Assembly (NCBI GenBank): GCA_031213475.1
Contig: JARUPZ010000015.1
Location: 10,444,528 to 10,508,527 of the forward strand
Reading direction: 5' to 3'
Length of the DNA: 64,000 nucleotides
From: Nereocystis luetkeana
Taxonomy: Eukaryota > Sar > Phaeophyceae > Laminariales > Laminariaceae
Every line of letters starts with the position of its first letter. The first letter of the stretch is position 1. A program made the translations under genes and the position numbers. Below, one piece after another: positions 1 through 64,000 of this stretch. The notes under the pieces were generated by a model. It was given only the letters and a program-made list of their open reading frames with translations, made no database searches and had not been told where the DNA came from.

Positions 1-171
1 AAACCAGAGTAGGTTTAGCAGTTTGGGAGAAGGGATGTTTTTACTTGAAAAATGTGTAGCGTGGTCTGCACTTCGGAATCGTCGTCCGCAACTGAGAAAT
101 TTCCTGGTTCGATGCAAACTCGGCGTGGCCGCGTTTATGGCGAGTTTTGGCCCGTTTTGGCTGCGGTTTGG

Positions 172-202
172 GGTCAGGGTTAGGGTTAGGGTTAGAGTCA
201 GG
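172..202 (+). repeat. Short interstitial telomere-like TTAGGG run
   Basis: Three TTAGGG-phase units with flanking variants (GTCAGGG, TTAGAG, TCAGGG). TTAGGG is the telomere unit of many eukaryotes. With only three units this is an internal remnant or chance, not a chromosome end. Confidence 0.5.
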
Positions 203-439
203 GGTTGGGTTGGGTCTTCGCCCGTACCTTGATCCCAACAGGAACCAAAACACCTGAACAGCCTACCAACCTAAAGATCCCTTCTCCCAGATTGTTAAAG
301 GTCCTCCAAAACCATTTGTATATTCGGTCGATATCCTATTATTAATAGCTATGATATCTACGATACAGTAAGTCGTCACAGGATGTATGCTGCATGTTGA
401 TCGCCGAAATACGAAATGCCGTGGTACGCAGATAAACCA

Positions 440-665
440 ACATGTAATTGGATTCCAGGTGGCACCGAATCCGACGCGACAAGTCGACGAGGGAAGAATT
501 GGCTGAAGTGTTCTCACGATAAAAATGCAAGCGACGAACCGCAGTGGGGAAGGGGGAAGAGAACCTGCTGTGTGACCCCGGATCTGAGTTACGACTAGGG
601 AGGATGTAAAGAGAGGGACAAGGGCGAAGTCAATAAATGGGATGAATGCCAAAAAAAGATCAGAA
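440..665 (+). mobile_element. SINE copy, body only (family S)
   Basis: It shares GACCCCGGATCTGAGTTACG and the phrases GTCGACGAGGGAAG and AATAAATGGGA with the reverse complement of the copy at 3745-4115. The tRNA-like head seen in the other copies is degraded or missing here. Confidence 0.65.
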
Positions 666-2399
666 AAGTGCCCAACGAGACAGGTATATATTTCCACCGG
701 CATCATCTCCTCTCCTGTTGCTGTATCGTACCAGGTATCATATATATATGCCAGGTATGTATTGACAGAGGCAGCATGAGGAGTGTTCGTTGTTGTACCG
801 GCACGTACCTGATGGTACAGTATCGATCGTGCAACGTACCGGAATTATTTTTGTTATGGTTTTCGCGTTGGGTCCGAGAGCATATACATGTATGTGTGTG
901 CGCCGTCGACTTTTTAGTGATGCGTGGCATTGTATTTGCTCCTGAACACCGACGACAACAATTTATTGGAACGAAGGTATCTCCGATTTAAAGCTCTCAA
1001 CCCCTCAGCCCGTTCACCCTTTCCCGGACCATGTGTGTGTGCCGCCGGCACACATGCGCAGCCTTGTATGCTACAATTATACTACAGTAGTAGGTGAAGC
1101 TGTTTTTAGATGTGGCGCTATTATTCCCTTTACAGCTTTTCGTACTTACTTAGGCTTCTTCTGTTGCGAGGGGGGGGAATATCGAGCGAACGAGCGAGCG
1201 ATGTAGCGGGCGCACACTAAAAGAATACACATACCAGGTACATACGTAGACTTCGTGAGTGTGGGTGGAGGTGGGATGGTGAGCGAGTGGGTGGGGGTGG
1301 GGGTGGGATGGTAAGTGAGTGGGTGTGGGTGGGTAGGCGTGTATGCTGTGTACTGCTGTGCATCGCGGTTTTCATCTATCTGTAATTTGTATATATGGAG
1401 GTGTTATCTTTATCCTTGGACTGAAAATTATAATCCCCACGGGGACTATTGTTCTGTGCCCCCTCTTTGCTCTACGTACGGCACACGCAAAGACAGTAGA
1501 AAGTAAGTGGTGGGTAAGTATGTCCCTGGGGCGTTTTTTTTCAATAATAGGTATCGTCCAGCAGCAGTGTGTTTGTACGTATGTGAGAAATCACAACCCG
1601 TACGTAGTACGAGGTGGGCCGGGCAAGACACAAACATAATGGCTGGACTAGATATCCGAGGCGGTTTTTGGGAATCAGGAACTGAAAATTGGACACGTGT
1701 TTTCTGTTTGTATAGGTAGTAAACTTATTTACGAGAGGACGTTTTTTTTGCTTGTTTTAATTCGTGAGCTTCCCCAATATTATTGGAATTGGGATTTTTG
1801 TTTTGCGACGAATCGTCTAAAAAAATTGAGAACAGAAAAACGTACCACCGTGCATATATATATCTGTTATACTCATAAAAATCGATTGTCAATATTTCAT
1901 ACAAAAAAAGCGAAAAACTGGGCTGGGAGATCGGGACTTTGTGTCCCTCATCGTAACATCTTGACTTAGTATAGCGTATCATAAACACACTGTATCTCTT
2001 GACAGACAACGAAATAGGCGATAGTGAGGATATCGATCCTTTCGCCATGCGCCAGGAAATGTTCACACCGAGAATCAGCGTGATCCACTCCGTACAGATT
2101 TTCGCGGTTCGTAGAGGCTTTCGTACGGAAAATATCTACGTGTGTGACGGGATTTATCAGATATTTCTCGACGAAATCAACTCGGATTTCAAAATTTGGG
2201 GTGTCTGCAAGTGCGCGGTGGGCTTAGGAACACGCTTCTCAAATTTAGAATCAAAATGTTGACAAATGACTGCAAAACCACCAATCGAATGAAAATCTGT
2301 TTTATGGCTGGCCCAGCTCGTTCATGGCAGCCGTAGTACAGTAGTATAGGAGGTGACTTCCTTATAGATGACATACAGCACATGCGAGGGATAGAATTA

Positions 2400-2665
2400 T
2401 TCATAGTGGTCAGGCGTCTGTTGCGTGCCGGGCCATCGCAGGGCCCCCCCGGGAGGGCCGCCGGAAGCCAAAAATTGCTATACACGGTATGCGCGAAAAT
2501 ATGCCCGAAAACCAAGTAACAAAGTGCGTTTAAACGCCACCCTAACCTCGAAAAGGTGTGTATCGGAATTAGAACCTAAATTTCCTTTGTTGTACTTGTA
2601 GGGCGGATAGAAAAAGGGCCATTTTGACAAAAATGTTGCGCCAGCGCAACAGCGCAACAGCTAAT
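2400..2665 (+). repeat. Dispersed repeat family R, copy 1
   Basis: It shares CCGAAAACCAAGTAACAAAG, TCGAAAAGG.G.GTATCGG and CCAGCGCAACAGCGCAACAG, in the same order and orientation, with 40100-40505. No coding domain is recognised. Confidence 0.75.
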
Positions 2666-2854
2666 TGTATCCCTGGTACGTGCTGCTGAACTGCTGCTGT
2701 AGTCGTGGGTCGTGGTTTCCGTTGGCATGGAGTTCTTCTGCCGGGGGTGGCAAATTATCACCCCCCTGTTTTTGCATCTCCGTATTATTTATTAGTTTAT
2801 GTACGTACATCAGTATTGTGTTTATATGTATGTCCGTGTCATACTACTATTCGT

Positions 2855-3060
2855 AGGTATTGCGATACGGAGGAGGATAAGCTGGTGCGAGCTCTGGGCA
2901 CGAGAGCACCGGAAGGCGAGTGCAACATTGCGATACGGAGGAGGACACGCTGGTGCGAGCTCTGGGCACGGGAAAGCGCCGGAACGCGAGTGCAACACAT
3001 TGCTCCTGCCTTCCGGTGCTCCCATGCCCAGAGCTTGCACCAGCTTATCCTCCTCCGACT
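2855..3060. repeat. Two direct plus one inverted copy of a ~75-bp block
   Basis: Direct copies begin at about 2858 and 2926 (GCGATACGGAGGAGGA, TGGTGCGAGCTCTGGGCACG). An inverted copy follows at 3005-3060. Folded, the second and third copies form a long near-perfect hairpin. Confidence 0.85.
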
Positions 3061-3100
3061 CGCCAATCTCACGAGCGATCGCGTTCAGAGGGCGGTCCTT
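3010..3100 (-). CDS. Exon-like fragment, part of an inverted triplication
   Basis: Downstream of exon 23 a strong acceptor GGCACACAG|AAG opens a phase-0 frame with IAREIGESEEDKLVQALGMG. It could continue SIN3, but no similarity to its C-terminal domain is visible and no GT donor is clear (a GC donor GAAG|GCAGG is possible). Two degenerate copies of the same block occur on the plus strand at 2855-3000, so it may be a duplicated repeat rather than an exon. Confidence 0.25.
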
Positions 3101-3744
3101 CTGTGTGCCATACCAAAACACACGAAAAGTATTATGCTCAAGCTTTATAACTCGGAGGCAGAGCACGATCTAGATCATGTAGACAGATCATGACCTACTG
3201 TAGATCATGTACACTATATCCTGCCGTCGTGAGATTATGTGCACGTTCTGAACCTGTGTACAGGAAACCTGTGCTGCTGTAGCTCATGCAGCTTCTATGG
3301 CATCCCCCCTCATGTCTAAATATAAACTACCGCAGTAAATAGATAAACATATCAAGGATATACCTTCCCTGGTGGGTCTAAACCTTGAGGTGGGCATTGG
3401 GGATCTGCAACCCGGACCAAATTTTTGGAGATAACAAAAAGACCCCTCAGGTGCGAGATCGATATATATATTTCTTCGAAACTCATCTTTGTAAGCTATG
3501 TGTGATACGTCGATTGCGGGTGCTATACGGGTCGTACATGACCTCGTGCGTCTAAGCGGGACGGTGTATACTTCAGGAATCGCTTTCAGGCCGATTCGTG
3601 TAGCTTTGCCGCTGCTCTAGACTACCTATATACAATACCGTACAAACATGTTCTATATTTACGCTTACTACGTAGTTTTTTTTCATGAACCGAAACCGAT
3701 TTATTGTTGTCAACATTTAACTTTGCCTGACACACCATGAAATA

Positions 3745-4115
3745 TTTGTAAGTGTTTTTTCTTCTTCTTTTTTTCCCGTCCCATTTATTTTCTTCACCTT
3801 TCTTTTCTCTCTCCTTCCTAGTCGTAACTCAGATCCGGGGTCACAAAGTAGGCTCTTTTCTCTCCTCCCCTCTACAGTTCGTGCCTTGCATAAAATTGTA
3901 TCACGAGAAGACTTCGACCTTCCCTTCCCTCGTCGACTCGCATCGAATTGCGCCTACCCATGCTACTAGTAATAGGCGCCGTCAGCAGTCGATTCGCCTT
4001 TTGTATATTTTGCAAATTTTACTAAAAAATCCGACCCACATGGGATTCGAACTCCAGCACCTGCTTGTAGCGTTTGAGGGTACGACTGAACCACCGGGAC
4101 TACCGGCTTTCTTCG
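3745..4115 (-). mobile_element. SINE copy with tRNA-like head (family S)
   Basis: On the minus strand the head at 4115-4025 carries an A-box-like TGGTTCAGTCG and a B-box GAGTTCGAATCCC, preceded by GCCGGTAGTCCC. The body continues to 3745 with CGACGAGGGAAG and GACCCCGGATCTGAGTTACG. RNA polymerase III internal promoter boxes plus an unrelated body define a tRNA-derived SINE. Some lower-case tRNA stems no longer pair. Confidence 0.75.
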
Positions 4116-4910
4116 TGGTGAAAAACAGCTTCGTCGTTTGTGGAAAGACCAAAAGACACATATATACGACGAGGTACAACGACGACGTCGTGTAGATTCT
4201 ACACCCTCACGCAGCTCCTATCACGTAGTAGGTCAGCCTGCAATATGTTTCGTTGCTGACCCTGGAGGGTCTGATCATGCCTCTCCTAGTCGTATCCCAC
4301 TGTGCTCCCCTACCCTGACTGCTGTGGCGGCCTCGGGCGTGGGTGATATATTGCTTGCTGCTCGCACGCCCCATTAATTTGTCTTATATATCAAATACAG
4401 GCAGATTTCCTTATTATGTAATGCTGCTCGGTAGTATTAATAGTGATGATGGTATCCCATTACAAATTTATAAAGCAATATTACCAGGTATGAAATACAC
4501 ACCGGAAAAAAATCCCCCTCGTGGCAAGCTACGTGCAACCTCGAAATATACATTTATTTGGTTTCCCAAATAGACACACCCACTCCTTGAACTCTGCAGC
4601 GTCAATTTTAGTTTTCCTCTTGTACGGACTGTATTTCCTGCATGAGGCCATGTAAAACCCAAAGAACGCGCAATCGAGTATCACACACACAGCTTGCAAA
4701 GAAAAGTTTCGACGAAATCCTCGATCTCACAGCTGTTGTTTTTATTCTATAAATGTACATGGTACACCAGACGCTTCTTCTCACGCCTCTAGATGACAGG
4801 GTACTATCCAATATATACTACTTCTGATTTATAACCTACGTCTATTATATAGAAGTCGTCAACAATTTATTCTCTAGAAGTAGTCTACATCGGTGTGATT
4901 TTCCTCTGAC

Positions 4911-5009
4911 CTGGCTGGCCTTGCGGGCCTTCGCTTCCTCTGCAAGGGACACGGCCTTGCCAAGACGCTCGCAGAGCACGTGGTGAAGCCTCATCAGCAC
5001 GTACAGCTC
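4911..5009 (-). CDS. SIN3: SIN3 exon 23: conserved RLHHVLCERL segment
   Basis: A 33-codon exon with acceptor GGAAACAG|GAG and donor CCAG|GTCAGA. It encodes ELYVLMRLHHVLCERLGKAV then SLAEEAKARKASQ, matching the SIN3 consensus WY.F.RLHQILC.RL...... The phase is 0 on both sides. This is the last exon I can assign with confidence. Confidence 0.93.
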
Positions 5010-8000
5010 CTGTTTCCATCCCAAAAGCCGTAAAGAATGAACAAACGAGGACGACCCAGCGGACAAAGCTGACGGTATCGGTTGAGGAATCGAACCAACG
5101 CACAAATGAATCGAATTAACAGACATATTCACCAACGAACCCACGAATGAACGAGCGGTGTTCGTGGAGCAGCTCGTCAATCGTAAATCTTCAACCTCTA
5201 CGAGGCAATCGCGAATCCTCGATCGTCAGTTACCAGTCTCGAATCAGCAATCATCACTATTAAAAACGTATATCGGGGTTTAAAGCCATACCTGGTACCC
5301 ATTTTAAACCAATCCGGCATGAGACTATACCGGAGAGCACACGACAAATCCACGTACCTGGTATATCGGCTAGACACCGAAACAAGTGCTTGGAACTAGT
5401 ATGGCGTCATTTTTTCAGTGGTACCAGGTATGAGATAAGACCATATCACTGTAGGGATAATACTATATTTACTATTAAATACCTGGTAGTAGCTTGTCAG
5501 TGGGTGGTCTCAAAATGTTAGAATGGGTACACTGCTGTCGCCAATCACAAATGACCAACAGTGACATGCCATATCGTCATACGCCAAACGAGACCAAACG
5601 AGAAGCGCCAAGAATTGGATTTCCTATCGTAAATTTGTTTCACGGTCCGTGGATTGTCTGCAACAACTAACCCCGGGTCCTGCAGACGAAGAACCTGACG
5701 TCGTAAATTTGTTTCACGGTCCGTGGGAAGTCTGCAACAACAAAAAATATACATGATCAGGGTCTTGCAGACGAACAACCTGACGACGGCGCCATGGTCC
5801 CATGCAATCACCAACACTGACACCAATACTGACAGCACCACCGCCCTCACCCCCACCAAACACCAACCACACTACTCGAACGACGCAGTTCCTGAAAAAG
5901 TAAGCGTAACCCCCCGCCCCCCGCCCTCCCACAACCCCCCCCACCCCCCTTCTCCCTCATAGCTACCTGGGTGCACAGCATCATGCGCTCGGAGCTTGGG
6001 AGCAACGGTCCCAAGTCCACCCCTCCATCCACATCCATCTCGCTTTCCGAACCCTCCGCCCCACTCCCTGTACCCGAACTACCACCGCCTCCATCTCCAC
6101 CTCCTTCTTCGCTGAGGGGGGAAGGCGGGACCCATGCCGCTTCTTCCGGACGAACCTTCGGGAGGAGGTTGTAGAGGGAGGGCACGGGAGGGAGGGAGGG
6201 AGGGAGGAAGGAAAAGGGGGAGGGGGGGAGTTGCAGGTGATAGCTCAGCTTGCGCTCGCCCACGTACAGCTCATGTACCGAAATACTCTTCAATGGCACG
6301 CACACGAGGTCCTAAGGCATGCGTGCAATCAAGCTAAGCAGCCCCGCCACCAGGTACCGAATAACACTAAATACCGGGCACAACACGCGTGAGTGACTCG
6401 GTTGATACCACACCAACGTCACCACGAACACGCACAACACAGGATTCGACCATTTCCCCACAAAACCAAAGCCCGTTCGTACTATCGTATAAAGTACCGG
6501 GCACTCTTTCCAGGCCCTCTCCTGTAGTATTGAACGGCAGGAAAATATCCCAGAATACCAACCTTTTTCATGCACGTGCCGCAGCAAAAACCCCTCCCGC
6601 TTCCCTCTACAACTCGCCCCATCCCCAGAAGAACGCCATCCGTGTTCAACGGCAGACCCCCCCCCCTCTTCCTTCTACAGCCTCTACCTCAAGCAAGGCC
6701 TGCCTGGTCGGTAAACGCCAGACGTGCTCCGTCCCGGTACTGTAGGGGTCTACGATCATATAACTACGATCATGCATTGCATGAGTACCCCCCCCCTGCT
6801 CCGTGTTGAAAGGGATGCGCAGATAACACATGAGTACACCCCCCCCGCCCTCCCACTTCTCTCTACAACTCCCTCACTCACCAGAAGAATCTCCTTGGCA
6901 TCGACAGCGACGCGTTCCCCCGTGGAAACCATTACCCCCTCCATAGAGATGACCGGACCGGGCGGGACAGCCCGTCCAGGTGAGGGGATCGGGGCCGGGC
7001 CCCTTGTCACTGCCGTCACGCGTGCCTGCCCTGTCCTCAACAGAACCTGGAGGAAGAAGACAACACAAAACACAATCAACGTGGGAAAATAAAAATAAAA
7101 AGGAGGAATGGGACAAAGGTATTAAGGGATGATTGAGGTCGATGCTATTGGTACCAGACAGGTTGCTGAACGTTTGGCCAAACCTCCCGATCCAATCACA
7201 GTCGACATGCGGAGGCGGTGTCTCCCCCCCCCCCCCCCCCTCGCCACCCCTCCCCTCTCCTCTCCCTCCGTTATTTTTGGTTCTCTTCTTTTGGTTAACT
7301 AGTTAGTAGCTGTGAAATCCTGCTGATTGACAGCTGTGTGAACAGGAATCAATCGTGCTTTTCGTCGAATTCACACCCGGCAGATTCGTCATGTATTGTG
7401 ACTACGTACAGAGTCATAATCTATACCCACGAGGCAGACCTGCTTCTCAGTCGCGGGATCAGTACTCGAGGACCCGAGAACCCTTCCAGCAGATCACTTG
7501 AGCGGTAAAAATAGTCATATTGGACAGCAGTGCCGTACCCACCAGACAGGATGCACTATTTTTTATTTAATACCCTGTGGTGCTTCGTATCACTGGGGTA
7601 CTATTGGTGTTTTTTAAAGTGAATAGTCTACTACTCCTAGTCACCAGGGCTGTGACTTGGCTGACTACATTTCGGCAACAAATTATCAGTTGATTGGTTG
7701 GTTCGTTGGGTATTACCGTGCCTCGATTAGAATAGTTTTGGCTAGGTATTCAAGTTATTCAATAGTCGTGTGCGGTAAACTACGGGAGTTCTGCGTCTTT
7801 GCATATGAGTGGCGCGTTTATAAATCGAGGATTGCTTTTAATTGATACCTACCAGGTACTAAACTGTAGCACCACATATAACCCCTCAATGAATAGTATA
7901 GGAAATACTGCAACCCCTCTATTCGGGACAAGCTACCTGCAACTAGTGTAGGGTTGTGGTTTTGCACGAGAAACAATATTCAAGTCAGTTAGTTGGCATA

Positions 8001-11000
8001 ATTCGGCACCCCACTATTAACACTAGTATTTAATACCAGGTACTGGTACTCTATACTGTACCATCTAGCCTTCAAGCCCAGCCAATTTACAGCCGAAACA
8101 AGAGTTTGCCAGGTTACCATAGTGGCTACCCCTTTTTAGGAGACTTCACCTCGACTAAGAGAATAGTACAGTTGAGGGAGGCTGAATTGCCCGGAGCCGC
8201 CTACACATACGTTTTCCACTACTACTATCCTCTACACAGTGGATGAGAGAGACGGTTATGAATAGTGAAGAGTGGCATTTTCGGCCTGTACCACACCTCT
8301 CTTGGGTCGGGGTATTCACTGTACTTATCGCATCAGGTACTTGGGATAGGCTCACCAAACCGCTCGTCTCCACCTGTGCAAGGCCAGGGGTTGGAGTCCC
8401 CACCACCCCCCTTCCAATAGGGTCGTTGGGCGGCTTCAATATCCTACGGTCAGAATTCTTCTCTTCCCAGGACAACAAACCTCCCATCCACGCGCGTAGA
8501 ATCGGCAGAGTCCTGTAGTGCAAAGCATGAACAAAATCCCGCTCGCCGGGGAATGTGGGGAAGGCGTTTGAAGAGAGGAGGGGGGCGGGGGGGGGGGGGG
8601 GTGTACTCGATAGGAGAGATATACTCGATCTCGTGCATGGCCGTAGTCGTATGACCATAGACCCTCGCATCCCTACAATGGCGGGACGGAGCATGTCGGG
8701 TTTTCACCGACCAGTCAGACATTGCTTGCACCTAGCGTGAAGCGCCATGAGGTGTCCGGCGAGTCGCATGAAGGGCGAGCTGCATCCTACTAAGAACCGC
8801 TTGTGAGGCGGACTCGCATATCGATGACGGCTTCAATGAGTTCATTTAATTCCCGGTGTAGCCACTTCCTGAGGCAGCAATGGCAGTACCATGTAACCGA
8901 CTCTTGGGTGTCTTACCTTGAACACTACCAGGTACGTGATACGATCAATTCCCATGTGCGGAGTAAGAATGACACTATTACGGCAGATACGGAGGGGTCG
9001 GGGGGGGGGGGGAGGGGGGAGGTATTCCAGAAGGAAACAAAAGAAGAAAACAAACTGCTGATTATCCGGCTTGTTGGGGTAGCGTACGTACCCTATACCC
9101 TATTGCTGGGGTACCCTTACTTCAACGCACTGAGCACACACGCTGTCTCATGACACTACACGTATGGCACGCCCACATAAATAAGAGGACGGCCGTTAAG
9201 ACGACCACGCTTGCCATTTTGATGTCGCTACACAGCAAGAGTCGCTCTACAGCAGTGTCGGTATGATATGCGCCAGCCAGCCAGCCAGCCATACCGTCAC
9301 TATATCATACCGGCAACAGGCACTACTCCGCACACTAACACACTGGTCAATATACATCTGGGCCGAACGATTTCAAAGGCCCCATCTCGTGGAGGGCAGC
9401 CGACACTAGTCAACCGGCACTATAGAGGGAGCAGTACTAAAACGACCGTACTTCCAACCATAAAGGTCCTACAATAAATACAAAATGAAACTTGACGCGC
9501 TGCTCTGTTGTCTGACGGCGAAACTCACCGGAGCATCTTGGCCTTGTCAGCCAGGAAGTTGGAGGAACATTTCACGGCGTGAGTGAGCAGCTGGTGCAGG
9601 TCTCGTCGTACCTCCGCCGGAGGATAGACCAGGGTGACGTGTGGCTGCACAAAGTGCGGCGCGGTCGATTCCAGCTTCACCCTGCCAAGCACAAGAGCAT
9701 GCACAACAGCGCAAGAACACAAGGACGAAACATAATAAAACGGGACAGGAAAATTACAAGGACGTACTCAAAACACATCCACAAGCTAAAGCACGAGCAA
9801 AAGCGCCAGGACATTCACGAGCACGCCCTCAAATTTAACCCCAAGCAAATGTACAAGCACACGCACAAGCAAAGCAACAACAAACAAGTGCAACCTCCTA
9901 TCCTAACCGAAACACGCACATCAACAAGCAATCAACCACCACCAAGACCAAAACGAACGCGTACTATGTCATGTCATATCATATCATGTCATGTCATATT
10001 ACGTTACGTTACGTCATGTAATACCTGGTAGTACGTTTCGTTACGTCACGTTATATTATGTTACTTGTATGTTTTTTATGCTATGTTATGCTATGCTATG
10101 CTTTGATACGGTAGCTCTGTGGTTGTCATGGTATGGTATGGTATGATGCAGTATACACAAAAAAAATAGCCGAACTAAAAAAAGCGTGTGGTATCATGTT
10201 CCCCACAGATACACGAGGAGACCCGACGACTAAAAAAACACAAAAAAAGGGTCACGATTTTGAAGAGCTGTGTATCGGTTCGGTTTGAGATATTTCTGAT
10301 TCCAGAGAAGTAAAAATGGGTTCGCCGGTTATATTTCTTCAAGCTACCTAGCGCAAAAATGTCAATTCTGGTTCGAGGTAATGACTGGTAAGGTTCAAGA
10401 TTGGGCAAAATGCCTTGGCATGGCCATACCTACGGGTACACAATAGACATACTAGTATAGCAGGTATTCCGGCTTTAGATCATTCTGATTCAAGTCCTAT
10501 AGTAGTGCTGCAACCCTTGTTCTTGGGACGAAATACTTGGGATTAGCGCAGGGTTGAGGGTTGATTTATGCTGCAGTAAAGGGGCTAGGAGAGGCTGGAC
10601 TTTCTTGGCACACCTCTCTCTTAGACCGTGCCCATCAATTGAAACCAAAAACAAAAGGTTGCAGTGACCCACCCACCCACCCACCCACCCACCCACCTTT
10701 CAGCAGTGGCGAGACTGGCCGCCTGCACTTGAGCTTCGTACTCTGCCACTTTTTCCTCCTAATCACACCCGCGCGACAAATAATTAGATAAGGGGATAAG
10801 GATGTTAAAGCAGGCAATTTTACAGGCATGAAGTATTGAACTACTGTACTTCATTAATAGTTAATTTCGGGGAAAGGGCATACTAAGTATATATTATACC
10901 AGGTATTATATATACCGGGTATATCCGTAGAGAACGCCGGGAGTAGACGGTATGAACAAGATACTATTGATAGTATACCTGGTATATAATAAAGAGGGTA

Positions 11001-14000
11001 ACCAACAGCGTCCATAACCTCCCTCCGGTCCCCCCGGAATACACCTTTCCACTCACCATGGGCGTTTGCTGGCCCTCCACCCCCTCCCCCGCCTTCGCTC
11101 CGTTGCCCATCGCCGCCTTGGCCGTCGCAGCACTCCCCCTACCCTTCCCCTTCCCCTTCCCCTTCCCCTTCCCCTTCCCGGGGTGGCCATAGTCGAAATC
11201 GTCGGTTTCCACGGCGTCACCGTCTGGCCCTGCCCCCTCCAGAGAAAACGCCCCCGCCAAACCATCGCCGCCATTTCCGTAAACCTGAAAAACGAAACGG
11301 TACAAGAGCTGTGACCTGGCGGAATTTCACGACTAACAACTAAATCGGCAAATCGGTAGTAGGTGCCCAAGTAAGCCAACAAACTGACTTACTTATACTG
11401 CTATTAATACTCTTTGGGAACGAAACCGCACGCATCGAATTACAGACGCATCCCTCAAGTAAGTGCAAAGGTGCAAAGGTGCTAAGATGCAAAAACGCAC
11501 ACCTCCGTAAATATTCCCGCACGCAACTCGCCGAAATACCTAGCCAACTAATAATCTACGTATAACATAGTCGGCGACTTATAGCCGGCCAAGTTACAGC
11601 CCCAGCAAACGGAGTTTCTTGCCGTCTTGTTTTTCTACCAAAGAAATGACGAGAAAATACACCTGGGTGTATGAGGTGCAGTGCTAGTCACCTGGTATGT
11701 ATCTAGCCTTTGATACGACAGGCTACCAAGTAAGCCCCAAAAATATGCGAACTCAACACAGTCGCGACAGGGAAAAAGGAAACGAGAAGAAACACAAAAC
11801 GATAACGAAATATGTACCTACGTATATATGATTCCGAGTACATAGGCAGCAAAAAGTAGAACAAGCAGAAAAGGAAAGAGAGAACAAACGAACAAGAATA
11901 TGCAAAAACGAGATAAAAAACGAGATAAAGGTCAAACAAAAATCGAGAAAAATACAACCTAGCAAGTACTTAGTGACACATTTCATTGGCCAGAGAGGCA
12001 GTTTCACGACAATCAAACGACAGATAGATGAGATACTCACCGCCTTCCCCTTGCCCTTGCCGATACTCCGAGCAGCTGCAAAAAACGGGCAATCAGCAGC
12101 AGCAGCGACAACAGCAAATCACGACAGCATCAGCAGCAGGCGACCAACAACAGCACCATTATTGTTATCGTTATAATTTACGTTCCTGGTATGATATGTA
12201 CCTGCTACACTACACTAGTACGTACGAGTAGCTCTGCTTATCATTTCAGGACCAGTATTGCTATTATTGAGGGGAGGATCCCTGATACCTCCATTGTTGT
12301 TAGTGTTATTATACGAAGTACTATTAGTATTATTCCTGTGATTACTAGAAACAAAAAAATAACACATTTTCAATCTTCCTGGGCTATGGGTTCCTGCGTT
12401 CTCAAACCGCCAAGCTACTCGAATCGGCACTTTCAGGATACCACACTCGAGTCGGCACTTACTTTTAGGATGCCACCTTCTCTGGTCACTGTTTGTTCCG
12501 CATTAAAAATGGTTGGAAACAGCAAAATACGCATTGTTCCGTCTTCCTGGGCGATCGGTTCCTGCGTTCTGAAACCGTCAAAGGTGCTCAAAGCGGCACA
12601 TACTGGGCCGCACCTTCTCTGTTATATACCAGGTATACAACATTATTAAGTTATCTACGTAATAGAAATACCACAATGTACACAGTAGTAGTGGACTATT
12701 TTCTATTTTCGGCCTTCCTCGGCTATCGGTGGTTGCGTTCTGAACAATAATAGTCAAAGCTTTCCGAACCAGCGCGCATTGGGCCGACCCTTTTCTGGCA
12801 GGTGCCTCCTTGCCCTTGGCTTCCTCACCTGCTTCCATCACAGCCCTCCCATCGAACGCCTTGGGCTCTTCCTCCTTGGACATCATGGCTAAACGCCTGC
12901 CAGGATTAGGGGTGGTAGGCAATAACAAACACACGACCAAATTGTTCAATAATAATCATGATTCGAACATTATGGGAAAAAAGTTCTTGATCTTTCATCT
13001 TCTCCCGATCTCTCTTTTCTGCCTGTTGTACGTACTCGTATATGGGAGTATCACTCGCGGAGAGCTCGAAATCGGCCGTTCTCTCAGAAGGAGCTGTCCG
13101 AGCTCGCTCCCAGAGGTTTCTAGCACACCTACCCATTTTGCTATCAGGGATACAGGAACTATGTTTGACGACGGCACAGGGTTTTCCTGTTTCGCAATAT
13201 ATAGTTTCCACGATTCCAAGAGAGTGAGTTGTTTTTGTCCCCGGATCAACGTTGATCGCATCAATAGTTTCGAAACATGTAGTGGTATAGAGCGGTATAG
13301 TTGGTTGGTATCGTGGTATCGTGGTATAGTAGTCTACACGAATCCCTGCAGGGATGGGCAGGTGCGGTCGAAACCCGTGGAAGAGATGTCGTATCAGCAG
13401 TCGTTTTTCAAGAGAACCTCCGATGCTGAGCTCTCCCCGGAAAATATCAGGAATGGTAGTTACCGGTAACAGGAAACTATCGGTAACTCAAGTGGGAAGT
13501 GTCGTACTATTTCTAAAACCTGAGGTAACGTTTGGAGTCCCCTTTCCACCTGCAAGAAAAAAACAACGACCCTCCTCATGAACCCGAGGATAACCCTTTC
13601 GACTCTGATTTGTCATAGTCCGACATCTACAGTAGGGGGTGGCAGTGACTCCACGAATTATGTTGCCCAGGTTGATAGCCCGATGTTCGCGTTGAGTCCC
13701 GTTCATGGATCACTCGGGCGGGGAGGTTGAGGTTTGAAGGAGAATAGTAGGTGCAAGGTGGGGGCGGTAGCCACGGAAATAATGACGGCGGCAGGCAGAG
13801 AGAGGACCGGGTGGTCTTTGTTCACAGCAGTACTGTACTACAAGTACAACAAAATACGAAAAACAAAACCTTTGAAATCGTTTACCTGGTACCTGGTATA
13901 GTCTAGTATACGGTAGAGGCATAATTCTGTAATATTACTGTAATGTCCCTCGTGAATACCAGGTATATATATCGAGAGAGGTCTATCTACCAGTATGTTC

Positions 14001-17000
14001 CTTAGCTCTTGTCTATTAATGCAATGAGCTCTCCGTCAATGTGTTGCAGGTCGCCTCGTGAAACACACCGTGGGTAGCTTGTATCTGCAGTTTGGTAAGT
14101 TTTCAGTACCATGTATCGGGTCTCGGATCCTAGGTACTCCAGGCGTTACAGCATCAAAACCAACGAGCCGCATGCAGTAGGTGGCAAGTCGTGTGTAGGG
14201 CTGTAAATTGAACTACAACACGTTTCAAACCATCTGGTTGGTCTTGTTTTGGCGCATAATATGCGAATCGTCACGCCTTCATGTATTGCCCCGGGAATGA
14301 TACGAATCATCGCCGGTCCTGAGGTTATTGCCGGTAAGTAGTTAAAAAAGCTGAAAACGAGTAGTCACGGGTATATGTGTAATAGGTTCAGGTCAAGGCA
14401 ACAGCCATCCCTGAAAAAACTGGCTCGAGAGGAAAGGGATGGGTGTATCCAAAACGCCTGGTCGTTTTCGAGTACCGCTGAGGATCCGATTAGATACTCG
14501 TCAAATAAGAAGAGACCAATGTATTACGACTTATATAGATGAAACAATCATCCTCCGTGTGTGGCATATTTACGAGGATCACAGCTAGACGACACAACAC
14601 AATTGGAGACGGAAGTGTGTTAGACTGCCAGCAGGTCTATGAGGAAACAACCCTCTTAGAGCAGTGCATACAGCAATACATTAATCCGAAAAAGTAGCGA
14701 GGCATTTTGCTCACCTCTGGGTGATTTGGGCAACCAAAGCCTTGGGCGTGTGGCCTTTCTTGTCTTCGTTCTTCAGGTCCGCCGACCGTCGGTTCAGGGA
14801 CTTGTGGAACGTTTCGCGCTGAACGGAAGACCAGGACTTGTTGAACTCCACCCTAGTCTGCAGACAGCGTGAACGTCCCCGGAGGAAGGAGGAACAGGAC
14901 AAAAAGGGAAAATATGTTGGCAATGTTGTATACAAAACTTACAAAAACCTCAGCTGTGAGTACGTCTCAACCTTGGGAAGTTTTTCTTTTCAGTTATAAA
15001 TGCTACCACGTACATAACCATTCTTCGTCTTTGTTTTGGTTGTCTTAATAATTATCTAGGGGGCGGTAACGTTGTCTGCAGCCACGATAACGAGTTAATG
15101 AGCTCTGCTCCGGGGTTCCAGAACTTGTTCATTAGCTCTCGCGCCTGCAGAAACGGTTATCGCCCCCGACACAAAAGACAAGCAAACTAACAGGAAGAAT
15201 ACTGGTGTGGTAGTATCTATTTAAAACTGGACACGACAGCAGCAAAACACATTCTCCACTCAAAACTGAAAACGATGAAGGCAACTAAATACGGCCAACA
15301 TTTTTATTTTCGAAAGTGAAAGCGAGAAACGCAAAGAAGTACGACTCCCAGAGAAAGACAAGCCAACAAATAAAACAATGGGGTCGGCCATTTTTTTTTT
15401 ATGAAAGTGAGCTAAAGAACAAGCCCAAGAGAACAAGCGCCGATCCTTCCAATCAACACTCGGATGGAGTTTGTAATTTTTTTAATATTGGTTTGCATTA
15501 TTCCGCTTTCGGGTTTTTTAATGCGGACATACAGCTTGTCCAACGCAAACCAGTCTTTAAAAAAAAACGAGGAAACAGATGAAAAAACGCCCAGTGTTCC
15601 GTATCCATACACACCATGAAGAATATCAAAATCTGGAACCAATCTCGAGGGGGGTACGGCAGAAAAAAAAACGCTACGAACATCGTCCACATCCTGTACC
15701 ATTTTCGTGCAGGGGGGGGGGGTATGCTGGAACCAGATGAAAAATGAAATAAAATATGCTTTGTCACTAATTCGCTCCTACCTTAAGTAGGCTCTGCGGC
15801 GAGGTGCCGCGTTGAGTACCGGTGAATGATAGTACAGTAGAACAGTAGTAGTGGTCCCTCCGTAGTGGTATTAATAGCATGCGCCAGTCAACTATAACGG
15901 CACTATAGCGGCAACCGGCACTAAGAAAAGCGCACAGCCACGCCCTCCTTAGTCCCACCTATGCCAAGCCATTCCACAGTCACTATAGATAGCGGGAAGC
16001 CGGCACTATTCAACCGGCACTATGAAGGGACCACTACTGTAGCCCTGAGCGAGAGTCTCCAGCTGATCGCAGCAGAGAAGCCTCCTTGATCCCCCGAGTA
16101 CATAGCCGGTACGGATTCAAGCCACGACGGGGTGTTACAACATAACTCCACCTTCCCGACACTGGTTTGTTTTCGATTTTGACTTGTTTAGGGGTGTGGT
16201 ATCGCTGACTTCCTCTTTAAGTCGTGTTTTCCTGGAGCTCTCTTTGAACACACACCGACACAAGATACCAGTCTGGACGGCAATAAAGGGGTGTTTGGGC
16301 AATGGTTCGAAGACCGCAGCGAGCGACCCCTGCACTTTTGTCCAGAGCGATATATGCACACCAACGCAACTGAAACACCCACCTCTTCATTGCAACAAAA
16401 ACACCAAAACACCTCACTACAACAAAAACGCCCCATCGCTCACCGCCCTCCACTTCATGTCCTTCAGGCGCAGTCTGGAAAGTATAACCGGAATCGTGTC
16501 GCAAGGTTCCTCCTTCAAAAGCTGAAGCATTTCAGGGCCGTGTCTGTCGTAAATGCGGCTGATCGTACGAAGGTGAATCGGGCTAAGAATGCGCCGGTCC
16601 AGCTTGTAGTGGCTCCGAGACTGACGCCATCAACGTCAGAATGGGAGGAAAGGGGGAGCAGAAGGCGATATCAGGAAAAACCAAGATCAACTGTAACGAA
16701 AATCTCGATTCAAGCATAAATTTAACTCCACTTCTACAACGTCAAGTTAAAACACATAGACTAACGTACAAATAAAATCAACGTATCTTCCAACTTTCAA
16801 CTTGTACGTAAACTTCCACTTCTTCTTCAACGTAATTTTTCACTCCAGGGGTAAAGCAACAAGCACTACGGATACTACATAACATGGCCCCATTTAGCGG
16901 TCTAGATATTTCAGTAAATAGGCCCCTGGTGTGCAATAACCACCAACCCTGTATCTCACCCCCCCGCGTTGCCGCTGAGTGCCGCTGAGTGACTGGAATC

Positions 17001-20000
17001 GTCGTCCGTCGGTTCCCACAGTATATGGTGGTGTTTGTTATTTCTACTAATCGTCGTCCGTCGGTTCCCACAGTATATGGTGGTGTTTGTTATTTCTACT
17101 ATTAATAGAATAACTACGGCAATCAACACACATCTGGCGGATCAGAGGAGATCATATTAAAACAAATCAGATCAGATCATATCCCTATTTAATTATATAT
17201 GTGATTAACTTTAGCATGTTGATCTATTAATACAGTACAACTTTCGGGACAGATAGATAGATCTGTCTCGTGGAGGCATTCGTCTCACACTCACGTCCCC
17301 GTCGAGTTCCGAGATATCTTGAGCCATCAGATCGAGCAATCTGATGGTGCTTCCTCCGGTCTCGATGAGCATGTCCAGCTCGAAACGCTCGTCCTCGCAC
17401 TGCAGAGCAGGCACGACAGTAACGGCAGTTTTTTTAGGCGGGAATGTCACGGGAAATTACGGGAGACCAGTTTTTCTCCGTACGCAGGGCTGTGTTCGGC
17501 AATAACCGGGGACGAAAAACAACCATCCCCGGGGTTGGCGGTATCCGTGACATACCCAATCCAAACACGGTATGCCAGTAAAAACAAAATCCATTGTAGT
17601 ACCTTAATATCGTATTTCCGATAAGCTTCTATTAAATATGGAGGTTAAATGTTGATCCGATCAGAAAGCCCGAATTTCGCACAAATGCGGAATGGGACCA
17701 CAGAGTTGGGTCGAAATATCTGTAGAAGTGTGTCGCAAGTGGTTCATTTGTTATTTTCGCTCCCGAAACCTCGTCAGCAGAGTAGGTCACGAAACTCTGG
17801 AGACTTGAGGCCATCTTGTGAACCCACCCGGCAGTTGTGGACAGGCATTTTGAATACACCATATCATAGCCCCATGAACAAGACAGAGCCTAATGACACC
17901 ATTTATACAGTAAGAATAAAAACAAACATAAAGCCCACGTTTTGCTTGTGGGGGACGCTAAGAAGTTTGGACTGAGAAACTGTACTCAGCAGCGAACGCA
18001 GCACTACTGACGTATGGTCAAGGCTCTTCAAGGATGGGGTTAGGTTCTAGGGCTTGCTCAAAATAGGTACGGTACCATTGTTCATTGTTCATTGTTGGCG
18101 GACTCGCATTGCATTACTCGTACAGTATTTCAGCACTGCAGCAGTGAGAAGATTGGTAGATATAATACGTCCAACGAAATTCCCGATCTCATATTATACC
18201 TACGTAGCTAAGTTGCCCTTTAAAACTTCTAAAAGCGCAGGATACAGCTGTCTCTAGGAACTCGCGCAGCAGGATATTTTGTAACTGTCGTCAACTTGGG
18301 TGAGTTGTTGGAAGGGACACATAACCTAACAGAAACAGACTGTTTGGAGATAAAGCCAGAAAACGGTATACCTCGTGGGAGAGGTACGACGGACGCGGAC
18401 GTTTCAGGCAATTCGATTTGGTCCCTATTTTCGTTCATGCCGTGCAAATTGGAAACTCGTTTTCGCTCTCTACATACTAGCAGACCTTGAAGAGGAGTTC
18501 TTCGTGGCGGGTTTTATGGGCGTGCTTGAAGGCTACGTCGCCGCCTCCGGTCTCGGAACCCATCGGTATGCTCACCCACTTGTCGTTCAGCACGGACTGA
18601 TCCAGGTTTGTGCGCTGGTGACAAAAACAACGGGGAGATATTGGTGACATCAACGGTAGTGGCACAAGTAACGTCCACGGTAGTGATGACGAACGGTAAC
18701 GCCAACGGTAAAAACAACGGAAACGTCAACGGTAGTGACACCAATAACGTCAACGGTAATGACAACAACAACAACAACGGTGATGACAAAGACAAGGTCA
18801 ACGGTACTGTCCTCATATGTATGATCTGGCTCACATTTCCTGCGTTGGATATGTACTAGACAGGTCCTGCACAATTTATCATGACGGCAGGTTAGGATCT
18901 AAACGATCTAGACCATGTATTTTGTAGTAGGGCAGCGTTGGGATGGTGGTCTGTGATATCCGATTTGCGCAACTATCCAATATCAATCACTAAATACGAA
19001 GTATCAAACACCAGGTATACCTCACTAGAGCTCAATATGGGGATTCGTTTTGGTAGTAGTCGGTAACTGGTTCCCGCCTTCTCGCTCTTGGTGAAGTTCA
19101 GCTGACTCAGGGCAGTGTTTCTCTCCATCTGCTCCCGAGTAGGCACATAGAGGCGAAGAAGGGGAGAGACGGGGGGAGGGGGGGGGTACTCGATAGGAGA
19201 GATGTACTCGATCTCTTGCATGGCCGTAGTCGTATGGCCATAGAGGCAAACAAAGCCAGGTACGTACAAGGTATTAGAAATTAGAACTACATCCCGGGTA
19301 TATATTCCCTCGGATAATTTCCGGTTGTCCTCAACGCTGGATAGACGCATCCGGTCATTAGGCCATGTGCCCCAATTTTTCTATCGAATCACTTTCCAGG
19401 CTTAGTATCTTGGTTTCAGAATGCAATCCTCCCGAATGGAAGCGTAGCACGTTCGTTACTAAACTTCTGAAATTTCCTTTCAAACTTTGAAACTGCTGTA
19501 AAGGATCGAGAAATCTTGAACGTGGACCACAAGTGAGCGTAGAGGTAACGACGTATTTTCACCGTGATCGCCTCCTAGAAAAACAGATACCAGGTATGAT
19601 TTTCAACTTTGTATGATAGCAATTCAATACATTAGAGTTAGTTGGGATACCCCTTCCATATACGAAACTCTGTGGTCATACGACTATGGTCATGCATGAC
19701 ATTGAGTGCTCCCCCTCCCCTGCATGCCACTACGGCCATGCAAGAGATCGAGTGCATCTCCCATATCGAGCACACACACCCCCCACCCCCCTTTCTCGAA
19801 AGGGATGCGTGATCACTGACTGGTCAAATGCCAAACGACTAAGGCAAGCATAGAACGAATACGCCCCTCGCCCCCCGCCCTCCCTGGCGTAACATATTTT
19901 ATATGTACAACGAGTACGGGTATCTAAAATGAACGCTACCTACACCTCGTACTACAGCACACACCGATTTGTTCCCGTGGGGAACGACTGGAGTATTTAG

Positions 20001-23000
20001 GGTACCGGCAGCGACCATTGACACGTCTCATATTTTCGTTCAGAGCCAGGATTAAAAAATGTCCGGATGCCAGGGGGTGGAGGGCAAAATGCGTTCGACA
20101 CGATATCACCATAGTACCTGGTATGAAACTCGATATTCCGATATATCGATATATCCGAACATTCGACAAGATAGCCAACGCTAAACATCGTGCTAAACGT
20201 TACCTGCGTAGCGACCTCGATGGCGTCTCCGATCAGGGACTGGCGCAACATGGCGTGGAGGCCGTCGACCACGTGTATCCAGTTAGTTTGTTGGTTCCGC
20301 ACAAATGTAGTTTTAAAGCATGAGATAAAGAGGGTAACACATATTGCGTGGGGGGTCGAGGGAGAGAGGGAGGGAGGGATGGGATGGGATTGGATGGAAT
20401 GGGATGGGATGGGACCAGCGGAGGGGGGGGTGGGCGGAGCGAGGGAGGGAGGGAGGGGGTGACGGGGGTGACGGAGTGAGGGAGGGAGGAATTGAGGAAG
20501 GAAGGGAGAAAACTGTTAAACAACAGATAGGCAGCCGAAGGACAGCCAAATCACGCCCAAGATACGAGACAATACAGAAAGGCTGAACCAGGGAAAAAAA
20601 CGACGACATGACAGCAAAATATTCCCAATGCACACAAGACCCGTGACACAAAAAACTCAAGGCAAGAAATAGAGTGTTTACCTGGTGTATGTTTACAATG
20701 ATTCACCGCCACGGGTTCTTACATAAAACGAGATCTCCCAACGTCAAAAAACGCCTCGAGGGAGGGCGTGCGGGGGGAGGTGCTCACGGCCATGAAGGGG
20801 GAGGGGAGGGGGTGGTAAGAATTTATGCCCTGGGCAGGTGATGAGCTGCTGTAGCTCACGTATGGTGTACCTGGTATAGCTCACGCTTTCAAAATTTGTG
20901 CAGATGAGCTATATACCTCGAACCACTCCACACCGGGGGAAACGTGTGTGTAGCTCATGCAGCTCCTGACAGCTCACCTCGTAAAGGCATGCGCAGCTTA
21001 TACAGCTCACCCTTGGAACAATACGTGCATATGAGTCATCCTCTACGTACCGCTCAGGCTTTGAAAATAGGTGAAGATGGACTGCCGTCCTACACCCACG
21101 CCGCGCGGGTATGTACAGCTCATGTAGCTCATAACGCCGGTACAGCTCACGGGTGAGCTACCCTCGAAAAGAGATAGCTGATTTGTCCGACGTGTGGGAA
21201 ACCAGCACTGATACGCGGCACCAGTTCAGAATCTCCTAGTTTGGCCAAGGCTTGCGGCCTCTGGTGATGTCAACGTTGAGCACAGGCTCTCAAAGACTAT
21301 TGTAGTGGGTTCAAAGGCTACTGTAGAGGATTTAGAGTGACGTTCCTCGCTAGGAACACATGCCTAGGGGTAAAATTTTGAATCTACAGAAAAACCCCAG
21401 CCCGAAACAATTAACTTCCTAAAACTTGGCACATGCCGCATACTGCACTACCACCCACTGCCTCGTTCACGATTCGATCATACCACCCCGTCGATCAAAG
21501 CGACCCTTCTCTTTACGACCTCCTGTCATTTGTTTTCTTAATCATCACTTCTATTTTCCAGCTTAACTCGTGGGAGGTTTTACTCTCAGCAACTTCTGGA
21601 CAAGCCGTGGTCACAGGTATCGTCCCTTCTCCCCCCCGGTACGTGCCTTCATTTTGTCATCGCGCATAGAGTTCAACATTCCCACTTCTCGTCGATCTTC
21701 GTCGAATGTTGCGTTGCTAGTTCACGCTCTAGCGCTTTCCGCCAATTAATTTTTATGCAGTAAACCTTCCCTACGAGTATGCACTCCGTGAGACTCGAAC
21801 CCACGAAAGGGATCTCGATAGGCACACGGACCCTACCAAGCCACCGGGGACGCCGGCTTCAACACGATACCATACCAACACCTAAAACGCCTCGCAATAG
21901 GGTTTGGGGCAAGGGGGGCAAAAAAGTACCGTATACCATAGAACACCTTACACTAGGGGGGGGGGGGGGGGGGTACTCACTATCATGCATGGCCGTAGTC
22001 GTAAGACCATAGACCCTCGCATCCCTACAATGCCGGGACGGAGCATGTCGGGTTTTCACCGACCAGGCAGACATTGCTTGCACCAAGTGCGAAGCGCCGT
22101 GAGGTGTTGGGCGAGTCGCATGAAGGGTGAGCTGCATCCTACCAAGAACCCTTTTTGAGGCGGGTTTTCTTGTATATGGATGACAGCGCCAGTTAATTGA
22201 TTTATTTACTGGTGTGGCCACTCCCAGAAACAGCCATGGGTATACTATGTAGCTGCCTCGTGGGGGGCTTGCCATATACACACTACGTGATACGATCACC
22301 CCCCTTGTGCACAGTTAGGGTTCTACCCGCCCAAAAAAGACCTAACTCGACCGTCAACCGTGGTGACCGCTGAAAACTACAAACGGTACCCTGGATACTT
22401 AGCCCAAGCAGTGAGGGGCGCGTTTTACAGCGTCGTCGCCAACCGACGGCAACCCAACGTATATATACTATATACTATGTATATAACAGGGCGCCTAACG
22501 GGGGGGGACAAATGTATACCATGCAACCACCTCACAAAAGAGGGGGGAGGGCAATGTATACCACAAAAACGCTTCCCGGGAGGGGGGGGGGAGGGGGGCA
22601 CACATGCAAATGCCTTAAAAACGCCTACCCAGACGGGGGGGGGGGGGGGGGGTGTACTCGATACGAGATATGTACTCGATCTCATGCATGGCCGTAGTCG
22701 TATGACCATAGACCCAGAGGGGGGGGGGGGATATGAGCACTCCAACTCACATCTCCTTCGATTATCCTCTTGAATTCGGCGAACAGGTCAGGATGCTTTT
22801 TAGTCAGCAGGTCGGAGACCACGGTAAGCATCTCGTCTCGATCAAGCACGTCATTCTGCTGAAGCCGCAGCACCTGCGCTCCAGCCCAACAAAGAAAGTT
22901 AGGGTTGTGACTCGGCTGGACTTGCCGGCTAGCTATTATTGAATACTTATGAAATAGTTGGCTGTGGCCAGGTGAGAGCCAACTATCAATAACTGACCAC

Positions 23001-26000
23001 CGATTTTTTCGTGGTTCCGTGTAACACAAAAAAAATACCTTGGCAAACCGAGCCACAAAATCGGTAGACAAGTTCAAAGAGTAAAATGCAGAACAGAGCA
23101 AATTACCGAAACCAAGTACCTGGTGTAATACCTGGCCAACTAATAAAACTAGTGGGCGACTTATAGTCAGCCCAGTGATAGCCACAGCCACAGCCCTAAC
23201 GACGGGCCAGTTATTAATAAACGAATACACAAATATAAGACTCCTCAGCAAGCGAAATCGATTTTTTTCTCGAACCTCCTACTTGCATGCTGGGTTATAA
23301 TACTATACTACTGTATACTGTACTGTACTGTACTATACTATAGTATACCACACTAGTGATGCTAGTGATGGTGGCACTTATTTCAGTCGCGCGTGGGGTG
23401 TATAAAATAGTATTAATACTACCGTACTGTAGTAGGAGTGTGAATCGGGTGCGTAGTCGGTAGCAGTGTAGTAGTGTATTAATAGTAGTGTAGTGTAGTG
23501 CATACCATAACACTACTAAAGGGGCAGCATACTAATCAGAACCAAGTATGCTGTTGAAACATACAGTGATGTACTGTATCTAGTATGTACATGAATTCTA
23601 GGTCCAACGTTGGGTTCTGATTACTATAGCCCGTGGTATTTGCAATGTGCCTGTCAATCGGAGCCAAAGCTGAACCGTTTTCATCAAAATCGGAACATAA
23701 ATAATCCAATCAAATAAAGCAAAAGGGTTGTAGAATTTGTAGTGGTATTATTAGTATTTGTAGTACTAACAGTAGCAATAATAGTGTAATAGTTATTTTG
23801 ATGGTAGTAGTACTCGTAGTGTTAATACTGGTGTGCTGTGATATTATAGTGGCAGTAACAGCAGCAGTAGTTGTAGAAGTAGCAGTAGCGTTAATGTTAG
23901 TATACTCCTGCAGTAAGCTCTATTGCCGCCCGCCTTGATAAACGAGTCCCAGTGCTCCCGCCCGGGACTCATGAGGGCCTCCTTGATCGAAGACATCAGT
24001 TTTTTCTCCTTTGTCTGGCAAGTACCACACACGACCATTGTCAAACACACACAGGCAACAGACGCCAGCAGTACGCGCAAACCCGTCGGCAGCAGCAACG
24101 AGACGGCGGCAGGAACAGCAGCACCACCAGAAGCACCAGCACCACCAGCACCGGCAGCACCAGCAGAAGCAGCAGAAGCAGCAGAAGCAGCAGTAGCGAG
24201 GCGAAGGGGTTACGTCAATGCGCTGATATCCGACTATAACAAACTAGCAGCACCAACAGCAACAACCACGTAACAAAAACAAAAACAAAAACAAAAAAAC
24301 AAACGAATGCACACCACATCTAAACCCGAGAAACGTTACAGCGAAAACAACTTCAGTAGAGTGCGGGAGAACACCAAGCAATACCCGCCATGAAAAACAA
24401 GGGCCAGCCGTAGCAGTACGACTAACGAATCTAGAAGCCGAAACCCTCCAACGAAAGCTTCCAAACTAACCCTACCCCCTAACCCCCCAGCAATAGAGTA
24501 GATTTCACCTAGCAGGAGAGTGTTAAAAGTACAAGTAGGAACGGGAGGTGTTAGAAGAGGGGATGATGGAAATAGACGAATGTGACACGGATGAGTTCGG
24601 TACACTAGATAGCAGCGAAAAAACGATCGCAATACTAGCAGATAGGTGGTGGCCACATGCAGCGAAACAGAAAGGGGGTGAATACAGGAATCACAACTAT
24701 TCATATGCAATATATGGAATCAACGTAATGAGCGCCCACATATTGGAGATATCTCTAGCAAGGGTTGCAATGGTGCTCCGTTTCCCAAGGGATACGCAGT
24801 CAATGGTCAAATGACTGAGGCAAGCAACGAATGAGTACGCCCCCCCCCCCGCCCAAGTCCCCAGTTTACCTGTAGCAAAACACGCTCCGGATCGCCCTCT
24901 GCTGCCCCCTTCTTGTTGCGCCCTCGATCCCCACAAAAAATACGGACACCCCCGCTCTCCATCCCCCCTCCACCTCCCCCTCCGCCCCCCCCACCCCCTC
25001 CTCCACCCCCAACCCCTCCCCCACCGCCACCCCCACGACCCCCACCGCTTGCTCCGCCGCTAGCATCACCCCTGCCCCCCCCCCCCCCACCACCACCGCC
25101 TCCACCGTTTCTTCTGCCCATGAACTGACAATGCTGGCCCTGGTGGTGAAGTCCACCGCCTCCCGGGTTAGGGGAGAGAGGGGGGTGCTGCTGTTGCTGG
25201 GCCGCTTTTTCCGGGACCTTGGCCTTACGCATCTCGCTTTCCCTGGGGTGGCATGGTATGGTACGGTATGGTATGGTATGGTATGATATGGTATGGTATG
25301 GTACGGTATGGTATGGTATGGTATGGTATGGTATGGTATGGAATTGTGTGGTGTGGTTGGGTGTACAGTAGTATGGTACGGTATGGTATGGTATGGTATA
25401 CAAGGTTCCCCTTCGGACTTGGGTTGACGCAAGGCTCACGATTTTCAACAAACACTAACCGTATGAATAGGTCTAAGGTAGCAGAGTACATGGAGTTACT
25501 GTAGTTTGATAAACGCGTTTGGGATTACAGCAGCAGTCTACACACACAGCACTCACAAAAAACGTACAGCAAGCAACATAAACGAATCAATCATTGCACG
25601 ATTCAAAATGCTAGGCGGACATCGACTGGTGTGATCTCAACTGGTCGACATTGCGCTACAAATCATTGCGTGTTGAGCACAACAACCGTAGCAGATGAGC
25701 GTAACACACAAGAGAGAGCGGCAGAGCTGCAGTACAGCAGCAGCGGGACCGCCTCCATCGCCACGGCTGCTGCTGCTGCAGCTGCTACTGCTGCTGCGGG
25801 CTGTCTTTCTCTGCTGTTTTCCTGCATGCTTGAGAACCAAAAATCTAAGGTTAACTGATGTATCCCATCTGAGCATCATCAACTCACCATATGGCCGACT
25901 GCAGAGATATCCGGTAGCACCAACCTTTGTTAAAAAGCAACAGCTGTGACGTTATCATAAGGTGAACAAAAAATAAAAGGCCACCAGCTCTTGTTTTTTA

Positions 26001-29000
26001 TGTATAGTATAGCCCAACAGAAAATGAAAGGCCCATCAGCAGGAGGTCTACACAGCCCGAAAGAACGGAAGACAACAACCAGTCACACTATAACGGTACA
26101 TGTATGTATGGCACATGGTATGGTGTGGATGGCGTGGTATGGTACATGGTACGGTGTGGGATGGTCTACGAGGAAGAGCACCGTATGGTAATGACAAAAT
26201 GACCAACCAGGAAAAGGAAAACATGACGGCCAACCAAAAAACAGCCCAAGCCAAACGCACGAACCACCCCCGCACGCTGCTCAAGCAACCCCAACAACGT
26301 GATGCAACCCCTAGCAAACGCTTTGTCGTCTGACGGCACGGTAAAGCCACTCCCGCACTTGCTCCTGCACCGGGTTGGGCATTAATTACACGAACCGGGC
26401 GGGACCAATCAAAAAGATGAACCAAAATGGCCAACCAAAACGACTAACCCAAACGGCCAACCAAAATGGCCAACCAAAACGACTGACCGAAACGGCTGAC
26501 CAAAATCACCGACCAAAAACGCCGACCAAAACGACTCACCAAAGGACAGCCAAAACCAAAATAAGAAACCACTACGGGTAAAAAAAATGGGCAATCTAAA
26601 GGGCCAACCAAAATGGTGAAATTATACGCGTCAAGTGCTCCAGGCTGCAGCTTTCTCGCTCAAGCAACCCCCCCTCAACGCGACGCGACGCAACCCCACG
26701 CAAAACGCCACTTTACGCCACATTACCAGGCGGCATGGTTGAGCCCCTTTCGCGCCACCTCCTTGGCGGGGTCGGACAAGAAGAGCGTAAACTCGCGGAG
26801 GAGGTCGGGGTGGTCTGAAAGTAAAGATGACGCCTGTTGGAGCACGTCCTCGATAGCTACGCGGAACGGAAATACCGGTATGGCACACACGGGCGCACGC
26901 GATAGGGTAGGTTGGGTTTGGGGGTATACGAGGGCGTACGCGGTAACTCCTGTTTGGTTTGGTTTGGTTTGGTGGGGTGTTAATAATAGTGTCAAAATCA
27001 GCTAATACGGGGGACCATAGTTAATAGGGCCAAATATTGTTAGTAAAAATGGTTAAATATATATGTTTTTATGTATACCATAGGTCCTATTAACTATGAC
27101 CCCCGGTAATAGCATGGACGAAGTTCTAAATGTCAATGACGGCTGATATTTTTTTTTGAGTTAACACCGTCTAAAATTAGACAAAATAGTCGGCAAGCTC
27201 TAGCTGTGTACGAGCGTAGTGTACTACCGTAGTGCTGTTCTGCACTGTGTAATTAATTGCCTACAGTAATTGCGGCTCGTACCTTGACTATCCCCTTCAG
27301 GACTGCACACCCGGTATCAAGTATAGAGTATTTCGGCGAAAGGAGAAGAGGCCCAATCTGGGTGCTGGCATCGAAAACAGAATATTTTTACCGCCACGAA
27401 CGAGAATAGACGTCGGTTGACGGCACATTTGCCCCTTGACGGGCAGCCGCCAAGGACATTCTAATGCTCAAAACTATCATACTTCAGAAGAGGGTTTGAC
27501 GGATCAAAGGTAGGCCTGACGGGGCAAAGGTAGGCCGTCGACCAAAATATTTGGCCACGCGACTGTCATAACTTAAGTATCGACCACTCAACTGGTCCCA
27601 CTCACAGCAGACGTATTTGAAATGTTTCTGTAAAAAACCAAGCACAGCACACCCGGCTAGTCGGCAGCCAGGACACGTCGCAAGTATGCCCGAGGCCGCC
27701 CTCTACACAGTCGGGCTCGGGAATCACGATGGGGCAGTTTCTATCCCTTGAGGTGAACCTCATCTCGCGCTACCACGAATAGCGCAAAAAGTGTACTTAT
27801 ATCTATTCAGTAAATAACACCTCCAATGTTTGATCCTCCTGACTTGATCATCTAGAATATGTTATAGGAGCTTAACCTCGCCGAGAAGGTGAGTTAGAAA
27901 ACGCTATTATTGAATGAGTTAATACTGAATGGCCAACCCGATGGAAGGACAATCCCAACGCCTATTACTACATTCGTTTAACCGCCTGTTAATATATTCA
28001 TAAAATAACAACGGTTTTCCAACGACGTGATATGTTGGTAACCCTCTTGGAGCTTCAAGGGGGGGAAAATGACGATCAGAACGTAGTGACTACGATTACG
28101 ATCATATCCTATGCGTGGTTGGGGAATGATGCAATGGTTGGTGCCCGAGCTCCGATGGTTGAATGCAAGGAGTTGTACGGCACGAGCGCCTCATTATCCT
28201 ACCTATATACCAGCCCTCTGTGCCTATATACCCCTACTACTGCTGGCCGATTGAGGTAATATGATAATACGATATAGCATGTACCGGTACTCCCACGCCG
28301 TTGATAAGACCGAAGCCAAGTAACACACAATTGTTCCGGTCGCTATTAATAGTTTGGTGTCCCAATGGAGTTAACGAACACAGTCAGGCAGTCAGTCAGT
28401 CAGTCAGTCACATATAGTTTGGCCAAAAAGGGCCACAACTATTTAATATCGTGAGCAGCGTGCGTGGTGGCATACATGACGGTGCGGTTCAGCCGAACGA
28501 GCGAATATGCTAATATTAATGATCAATAGGAGACTAAACTTTTCAGGGGGGTCAAGGCCTCTTTTCGGCAGAGCTCACACCTTATTCGATACAAAAGTGT
28601 CGTTGCTTATACTCATGGCACTGCTGCGACAGGTCACCTTCTATCTGTAGACCATCTAGATTCTAACCTGCTCAGGCGGTTGTAACAAGTTAAGCAGGAT
28701 CTGTGTAGTACTTATTTAAACCAGGAAATATAAGCTACTCACTGTAGATCATGCAGAAACTACGGCTCCCACCCTAAAACATGAGCTGGATGGTACAGAT
28801 CAGGAATGTATATATCCGATCTATCTATCTGCCCTCAAATATCTAGATTGTTAACTGGGAATAAACGATCTGTAGATGGTATGTCCCGTGTATGTGTGAA
28901 CAGAAAACCTTCTCGAGGGACATCTGTCATTAAATCAGATTTACTACGGTATACCCTGGTATATAGTACCGTACGTATAGGTCCGCCGTTACTGAGCTGA

Positions 29001-32000
29001 AAATTGCAGCAGTAGCTGACTTACTAACAATACAAGTAGGAGGGAGACTTATCAATAGTTGTTATGAATAATTGATTGACATCCGTTGTTACAGATGTAT
29101 CCAGTAATAATATTGATAGTCGCGTGCCATCTCTGGCGGAAACTCGCCTCTATGCATCTGACTGGCGCGTTTGCTTGTAAACTAGCTCGACATTTTTTTT
29201 GCAATCGATAAATCTCTACGTAAGGCAATAATATTTGAACAGTTGGCTTACTTCGCCACTCAACTATCCCGAGGGGCTGCAGCATTGAGACCATGAGAAC
29301 ATGAGAGCATGAGAGCATGAGAGCATGAGAACATCACAACCCACGAGGGACCCACAACACGTAGACTGTATCCCTGTATGTTTACGCACTATACTACCGT
29401 ACTATTAATACTACACTACACTACATGCCACATACTACTACAGTGCACACTAAATCCCACCATATACTGTAAATACTTGTGGGTTACTCCGAAAAAATTG
29501 CTGCTAATAGCCGTGGTGTCCGGCCAAGTCACAGCCCTGAGCTTTAGTCATACGCCATAAACGAATCCCACTCCTGACGGAAGAGTAATATTAATAGTAC
29601 TGTAGTACGGCAGCAATTATAAATACAAATAAAGTGTATATAGCTTAGCCCAGCTAGATAAACCATCATGGGTGATAGCCCACACGAAACCTTCCTTACA
29701 TCATGATTCTGAGAAAATTCCTCCGCGGCCGGTCGGGCTTCCTATATTTCGCGTGCTACAAATATGTAGACTCACTCACAGGGCAGCTCCTACAGAACAC
29801 TCTGGCCCAAGGTACTCGAGGCGGTACCGGGGTGCAGTTGTGCCCTGCGTTGATGTGATAATGGCCTACTTGCGAACGTACACAACCCAAACTTTCTCGT
29901 ACAGCACCTCGATCATACACCGCTTTCGCTTTCGTCCCACCATCTCACCTCGCTCTCCTTGTTGGTACGCGTGGAGAAGCTCGAGGAGGTGGTTGTAAGC
30001 CTGGGGCTCGTGGCTGAAGCGCTTCTGGATGGTCGCGATGAATGTGATGGCGGGGTCAAGCTCCACCGACAAGGACAAAAAAACGACGAAGACGAAACCG
30101 ACGAGAATGATATATTATAGGGTGGGCGCGGGGCACGGCCACAAAAGGCGCAACTAACGTGTCGATCTCCCCCCCCTCCCCCCCCCCCCCCACACACACA
30201 TATACCTCAGCTGCCCGCCCCCCTTGAAAACCTCACAAAACTCACAAAAATTGGAAGATACTACTGTAGGTATTATTTTATGTTGTTAGAAATATATTTC
30301 ACAATGTTAATGGTTGCTTCACAATCTTCAATCATATCTGCATTAACAACATTAGTAATTTGCAATCCAGATTAACAACTATATCGCAACCAATCACTCG
30401 GTTGAATCCTTCCAATTTTCGTTCACCGCAGAGTTTTTCCACTCAATATCCAGAATCTTACCGGCTTGTCCCCCCGCGGCGATAGGCCGAACCCTTCGTG
30501 CCTCCCTTCCCCTGCCCCGTTCGCGCTCGGCCCGCCCACCGCGTGCGCCCCCACATTCTCCATAGCCTTGCCCCCCGCCAACACAGCACCACCTATTCCT
30601 CGTCCTCCTGTTCCTCCTTCTCCTCCCCCTCCCCCACCACCCCCACCCCCACCGTCTCTACCTTCACGGCCTCCCCCTCCCACGGCCCCGCCGACATCAT
30701 GGCCGCTGCCGCCGCCACCACCATCACCACCACCGCTAGGACCGTCGCCGCTCCCCGGCCCTCCCACGCCCATCTCGTACCCTCCCTCCGTGTGACCTCC
30801 CCCTACGAGAGCTCCGACCATGTCGTGGACCAGAGCGGAGTTAGACGCGGACACGTCCCCCGCAACGGCACCGCCTCCGTGGTTGGAAACCTGCCTGCTG
30901 ACGGAAGGCAATGCGCCGCCACCGCCACCATCACCACCACCGTCACCGCCAACACTTCCGCCAGTAGCAGCAGCAGCACCACCAGCAGCAGCGTTGGTGT
31001 TGCTGGTGGTGATGGTACTGATGTTGCCGTTGTTGTCGGCCGCGTGCTGAGGGATCTCGCCCCGCTGGATGGCCATCTGGCGCTCATGCTCTCGGTTCAT
31101 TTCCTGGAAAAATCGTAAAGCAGGGCGCAGAACAGGGAAGCACGCAAACTTTTTTGAGTACATACACGTATCACACTCCATTGTATACACTATTTTCGAG
31201 ACCAGCACAGCAAGGGGTGCATTACCCCCCACGTACATATATATATATATACTGTATATATAGCAATCGCGAAAAAATCTCACCGCACTGTTTTGTTTTA
31301 TTCAACACCATTTCAGCAATGTGGTTGTCGTCGTTTTATCTTTTTTGTCGTGTGCCCGAGGGCAGAATCATAACTATGTGCTCATGGGGTTGATGACGCC
31401 CTAGCATGTGACCGCATAAGCGCTCATGTATTTTTGCTTAAATTGACTTTTTTGTAGGCTTTCTGGCACACCAGTGCGCCTTACACTACTTCCTATACTC
31501 GTGCCGTAAGTTATAGAACATATAGGCGATTTTATTATAAAAAGTCGCATACAGTTTGGGCCCTTCCAACGCACACTACGCGTTCGGGGCGGTAAGCTTA
31601 AACCAGCTCGGGACCATCTTCTATTTTCTCACTTCTCACTTAGTTGTCAGACAACTCTACCTTGCAACCGTCGGGCAAAATATTTCGATACGACACATAG
31701 AAACTTCCGATACGGTATCCAGCACCGCTCCCTACATCATCAGAGGGTTAACGATTTCCAATGCCCTCCTTTTGTCACCTCGATACCCGACAATTCTATC
31801 TTGTAACCGTCAGGCAAAACCTGTCGTTACCATGTATCTAAGTCGACATATCGTTGAATATGATCACGAACTCCTGTTTTCCTACGCTATCAACTCGGTC
31901 ACTCTTACGCCATAGTTTCTAGTTTCTCAACCCTGACCTCTATGTCACTTATTCCTAGCCTTGACTCCTCTGGTAGAAAGGCGTTAAACCCCAGCATGAG

Positions 32001-35000
32001 CTGGGTGTGGCCGTGGAACAGGTTGGCCACACGCTGAATGACGCCCCTCACGTCAATATCTCTCGCCTGAAGATAACGATACGCCGCCGAGGAACGAAAG
32101 GAACCAAAACAAGCAATTTAATAAAATCGAAATGGGTGTGTGGGGGGGGTGTTCTCACATCATCATGCCATCATGCATGGACGTAGTCGTATATTTGACC
32201 ACAGACCCTCGCATCCCTACAATGCCGCCATGGAGCACGTCGGGTTTTTACCGACCAGGCAAACACTGTTCACACCACGCGCGAAGCGCCGTGAGGTGTT
32301 TGGCTAGTCTCATGAAGGGAGAGATGCATCGTACCAAAAACTGCGCTTTCGAGGCGGACTTTCTTGCGTATGAAATGCCAGCTTCAACAGTTTTTTCTGG
32401 TGTAGCCACTTCCAGAGACAGCAATGGGGGTGTTATGTAACTACCTCGTGGGCGCCTTACCATAAACACTACCGGTACGTGATACGATAATTCCCGTTAT
32501 GCTCACCAAAGGTTCTCCCCCTCGAACAAAAATGATCTAACTCCATCGGCAGCGGTGGTGATCGCCAAAAATAACAAGTGGGGAGGGGGGGGGGGGGGGG
32601 TGTACTGAATTTTGCATGGCCGTAGTGGTATGAGCAAATAAACACTACAGGCAGTACGACATATTAGAAGCGTATTTGAGTATTTCGCGTCACTGTCACT
32701 ATTACGGGGGACCATAGCAAGTATGACCAAATATTGTTCGCAAATTTAGCGAAATATATACCTGGTACCGGTTTTTGTATTACTGTAGGTCCTATTCAAC
32801 ATGGTCCCCCGCAATATTTAGCACTATTTAATACTGGTCGTATACGTGTACAAGTATAAATAATACGTCCATACTTCCCATGGTTTTTGTTGTTTCGGGG
32901 AATGCCTTTGTTTTAAAGGTGATCGTCGTTGAAGCTCATGCTATTCACTATAAATAACACATTGTAAAATGGTAATTGCAAGAGCACTCACGGTACTCTG
33001 TAGCTCCCACAAAGCATCACATACATACCAGGTATTCATAATACACTGCCACGAGTACAACAAAAGCGAAACTTTTATTCGTATTATTATACGCACTATT
33101 ATGCATGCGGTATATAGGACGAGAAACCCTCCTGGAATAAAAAACAGGGGAAAAATAACGAGTAACAGGTGACGATTACAGCCAGTAGAGAGAAAAAGGG
33201 TTGAGGTATTAGACTGTACGAAAGAAGAGGGGAGTACTGCTGTCATCTATCCCCGCGGGTAATCCTTATAACAAGAACGCTCAATAGTCGATTTTGGTCT
33301 GATGGGCTCAATTCTTACTGTAATAGGATTCTCTTTCGAGGCAAAGGGAACCATCCATATCAATGGTCGATCTGGTTTGAACGACTTAGGCTAGCCGTAG
33401 TTCTACTCGTCTCGAGAATAGGGGCTGCCAACTATTTTATCGAATAAGTGGTGAGCACGTGAGCACTGAGCACACCTCATCACATTGGTCGGGGGGTGAT
33501 ACGTACATGATGGTCATACGACACGTGCACAGCATGATGCTATTACTGTAACAATACCATGCTACCCCTATGCACTTGTCATCAGTTTTACAGGATAACC
33601 CTGGGCTGGATAATTGATCGATATTTTACCTCGTATGGCTCAGCAGGTAACACCTTCACATTTGACGTCATCGAGGACACGGGTTCGAATCTCACTTCGA
33701 ACGTTCCTTGTATAAAAATGCTTGCGCGTGCGTCCCCGTATATTTATATCCCTGATTCCCCAGGTATTGAAATAGGAGGAAAGATAAGCGTACGGCCGTA
33801 CACGGTACCGACACCCCAAATATCTCGCCGTTCAGAGGGGGGGAGAGTGTTATAGGTATTACCCTGGGCTGGGTAATCGATCGATATTTCACCCCTATAC
33901 CTCAGCGGGTAACACCTTGACATACTGCTGTTAATGCGATACTCTCACACTATTACTATGGGGGACCATAGTTAACAGGACCTATGATACACATAAAAAC
34001 TATATGTTTAACCATTATTCTAACAATATCTGGTCCTGTTAACTATGCCCCCCCGTAATAACACTCGTGGAAGGTTGATACAAGTGAACCATTTGGTCCC
34101 TTGTCGCTATACAGCAGTAGTATTGGTCCCTCTATAGTGCTATTAATAGTATGCCCCAGCCAACAATACCGGCCCTTTAGCGGCAACCCGCACTACTCCG
34201 CACACTGCAGTGCAGGTGTGCCCACCTCGACCAGACCATGTCCTACTATATGTAATACAGCCGTACACCCTATATTTCTTCTGTACTAAAGATGACCTAT
34301 GCCAATGCAAACGCAAAATTCCCATATATACAATGTTTGAATTCCAAAGATACCCGTCATAATGTTTCAGGTATAGCTTGCGATGGGCGCGTTTCTTAAA
34401 ACGGAAAGTTCCAAACTTTTGGAAAAGCCCGAAAAAAGCTGGACTTTTCGCGGGTCTGGTCAAACCTCACGGGTCGAGTCGGGTCGGGTCGGGTCGGGTC
34501 GGGTCGGGTCGGGTCGGGTCGGGTCGGGTCGGGTCGGGTCGGGTCGGGTCGGATCAGCTGACCCGACCCGACCCGCGAGATATAAAAAACTGCTGACCCG
34601 ACCCGACCCGCAGGATTTGAAAACCTCCTGACTCCACCCGACCCGGCCCGCGAGATTAAAAAAACTCCTGACCCGACCCGACCCGACCCGACCCGCCACG
34701 TTTCGGCTGACCCGTGAAACACGGCTTTAATGCGGGTCACGTCACCTTGACCCGCGAGCCCATTGATGTTGACCCGCGGGTTCGACGGCCCGTGGGTCGA
34801 CAATTCAAAAACTATTAGATACTCATTTGTATGCCCCGCAGCGATTTGTGGCCTGGCTGAGGTGGGTATGGATGGATGCGGGCATCCTTATATGGATTTG
34901 GCGATGTTTTAATGTTTGAATATTCTTTTCAAGGAGTATTATTGAGTATTGAAGTAGAGAAACCCTTGGGTAAAAGAGCGGGCAGTGTTTTAAGTGTCGG

Positions 35001-38000
35001 ATCCGCGAGCCGGATACGTGGGTCCGACCCGCCCGCGGGTCAGCAAAAAACAGCTCGCGAGTCATGCTGGTCGGACCCGCGAGTGATCGTTTCTCGCGGG
35101 TCATGACCTGACCCCACCCGACCCGTGAGCTTTTCACCTCCTCCTGACCCGACCCGACCCCACCCATGACTTTGAAAAATCTTGACCCGACCCGACCCGA
35201 CCCGTGACATTTTGAACACCCCGTGACCCGATCTACGGGTCGGGTCATGACCCGCGAAAGAACTGGAAAAAAACAATTCTGGGGCCGATGTTGAACCAAG
35301 ATCAGCTTGAGAAAAACTTAGGCGGATGTTTGTTTGATTCGAAGCGGCGAGATTAGAGTCCTCGATAAGCATCGATATTCTGAACGGGGTGTTTTCGTTA
35401 GGGGCTCTGACCCACCCTAGGGTCACCGTCTTCACACAATGGCCGGTGTCATGTGGCGGGAGCTAGCCAGGCGTATGCTATGATTAAAAAAAAGCAATTG
35501 GCCGCTGGCGTGCACAAAACAGAAGACAAAAATTCTGCATCCGTCTCGAATGGCAAAAAACAGTTTTTTTTTCAGGTTTGGGAGGATACCGCAGGACGCC
35601 GCCTGCAAGACCTCAATGGATCCACCTGATATCTTCGAGGCCGTCATCTACTCTCGTTGGCCTTGAAGGACACCGAGTTGGTTGGCCGTGGGCTGAGTCT
35701 ATGTAGAGATCGAGCGTCGATCGTCGCACGAGCTGATTATTATCAGCGTGTTGATAATTTGGATCAAGATAAAACAAATTGCGCCGCCTGCAGCCGTTAG
35801 AAAAAACAAGGAAAAAATGAAAAACAAATTCTCGTCTTTCCCACAGCGGCGGTATGAGGATATTTTTAGGGTTTTTCGCCGGTCATGACCCGATCCGCGG
35901 GTCGGGTCACGTGGTGTTCAAAATGTCACGGGTCGGGTCGGGTCCGGTCAGGAAGTGTTCAAAATCTCATGGGTCGGGTCAGGTCGGGTGAAGAGTTTTC
36001 AAATCTCACGGGTCGGGTCGGGTCGGGTCGGGTCAGGTCATGACCCGCGAGAAGCGGGTCACTAGCGGGTCGGGGCCAGCATGACCCGCGAGTTGTTTTC
36101 TACCGACCCGCGGGTCGAACCCGCGCATTCGGGTCGCGGATCCGACACTTGAACCACTTCCCGTTCTCTTACCCAAAGGCTTCCCTCGCACCAATACTCA
36201 ATAATACCCCTTTGGTATATTATTAAAACATTGAAACACCGCCAAATTCATATACCCATGCCCGCATCCATTTGTTCTGAGGCTTAGATTGGGTTTGTGA
36301 AGATCTTAGCCCGTGGGGATAAAGGTGAAAGGTTAACCACTCGCCTACCCAATATAAGCCTCATAACACCCTCCCCCCCTGGAACGGACCGGATTTTACG
36401 GGTCGACGCGCCATCACACGCGGTTCCAATTTCTGGAGATCCAGAAGCATTTTTCATATTCTTGACATGAGGAAACGCATTTTTCTTTTAAGAAGCGATT
36501 TCATTGTGGATGTGAGATTCGAACTCACTACCAACGACCCATGTTCTGCCGTCGTCACCATTTGGGAAGGTCGTAGTCCGTTGGGCTAAAGGTAAAAGGT
36601 TAACAAATCCCCTACCCAATCTAAGCCTCATAACACATTCATACCCACTACAGCCAGGTCATATATCGCTGCGGGGCACTAAAATGAACATGAGATTGTT
36701 TTTGAAGTGCCCACCCACGGGCCAGATCCGCGGGTCGAACCTTCGGGTCAGAAGAAATGGTCTCGCGGGTCAAGGTGACCCGACCTGCATGAAACCCGTG
36801 TCTCACCGGTCAATCGGAAGATGGCGGGTCGGGTCGGGTCGGGTCGGGTCGGGTCTGGTCAGGAAGTTTTGGAACCCCGCGGGTCGGGTCGGGTCAGGAG
36901 ATTTTCAAATATCTCGGGTCGGGTCGGGTCGGGTCGGGTCGGGTCGGGTCAAGGGGCTTTCAAAATCTCGCGGGTCGGGTCGGGTCAAGTCAATAAACCT
37001 CAAAAATTGCGCGGTTCGGGTCGGGTCAGCTGGCCCGACCCGACCCGACCCGTGAGGTTTGACCTGACCCGCGAAAAGCCCTGGTATTTTCATCTGTTTT
37101 TTAAAATCATTTTTTGAAAGATTGTTTTTCACTTCGCGTTTCCTATGGCATGGGTCTAATACTGCAGTAGTTCCTCGCTTACCGTTGTGACAGGTTCGGC
37201 AGGATATATCTACGTGCATGGCATAGTACAGATACCACCCAGGAAACGTGTGATACAGTAGAGCATGCAGGTTACACGGGCGCCAGCCGGCAACATGACG
37301 AGCTATACTGCTGTACCAGGTAACTCATATAGCACACCATCGGGACTACAGAGCCACTGTACATCATAAAAGGTCGGCGCTGAAGCCGCAGTAAGAGGTA
37401 GATCTACAGTACCTTGAAAGGTGTAGTTACTTAAGTATATGACGAAGCCTAAGTACAGTAGGAATGGACGATCCGTCCGAGGTGTCCAAGTGTGCAGGCG
37501 AGTGTACGAGCAGCATCCTCAGCTATTAGCATCATGCTGCGCGGGTATTGTACATCTCCTTCCTCCGCTGCACTTCGGACACCCAGTCGATGCTGTAGTC
37601 GCCACTTCGTTTCGACAATGTTTCACAGATTGGGCAGATGAACTACAGATACTGTAGATACATCATCTACAGTAGTAGGCATACCAGTAGATCCGAACGC
37701 GCCGTTATTACGAGATGCTGTGGGGGATCCGGATAATACAGACACAACCCCGGAAACATGTGCTAGAGCGTGCGCATTATACGGCAACCACCTAATAGCA
37801 ACATGAGCTAGATCATACTGCTCATACAGATATATCAGGGATCTATCTATCTATCAATATGCCCTGAAATATCTAGATCATCGACGTGGGAATCGATTTT
37901 CCGTACGAGGTGTGCAATGTTCCCTCTCAAGTCCCGAAGGGGCAACTATTAAAGCTACTACAATGACCGAAAACATAATCCGCTTTAGGACTCTGATATG

Positions 38001-39219
38001 AACGTGAAAATGATCTAATATTCCCGTCCAGAGTGGTACCAGTTATAACCCTCGAAGGGTGTGTTACTCGGACGTAGTAGGGTAGGAAACAATACGGGGA
38101 TGTACGCCAAGTAAAAGTTGGCTAAAACACTGTTAATAACGCTACCCGCCTACCCGGGTATGGCACGGGATGGTATACCACACCTCCTTACCGTAGTAGT
38201 ACCATTCCGTTATGTGCTGGTTCTGCCGTGATACCGAGATGCATATTTTGTTTCAGCCTGTCTTGTGACCACAGGCAGGATTTCATGGGAATTAGCTATT
38301 AAATAGTATGAGAACATCACGAGCATCATCAACTCTATCCCAGGGTATGTATGACAGGTACTCTGTATTTTCTTTCACCTTGAAATGTTTCATGGCGTCC
38401 ATAAAATCATGATAGACCTCGAGCTTGTCCCTGAACTTGTTCTGAATCTGTCAGCACAAACAACAAAAACAAAAACGACAAACATCGCGGGGACAGTTTA
38501 GACGCACCCGCAAAACGCCGTACTACAGAATAAATAGGTAGGCTGGACGTACTATTTTGAGTACAGAGGGGAGCTCGACTTCGTGCTATGCGCTATGCAG
38601 GCTCTTTTGGTTGTTGTTGTCTTCTTTGGAGGTATGTATGGTTTTGCAAATAGGTGATCAAACTACAGCAGTACACATTTTGTCGGATGGCAACAAATTT
38701 AGGAAAAATAATACGAGCAGTACCATATACAATATACCTTGTACCAGGTACATTATAGTAGGCATTAGTACAGTAGTACATGCATTCGCTGAGTACTACG
38801 AGTATGAATACCAGGTACAACACAGTTAAAATTGACACACGACAAATAATTTCTACTGGTAAGTGGGTTTATGTTAAGATTACGCATGACTGTCTCGTAC
38901 CTATCCGCAAGTAGTAGACAAAAAAAACAACGTGAACTATTTTAACAGCATCTCAATACCACTAACGTCTGCATTCGTGAGCATAACACGAGAGCACAGT
39001 CGTTCTACTATTAGCCATCATACTATTCAGTTGCTCAAAAACAGCATTATACCAACATGTAAATAATACCATGTATTAAGCTGTCGTATCAGCATAAGGT
39101 CTGAGTGTCCTATTGATAACGGCTGACCTGATCGAGATAGACAAGAACGTCTTTCATCTGTAGCCCGTGCATATTGGCTCCTTCCCCAGTGACTAAGCCC
39201 CCCCTTCGCCCACTTCGAT
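4911..39219 (-). CDS. SIN3: SIN3-family transcriptional corepressor, 23 exons assembled (5' and 3' ends open)
   Basis: SIN3 is the nuclear scaffold of histone-deacetylase corepressor complexes. Its paired amphipathic helix (PAH) domains bind repressors and a central region binds the deacetylase. Here 23 minus-strand exons, each bounded by AG/GT (one GC donor), join with matching phase into about 1,170 codons. They carry three PAH domains in order, then the Sin3 core motifs VLNDKWVSIP, CEDERFELDMLIET and EFNKSWSS, then YVLMRLHHVLCERL. Animal SIN3 proteins are roughly 1,200-1,300 residues, but this one has long Gly-rich linkers, so the C-terminal domain is still missing. Introns run from about 0.5 to 6.3 kb and hold nearly all the repeats listed here. 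The family call rests on the order and spacing of motifs known from plant and animal SIN3. Individual splice sites are inferences. Confidence 0.92.
5626..5785 (+). repeat. Tandem duplication, ~75 bp unit, in SIN3 intron 22
   Basis: TCGTAAATTTGTTTCACGGT followed by CCGTGG..GTCTGCAACAAC and GCAGACGAA.AACCTGACG is repeated at 5626 and 5701. Confidence 0.85.
5967..6155 (-). CDS. SIN3: SIN3 exon 22: acidic Ser/Gly linker
   Basis: A 63-codon exon with acceptor CTCCCGAAG|GTT and donor CACCCAG|GTAGCT. It encodes GAEGSESEMDVDGGVDLGPL. Animal SIN3 proteins have an acidic EEEEMDVD tract at the same position, just before the RLHQIL segment. A C-rich tract lies just inside the next intron. Confidence 0.75.
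6735..6846 (+). mobile_element. Poly(C)-ended SINE-like repeat fragment
   Basis: It carries GGTCTACGATCATA, GATCATGCATTGCATGAGTA and two C-runs after GAGTAC, which are the 3' end features of the family seen inverted at 8.6, 22.0, 32.1 and 54.8 kb. Its C-tail lies 36 bp from SIN3 exon 21. Confidence 0.65.
6882..7046 (-). CDS. SIN3: SIN3 exon 21 (linker)
   Basis: A 55-codon exon with acceptor TTCTTCCTCCAG|GTT and donor CTG|GTGAGT. In the phase required by its neighbours it reads VISMEGVMVSTGERVAVDAK then EILL at its end. This is a variable region of SIN3, so there is no domain match. A poly(C)-ended repeat stops 36 bp beyond the donor. Confidence 0.62.
7047..8373. other. SIN3 intron 20
   Basis: It holds a C-run of about 20 with a CT-rich tract at 7221-7270 and two TACCAGGTA palindromes (7850, 8035). 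I see no other feature. Confidence 0.5.
8374..8512 (-). CDS. SIN3: SIN3 exon 20 (candidate)
   Basis: A 139-bp exon with acceptor GCACTACAG|G and donor GCACAG|GTGGAG. It completes the phase-2 Arg codon of exon 19 and reads TLPILRAWMGGLLSWEEKN then LKPPNDPIGRG, leaving phase 0. Reading straight from exon 19 to exon 21 would hit a stop, so an exon of exactly this phase is required. Sequence similarity to SIN3 here is weak. Confidence 0.6.
8582..8990 (-). mobile_element. Poly(C)-ended SINE-like repeat, near full length
   Basis: Minus-strand orientation: the C-tail (G-run at 8582-8602) is followed, reading right, by TGTACTCGAT, CATGGCCGTAGTCGTATGAC, CATAGACCCTCGCATCCCTA, GGGACGGAGCATGTCGGGTT and GAGTCGCATGAAGGGCGAGC. 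The same order occurs at 21958, 32139 and 54825. It contains a TACCAGGTA insertion at 8927 that is lacking in the 22 kb copy. Confidence 0.8.
9250..9440. mobile_element. MITE-2-like copy, degenerate
   Basis: It contains CGGCAACAGGCACTACTCCG and CAACCGGCACTATAGAGGGA, related to the 15.8 kb element and the 34.1 kb copy. Terminal repeats are weak and a CAGC microsatellite interrupts it. Confidence 0.45.
9529..9674 (-). CDS. SIN3: SIN3 exon 19: conserved segment after the corepressor domain
   Basis: It encodes PHFVQPHVTLVYPPAEVRRD then LHQLLTHAVKCSSNFLADKA, matching the SIN3 consensus PHL...Y.D..I..D...L..........DK.K. The donor is CTCCG|GTGAGT (phase 2). The acceptor that keeps phase with exon 18 is GTGAAG|CTG. 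A stronger CAG seven bases upstream would shift the frame, so a missed micro-exon is possible. Confidence 0.85.
9960..10160 (+). repeat. Degenerate pentamer array (ATGTC/TTACG/TATGG types)
   Basis: Successive blocks of related 5-bp units (CATGT/CATAT, TTACG, GCTAT, TATGG) in SIN3 intron 18, as if one pentamer array drifted through several units. Confidence 0.8.
10662..10698 (+). repeat. (CCCA)n microsatellite
   Basis: About nine CCCA units in SIN3 intron 18. Confidence 0.9.
11057..11284 (-). CDS. SIN3: SIN3 exon 18: Gly/acidic/Lys-Gly linker
   Basis: A 76-codon exon with acceptor TTTTTCAG|GTT and donor ATG|GTGAGT. It encodes VYGNGGDGLAGAFSLEGAG, then ETDDFDYGHP, then a (KG)n tract from a (CCCCTT)n hexamer array, then an Ala/Gly-rich end. 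The phase is 0 on both sides. The hexamer array sits in coding sequence, so its length may vary between alleles in steps of two residues. Confidence 0.75.
12041..12075 (-). CDS. SIN3: SIN3 exon 17: 35-bp micro-exon (candidate)
   Basis: It encodes ARSIGKGKGKA between acceptor TTTTTTGCAG|CT and donor GCG|GTGAGT. It accepts phase 1 and leaves phase 0, exactly as its neighbours require. The Lys-Gly repeat resembles the longer Lys-Gly tract in exon 18. Both splice signals are strong. Confidence 0.65.
12365..12800 (+). repeat. Three degenerate tandem copies, period ~168 bp
   Basis: TCTTCCTGGGC.ATNGGTTCC and TGCGTTCT.AAAC recur at about 12370, 12538 and 12710, each followed by a GGCCG..CCTTTTCTGG-like end. 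The last copy reaches to within 30 bp of SIN3 exon 16. Confidence 0.8.
12829..12896 (-). CDS. SIN3: SIN3 exon 16: charged linker
   Basis: A 68-bp exon with acceptor CCTGGCAG|G and donor GAAGCAG|GTGAGG. It encodes RLAMMSKEEEPKAFDGRAVM then EA. It matches the phase-2 end of exon 15 and hands phase 1 to exon 17. The sequence is not conserved, so the call rests on splice signals and phase. Confidence 0.65.
12897..14714. other. SIN3 intron 15
   Basis: No recognised repeat family beyond TACCWGGTA palindromes at 13886, 13892 and 13958 and a GGTATCGTGGTATC block near 13300. A 219-codon plus-strand frame (12810-13469) overlaps exon 16 and is not supported as a gene. Confidence 0.5.
14715..14857 (-). 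CDS. SIN3: SIN3 exon 15: end of the deacetylase-interaction region
   Basis: A 143-bp exon with acceptor TCTGCAG|ACT and donor CAGAG|GTGAGC. It encodes VEFNKSWSSVQRETFHKSLN then TPKALVAQI, matching the SIN3 consensus R.FNKVWRE.NEK.Y.KSLDH ... L..K.L..EI. It ends in phase 2, which exon 16 completes to Arg. Confidence 0.95.
15058..15171. mobile_element. Hairpin element (short inverted-repeat transposon remnant)
   Basis: Left arm GGGGGCGGTAACGTTGTCTG, right arm complement GGGGGCGATAACCGTTTCTG. Pairing extends inward through GAGTTAATGAGCTC/GAGCTAATGAAC. About 114 bp in SIN3 intron 14. Confidence 0.75.
15836..16040. mobile_element. MITE-2 copy with CAG...CTG ends
   Basis: Left end CAGTAGTAGTGGTCCCTCCG, right end complementary AAGGGACCACTACTG followed by TA; about 205 bp. 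Internal CGGCACTATAGCGGCAACCG is shared with 34120-34195 and in part with 9300-9440. Confidence 0.7.
16444..16620 (-). CDS. SIN3: SIN3 exon 14: deacetylase-interaction region
   Basis: A 59-codon exon with acceptor GCGTCAG|TCT and donor GCG|GTGAGC. It contains IHLRTISRIYDRHGPEML then IPVILSRLRLKDMKWR, corresponding to the SIN3 consensus IHRKALQRIYGD...D.L..NP..A.PVVLKRLK.K.EEWR. The phase is 0 on both sides. Confidence 0.95.
16990..17102 (+). repeat. Tandem duplication of a 51-bp unit
   Basis: ATCGTCGTCCGTCGGTTCCC and ACAGTATATGGTGGTGTTTG appear twice in perfect register. A GTGCCGCTGA dimer precedes them. Confidence 0.92.
17295..17399 (-). CDS. SIN3: SIN3 exon 13: deacetylase-interaction region
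   Basis: A 35-codon exon with acceptor TCTGCAG|TGC and donor GAC|GTGAGT. It encodes CEDERFELDMLIETGGSTIR, almost identical to the most conserved SIN3 block (CEDERFELD..LE.N..TIR.LE). This exon alone is enough to name the family. Confidence 0.97.
18486..18614 (-). CDS. SIN3: SIN3 exon 12: deacetylase-interaction region
   Basis: A 43-codon exon with acceptor GTCACCAG|CGC and donor AAG|GTCTGC. It encodes RTNLDQSVLNDKWVSIPMGS then KTRHEELLFK, matching the SIN3 core (consensus RT.LCKEVLNDTWVSFP.WSE ... YEE..YRCEDERFE). The phase is 0 on both sides. A GGTAACGTCAAC-type minisatellite sits just upstream. Confidence 0.95.
18650..18800 (+). repeat. Minisatellite of GGTAACGTCAAC-type units
   Basis: Units of about 18 bp (AACGGTAGTGACACCAATAA variants) just upstream of SIN3 exon 12. 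Confidence 0.8.
19021..19128 (-). CDS. SIN3: SIN3 exon 11: start of the deacetylase-interaction region
   Basis: A 36-codon exon with acceptor GGAGCAG|ATG and donor GAG|GTATAC. It contains LNFTKSEKAGTSYRLLPK, corresponding to the conserved SIN3 stretch (consensus IDYASCKR.G.SYR.LPK) that opens the Sin3 corepressor domain. Its polypyrimidine tract is fed by a repeat whose poly(C) end lies about 47 bp upstream of the acceptor. Confidence 0.93.
19175..19250 (-). mobile_element. Poly(C)-ended repeat, 3' fragment
   Basis: A G-run, then ACTCGATAGGAGAGATGTAC and CATGGCCGTAGTCGTATGGC. In SIN3 sense this places a C-run in the polypyrimidine tract of exon 11. Confidence 0.7.
19660..19880 (+). mobile_element. 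Poly(C)-ended repeat, two degenerate tails
   Basis: It contains GTCATACGACTATGGTCATG, CACTACGGCCATGCAAGAGA and three C-rich runs, ending with AAAGGGATGCGTG..CACTGAC and ACGAATACGCCCC as in the LINE tails at 24.8 and 48.3 kb. This links the SINE-like family to those LINE tails. Confidence 0.55.
20204..20239 (-). CDS. SIN3: SIN3 exon 10: 36-bp micro-exon (candidate)
   Basis: It encodes SLIGDAIEVATQ between acceptor GCGCCAG|TCC and donor CAG|GTAACG. A branch-point-like CTAAC lies about 40 bases upstream of the acceptor. The frame stays open further upstream (VVDGLHAMLRQ), but no AG is present there, so the short form is preferred. Phase 0 on both sides fits exons 9 and 11, so the protein would also read through without it. 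Confidence 0.5.
20340..20500 (+). repeat. Purine-rich GGGA/GGGAT tract
   Basis: Runs of GAGGGAGGGAGG and GGGATGGGAT in SIN3 intron 9; strongly strand-asymmetric. Confidence 0.85.
20820..21170 (+). repeat. Cluster of AGCTCA(T/C) motifs
   Basis: About a dozen short TAGCTCATG/CAGCTCAC motifs at irregular 15-40 bp spacing. Isolated relatives occur at 3280 and 37500. Confidence 0.6.
21440..21880 (-). mobile_element. SINE copy with tRNA-like head (family S)
   Basis: The head at 21880-21780 (minus) has GCCGGCGTCCCCGGTGGCTT and the B-box GGGTTCGAGTCTC. The body shares GATCGACGAG, GAAGGCACGTAC and GTGACCACGG with the 3.7 kb copy, at lower identity. It lies in SIN3 intron 9. Confidence 0.7.
21958..22330 (-). 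mobile_element. Poly(C)-ended SINE-like repeat, near full length
   Basis: Same block order as the 8.6 kb copy, beginning at an 18-base G-run (21957-21974) and ending around GTGATACGATCACC. No TACCWGGTA is present at the site equivalent to 8927. Confidence 0.8.
22636..22735 (-). mobile_element. Poly(C)-ended repeat, 3' fragment
   Basis: A G-run is followed by TGTACTCGATACGAGATATG and CATGGCCGTAGTCGTATGAC; only the first 75 bases of the family remain. It lies between two further G-runs in SIN3 intron 9, just downstream of the exon 9 donor. Confidence 0.7.
22751..22873 (-). CDS. SIN3: SIN3 exon 9: PAH3 second half
   Basis: A 41-codon exon with acceptor AGCGCAG|GTG and donor GAT|GTGAGT. It encodes NDVLDRDEMLTVVSDLLTKK then HPDLFAEFKRIIEGD, matching PAH3 (consensus E.ISR.EL..LV.PFLGK.PEL..WFK.FLG). 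The phase is 0 on both sides. Poly(G) tracts and a fragment of the poly(C)-ended repeat lie just beyond the donor. Confidence 0.94.
23290..23345 (+). repeat. (TACTG)n/(TACTA)n microsatellite
   Basis: TACTGTACTGTACTGTACTA in SIN3 intron 8. Confidence 0.85.
23934..24014 (-). CDS. SIN3: SIN3 exon 8: PAH3 first half, followed by a GC donor
   Basis: A 27-codon exon with acceptor TTGCCAG|ACA. It encodes KKLMSSIKEALMSPGREHWD then SFIK, aligning with PAH3 (consensus FFD.V...L......Y..FL.CL). The only junction that gives the expected spacing to exon 9 uses AAG|GCGGGC, a GC-AG intron. Using the next Ala codon or a downstream GT would insert residues that PAH3 does not have. Confidence 0.85.
24100..24200 (+). 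repeat. CAG/CAGAAG trinucleotide-rich tract
   Basis: GCACCAGCAGAAGCAGCAGA and similar units lie directly upstream of SIN3 exon 8. They encode Gln/Ala/Glu in open plus-strand frames that I do not regard as genes. Confidence 0.8.
24530..24852 (+). mobile_element. LINE (non-LTR retrotransposon) 3' tail ending in poly(C), copy A
   Basis: A frame reads SSEKTIAILADRWWPHAAKQ, the kind of C-terminal tail that follows the reverse transcriptase and zinc knuckle of many LINEs. Copy B at 47.9 kb has the matching sequence. The element ends AATGAGTACG followed by a run of C, 17 bp from the donor of SIN3 exon 7. It is 5'-truncated, as usual for LINEs. Confidence 0.7.
24870..25242 (-). CDS. SIN3: SIN3 exon 7: Gly-rich linker between PAH2 and PAH3
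   Basis: A 373-bp exon with acceptor CACCCCAG|G and donor CTACAG|GTAAAC. It begins ESEMRKAKVPEKAAQQQQHP, passes through long poly-Gly runs, and ends RNKKGAAEGDPERVLLQ. The phase agrees with both neighbours. A (GGTAT)n microsatellite starts immediately upstream of the acceptor, and a LINE tail ending in poly(C) stops 17 bp past the donor. No domain is recognisable, and low complexity makes the boundaries less certain than those of the PAH exons. Confidence 0.82.
25250..25401 (+). repeat. (GGTAT)n pentanucleotide array
   Basis: About 25 GGTAT units with a few variants, starting 8 bp from the acceptor of SIN3 exon 7. Confidence 0.95.
26395..26575 (+). repeat. Degenerate AACCAAAA(T/C)GGCC minisatellite
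   Basis: Units such as GGCCAACCAAAACGACTAAC repeat with drift in SIN3 intron 6. Confidence 0.85.
26727..26856 (-). CDS. SIN3: SIN3 exon 6: PAH2 second half
   Basis: A 130-bp exon with acceptor CGCGTAG|CT and donor CCTG|GTAATG. It supplies the two bases needed by the phase-1 end of exon 5 and encodes IEDVLQQASSLLSDHPDLL followed by REFTLFLSD, the closing PAH2 helices (consensus EVY..V..LF..HPDLL.EF..FLPD). It ends in phase 2 inside a Trp codon that exon 7 completes. Confidence 0.95.
27005..27110. mobile_element. MITE-1 copy 1
   Basis: Terminal inverted repeats ATACGGGGGACCATAGTTAA and its complement; about 106 bp, flanked by TA. Tc1/mariner elements duplicate TA, so this is probably a non-autonomous relative. 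Confidence 0.85.
28385..28410 (+). repeat. (CAGT)n microsatellite
   Basis: Five to six CAGT units in SIN3 intron 5. Confidence 0.85.
28770..28900 (+). repeat. Dispersed repeat family W, copy 1
   Basis: It shares ATGAGCT.GAT, CTATCTATCTGCCCT.AAATA and TATCTAGAT with 37800-37925 and, more weakly, with 39893-40010. Confidence 0.6.
29290..29335 (+). repeat. (GAGCATGA)n array
   Basis: Five units of GAGCATGA/GAACATGA. Confidence 0.88.
29949..30060 (-). CDS. SIN3: SIN3 exon 5: PAH2 first half
   Basis: It encodes DPAITFIATIQKRF followed by YNHLLELLHAYQQGER, the PAH2 signature (consensus DHAI.YV.KIK.RF...Y..FLEILH.Y). PAH2 is the domain that binds Mad-type repressors in known SIN3 proteins. The acceptor is GTGGAG|CTT and the donor is CGAG|GTGAGA, leaving phase 1. 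The acceptor tract is short, so the left end of PAH2 may be slightly different. Confidence 0.92.
30462..31103 (-). CDS. SIN3: SIN3 exon 4: low-complexity Gly/Ser/Asn linker between PAH1 and PAH2
   Basis: A 642-bp exon of exactly 214 codons with acceptor TTTCCAG|GAA and donor GCCG|GTAAGA. It starts EMNREHERQMAIQRGEIPQ and then becomes Gly-, Ser-, Asn- and Ala-rich, with several runs of glycine. SIN3 proteins have a variable, often low-complexity linker here, so no function is claimed. Both phases are 0 and agree with exons 3 and 5. Its CCN/GGN composition opens long spurious frames on both strands. Confidence 0.85.
31938..32066 (-). CDS. SIN3: SIN3 exon 3: PAH1 second half
   Basis: A 43-codon exon with acceptor TATCTTCAG|GCG and donor GAG|GTCAGG. 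It encodes GVIQRVANLFHGHTQLMLGF followed by NAFLP, the PAH1 C-terminal helices (consensus GVI.RV..LF.GH..L..GFN.FLP). It lies 6.3 kb from exon 2. A poly(C)-ended repeat stands about 73 bp upstream of its acceptor. Confidence 0.95.
32139..32515 (-). mobile_element. Poly(C)-ended SINE-like repeat, near full length
   Basis: Same block order as the 8.6 kb copy. Its poly(C) end is about 73 bp from the acceptor of SIN3 exon 3. At the site equivalent to 8927 it has TACCGGTA instead of TACCAGGTA. Confidence 0.78.
32580..32650 (-). mobile_element. Poly(C)-ended repeat, 3' fragment
   Basis: A G-run of about 17 is followed by TGTACTGAATTTTGCATGGC and CGTAGTGGTATGA. It is directly adjacent to the copy at 32139-32515. 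Confidence 0.65.
32700..32815. mobile_element. MITE-1 copy 2
   Basis: Ends ATTACGGGGGACCATAG and TGGTCCCCCGCAAT flanked by TA. The middle contains TACCTGGTACC where copies 1 and 4 have only a few bases between ATATA and the T-run. Confidence 0.82.
33598..33720 (+). mobile_element. tRNA-derived SINE-like element with intact A and B boxes
   Basis: The element has an A-box TGGCTCAGCAGG (exact match to TRGCNNAGYNGG) and, 53 bases downstream, a B-box GGTTCGAATCTC. The T-arm stem pairs only partly, so this is not a functional tRNA. The leader CCCTGGGCTGG..AATYGATCGATATTT recurs at 33862, marking it as a repeat. Confidence 0.7.
33862..33925 (+). mobile_element. Truncated second copy of the 33.6 kb SINE-like element
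   Basis: It matches the leader and A-box region of the 33598 copy (ACCCTGGGCTGG, GATCGATATTT, CTCAGCGGGTAACACCTT) and then diverges before the B-box. Confidence 0.65.
33951..34060. mobile_element. MITE-1 copy 3 (inverted relative to copies 1, 4 and 5)
   Basis: Ends GGGGGACCATAGTTAACAGG and complement. The internal order is reversed relative to copy 1 (ACACATAAAAACTATATG precedes the run to AACAATATCTGG). Confidence 0.82.
34105..34215. mobile_element. MITE-2-like partial copy
   Basis: CAGCAGTAGTATTGGTCCCT, then TATAGTGCTATTAATAGTAT, then TTTAGCGGCAACCCGCACTA parallel the left half of the 15.8 kb element. Confidence 0.55.
35262..35880 (-). mobile_element. Core of the foldback element (family F core)
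   Basis: On the minus strand it matches 62900-63530: shared phrases include ACCCTAGGGTGGGTC, AATCTCGCCGCTTCGAA, CATTCGAGACGGATG and AGGCGGCGCAATTTGT. No coding domain is recognised. Confidence 0.8.
36290..36660 (-). mobile_element. tRNA-like SINE nested in the right arm of the foldback element
   Basis: The minus strand carries A-box-like TAGCCCAACGG and B-box GAGTTCGAATCTC (36600-36510). The flanking phrase CCTACCCAATNTAAGCCTCA occurs twice (about 36345 and 36620). The block interrupts sequence that has no counterpart in the opposite arm, so it inserted after the arm formed. Confidence 0.6.
37800..37925 (+). repeat. Dispersed repeat family W, copy 2
   Basis: ATGAGCTAGATCATACTGCT, then GCCCTGAAATATCTAGATCA, then a GGGAATCGAT-type end. 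Confidence 0.6.
38379..38447 (-). CDS. SIN3: SIN3 exon 2: PAH1 middle
   Basis: A 69-bp exon (23 codons) with acceptor CTGACAG|ATT and donor AAG|GTGAAAG. It encodes KFRDKLEVYHDFMDAMKHFK, matching the PAH1 core of SIN3 (F....VY..FL..MK.FK). Phase 0 on both sides joins it to the YLDQ end of exon 1. Confidence 0.93.
39128..39219 (-). CDS. SIN3: SIN3 exon 1 of this set: start of PAH1
   Basis: This exon encodes LQMKDVLVYLDQ, the first helix of PAH1 (SIN3 consensus: L..DAL.YL..V), preceded by a Gly-rich stretch GGLVTGEGAN like that before PAH1 in plant SIN3-like proteins. The donor is CAG|GTCAGC. The right edge is set at the acceptor TGTACAG|AT, which leaves the frame open. Translation could instead begin at the ATG at 39172 or 39157, so whether this is the first coding exon is unclear. 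Confidence 0.75.
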
Positions 39220-39299
39220 CTGTACACCACGCAAGCAAGGTCAGCAAACCAGACAACGACAAGAGCAAAAAGGGTGCAAGAGTATTCTCGTAAAGGCAA

Positions 39300-39780
39300 C
39301 GGCAAGGGCAAGGGCAAGGGATAAGCAGAAGGATGCGGATAAAAATGAATATAATGATAATGATAAGGATAAGGATAAGGATAAGGATAAGGATAAGGAT
39401 AAGGATAAGGATAAGGATAAGGATAAGGATAAGGATAAGGATAAGGATAAGGATAAGGTTAAAGATACGGATAAGGATTTATATCGGAACGGCATCTACG
39501 CTATATTGTCGAAGGGCAAGCATAGTAATAATAAGGATAAGGATAAGGATAAGGATATCGATGAGGATAAGGATAATAATAGGGATAAGGATAAGGATAG
39601 AGAGAAATATCATTAGAAGGAGAAGGACAAGGACAAGAGTAAGGGTAAGGATACCCACGAAAGGGCACGGAAGCATGTACGGAAAATGGCAAGGGTAAGG
39701 ATAAGGATAAGGACGAGGACAACATGATAAGGACAAGGACAAGGTAAGGGCAAGGAACAGGATGGGGATAAATATAAGGA
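39300..39780 (+). repeat. (AAGGAT)n hexanucleotide array with degenerate flanks
   Basis: A nearly pure (AAGGAT)n block at 39361-39457, then degenerate AAGGATAAGGAC units to 39780, just upstream of the first assigned SIN3 exon. It gives long Arg-Ile and Ser-Leu frames that are not genes. Confidence 0.95.
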
Positions 39781-39892
39781 TAAGGTATGGGTGATAATTT
39801 GATACTATGACATTGGAAACATGGATATAGTGGCTAAAAATTGTGGTTCATAAAATGATAAGGACGAGCACTGGGGCAAGAGAAACCGATAA

Positions 39893-40010
39893 CATGATGA
39901 TGAGCTAGATCATGCAAATCAGGAATACGAGTACATCTCCCCTGAAATATGTATTGTTATTAATACAGTAGTTGACATCATGCGGGCTGGTGAGGATCGA
40001 TAATCTGTCT
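39893..40010 (+). repeat. Dispersed repeat family W, copy 3
   Basis: ATGAGCTAGATCATGCAAAT, CCCTGAAATATGTATT and a GAGGATCGATAATCTGTC-type end match copies 1 and 2. Confidence 0.55.
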
Positions 40011-40099
40011 TGTTTGTGTGTACCGCGTGTGTGTACTTTTACTATTAAATACTACTGTTGTACGTACCGATTGTGTATAAAACCTACCAGCCAGTGGCA

Positions 40100-40505
40100 C
40101 GCTGCAGGGATATGATTAATGTTCCGGTGTCTGCTGCGCGCAGCAAAAAAAAGCGATAGAAGCGAGAATACAGGCCCGAAAACCAAGTAACAAAGTGCGT
40201 TTAAACGCCTCCCGAAACTCGAAAAGGCGCGTATCGGGATCATAACCTAAACTTATTTGGTTCTACTCTGGACAAAAACCCTAACCGGTACCAGGTGCCA
40301 GGTACCAGGTATTTATTTTAAAAAAAATCGCTAGCGGCAAACAAAAAAGCCAGCAACATTTTTTGGGCCTGCGGCCCACAAAGTTGCGCGGCCAAAAAAG
40401 CGTGTTGCGGCGCTCGCGACCAGAGTCCTTCAGCGGCTGTTGCGGAAAACGACCATTTTGAACAAAATGTTGCGCCAGCGCAACAGCGCAACAGCTAGTT
40501 CTATT
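40100..40505 (+). repeat. Dispersed repeat family R, copy 2
   Basis: Same elements as copy 1. It is longer because about 120 bases, including three overlapping CCAGGTA motifs, separate the middle block from the terminal GCGCAACAGCGCAACAGCTA. Confidence 0.75.
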
Positions 40506-41157
40506 CCAACTACGCTTCACATTAAACCGTTCTTTCTACCCGTCGACATCCGACACAACCAGTGTCCGTGCATTCCTTCAAGCCTAGAGAGGTAAGCAAC
40601 TTATCCACACATACTCGTAGGTCACAAAAGCACTCCACAGAGAGGTACTATTGAACACAATCAATTTGTTACGTGTACAGGCTGCTGCTGCTATTGCTAT
40701 TATTGCTGCTGTGCTGTGTATCAGAGGTATACGAAACATACTTGGTGTGCTGGGTAGTAGTAAAATAATAGGTGTATTTGTATTATGTACCAGGGTATTT
40801 TGTTTAGACTTCATTCTGCCGTTACGATATACGATTGTTTCGTATCCTGGTATAATACTGGTACCTGAAATGTACCAAGTATAACTATCCACGTTCGTTT
40901 TTCGTTCCCATTTGTGTCTCCGACAAAATTTCACCCGTCGAAACCGGTACGTATCATCATACCATATTTTCACCTACCTGCGCGTGGTACCGCCGTGGTA
41001 CGCGGACACTACTGTACCGGTACGAGTTAGTATATATACATACTCGTAGTGTATCCATTTGATCTACGAGCACGAGCACCAGTATCGATCGCGCGTTGCG
41101 TGTGCTACAACTTGCGGGTTTGTCTACGATAATAATACTGACACACAGCAGCAGGTG

Positions 41158-41237
41158 TAGTAGTAGTAGTAGTAGTAGTAGCAGTATTTAATAGTAGTAG
41201 TAGTAGTAGTAGTAGTACTTAATAGTAGTAGTATTAA

Positions 41238-41269
<32 letters not shown>

Positions 41270-41323
41270 TTTAATAGTAGTAGTAGTAGTAGTAGTAGTA
41301 TTAAATAGTAGGAGTAGTAGTAG

Positions 41324-41368
<45 letters not shown>

Positions 41369-41398
41369 GAGTAGTAGTAGGAGTAGGAGTAGTAGTAG

Positions 41399-41431
<33 letters not shown>

Positions 41432-41466
41432 GAGTAGTAGTAGGAGTAGTAGTAGGAGTAGTAGTA
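41158..41466 (+). repeat. (AGT)n trinucleotide array
   Basis: About 300 bp of AGT with AGG and TTAATAGT interruptions, followed by (GA)n at 41480. Confidence 0.95.
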
Positions 41467-43369
41467 TAGTTTTGGGCACAGAGAGAGAGAGAGAGCAGAG
41501 CGTTCGTTCATGAATAAAATACATCCTCAGAATCAAGATCATCCCTGGTCATCATGCATGGCGCCTGGCGGTATGTATCATCGTGGTGGTATCTCAGAGA
41601 CTAGTGGTACGAGTGACAGCCCTTCGTCTTCTTTTGCGCTTGTTAATAATAGTATGAGCGGTGCCTGCCCGAGGAAAAGCGCCCCTGCGTATTACATATA
41701 CCAGGTATATATGGTGTCAACGACGGCGTAGGCCGGATGTCAATGCGATGCAAACCATCAGCGTTTGCCTACCATTCCGAATATTATTCCCGATTCCCGA
41801 CAGAAGCAAAGCAGCACAGCAGCAGCAAGCAGCCCCCTCAGTGGAAACCTACTACCAGGTACTACTGCTGTACTCGCACGGAGCATGTAGCATGTATACT
41901 TGTGCCGTTTCATTAAGTAACCGTCGACGCGCCCACAATTCGATCGAATTTCGCAATTTCGCATTTTTTCATTTATTTTTCGAGCACCACTTCGGAACCA
42001 AGGGTTGCGGGGTTTGGGATTGGCAAGGCTGCAACTGCCGTGGCGCAACGAACGGCATGGCTGCAACAGAGAGTGATACCCCTTATCATGCAAGTTACTA
42101 CCTGTACTCCAGTCGCACAATCGCCGACCATGTATACAGACATTGCATTACTTGGTGGGTTTCCGGCATCCAGCATCACAACAGGCTCGCGGCTTTTCGC
42201 AGCGAGAGAAATAAAGACTCACCACCGAAAAAAGCTGCTGCTGCTGCTGCAAGCAAGGCTGCAAACCTCATTCACAACACGGTGAGAAGCGTAGCGTCCT
42301 GTGCTCGAGTGCGTCGAGGACGGACCTTCACGCTTGTCGACCACGCAAAGAAAGTGAGCAGAGAGATGCAGTCTGCTTCCCGACTTTCGTCGACGAAGAA
42401 AGTGAAACACCCTCTGGAATCTGGAACCATACCCCTTGAATGTAGGTATGGTTCCAGGACAAAAAGGATATCAAAGCTTCAAACGGGAAACAGGGGTTTA
42501 TGGAAACCCCTCTAATTTCGCTTCCCGCTTCCCGCATGCATACTGAGAGCACCTCACGACAGGGGCTCCTCGCAGCGCTGGAAGAGGGCGAACGGATCCG
42601 CAACTGCAAAAGGTGTTTCGTATAGCTAATGAGAAGTGATGCGTGGATCAGATTTTGCGCAAGTAGACGATGTGAGAGATGATACGCCCATTTAGTGCGT
42701 GTGCACATACTGCTACACGAACAGGCCCAAGAGACAGACTCGTTTGCTTGGCGAGAGAGCCGTTTTGGCTGCCACCATGTTCCAGGAACGCGCCAGAAAG
42801 CACTGTGGCGTAGAGTCAAGGGTGTTTCCAACACAGTGCAAAAGGTTTGAGATGATTCCGTACTGACAGGCTTCAGCACGACTCGGTTAAAATTCAAATT
42901 TGTTGTGCTGGTTGTGCTGCTACGTATACCTGGTATACGAACCCGGCCTTGTTCTGTGTTGTTTGTGCACGATGGCTGTCGGTTGCAGCGGTCGTCCAGT
43001 TCCACACTACAGGCTGCAGGTGGTTGTGTGTGTCCGACCACACGGCATCACGGAGTGTTACTACAGTACAGCAGTAGTCTAAGTGGCATGAACCTACCCC
43101 CCACGGCATGTTGAATTAATCGTTTTGTACCGGCATCAGTAGCAGTGGTAGCAGCAGCAGCAGTAATATTTTTACAGCAATATCCCATGCAACTTGTCTC
43201 CGAGGGCTCGATCCGGCACGTACCGCATGTACGTCTCGAAGTGCCACGTTCGTGTTACAGCAGCAGTAGGGACGTAGCCAGCGTTCGTTCGTTCGTGTTA
43301 CGTAGCTCCCGTGTATAGAGGTACTGTTGTAGGCGTACTTTTTGGTTTCCACACATGAGGAGCTCCATA

Positions 43370-43450
43370 CCTCACGGCAAACTCATTTCGGAGGAAAATC
43401 AAAGTGCCACCTGGTGAACAATCCCATGGTTTACCACTACTACTAGTAAT
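43370..43450. repeat. Short repeat shared with 57610-57690
   Basis: GAGGAGCTCCATACCTCAC, AAAATCAAAGTGCCACC and AACAATCCCATGG have counterparts at 57610-57690 in the same order. Confidence 0.65.
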
Positions 43451-43899
43451 TGGTGGTATTGAGGCGCGACCTCGGTAATACCTGCTGTAGTCATATCTGC
43501 GATGCATCATGCTGGGCGCATACGGATTATTTTTGTACCAGGTATTATTGTGCTGAACGAACGAACTCGAAGGAATATCTACCACGGACGTACTACTGCT
43601 TTGTACTACTGTACGCCGTGGTGGGTGCATCTCAATAATTTTCATAAATGTTCTTGGCCTCTCCTGGCTCTTGATATGAAAAAATACTGGATTTGGTAGT
43701 GCGCTTCCTGGTTTCCACCTCGAAATCCGGCATAATTTGAATACGAAATCTGCACTGCTGTGACCACAGAACTTGTATCTCTCTAGGGATTGAGGAATCG
43801 GCACGGACACTGCTGTGGTGCTGGATGTCGACGGGTAGAACGAGTCAAGAACACACAACACTCGACATGTTTTGTCCAGCAGAGTGTTTTCTGGTTGAA

Positions 43900-44640
43900 A
43901 TTCAGCACAATAAAAATCTGCATCTCACGTGTTTTGTCCAACAGAAAGAGCTTATTTTTCGTAACAGGTGCCACCACAACTTTACTTGGACTGATGTACG
44001 ACATCTACAGCAGCAGTGCGCCTCCCGCACCATAACAGCAGCAGCAGTAGCAGTAGGACACACGAGGCCAGGGTCAGCGTCGCAGTACGCTCGGCTTGTC
44101 GGTCTAACCCTTGCACCCTTTGTACGCGTACATATACACATACGTACTGTAGCACGTACCCTGCACTCGTTTTTTAATATGTTTCCTGCTTCCCGCCTCG
44201 AAAGTCGGCATTATATTTTCGAGACGACAACACGAACATGGCATGCCCAACAAGAGCTTCTCGTAGCAGGTGCCACAACTACTGCTGTTGTGCCACATCT
44301 ACAACAGAGCTTCTCCAGCAGCAAAACAGCAGCAGCAGTAGCAGTAGGATCCACGAGGCCAGGGTCAGCGTCGCAGTACGCTCGGCTTGTGTCGGTTTAA
44401 CCCTTGAGACCTTTGTACACCGTACTCGATGTTGTGTCTGTGGTTCCTGATTCCACCCCATAGTTTGAAGACGAAATATCTACTACCTGGTACTGGTACC
44501 TGATATTACATACATGTATCCAACAGAGGTTCTCGTAGCAGGTGCCACCACTACTACTGACTGCTGTACAACATCTACAGCAGGTCTTCTCCTGTTTCTC
44601 CGTCCCCTCGTCAGTAGGAGGGTAGGCCTGACAATATCAC
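43900..44640 (+). repeat. Tandem array, ~2.5 copies of a ~300-bp unit
   Basis: CACGAGGCCAGGGTCAGCGT, CGCAGTACGCTCGGCTTGT and GTAGCAGGTGCCACNAC recur at about 43940, 44240 and 44530. The third copy is truncated and diverged. Confidence 0.85.
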
Positions 44641-44756
44641 CTGCAGCACATGGCCCGAACGTAGGTGTGGACAGACAGGCGAAGTCTGCCTATGACTACT
44701 CGTAGTTTTCGTTAGTTATTACGTAGGTAGAACAAAAAGCTAAAAAAAACAAAGCC

Positions 44757-44993
44757 GTCTGCCTGCTGTGGACAGGCCCAGTCTGCCTGCTGTGGAGTGC
44801 TGCGGACAGGCCCAGTCTGCCTGCTGTGGAGTGCTGCGGACAGGCTCAATCTGCCTGCTGTGGATAGGCCCAGTCTGCCTGCTGTGGACAGGCCCAGTCT
44901 GCCTGCTGTGGACAGGCCCAGTCTGCCTGCTGTGGACAGGCACAGTCTGCCTGCTGTGGACAGGCACAGTCTGCCTGCTGTTGGCACAGGCAC
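44757..44993 (+). repeat. 24-bp minisatellite, ~9 units
   Basis: Unit GTCTGCCTGCTGTGGACAGG plus CCCA, with two early units lengthened by GAGTGCTGC. The length is a multiple of three, so several frames stay open. There is no other sign of coding. Confidence 0.95.
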
Positions 44994-46445
44994 AAAAAAA
45001 ACGTTATGATTTTGTATTTTGAACACGTCCCAGCACAGACATGTGCCTACACACGTTGCCACACCTAGCTCGACGAACTGTGAACGATTTTCCACCCCAC
45101 CAGGACGAGAAAGTGTCTTGCGTGTGTGTGCGTACACAGAGCCCGCGGGGACTGGATTTGGTGGCGTGTACGTCCAGCGGGGTGGTGAAAGGTGGACCAA
45201 AAAAATGTTGAATTACACACACCAACTCACACACACATACAGAAAAACTCAAAACAAGGCACCCTACCCTCGTACCCGAGCCGTTATGAAGAGTTTTTTT
45301 TTCCCTTGGTTAAAAACCAAGTAAAAAAAGGCTCGCTTCGCTCGCTCGCCTCATTATTAATATTGTAGTGTAGTACAAGACGCTTCGCTCCGCGGGCGGC
45401 CTACGCCGCCCGCTACGCTCGCTCAGGAAGGAAAAAAGTACATCAAATTATGCGAAGCGAACAGAGGTCCACGAATGAGTTTAGTTTTTCCAAGGATCGT
45501 AATTGCAAACCGGCGACTTGATAATGCCAAGAGTCCCGCCGCCATGCCCCAGGAAAAAACAGCTCCGACGTCAGCTTGGATGCCACATATACGCTTCGCG
45601 TCGCGGATGTCGTACGTACGTACATACCCCAGGTAGGGTACTACTGTCTGTACTTATTTTCTTCTTTCGATATGCTCTAATGCTGTACTGTATGTACGAA
45701 GAAAGCGAAAGCATAGCACGGCACATCAGCAAAAACAATGAAAATGAAAGCGAAAACTCGGAAAGGAAAAAAAGACCCCGTCCCCTCTCGTGTAATATTT
45801 TTCTGCCTGATTGGAACACCTTACACCCGGTCGAAAAGAAGAAAAGAAAAAATCGCACAGAAGAGCTTCTCTCTTAGGCCGGATCTTATGCAAATTTGTT
45901 TTGGTGATTATATAACTGTTTACGGAGGCTTCGGGGTATCTGGTCCCATATCTGAGCAGATTTTATCAAAATCACGTCTTATGGGGCCTGTTTGGTGGAA
46001 AAAATGTTCCTCCGAGATTTTATCACTCCTGAAATTCCATGAAATGATTTTTTTTGGCAGCCTTTCTGATCAACTCTGAAAGTGATAAAATTTGGCTTTG
46101 CAGAAGACCTCGGTGGCATTATACAATTTTGTTTAGGTTACAGACTGGGTTCATGACGGGTCACGATGCTACATGCTTGGTTACGCTTGTACACAGCTGG
46201 GCTCCAACACTTGTGCATCGGCCACCACGGAGAGGGAGGGCATCAGTGCCTTGGCCACCATCGTGTCCCTTGCGGCCGCCCAACTGCAGCTGCTCTAGGC
46301 AAAACAACCTTGGAAACGAATAGGACGAGAGTACAGCAGCAGTATCAAAACAATCAAACGGTATTTTTCTGACTACGACCGCCGCAAGCAGCTCATGCTC
46401 CGCGAAGGCGAGAGCTCCTTGCTGGTCCAGCGACTAGCAAACCTC

Positions 46446-46582
46446 TTACGCAGCTCCCCAGGGGGTTCCACATCCCGCTGCTTCCTTCGAGGAGCTGGTG
46501 GTGAAGGTTGATCGCCCAACCCGGCGTGAGCGACTCTCGTTCGTGTCGTGGTCCACGTGGAGTTCAAAAAGTCGGTTGTGTT
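46446..46582 (-). CDS. Exon-like terminal segment
   Basis: Acceptor AAAAAACAG|AA. In the phase set by the 46.9 kb segment it reads HNRLFELHVDHDTNESRSRR and ends at a TAA. Overlapping frames in this GC-rich patch are also open, including a plus-strand one, so coding status is uncertain. Confidence 0.3.
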
Positions 46583-46853
46583 CTGTTTTTTTAGTTCTCC
46601 CATGAAATAAAACCAAAATCACGATAAGACGGCACATGGCGCACCGACCTGGTGTGGCTTTTTGCCGTAGGAAAATCCGACTTCCTGCCTTTTTCAATCA
46701 CTGAAATATTTTTGCATAAGACCCAGCCTCAGCCTCGTACGCCGCCCGCCCCTCTCGCGACCACCTCGCTACCGATTCGGTCCGGGTAGAGCTTTTATCA
46801 CTCTCTGCCACAATCAGCCCCGTCGCCCGCCTCGCGTGAAGCCCGCTGCTCAC

Positions 46854-46894
46854 CGTGGCCGTCGTTCGCCAGCTCGATAACGTTGGTGTTCAAA
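46854..46894 (-). CDS. Exon-like 41-bp segment
   Basis: Acceptor TGTGCAG|T, donor CCACG|GTGAGC, encoding LNTNVIELANDGH. It leaves phase 1, which the block at 46582 accepts. The function is unknown. Confidence 0.35.
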
Positions 46895-46994
46895 CTGCAC
46901 ACCTCCCTCTTTCAACTTCAGCGTGGTCGCAAAAATAAGTACCGCTTGAAAATTATCTTGCCCTCCCGAACGACCTTAATAACTCGTACATACT

Positions 46995-47890
46995 CTATCA
47001 ACAATCATAAATCGAAGCCAGACAAAGCCCGTTCTTGCATCCCTCGTGTCTCGAGGTACACGCGACGCCTAGGCACGAAAGCGGCGACCGCGGTCCTTGC
47101 AACCCCCCCTCTACCCGCCAGCACCCGCTGACACCCGCGACGGTGCCGGGTCCTCCCGCGATGCCGTGCTCGGAGAACACGCACGCACACGAAACGAAAG
47201 AAGAAATAAGGAAGAAAGGACCGAGAAAACAAAGAACTGCTGGAAAGGTCCGGCAAGTGATGAAAGGAGGCGGTTTGGAACTGGGAGCTCTGATAGGCCA
47301 GGGATGCACCAACCGAGCACGCTCAGGGGTTGTGATCTAAGTATGTAGTGTAGTATACCAGGTACAGTACAACAATTGAAAGGCAAGAACGAAATTCCGG
47401 CCATTTTTGAGGAAAGGAGCTCCGGGTCATTCAGCAAACGTTTCACCCGAAAAGCGCTCTAAATACCTACACTGCTGTATTCCTTACTATTAATGCCAGT
47501 CCTGCGCAGTTACGAGACAGAGTGATCGTCGGCGAAGACAGATCGCCCCGTGTGTGACGCTCCAACCCCCCCTCCTCTATATGCCGCGTTGAAGCAGGCT
47601 CCATGATACTATGGTGTTGATACCCCAAGGCGGCGCAGACGTTGACGCGGCCGAGAGACGCAGCAACAGACAAAAAAGTCGACGGCTGGCGGGAGCATGT
47701 GAGACCGCAGGTACGAGGGTGAAACAAGGTGAAATCGGAGAAGCAATTCAGCTATGTACGGGGGGTAAATCGAAGGGATAATAATGAAAACGTATTTGCA
47801 CCGCTCTGAAGGCTGAAACTGCGAACTCGTGTAGGGAACCTGTACCTGCAGAAAGAAGAAAGAAGAAAGAGATACCTGGTATACCAGTAG
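46995..47890. other. Region with GC-rich patch, no supported gene
   Basis: A GC-rich block at 47040-47180 is open in two minus frames (one with GIAGGPGTVAGVSGC) but has no clear splice signals. The rest shows no feature beyond TACCWGGTA palindromes at 47354 and 47872. Confidence 0.35.
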
Positions 47891-48330
47891 CCGGGAGGAG
47901 GAGGGAGTAGATGCACAAATGTGCCCGTGTGGCAAAGCAATAGGGAGTATAATTCACATAGTAGGAACATGTGAAATGTACAAGGAGGAGGAACGCGATG
48001 CGTTATTTGAATAGAAGAGGAGATGAGGGAAATAGACGAATGTGACATTTTAGTACACTAGAGAGCAGCGAGAAAACGATCGCCGTCCTAGGAGACAGAT
48101 GGTGGCCACAGGCGGCCATACAGGAAGGGGATAAGAATATCAAAATGTTTCCACGTAGTATAACTGGCATGGAAACAACGCAATGAGCGAAACAACGTAA
48201 TGAGCGCCCAACTATTAATAGGAGATGTCTCCATTAGGGGTAGGAACGGTGCTCCGACTCGAAAGGGATGCGTGGTCAATTGTCACATTCCTAAGGCAAT
48301 TAACAAATGAGTACGCCCCCCCCCCCCATC
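47890..48330 (+). mobile_element. LINE 3' tail ending in poly(C), copy B
   Basis: One frame reads CPCGKAIGSIIHIVGTCEMY, a C..C..H..C zinc-binding motif typical of LINE C-termini. A second frame, out of register by an indel, reads SSEKTIAVLGDRWWPQAA. It ends AATGAGTACG and a C-run. Compared with copy A it carries an extra TTAATA within TATTAATA at 48211. Confidence 0.75.
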
Positions 48331-48339
48331 CGAAAAAGA

Positions 48340-50950
48340 AAAATACAGGGACATATGTATATTTCACTATTTGGAGCGGATGCGAGTTTCTAATTTTGAC
48401 GGCGCCGAAAAAGAGGGACCCCTTTCGAGATGGCCGAAGCCTGTTTCCACTTGATTGGTCAGTATTTATGTCTACGCGGCATAATCTCGAAAAACTTGCT
48501 GCGGAGCACCACGCCCATCAACCATCAAAACCAACTATTAATAAGACAAATCACAGACCAACACAGACAGCAAACAGCAGTACAGCACCGTCGCTGGAAA
48601 CACCGAGAATACCCAGCTGTGCGCCATTCCATAAGGAAGACTACGTAGAGGTGACCACTGCTGCTGATTTTCCTACTACCGCTGTTGCTGCTGCTGCTCA
48701 TGCTGTGTTGGTCCTTTGTTCGGGCCCGTTTCGAGCTTGCTCACGACGATTTCATACGATGTCCGCCAAAATAACACGTAATGAAAAACCAACACAGACA
48801 ACAACCAGCAGCACAGCAAGCACAACTCCAGCGCTGAACAACGCCAAAAGGGCCCAGCTGCACGCCGTTACACAGAAAGGCCAGGGGTGATCGGTGCTGC
48901 CGCTACTCTCCTGTGTTTCCTGTTTTCGCTACACTGCTGGCGGCGGAGAGTCGGATGGGGGGGAGGAGTCGGATGAAGAAGTTGTCAATGACGTTTCGGG
49001 TGGAGAGGCAGGGATGATGGGATGACGCTCATTGGACATTTCGGGGCAAAATGCCACCCTGATGTCCTTGGTTGGTTGACGAGCGACTCCGGCTCTGACC
49101 ACGTTTCTGTTCCCGATTCCGCATCGTTGTTTGGGGGTTTCGTGGGGGAGGGCGTATATTGACCGGATGAGATGGACAAGGTCGACATGAAACGGAAGTC
49201 AAATTAGATCGGGGAGGGGTGAGGGAGGGGAGGGGGGGGCTAGCTAAAGATCACCATTCATAATGCTAGGATTGGTTCCTTGGGTTTATTTTGTATCACT
49301 TTGTCCCTGAAATATAAGGAAAATGTGTATTATGTATCAATGTGCGGACTGTGTTTATATATAGATACAGAGTGTCACTGCTGTGTCGATTTAAATTCGT
49401 TCCTAGCGTTGCCAGTAGATTTTATGTATCGCCTACGTCCATGACAGACGCCGCATCATACGACGGCAAACCGTAAATATATAGTTCCAGCAGGACAGAG
49501 AAGAGTGCGCACAGAAGAACATTCGATTGAAGAACATTCGATTGTCTCATCATCACCACAATTTCCACACCATTACCTGGTTCATTCATTTCTTGCTACT
49601 TGCTATCCGTTATTTTCTGTACTGATGCCTCCAACTACCGATGACCGATACAGCGTTGAACCCAGTATACTGATACAGTCCAGTACACTGATTCCTTGCG
49701 ACGCCAGCATAATACGTACTGGTTGACGCTGGTAGTGCGCAGCCCTGACGTTGTTGGTATTATTGGTAGATGCAGTTTTCAGAAGTGAACGCAGAACGCG
49801 TCGCGGCAGTGGAGTACCGAATGTGACTGTGTACACCACACCCCCGGTGATATTATATATTATTACTTCTGCACAGCACCTTTGCTGTCACTACTACTAC
49901 TGTACTTTGTTTTCTTCGTGTTTGTCGCCACCTCTAGCAGGGTGGTCCCGCGTCACGAGATAACTATGGTATTTTCTGCGGCCTACACGGGGGCGAGGGG
50001 GGTCATCTGCCTGCGAACGGACACAGCAACCCTTGCTGCGGGAGGGAGGGAGTGAGGGAGGCTGCAGAGTCAAGTCCACTTCGAGGCGGGCTGGTTGACT
50101 GATCCCGAGGGCCTGGAAATATCAATACAGGCAAGGGAAGGTTTTCTGCGGCTGGCTTTTTACGTTTTCAGCGTGCTTGCGATGCCAATGGTGTGATAGG
50201 CCGGTATGTTATATGCGCGCATTAATCTATGGCGGCTGGGGGGCTTGAGGCGGCCCTTCGGTCAACAACAACAGCAGTGCACAAACACACTTTCCCTTTT
50301 TTGCTTTGCAGCTGCTATACTATGTATGGTATTCAAACGGCGTTTCTTGACTCTCTACCCAAAAAATAGTTACGTGCATTACTACTGTAAGCCTCGGATC
50401 AGCTCCCTATTTTTGTTTTGTGACCGGCTATATCGCAGGACGTTATTTTTGTAACTGGTAGGTAGTTGATCCCACGCACGCGTGCGTCATCGCGAAACTG
50501 TCTCAATTACAGGGAAGGTCCATTGTTATGACGCTCGACTCCCTACGGCTACTGACATTGTTCCAATACCAAACCTCGGATTCGCTCCCCAAGTACACTG
50601 TAAAAATTATACCAGGTAGGCGATATTTTTGTCTCAGGCGCATGATCGCTCCCACGGGTTCGTCATCGCGAAAAGTACCTTAGAAGCAGGAACACAACAT
50701 TTTACATTTTCCTGACTATGATACGCTTTTCGTAACGAAGAGTGCCTGCTGGGGACGATCCTGCGCCAGATCAGAAGAACAGAGCGGATCATATCGTATG
50801 GGCTTTCTTAAAGCCCATTCAGGGAGCTAGTCCGAGGGTTGGCGATTGAGTACCTTCGTTTCTTGTACGGAATCATGCAACGTCGTTAGTGTCCCAGAAA
50901 TAGTATTGCAGCTATAAAAAAACGGCTTTGTCTGTTTTTTTGGGTGATCG
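48340..50950. other. Region without a supported gene
   Basis: I see short Gln/Thr-rich and Ser/Pro-rich frames (48520-48890 plus; 48985-49188 minus) and G-rich runs at 48957 and 49225. None has a family match or a good exon structure. Confidence 0.4.
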
Positions 50951-50958
50951 AGGATAGC

Positions 50959-51222
50959 TCAGGCATCTGTTGTCAACCGGGCGCGCTTGGGGCGTTTCGG
51001 CAACACATTCATACGACGTGGAAATAGCGCAAGCGATTTGCAAGCGACTTGCAACCACGATCCGTACTTCGGGAGTGCCAGAAAAATGGGTGCGGAAGGA
51101 CTAGGGTCAAGAGCTTTCACGGCCCTCTTTTTGCCCTTCGTTGGACCCAAAGACTTTTGATCGCATACTTTTTCGTGCGGCAGCAACTCTGGGTACGAGC
51201 CAAGAATGCTGGAAAATTCCGC
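50959..51222 (-). CDS. Last exon of an unidentified gene
   Basis: An 88-codon exon including the TGA stop, with acceptor TTCTCCAG|GCG. It encodes AEFSSILGSYPELLPHEKVC, then a Lys-rich GPTKGKKRAVKALDPSPSAP, and ends RPKRARLTTDA. It joins in phase 0 to the exon at 51607. The basic tail would suit a nucleic-acid-binding or nuclear protein, but no family is recognised. Confidence 0.5.
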   Translation of the reverse strand, partial: AEFSSILGSYPELLPHEKVCDQKSLGPTKGKKRAVKALDPSPSAPIFLALPKYGSWLQVACKSLALFPRRMNVLPKRPKRARLTTDA

Positions 51223-51281
51223 CTGGAGAACAGCAATCGTTTAGTGAAGGCGTTTTTCCGTCGGTGATGTAGCCATCGTAC

Positions 51282-51390
51282 TATTACGGGGGGCCATAGT
51301 TAATAGGACCAGATATTGTTAGTAAAAATGGTAAAATACATAGGTTTTTATGTATACCATAGGTCCTATTAACTATGGTCCCCCGTAATA
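51282..51390. mobile_element. MITE-1 copy 4, in an intron of the 51 kb candidate gene
   Basis: TATTACGGGGGGCCATAGTT begins it and CCATAGGTCCTATTAACTAT precedes the closing GGTCCCCCGTAATA. TA flanks both ends. The arms are nearly perfect. Confidence 0.88.
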
Positions 51391-51606
51391 TTATGCAGTA
51401 GTAGGCTTCCTCGCGTGAAGTGAAACTCTTTAGCGGTTTTGGGTGTTTATCGTGCCGCTGGCCCGCAACTTCTGCTGGCCCGCAACCTAGAGTTAACGAA
51501 GACACCTCGTGAGTCGTTTCTGGCTGCCTACGACTGCTGTCTGGCGCACCAGACGCCCTGACACACCACATCACGAGCTTTCCTCGATCTCGCGGGCTGT
51601 ATTTAC

Positions 51607-51894
51607 CTGTGATGAGTTGTAGCTGCTCGCAGCGGTGGAGTGCAAACTTTCTGTCGGGGGGTTGTTATTTGTCTCATTTTGTGCACTCAATTTTCGACTG
51701 ATTTTCGACCACTGCAGCACCTCTAAGTCGAGGCTTAGACGTCTGTTGAGAACCCGGTGAAGGACAATCTGAAGAGAATCAAAAGCTGCCGTGATGAAGC
51801 TCTCTTGGTTCATACCCGCTCTCTGCCAGGCGCGAACCAACCGAAGGTGCAAGCGCAGCGTGTTGAAATAGTGGCACCGATTTTTATCGCGATG
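51607..51894 (-). CDS. Penultimate exon of the same unidentified gene
   Basis: It reads YFNTLRLHLRLVRAWQRAG, then MNQESFITAAFDSLQIVLHR, then a Ser/Asn-rich end with a good donor (TCACAG|GTAAAT). The frame is open from 51894, and ATG at 51813 is the first Met, so the 5' end is uncertain. The 0.4-kb intron to the last exon contains MITE-1 copy 4. The helical, Leu/Arg-rich start could be a helix bundle or part of a transposase; I cannot tell. Confidence 0.45.
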
Positions 51895-52008
51895 AAACAG
51901 GAGAGACTATCAAAAGGGTAAGCCGGAAACCCGGGGACGGGGGTGGATAAGAATTTCCGTGGCCTTGAGGACATTGACAATTACTATTTTTTCTAGCCCG
52001 AAGGGGTC

Positions 52009-52762
52009 CCTTAGGCTGTTTCCTATGCGTCTTGATTTTTGACCTTCAGATTTTGACCCGATCGTTGTTTCAGATTTGAACTTGGCAAATCGAAACAGTC
52101 TTCCTATGCGGAAATATCAGATTCATTGTGCGTGCAGAGATTCGAGCAAACGCCGAGACCAACGGCTGTTCTTGTGATCTGGCGCCGCAAAGAGATGCGT
52201 TGGGTGCGCTGCACTGCGCGTAGGACCCAAGCGTCCGAGCCGTAGCTGAATTCCTCTGGTCTGGCGGCGAAGAGACGTGGCGAGTGCGCTAGAATCAACC
52301 TGCCTTCGTATTTTGTGATTCATTTTGTGAGTGTGACTGCTACTGCTGCTGCGAGTACGCGACGAGTGCTCTTCTCTACCAGGTAGGTCTCTCGGCCCGA
52401 GGCCGCGCCATCCGACTGTAGTCTGGTCACCATCGACTGGACAGATGCGCCGCTCGCCGACCGCGCATCGGGTGCGAAGCAACGTCGCTGTACAGCTGTG
52501 TCACCATCCAACTCATCGACTCATCGATCGTTCTGCTGCTGTTTGCTGCCGTGGAGAACATGATGAATTTAGAGAGCATTCCATCTTTCGATTTGGAAAT
52601 CTGATGACCCAAGTCGTCGGAATTTCGTCGGACTGTCAAATCGATTTTTTTTTCGGTCGGATTTTGCATGCTTGGACTGCATAAGCAGGGGCATTCATTT
52701 TTTAGATCGAAAATTACAAATCTGAAGCTCTAAATCGAACCGCAAAGGAAACAGCCTTAGGC
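52009..52762. mobile_element. Terminal-inverted-repeat element, ~0.75 kb
   Basis: Left end CCTTAGGCTGTTTCCTATGC, right end complement CCTAAGGCTGTTTCCTTTGC, continuing with CTTGATTT/TTCGATTT. CTTAG at both edges could be a 5-bp target duplication. The interior is GC-richer and has no recognised transposase; the open frames there overlap on both strands. Confidence 0.72.
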
Positions 52763-53963
52763 CAATTATTTTGCCGTCGGATTTGCAGTCAGTTGAGAAA
52801 AGCTTTCAGCACGTTCGCATGACCTTTTGCCCTGGGAATATGAGAAATTTACACTTCTCGCTTCCCTCAGAACGTGTCGGATATTTCTGGAAGATTTATT
52901 CGGGGGTGTTTCCCGCTTTTCCAGGCACCCAGGCACAGTAAATACAGCTAATTCCGTCCGCACGTTTTCGATCCAAACCCGCTATCGGAATGACAGAATA
53001 CGTATTATTCACCCCATCCCCGATCGCAATTATATACACCTCATTTTGATCGAAAAAACGCCGACGCCGATTTCTTGCAATCGGCCACCTCGAGAATCGC
53101 GAAAGAGCTCTATTAATATATGGACTTTGGGGAGAGCATAAGAATTGGCCTTAATATCCACGGTCTCGACGCTACTGTTGGAGAGGGGGGGAGTATGGAG
53201 ATATGGTACACCAGACAATGTTGTACAGGTATAGGTACAGGTTGGTCGAGCGCTGACTACGGTACCGTGGTTTCTGCCGCTGGCTTGGTCAGGGGTCTGC
53301 AGGTCCGCACTGAAGCGCAAAATGGAAAAATCGCTCCCCGACTTTTGATAGGTTATCCTCGCTCTTGTCTAGGGATGTTTTTCATGATGTTTTGCGACGC
53401 GAAGTATCCGGTCTGGGTGCCCTCAATTGATTTCTGCTGTGGCACGGGGAAGCGGGGCGGAATTGTTTGTAGCAAGTGCCAAACGGTGGGGGGGGAGGGG
53501 GAGGATTTAACAACTAGTTTTGGTACGAGCCGAGAGAACCACGCTGTTCTCTGTACATACCGATACACTCCCTCCCGTAAGTGTCGGGATTAATTCGACA
53601 TGGTTTTTCCCTTTTCTCGACGGTGACAAATCAGATTCGAAATAAGCTGACGTCTTCATGTGCGCTGTAGGCTCGGGGACACTGCTGTAAATGTGGAAGA
53701 GTTGCGAAAACGCCGATCGAACGAAAAACTGTTTCACGGCTGGGCTAGCTCGTAGAAGCAATGCCTTTAATAGGCAATCCTGGAGCTACTCGTAGGCATA
53801 ACCCTTGAGTAGAGTTTGTTTCGCTTCCGGTCTCTTCGCGGTCGGCTGCCACCCTACTAGTAGAAAGTGTGCCGGTCACGCACCACGCTTATCACTGTGT
53901 TCACTTGGCTCGCCGGTACCTAGGAAGAGCGGTACCCTTTCCTGGGCTCTGGAGACGCCTCAC

Positions 53964-54057
53964 AAAAGTAGAGCGGCGTCGTGGCGGATATGAACGCGAC
54001 AGGGAGCGTGTTTGTGCGGCCCATCTTGAGCAAGTAGGCCGACCACCTTGAGGCGAA
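53964..54057 (-). CDS. Exon-like segment
   Basis: Acceptor TTTTAAACAG|TTC, donor TTTT|GTGAGG, encoding FASRWSAYLLKMGRTNTLPV then AFISATTPLYF. A G-run at 54147-54160 precedes it. The family is not recognised and the frame is inferred from residue composition only. Confidence 0.35.
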
Positions 54058-54660
54058 CTGTTTAAAACATCGAGTAAAATCCATCCCATTGGGAGCACGT
54101 AAACAAAAGTCGACACGGTTCACCACCATTTTCGAGACCCAGCCAGGGGGGGGGGGGGGGTTGCTAAAAGCAAGTACAAAAAAAAAAAAAAACGGCTCGC
54201 TAAATTTTTGTTTCTTACAGAAATTCCGCCCACCATTAATAGTTGTGTGTGTGTGTTTTTTTAATGACCTTTTTGGGAATGTGGGGTCGTTTTTTTTTCC
54301 CATCATGTTGTTGTGCTCCCCTGCCCCATCCCGTTTTTTTTCGGTTTCAGGGTTTCAGGGGTGAATCGGGATATTTCCTTACGTACTGCTGTACTTGGGG
54401 TTGATGTGATGTGATGTGACATGTGCTGCCATGCCCGCATCCCACGCGTCGCGGGTGGCGACGCAGGCATCACGACCATACCAACACCAGAGAAACGTTA
54501 CGTTACGGCCTTTTCAAGATGTGCCCATCAGGACCAACCGCGTGCCTCGTTGGGGTATTGGAGACCCTGTCTGTGCCACGTGTAGGCAGAGGCTTGGCTT
54601 GTTGGAGCGCTCTCGACGTTCGGTTCGCTGATCAGATATTAATAGGTAGATACTAAACAC

Positions 54661-54760
54661 AATATCGAAAGCTGCTCGATCTCAGGGGACGCCAGAGGGA
54701 TGGCGGTGCCGTCATCAATGGCATCGAAGATTTTCGCACGTTTGTCAGCACCTTTTTTAA
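54661..54760 (-). CDS. Exon-like segment
   Basis: Acceptor CCTTCTAG|TT with a good pyrimidine tract. It reads KKGADKRAKIFDAIDDGTAI then PLASPEIEQL. The donor ATATT|GTGTTT is weak and its phase does not match the 54.0 kb segment directly. The C-end of a poly(C) repeat lies about 65 bp upstream, as for several SIN3 exons. Confidence 0.35.
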
Positions 54761-54824
54761 CTAGAAGGCACGGGATAGCAGTACGAGCGTAAAAGGACCG
54801 CCACAAGCAGTTTGGGCATCACGG

Positions 54825-55100
54825 GCGAGGGGAGGGGGGGGGGGCGTACCCATGGCATGCATGGCCGTAGTCGCATGATCATAGACCCTCGAATCACTAC
54901 AATGCCGGGACGGAGCATGTCGAGTTGTCACCGACCAGGCAAACATTGTTTGCTTACACTAAGCGCGAAGCGCTGTGAGTTGTTCGGCGAGTCGCATGGA
55001 GGGTGAGCTGCGTCCTATTAAGAACCGTTGGTGAGGCGGACTTGCAGGGGATGACAGCTTCGAATGAATTTACGTATTTGCTTTCTGGTGGTAGGGTCTA
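54825..55100 (-). mobile_element. Poly(C)-ended SINE-like repeat
   Basis: A G-run, then GCATGGCCGTAGTCGCATGA, GGGACGGAGCATGTCGAGTT, GAGTCGCATGGAGGGTGAGC and GAGGCGGACTTGCAGGGGAT. Its C-end points at a candidate minus-strand exon ending at 54760. Confidence 0.75.
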
Positions 55101-55124
55101 TGTGTTCTTCTGTGCTTCTCGTTG

Positions 55125-55300
55125 TATGCAGCGATGGATACCGGAACGGTATCGTACCGGAAATACCGTGTTACGGTATCGTATCGGTATCGGGATACCG
55201 ATACCGGGGAAAAAAGGGGGATGGAATCGGTATTTTACCGATACCGAAATACCGATACCGTGATACGGTGTTCCGGTATTCGCCATCTCCCCTGTGCTAA
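55125..55300 (+). repeat. Degenerate TACCGATACCGG hexamer array
   Basis: Alternating GGTATCG and ATACCG(G) units; a related TACCGG-rich block lies at 58045-58130. Confidence 0.85.
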
Positions 55301-56059
55301 AGGTTGTATATGACATAAACAGACATTTACAGCCTAATAGAGCATCACAACGGCTCACAAATCACAACATATCGGTGACATGATGAATACCGAAAAAAAA
55401 CGTGTACGGTATTTTTCGGTATTTGTCACTCCTACTTTCTTCCGAGGAATAACGAAAACGGCCCCCATTTGTCTTGGCCGGTTTTCGATATAAAAGTTGC
55501 GTTGGAACCAATGCCGGTTGCTGCATCGAGCCCTGTTGTTCGTGGTCAGCCTTGCTTTCCATGGGTTTCGTTTTTATTTTATTTTGTTTTCTTTTGGTAT
55601 ATTAATAGTAGCTCCCACTTTAGTTTCTTGAAATACGCCCTTATCCGCCTCGTTGTGTTGTCGTGTTAGCCCAACGTTTTTTCGATTTTTTCTCGTCCCC
55701 TCCTTGACTTCCTTTTTTTTTCTACCTGATACTGTTTATGTTCAGTTCTTGGGTCTCGGCTGCCTTGACTTCTCTCATTGCGTGATTTCCTGTTTTCCGA
55801 CATTCGCAGTGTCCACGTGTAGTCCGCCACAGCCTTGCAAGCTAGACGTTCTCCGAATTCTCCGGGTTATTTTTCTAAGCGGGCAATCGTAAAATAACAC
55901 GGGGCAGTTGACGCCAGTTATCTTCCAATCAAATGGCTGAAATAACGCGAACGACGGGAGCCATCTTCCAATAAAATCCCTGAATTAACGGGAACCACGG
56001 GAACCACGCGAAATCACGCGAAATGACGCCGCACACAGCAAGATGAAGAAGGGCATACC

Positions 56060-56710
56060 TCGCAGCTCGCACACCCACAATCACGCGACGATTCACCTTC
56101 GATCTCGACATGCAATCCACCCACGGTCAACGAGCTTCGTACCGGGCAAGGCCAATGAGTGAAAATGGTGGCCTCGGAGGTATCATTGGCATCCGTGGTC
56201 TAGGGGGCGAGAGGTTGGCCGCGGCGTCCTACGCTCTTCGTCAAAACTTTCAATGAGTTCTGTTTTGTGCCAACGGAGAGGAATCGAGAGTGTTTGGAGT
56301 CTGCTTGCTACACACCAGCTGCCAAATATGTTTTTAGTAGACCCCTGGCCCACCCACGCGACATATCACCGACCGAAGTGTGAGAACCGTGATACTAGTG
56401 TGGGTCGGAGCCTCTAATCAGATCGCTGAATTCGGAGTTCGTGACGTAACCGTTGGATTTATCGATCGATGTCAAACCTGAAAAATGGTCGATTTCTTGC
56501 CTTCGGAGAGGGGCCGAGATTATTTTGTCGTCTGTCTTATACAGACCAGCGGCGAAATGGTTATTTTTCAGGCGCCTGGTCAGCCCACGCCACATATCAC
56601 CGACCGAGGTGTGAGCACTGTGACACTAGGGTGGATCGGAGACCTTAACCAGCGCATTCCGTTCAGGTTTCATGGCAGTGTCGTTGGTTTTGTCGATCGA
56701 TGTCTGCCGA
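56060..56710 (+). mobile_element. Third, rearranged copy of the family F core
   Basis: It shares CATCCGTGGTCTAGGGGGCG and CACATATCACCGACCGA with the 63 kb copy. The segment CACCGACCGA.GTGTGAG to TTATCGATCGATGTC is present twice (56360-56474 and 56595-56705) as an internal tandem duplication. Confidence 0.7.
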
Positions 56711-57609
56711 CGATTCTCATGGAAGTTGGCTCTAGTCAATGGGAATGACTATACATTGCTCCAGTGCCTGCCAGAACAGGGGCTTTATATACATTGCGCG
56801 GCGCGCAATTAACGTCCGCGTGAGCTGTCCCGTGACGTTAAAATATTGCCTGAGTTTTCTATGAATCTGCATATACGGCCCTTCAGGGTGGGCTGGTGTT
56901 GTGGTATCCCCTCTCCCCTGTTGCGGCGTATGCAGCACGTCCCCTCAATATACCTGGCAGGCGTTATCGCCTGCTTTTCTGATGAGCGACTCGCCCCTTC
57001 GTTCAGAAGACACTTGGCGAGGCAAGCAGCAACTATTTATAATAGGAGAGCTTATACCATAGCCAAGCACCTCATGTGAGTGACCAGAACAGAGCCAAAG
57101 GCGTCAACCTGCTAGCAGTAGTCGGTCCCTAGTTCCATACTCAGTGTGCCGTATTTCCGCACACTCCTGTCCATCATGCGCTTCGCTCGCTTTTGCTTAA
57201 CATTCGTGTACAGCTCCTATTTTTCTGCTTTGTCGACTAATGTTTACGAGGCATATTAAGTAGAAAAAATAGAAAAACGACAGCTGTGGGATCGAGGATT
57301 GTAATGGAAACTTATCTTTGCAAGCTGCGTGGGATATTTCGATCGCGCGTACTACGGGTTTTGAGGGGACCGAACTGTGGCAGCTGTGAAACTCAGAGGA
57401 TGTATATACAGATACGCGGTACACAGTATACGGTACACTTCCTGAAGGCGTTGTGCAGAAGAAGGCCAGCAGAGATCCAGTCCACAGGCCCGATGCTCGC
57501 GCTGCCCATTTGATGCACGTATAATATATTCCAGGCATTCCTTGTTTTTACCTTTCGTCTCTCTACAGAGGCGTTCTACGATAGAGGTTCACCCTGAATT
57601 GCCTGAGGT

Positions 57610-57690
57610 TCCTCATTCGAGGAGCTCCATACCTCACTCGAAAACTGACTTCAGCAAAAATCAAATTGCATCCCGGCGAATAATCCCACG
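57610..57690. repeat. Short repeat shared with 43370-43450
   Basis: Second member of the pair; GAGGAGCTCCATACCTCACT is its most conserved part. Confidence 0.65.
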
Positions 57691-58044
57691 GCCCGAGCCT
57701 ACAAAACGTTTTTTTTCGAGATTGGGATTGGCATTCCGACGATCTGGGGACAAGAAACCCCGCCTTTCAGAAAAAAAAATAGCGGAAATGTGCTACCTCT
57801 ATCGTAGAACGAACGGGTCCTCAGTAGGACAAAGAAGCAGCATGGTGTGCTGTGCTGTGTGTGTTCTCCACGTGTGCTGGGTGCTGGTTCCCGACGAGTG
57901 AGTGTAAATGTGAGTCTCAGGTCGAGACCCAGGTCGAACCTGAGATACACCCGTCTCACATAAACAAACGAACATACCGCTGTACCGTACACACACAGCT
58001 GCACAACGGCGAAGATGGCGCGATGTTTGCCCTCAATGTGGAAC

Positions 58045-58130
58045 GAATACATACCGGGACGAAATACCGGTATTAGATTTTGTGCAATACCGGAAAATAC
58101 CGGGAAAACTACCGTACTTGATTTTTATCA
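58045..58130 (+). repeat. TACCGG-rich block
   Basis: ACATACCGGGACGAAATACC and AATACCGGAAAATACCGGGA resemble the 55.1 kb array. Confidence 0.7.
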
Positions 58131-58199
58131 ACGGTATTTCATCCCTTCTAGAACCGCACACCCATATGTGGGGACAAAATACTCTAATTATAAGTAGTG

Positions 58200-59550
58200 T
58201 GTCCCCAAAACGGGACTGGGGTCCTCAAAGGGTTAAATACCGTCCGTCCGTTTTTCGAAGCCGGTATCCAACACTGGTTGTATCTACTAGACGAGTTTGC
58301 CGCGGTCTGAATCGAACGAAGGGAAATAATGCACTATTAATAACAAAAAATGGAGTGTAATAAGCGTCCGGAGATGAATTAACTCAATTGTTGATTGAAC
58401 GGGCGCAAATGTGGCCCGTCGAGCGAGCGATGTCATTTATTGTTGTTGTTAGCAGACGATATATGTCTTGAGCTACTCGTATTAATTGTGTGAACTAAAA
58501 AACAAGACAATTCCCTAGGCAGTGCGACTTAATTCAGTGTTTTTTTGGGGTAATGTTAGTAGTGCATGATCTCTGTGGACTGTGACCAGTCTGAGAGTAC
58601 CACTGTTGACAAAAAGGCACTCGTGTTGTTCCGTATACACTGTTATTACTCCGTTGAGAACACGATCATGACGGTGTATGTGGTATTTCTCTTATATCAT
58701 AACGCTAAGTTTCTGTACTTGCGCGTCCTCATTATGTCGCAAGGAAGATGTATTGGTATGATATGTGTTGTCTTTGTTGTTGTGTGCATCACCGTTTGAC
58801 GATTTTATATTCTTTTCGTGATCTACTGCTGTGGATATTATATTGTTTCATCATGTTCTTGGTTTTTGACACTCATTCACGCTACACCTTGTTGGATGGA
58901 AAATTAAATTCTCGTATTAATAGTTGGGATGACGTCCTTGCAAACCACGTCCGACACCTATTGACGGCCTATAGGCTTACTTTCGGTACATTGGCTGAGT
59001 TTGGTGTCCGTTGGCAATTGGTTGGCCTTTCACCAGTAGCCCAGCGGACTATTGCCTTAATAAATGCCATCGGCAAGACATGGGTCGTTGACAAATATGC
59101 ACTGAGACGGGACTTATGCCCCTTGACAGACGGGGTCAAGACAAATGCCTTGACGGCGAAACCCGGGGACACGAAGCAAACATCCCCAGTTTTTGAAAAA
59201 AAGCATGGCCATATTTTTGGAAACCCGTATTTTCCTGGGTGGCTTCATTTGAAAACAAAGGATTCAAATATACCTGGTAGGGGTTTCCACACAGATAATG
59301 AGGCGTTTTTCTACTGGGGATGGGGGACAATGGGGGCACAATCGGTCTAGACGGATGCGAATACCTTGACGGACAGCCTTGACTGGATGAGTTCTTGACG
59401 GTGGCCCGCCTCATTGCATCTTTGATCGTTGATCGTGAGTTCGAAGCTCACGTCCACAAGGAAAAGTACTTTTTAAAGAGAAGTGATTTTTCTCATGTCG
59501 ATCAAGCATCTGAAAATAGTATAGGAGCAGTGGGCGACGAAGACTTATTT
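58200..59550. other. Region without a supported gene
   Basis: A 200-codon plus-strand frame (58748-59350) has a hydrophobic start but contains a TATTAATA and a TACCTGGTA palindrome and no family match. CCTTGACGG-type motifs recur at 59120-59400 and resemble 27420-27540. Confidence 0.4.
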
Positions 59551-59560
59551 TGCGCGTTAC

Positions 59561-59642
59561 CTCAAAGGATATTTCATGACCGCTGGCGACAGGTGACGCA
59601 CCAGCCACGTCAGCATCATTGGAGGAAGCAGCTGTAGGCAAC
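59561..59642 (-). CDS. Exon-like segment
   Basis: Acceptor CACCTCCAG|G, donor TTTGAG|GTAACG, encoding LPTAASSNDADVAGASPVAS then GHEISFE. No partner exon is identified. Confidence 0.3.
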
Positions 59643-60185
59643 CTGGAGGTGACTTCTGGGAATTCCCTCCGTTTTTTCAATCTATTCCACGTATAAGAGA
59701 AAATGCGATGTGCATACGATGGTGCTTTTCAGCACATTCTTCGCCCACCTGGACTCACTCGTTTGTATTTCTTGATTTCCCACGGGCAAGTTGCTCATTC
59801 GCGATAAGCGCTGAGAACGTTGTCGTTGACAAACTGCACCGGTCGCCGCAGACAAACAAACATCGTCTCACCTATTCTACCACATATTTGGGTACAAACT
59901 ACTTGGAATTAGTGTATGCACATTTTTACAGTGTACCTGGTAGTATATAAGCGGCTATGTGGACTAGCAGGTATACCTCTCACTAGGGGGCCTTTACCCT
60001 TTTCCCTGTTGTGATGGGAGTTCCGGCTTATGGGTTAGGCCTCACTTTTGGACCCGGTAGTCGACATTGAGGCTTGAGACTTGAGACCTCCCATGAACAA
60101 ACTCTAAAGTCCTATAGCCCCCACTACAGAGATCTATGTCGAGAACTAAGCGTGATGGGCTGAAATTTACTACTATTAATAGCTC

Positions 60186-60197
60186 TATACTATACTA

Positions 60198-60229
<32 letters not shown>

Positions 60230-60268
60230 GTACTACTGCTACTAATACTACTGCTACTAATACTACTG

Positions 60269-60316
<48 letters not shown>

Positions 60317-60320
60317 TTAT

Positions 60321-60379
<59 letters not shown>

Positions 60380-60535
60380 ATACTATCATACTACTAAAAT
60401 GCTGCTACTAACCGCGTACAACAACTGCTGCTGCCACTGCTACTACTGCTACTGCTGCTGCTGCCACTGCTACTACTGCTACTGCTACTATTAATACTAC
60501 TGTTACTACTATCACTGCTACTACTCATACAGTAC
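60186..60535 (+). repeat. (ACT)n trinucleotide array
   Basis: Pure to slightly interrupted ACT at 60198-60378, then CTGCTACTACTG-type degenerate units to 60535. Confidence 0.95.
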
Positions 60536-60563
60536 TACTACTCCGCATGATAATACGTGACTC

Positions 60564-60700
60564 TTATGGCTCCACTGCTTCTCCTAGCGCAGGTCTCTTT
60601 TGAAAGCCCCCAGGGTTTTTGACACCTCTGACGTTTCTTTTCATCACAAACACTGCAATAGAAACGCCGAAAATGCCCCACAAGAGACATGTCCTTCGAT
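60564..60700 (-). CDS. Possible terminal exon with a membrane segment
   Basis: The frame reads CLLWGIFGVSIAVFVMKRNV then a basic tail ending GEAVEP and a stop. The hydrophobic stretch could be a membrane segment. No convincing acceptor was found and another frame over the same bases is also open. Confidence 0.2.
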
Positions 60701-60989
60701 TTACGACGACAGGCGAAACTCGGGAGCGGTATACTGAACTTAGTGTGGACGGCAAACATCTGTGGCACCTGGTATGCTACGTTCTCTATTTGGAGTATCG
60801 TACTGCACACACCCCTCCGCGCTGACTACGTGAGCTACGGAGACAACCAGGGTACATATCGCTGTGTTTTTTTAGCGGTCGCCGCAACTGGCGGTCGAGT
60901 TAGATCATTTGTACGGGGTGGAGAACCTTTACTCCGCCCAATGAGAAATATCGTACAATATCACGTGATGGTGTCTACGGTAGGCACCC

Positions 60990-61210
60990 AAGAGGCAGTT
61001 AGTTACATAGATACTCGTAGGCCGTTGCTGTCTCTGGAGTGGACCCACCCCGAAAAACAATCAATTCTACGCTGTCATCCATATGCATGCATGGAAGTCC
61101 GCCTCGCGAGCAGTATATGCAGGATGGAGCCAGCTCACCCTTCATACGACTCGCCGAACACCTCGCTGCGCTTCGCGCTGTACCTACAGCATCTGTCTCT
61201 CGGTAGCTGT
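60990..61210 (+). mobile_element. Poly(C)-ended repeat, degenerate opposite-strand fragment lacking the tail
   Basis: The reverse complement of the family middle is recognisable: GTCCGCCTCGCGAGCAG, GAGCCAGCTCACCCTTCATA, CGACTCGCCGAACACCTCGC. Confidence 0.55.
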
Positions 61211-61485
61211 ACATGCATATCATCCATCATGCTGCGCAGCTGGGCGAACAGACAACGTATTAATAATCCGTTCTCGTAGTGCTGGGTGTCAGGTATCAGG
61301 TATCAGGTAGAAGCATGCAATATGCGCACGGTAACTAAGAAGAGGCAAGCTGACGGCATCCATTTCACACCTTGGATAACGCAAGACGTAGTAACGCTTT
61401 ATGTCAATGCTTGGCGTCAGCGAAACCCCCCCCGTAACATTGCGTTACTACGTTAACTACTTTCTGGATGTTTCATGACATGATA

Positions 61486-61595
61486 TTATTACGGGGAACC
61501 ACAGTAAATAGGACCTAATATTGTTGATTAAAGTAGGCAAACATAGAGGCTATTGTGTGTACCGTAGGTCCTATTTAATATGGTCCCCCGTATTA
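61486..61595. mobile_element. MITE-1 copy 5
   Basis: Ends ATTACGGGGAACCACAGTAA and TATGGTCCCCCGTAT. The arms are more diverged than in copies 1 and 4. Confidence 0.8.
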
Positions 61596-61599
61596 GTTT

Positions 61600-62520
61600 G
61601 CTATTATATTGGCCGGCGATCGCGTAACATTATGTCAGAGTGTTACCTTGATCCCGTGCTGACCGCAGCATATCAAATGTGTTACGGTGTTGGGGCATAC
61701 AGCCCATCGCGAGTAACACCATGTTAGCGTGTTCGCGGATGTCCTTGTGGTTATCGTACCAGAAGTTGAAGGGATAACGTACGTGGTGAATCAAACGTTA
61801 ACATTATCTTACCGTGTTAGCGATATCAACCCGTGGCGAGAAACGTTGTGCTCTTAATAGTGTGTCAGCGGGATTCTTACTTGCTACCGTGACACCCTTT
61901 AAACGGATAACGTACACGGCCAAATGAACGCCTAAGTAATACTCAGTACCAGGTATGTTCGCTATTAATATTACGGGGGGCCATAGTAAATAGGACCTAC
62001 GGTACACACAAACACCCATATATTTCGCCTTTTTTACTTACCATATTTGGTCCTATTTACTATGGCTCCCCGTAATCGTGTTTTACAATAGTGAAATTCG
62101 TGGTGGCTATCGTAACACACTTTAGAGGGATTACGTAGATATGGTTAATGATTAATACAACGTTAACAGTTAACATGTTTTTACCGTATTAGCCGCAGCA
62201 GTCCGTAGTGTCGAGCGACGTTGTGAGAGGGTGCTAACGGTATGTCTTGCTCCCATAACCTACGTCAAACGGATAACGTATACATATGATCGATAAACAC
62301 TATTTGATACATAGCATTATGCCAATGTGTTGCTAATAGCTCGTGTGTAATGCGTGTAGTGGCAGAAGTTTTCAATAGCAGATAACGCACACCCCCAATC
62401 TAACATCAAGAATAAGTTACAGCCGTGTTAGCTCGTACGTGCGAGTATGCAGATTACGTAGATGGATAAATTACGCATGACCACAGTGTTAGAGATGGAT
62501 AACGTATTAGCGGGGTTTTA
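61600..62520 (+). repeat. Degenerate tandem sequence with GATAACGTA motifs
   Basis: GATAACGTA or GATTACGTA recurs at about 61774, 61905, 62118, 62271, 62380 (GATAACGCA), 62453 and 62496, often near TGTTAGC or GTTAAC. A related block restarts at 63940. Interval is about 70-210 bp. It is interrupted by MITE-1 copy 6. Confidence 0.6.
61969..62076. mobile_element. MITE-1 copy 6
   Basis: Starts ATTACGGGGGGCCATAGTAA and ends TACTATGGCTCCCCGTAAT. It is inserted directly beside a TATTAATA palindrome (61963), inside the degenerate GATAACGTA array. Confidence 0.85.
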
Positions 62521-62844
62521 AAAATGTGGACTTGTTTTTCGGGGATCCCTTCTAAATATCCCCTGTTTTGGGGTTGTAGTAATGGGGAGGCACTGTTTTT
62601 ACCGGGGATAGCATGCTTTCCTCCTCTGGGGATATTTTTGTAGGTATTTCAAACTGGTACGTCGGCGAAATTGGATAACACGGCTACTACAGGCTGAGAT
62701 GGCCAAGACCAGTTTTTTAGAGTTCCACGCACATTCTCAGCCCGTTTTAGCGAACTTTGATGGGAAATTTTGGCACGTGCTTCATCATAGTCTTCCCATG
62801 TGATTAATTACTGCACCACTCGTTTTTTTTTCGGGGAGCTAAGA

Positions 62845-63540
62845 CCTATGCCAATGGAAACGCGAAGTTGAAAAGTTTTTTTTTCAAATATATGGCTTTA
62901 AAAAAACAGCCGAAAAAATTCTCGTACCGCCGCTGTGGGGAAAAAAGAGAAAAATGTTTGATTTTTTCTTTTTTTCCCCCCAACGGCTGCAGGCGGCGCA
63001 ATTTGTGTTTTTCTGGTCGCAAATTGTCAGCACGGTGATCGAAACCAGCTCGTGCGACGATCGACCCTCGATCTCGACATAGACTCAGCCCACGGCCAAC
63101 CCACTCGGTATCTGGCAAGCCCAACGAGTATAGATGACGGCCTCGAAGATATCAGGCGGATCCATGGTCTAGGGGGCGAGAGCTTGCCGGCGGCGTCGTA
63201 CGGTATCCTCCCAAACCTGAAAAAAAGACTATTTTTAGCCATTCGAGACGGATGGAGAAGTTTTGTCTTCTGTTTTTTGCAAACCAGCGGCCAAATGTTT
63301 TTTTATCTCACGCCTGGTCAGCTCCCGCCACATGACACCGGCCATGGTGTGAAGACGATGACCCTAGGGTGGGTCGGAGCCCCTAACGAGCGCACTCCGT
63401 TCAGAATTCGTAACGCAATCGTTGGTTTTGTTGATCGATGTCTGTCGAGGACTCGGAATCTCGCCGCTTCGAACCAAAGATCGGCCTGAGTTTTTCTCAA
63501 GCCGATGTTGGCCCAACATCGGCCCCAGCGAGCACCCGTC
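62845..63540 (+). mobile_element. Second copy of the family F core
   Basis: It begins AGACCTATGCCAATGGAAAC, the same terminus as the 34.3 kb element, but goes directly into the core without GGGTC arms. On the right it runs into a different tandem repeat (63600-63816). The far end lies outside the window. Confidence 0.75.
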
Positions 63541-63599
63541 ACACACGGGTGGGTAGGTATGTACTCGGAAAGTTCTGAGAGTGAAACCCGAACCCGTAA

Positions 63600-63816
63600 C
63601 GGGTGGGTTCGGACGAAATCAAAGGGTTTTTTCAATGAGAGTACTCGGGTAAAAAACTCGGGTACTCGGACAACAAGTTTTCGTATACGGTTTTTTCAAT
63701 GAGAGTACTCTGGTAAGCTCGGGTACTCGGACAACCCGTTTTCGTATACGGGTTTTTCAATTAGAGTACTCGGGTAAACACGGGTACTCGGACAACCAGT
63801 TTTCGTATACGGTGAT
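63600..63816 (+). repeat. Three tandem ~66-bp units
   Basis: Units contain TTTTTCAATGAGAGTACTC, GGGTACTCGGACAAC and GTTTTCGTATACGG, starting near 63627, 63690 and 63750. They take the place of the GGGTC satellite beside a family F core. Confidence 0.85.
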
Positions 63817-64000
63817 CACGGGGCGGAGCCACACACAAGCGGATGGCAGTGCATACTACTGTACAATCATCCAACAACAAAAATATCAGGGCGCCGAGTA
63901 TACTCAAAAACATTGATAACGCTACAGATCGATGTCACCCCCGATAACGTAACACTTCGGACAACACTTATCTACGTTATGGGGCCTAACACAGGGACGT

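Follow-up and report, generated by a model that had tools for sequence, protein, structure and literature searches.

The locus and its TACCWGGTA sites

The window, meaning the whole 64,000-nucleotide stretch of Nereocystis luetkeana DNA analyzed here, contains a SIN3-type PAH repeat, recognized in the minus-strand open frames 22685-23278 and 26726-27001, and many copies of the 9-mer TACCWGGTA. A preliminary description of this DNA had counted about 38 copies of TACC(A/T)GGTA against a chance expectation of about 0.5, and both figures held: exact search of the window returned 38, and 100 dinucleotide shuffles gave about 0.6 (mean 0.61, sd 0.74, largest 3). Its coordinates were off by a few bases at most (4489 is 4482; 20116 is 20115). 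It had also placed no site in a SIN3 exon, which stands for the two PAH-type frames, neither of which contains TACCWGGTA; the longest gap free of the 9-mer, 20868-32759, spans both frames. On the plus strand, 23 copies have a central A and 15 a central T. This mixture had been taken as a sign of mismatch repair, but it is automatic and in itself no such sign, because a site with a central A on one strand has a central T on the other. The sites, read below as putative scars, are as follows.

729..737, strand., scar TACCAGGTA, exact search
1232..1240, strand., scar TACCAGGTA, exact search
4482..4490, strand., scar TACCAGGTA, exact search
5289..5297, strand., scar TACCTGGTA, exact search
5355..5363, strand., scar TACCTGGTA, exact search
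5422..5430, strand., scar TACCAGGTA, exact search
5480..5488, strand., scar TACCTGGTA, exact search
7850..7858, strand., scar TACCAGGTA, exact search
8034..8042, strand., scar TACCAGGTA, exact search
8926..8934, strand., scar TACCAGGTA within a repeat; empty TA form fits better in 10/12 copies
10022..10030, strand., scar TACCTGGTA, exact search
10897..10905, strand., scar TACCAGGTA, exact search
10976..10984, strand., scar TACCTGGTA, exact search
12627..12635, strand., scar TACCAGGTA, exact search
13883..13891, strand., scar TACCTGGTA, nested pair with shared TA, member 1
13890..13898, strand., scar TACCTGGTA, nested pair with shared TA, member 2
13957..13965, strand., scar TACCAGGTA, exact search
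19588..19596, strand., scar TACCAGGTA, exact search
20115..20123, strand., scar TACCTGGTA, exact search
20868..20876, strand., scar TACCTGGTA, exact search
32470..32477, strand., variant scar TACCGGTA, central base missing, repeat-copy comparison
32759..32767, strand., scar TACCTGGTA within a short repeat; empty form better in 15/17 copies
33026..33034, strand., scar TACCAGGTA, exact search
37314..37322, strand., scar TACCAGGTA, exact search
38742..38750, strand., scar TACCAGGTA, exact search
38809..38817, strand., scar TACCAGGTA, exact search
40303..40311, strand., scar TACCAGGTA, adjoins mismatched scar-like letters
41699..41707, strand., scar TACCAGGTA, exact search
41853..41861, strand., scar TACCAGGTA, exact search
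42927..42935, strand., scar TACCTGGTA, exact search
43536..43544, strand., scar TACCAGGTA, exact search
44484..44492, strand., scar TACCTGGTA, then TACTGGTA variant
47356..47364, strand., scar TACCAGGTA, exact search
47873..47881, strand., scar TACCTGGTA; sole homologous copy fits empty form
50610..50618, strand., scar TACCAGGTA, exact search
52377..52385, strand., scar TACCAGGTA, exact search
59271..59279, strand., scar TACCTGGTA, exact search
59934..59942, strand., scar TACCTGGTA, exact search
61947..61955, strand., scar TACCAGGTA, exact search

In a 264-kb sample consisting of the window and 20 dispersed 10-kb stretches, TACCWGGTA occurred 115 times, ∼62-fold above the dinucleotide expectation, with at least one copy in 18 of the 20 stretches. 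S-centred 9-mers numbered 12 against these 115 W-centred ones, and their flank preference was not clear. A genome-wide count, named beforehand as a check, gave 182,395 copies in the 465-Mb assembly versus 1,744 for a reversed-pattern control, an outcome in favor of the excision-scar reading. In 304 kb containing 17,263 TAs, 133 carried the exact 9-mer, i.e., nearly 1 in 130. Its core, CCWGG, is self-complementary apart from the central base, as in a Sleeping Beauty-type footprint. TA-TTAA-TA is also abundant in the genome, perhaps 80,000 copies being in excess, and is likely a second excision scar.

Empty sites, target preference and slipped products

Copies of repeats from this one genome took the place of a strain comparison, and in their alignments TACCWGGTA appears as a TA that has gained 7 bp, CCWGGTA. 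As a control, TA-N5-TA sites were scored in the same way for empty versus filled form. In a first set the TA form fit better in 59 of 70 homologue pairs and at 10 of 11 sites, the control giving 49/855 for pairs and 15/122 for sites; in the enlarged set the figures were 92 of 118 pairs and 18 of 27 sites (control, 122/1,221 and 28/203), where pairs from one repeat family are not independent. The filled form was better in 26 of the 118 enlarged-set pairs, 9 of the 27 sites were not majority-empty, and several of 74 spanning alignments had no clean 7-bp gap. Clear empty-site alignments occur at L023:7056 and at 8926 in the window. The gap at 32759 exceeds 7 by two letters and is less clean than that at 8926, and the scar letters at 44484 are absent from homologous copies, though without leaving a clean TA-only site. 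Empty copies carry a single TA where scarred copies carry TA-CCWGG-TA, the arrangement expected of a TA target that is duplicated, the element itself being unseen.

The flanks of the 9-mer are symmetric about the TA, with R at -1 (0.82), A at -6 (0.52), and W at -7 (0.83), plus the mirror image. When TAs in 304 kb were ranked by a context score from 0 to 6 for agreement with this preference, defined on most of the same DNA, the scarred share rose with the score: 0/331, 1/2,178, 5/4,640, 25/5,474, 46/3,350, 42/1,132, and 14/158. In 73.5 kb not used for defining the context, of which 20 kb (L026, L027) had been chosen for dense sites, the corresponding values were 0/57, 0/442, 2/969, 9/1,177, 11/704, 9/226, and 1/38, again a rise, though with a thin top bin. 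Nested pairs numbered 8 among 141 sites, 2 of the 8 being copies of one repeat. A doubly nested form in viral contigs (nine contigs, one site each) was taken as chance on our own estimate. Separately, a bacterial MAG that includes two host-related retroelement contigs showed 24 scar matches versus 11 for the control, which is uninformative; a search of viral contigs for the MAG's host-related retroelement confirmed none.

At least three minor words share the flank preference of the main 9-mer. For TACCGGTA, the values at 18 sites were R-1 0.75, A-6 0.50, and W-7 0.81, and the empty form fit in 13 of 17 pairs and at 3 of 3 sites; in the window, the TACCGGTA at 32470 occupies the same TA as the TACCAGGTA of the repeat copy at 8926. 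For TACCAGGGTA, 10 sites gave 0.80 at all three positions, and the empty form fit in 4 of 4 pairs, from one site only. The two TACCATGGTA sites gave 0.75, 1.00, and 1.00. TACCAGGGGTA was present in two copies, and the one-base extensions TACCWGG+N+TA were mostly G (G 11, A 1, C 1, T 2). We did not retain TAC[AT]GGTA as a variant: its empty form fit in 7 of 10 pairs but at 2 of 5 sites, and its flank preference was partial (R-1 0.63, similar to background words). One-mismatch copies of the 9-mer are in excess, at ∼0.9 per exact copy, and are transition-rich; the scars therefore cover a range of ages.

Probable excision scars and alternative readings

The preliminary description had read the 9-mer as a transposon excision scar, and the empty sites, the TA-symmetric preference, the nesting, and the slipped products support this well. 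We conclude, with a probability of roughly 0.85, that TACCWGGTA marks the places, since repaired, from which a cut-and-paste DNA transposon departed after inserting at TA and duplicating it. Such a transposon would insert at a TA, duplicate it, and later leave, the empty site being repaired to TACCWGGTA. Its termini would be CCAGG at both ends, and its transposase would cut 5 nt in from either terminus on the non-transferred strand, giving 5-nt 3' overhangs CCAGG. The flank overhangs would then anneal through four C:G pairs and one central A:A mismatch, and the joined ends would be healed with the mismatch repaired to A or T. Nesting would reflect reuse of scar TAs as targets, and the element would have been mobile over a long period and now be rare or gone.

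The source element predicted in the preliminary description did not appear: a TIR element ending in CCWGG turned up neither in ∼276 kb, nor among 570 scar pairs in ∼338 kb, nor at 20 inspected of 116 TACCWGG sites picked for no following T. A TACCAGG...CCTGG repeat seen in L015/L016 was discounted by eye because a longer repeat encloses it. PF03184 (DDE_1) gave 28 matches in the assembly and 0 control matches, and no CCWGG ends were seen around the 10 inspected. One of these 10, L065, is a TIR element flanked by TA, which we take from the family name to be pogo/Fot1-like; it lies at a CCAGG scar, within the right-hand TA, and its ends are CAGTACC, not CCAGG. PF13358 had no match in the assembly, against matches in 3 of 14 controls; PF01359 had none in the assembly but none in any control either, so its non-match is uninformative.

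This failure to find a source element in the stretches and sites searched, together with the high uniformity of the product, would also suit some other TA-specific break-and-fill process, e.g., a domesticated transposase or nuclease with templated repair, in which no mobile element ever inserted. We are aware of no such process, the letters CCWGG do not copy the empty site, and excision that leaves fixed terminal letters would be expected to produce both the symmetric preference around TA and the series of slipped products; we consider this reading improbable. The palindromic arms, great abundance, and symmetric extended consensus could instead mark a functional DNA site, such as a bound palindrome, under selection. 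That is very unlikely, given that the TA-only form is the better fit in most repeat-copy pairs (92/118), that transition-rich near-copies roughly equal the exact copies in number, that 18 of 20 sampled stretches carry the 9-mer, and that nested and slipped forms exist.

It is just as hard to credit that each 9-mer is the outer end of an intact, short element with a TIR starting CCWGGTA. The pair at 10976-12635 has inverted ends matching at 12 of 20 positions beyond the 9-mer, but two more pairs also reach 12/20, the 570 same-stretch scar pairs average 5.5/20 inward versus 5.7/20 outward, and no Pfam domain was found in 5 ORFs checked out of the 12 listed ones of 10976-12635. The sole higher pair, in L026 (20/20 inward), also matches outward (15/20) and is therefore an inverted repeat crossing the scars; the empty-site gaps, moreover, are ∼7 bp rather than kilobases. 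Least probable of all is that the 9-mer is a subfamily mark, inherited within a small set of repeat families whose spread explains its number. Some scars do lie within repeats, and three L026/L027 copies have a common scar and flank, but among 150 scars most flanks show no relationship, with 22 of all flank pairs reaching 16/24 identity (2.4 in column shuffles), several of them from L026/L027; in one family, the same TA is empty in most copies, while one copy has TACCAGGTA there and another has TACCGGTA.

Known systems and significance

The overhangs of Sleeping Beauty pair around a mismatched centre. As described in passages of PMC8151067, this transposon inserts at TA and leaves a CAG footprint after excision; our scars are alike in TA target, TA duplication, and retained terminal letters, but 3 nt are retained there and 5 (CCWGG) here, where no source element was found in the stretches and sites searched. 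Tc1/mariner excision footprints are given as 2-4 bp of terminal sequence (passages of PMC7913693), whereas the major product here keeps 5 bp, CCWGG, outside that range for the Tc1/mariner/pogo (IS630-Tc1-mariner) superfamily. The scar system resembles this superfamily in its working, and we do not class it as a member. In the primer table of PMC2642840, the 5' ITR of the mariner Mos1 starts TA-CCAGG, the same five letters as the ends proposed here, and the 3' ITR TA-TCAGG; the breaks of mariner-like elements in vivo, according to passages of the same source, fall two or three nt in from the terminus, whereas here all five letters remain. piggyBac, with a TTAA target and excision without a footprint (passages of PMC8151067), does not match the TA target and the 7 bp left behind here. 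Another brown alga, Ectocarpus, is likewise rich in TA-type families (Mariner-Tc1: 17 families, almost 12,000 copies), but the passages of PMC12477816 that report them describe no CCWGG scar, and the words footprint and excision are absent from its main text.

The L065 DDE_1 element is a TA-flanked TIR element of the same genome; its ends, CAGTACCGGCCC, would by contrast be expected to leave TA-CWG-TA rather than TA-CCWGG-TA. TA-CWG-TA was weak as a further scar and was not accepted as clear (empty in 18/75 pairs and 8/29 sites; control 96/842 and 22/120). Literature searches with the 9-mer returned, on one strand, no title or abstract opening about excision footprints among the matches listed and, for the opposite strand queried as a whole word, no match; searches on footprint accumulation or brown-algal transposons returned no title reporting such scars among the matches listed.

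We tentatively propose, at somewhat less than even odds, that the scars come from an undescribed TA-specific cut-and-paste transposon lineage or pair of lineages, now rare or extinct, with self-annealing overhangs of unusual length (5 nt, CCWGG; 4 nt, TTAA, in a sister system), near-uniform healing, and no copy build-up, which scarred ∼1 in 130 TAs. In a bolder form, the host may have removed these elements in a programmed way. To our knowledge, excision footprints have mostly been studied singly in the laboratory; here, a single genome holds ∼180,000 copies of one footprint and perhaps an excess of 80,000 of a second. If the excision-scar reading is true, sequence alone would allow one to measure how targets are chosen in vivo, how long the overhangs are, how faithfully they are repaired, and how many excisions there are per surviving element, and a transposase with a 5-nt stagger, beyond the superfamily's reported range, would be predicted. 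Short TA-bounded insertions would genuinely contribute to the small indels of this lineage, transposon activity could far exceed what copy number suggests, and the scars would record arrivals and departures on a scale far larger than the few visible elements suggest.

Abundance, insertion at TA and age

The window, which spans 10,444,528-10,508,527 on contig 15 of the assembly, contains 38 exact copies of TACC(A/T)GGTA, against a mean of 0.61 and a maximum of 3 in 100 dinucleotide shuffles, which bears out the preliminary description's figure of about 38 copies with some 0.5 expected by chance. As that description anticipated, the genome-wide count is also far from expectation: the whole 465-Mb assembly holds 182,395 copies versus 1,744 of the reversed pattern. 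In a 264-kb sample, the 9-mer was ∼62-fold above expectation, the strongest excess of any palindrome-armed 9-mer present 10 or more times. Its A-or-T centre had been taken as the signature of a scar; this point has to be dropped, since the two centres are a single sequence read on two strands.

Features of the window:
8622, 21974, 32166 and 54856: copies of one dispersed repeat, whose relatives served the empty-site test
8926: scar, ACACTACCAGGTACGTGATACG, aligned with ACACTACGTGATACG in another repeat copy
10976-12635: 1.66 kb between two inverted 9-mers
20868-32759: longest scar-free stretch, within which two open frames carry SIN3-type PAH repeats
39319-39785, 41157-41470, 60168-60542 and 34470-37028: long simple arrays of GGATAA, GTA/TAC and CGGGT

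Where repeat copies spanned a scar, those with the 9-mer aligned to copies without CCWGGTA, in which one TA is left, as at 8926 in the window and at position 7056 of L023, another stretch of the same assembly (AAAAACCTACCAGGTATATATTT versus AAAAACCTATATATTT-type copies); some of the 74 spanning alignments were not clean. We scored each homologue by script against the filled form and the joined-flank form. In the first set, the empty form fit better for 59 of 70 scar pairs (10 of 11 sites), compared with 49 of 855 control pairs (15 of 122 sites). With 40 kb of DNA added, it was favored for 92 of 118 scar pairs (18 of 27 sites, the other 9 not being majority-empty; the 27, out of 147 scar sites in all, are those with a spanning homologue in the DNA examined), compared with 122 of 1,221 pairs (28 of 203 sites) at other TA-N5-TA, the controls; pairs out of one repeat family are not independent in these counts. 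The comparison with homologous repeat copies favored the empty TA form, and TACC(A/T)GGTA is an insertion of CCWGGTA at a TA.

One-mismatch copies numbered ∼0.9 per exact scar after expectation was subtracted, with transitions (91 observed versus 19 expected) and transversions (90 versus 37) both in excess, and two-mismatch words numbered 847 versus 723 expected. Of 11 further palindromes built from these letters, ten lacked such a near-copy excess; the one that had it, CTACAGTAG (29 copies), owed it, in our reading, to trinucleotide arrays. A rough reading puts mean scar divergence at ∼10%, indicating that scars accumulated gradually over a long time span and that many of the older copies have since lost the exact sequence.

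Target choice, minor products and a second word

The scars share a flank consensus, W A n n n n R [TA CCWGG TA] Y n n n n T W, which is symmetric about the duplicated TA (frequencies: W-7 0.83, A-6 0.52, R-1 0.82). After scars were collapsed to TA and TAs were scored for fit to this context, the scarred TAs at scores 0 to 6 were 0/331, 1/2,178, 5/4,640, 25/5,474, 46/3,350, 42/1,132, and 14/158, in DNA most of which had also defined the context. In 73.5 kb not used for the context, 20 kb of it selected for dense scar sites, the scarred share climbed through score 5 (9/226), and the top bin was thin (1/38). The insertion of CCWGGTA selects its TA by flank context. Scar TAs also serve again as targets, with eight nested pairs among 141 sites, two of the eight being copies of one repeat.

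Table. Minor products of the scar
TACCGGTA: centre base lost; flank preference as main scar; empty homologues in 13 of 17 pairs (3 sites)
TACCAGGGTA: slipped by one or two; same kind of target; empty homologues in 4 of 4 pairs (one site)
TACCAGGGGTA: slipped by one or two; two copies, too few for flank judgement
TAC[AT]GGTA: one C lost; target preference only partial (R-1 0.63, A-6 0.48, W-7 0.72)
TACCATGGTA: 2 sites only; same kind of target as main scar

In TACCWGG-N-TA, the extra base was G at 11 sites, A at 1, C at 1, and T at 2, a pattern with little trace of any letter retained past CCWGG.

A further word, TATTAATA (TA-TTAA-TA), occurs 93,112 times in the whole assembly versus 10,689 for its reversed control, and has a symmetric flank of its own (T A C before, G T A after). 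The empty TA fit better in 40 of 54 pairs from 16 sites, although 16 of these 40 came from a single site (in L010) whose alignments were not clean; 9 of the 16 sites were majority-empty, and controls gave 88 of 652 pairs and 20 of 122 sites. It is likely a second TA-bounded scar, with examples at L009:3784-3791, L013:7096, L016:6282, and L019:3923. At L009:3768-3816, TACCAGGGTA, TATTAATA, and TACCTGGTA lie inside 50 bases of one repeat copy, an apparent set of three scars of two kinds; a sister copy is without all three, TACCAGGGTA and TATTAATA being cleanly absent. TACAGTA/TACTGTA was 4.6-fold over expectation in the window plus sample, with weak empty-site support (18 of 75 pairs).

Search for a source element

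A search of ∼276 kb turned up no CCWGG-ended TIR element; seven loose TIR candidates were discarded, being either not TA-bounded on both sides or a pair of scars. At 116 sites, a repeat-like flank was followed by TACCWGG without T; the 20 of these that were inspected had no terminus in common, the next letters differing or belonging to mutated and slipped scars. Nor did the flanks of 150 scars, compared mutually and as inverted pairs, yield a common terminus; over 570 inverted pairs, the mean match was 5.5/20 inward and 5.7/20 outward. The pair at 10976-12635 matched inward at 12/20, as did two other scar pairs, and the five ORFs tested there, of 12 listed, had no Pfam domain. Separately, scars at L026:5157 and L026:5482 belong to an inverted repeat of 0.3 kb, each arm of which contains a scar, with the match between arms extending to both sides of it.

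Among DDE-type transposase profiles, PF13358 had no match in the assembly (it matched 3 of 14 controls), and PF01359 had none in the assembly or in any control. PF03184 (DDE_1) gave 28 matches, several with open frames >300 aa, and no CCWGG ends were seen around the 10 inspected. One of the stretches around these matches, L065 (G000:C7), carries at 109-2086 a TA-flanked TIR element with a 542-aa DDE_1 frame and ends CAGTACCGGCCCGCTAGTAAGAAAC, inserted into the TA on the right side of a CCAGG scar; the inverted repeats of another, L068, differ from CCWGG.

Five of 120 listed relatives of a LINE reverse transcriptase from the assembly carry an organism name; the closest of these, at 71% identity, comes from a MAG labelled Parasphingorhabdus, and the other four are Ectocarpus (43-53%). 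The host is probably a brown alga or something closely related to one. Retroelement pieces resembling the host's also occur in two contigs of a MAG labelled Oligoflexales (L069, L070) and in a protein of the Parasphingorhabdus-labelled MAG (P0003), probably as contamination from a related eukaryote.

A proposed cut resembling Tc1/mariner excision

The most economical reading is that a break would leave exactly CCAGG as a 5-nt overhang on either flank, and that two such overhangs could anneal, their four C:G pairs enclosing a single A:A mismatch. We infer this overhang and its polarity by analogy with the 3' overhangs of Tc1/mariner elements (PMC8151067). Published reports give Tc1/mariner footprints of 2-4 bp (PMC7913693) and a Sleeping Beauty footprint of CAG (PMC8151067), as against CCWGG here. 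The 5' end of Mos1 starts with the same CCAGG as the scar, whereas the in vivo breaks of mariner-like elements reportedly fall two or three nt in from the end (PMC2642840). In an Ectocarpus transposon survey, the words footprint and excision are absent from the main text (PMC12477816). Given a footprint longer than 2-4 bp and no element found, we do not file CCWGG as a Tc1/mariner member. By this analogy, the process behind the CCWGG scar would work like Tc1/mariner excision with a longer stagger.
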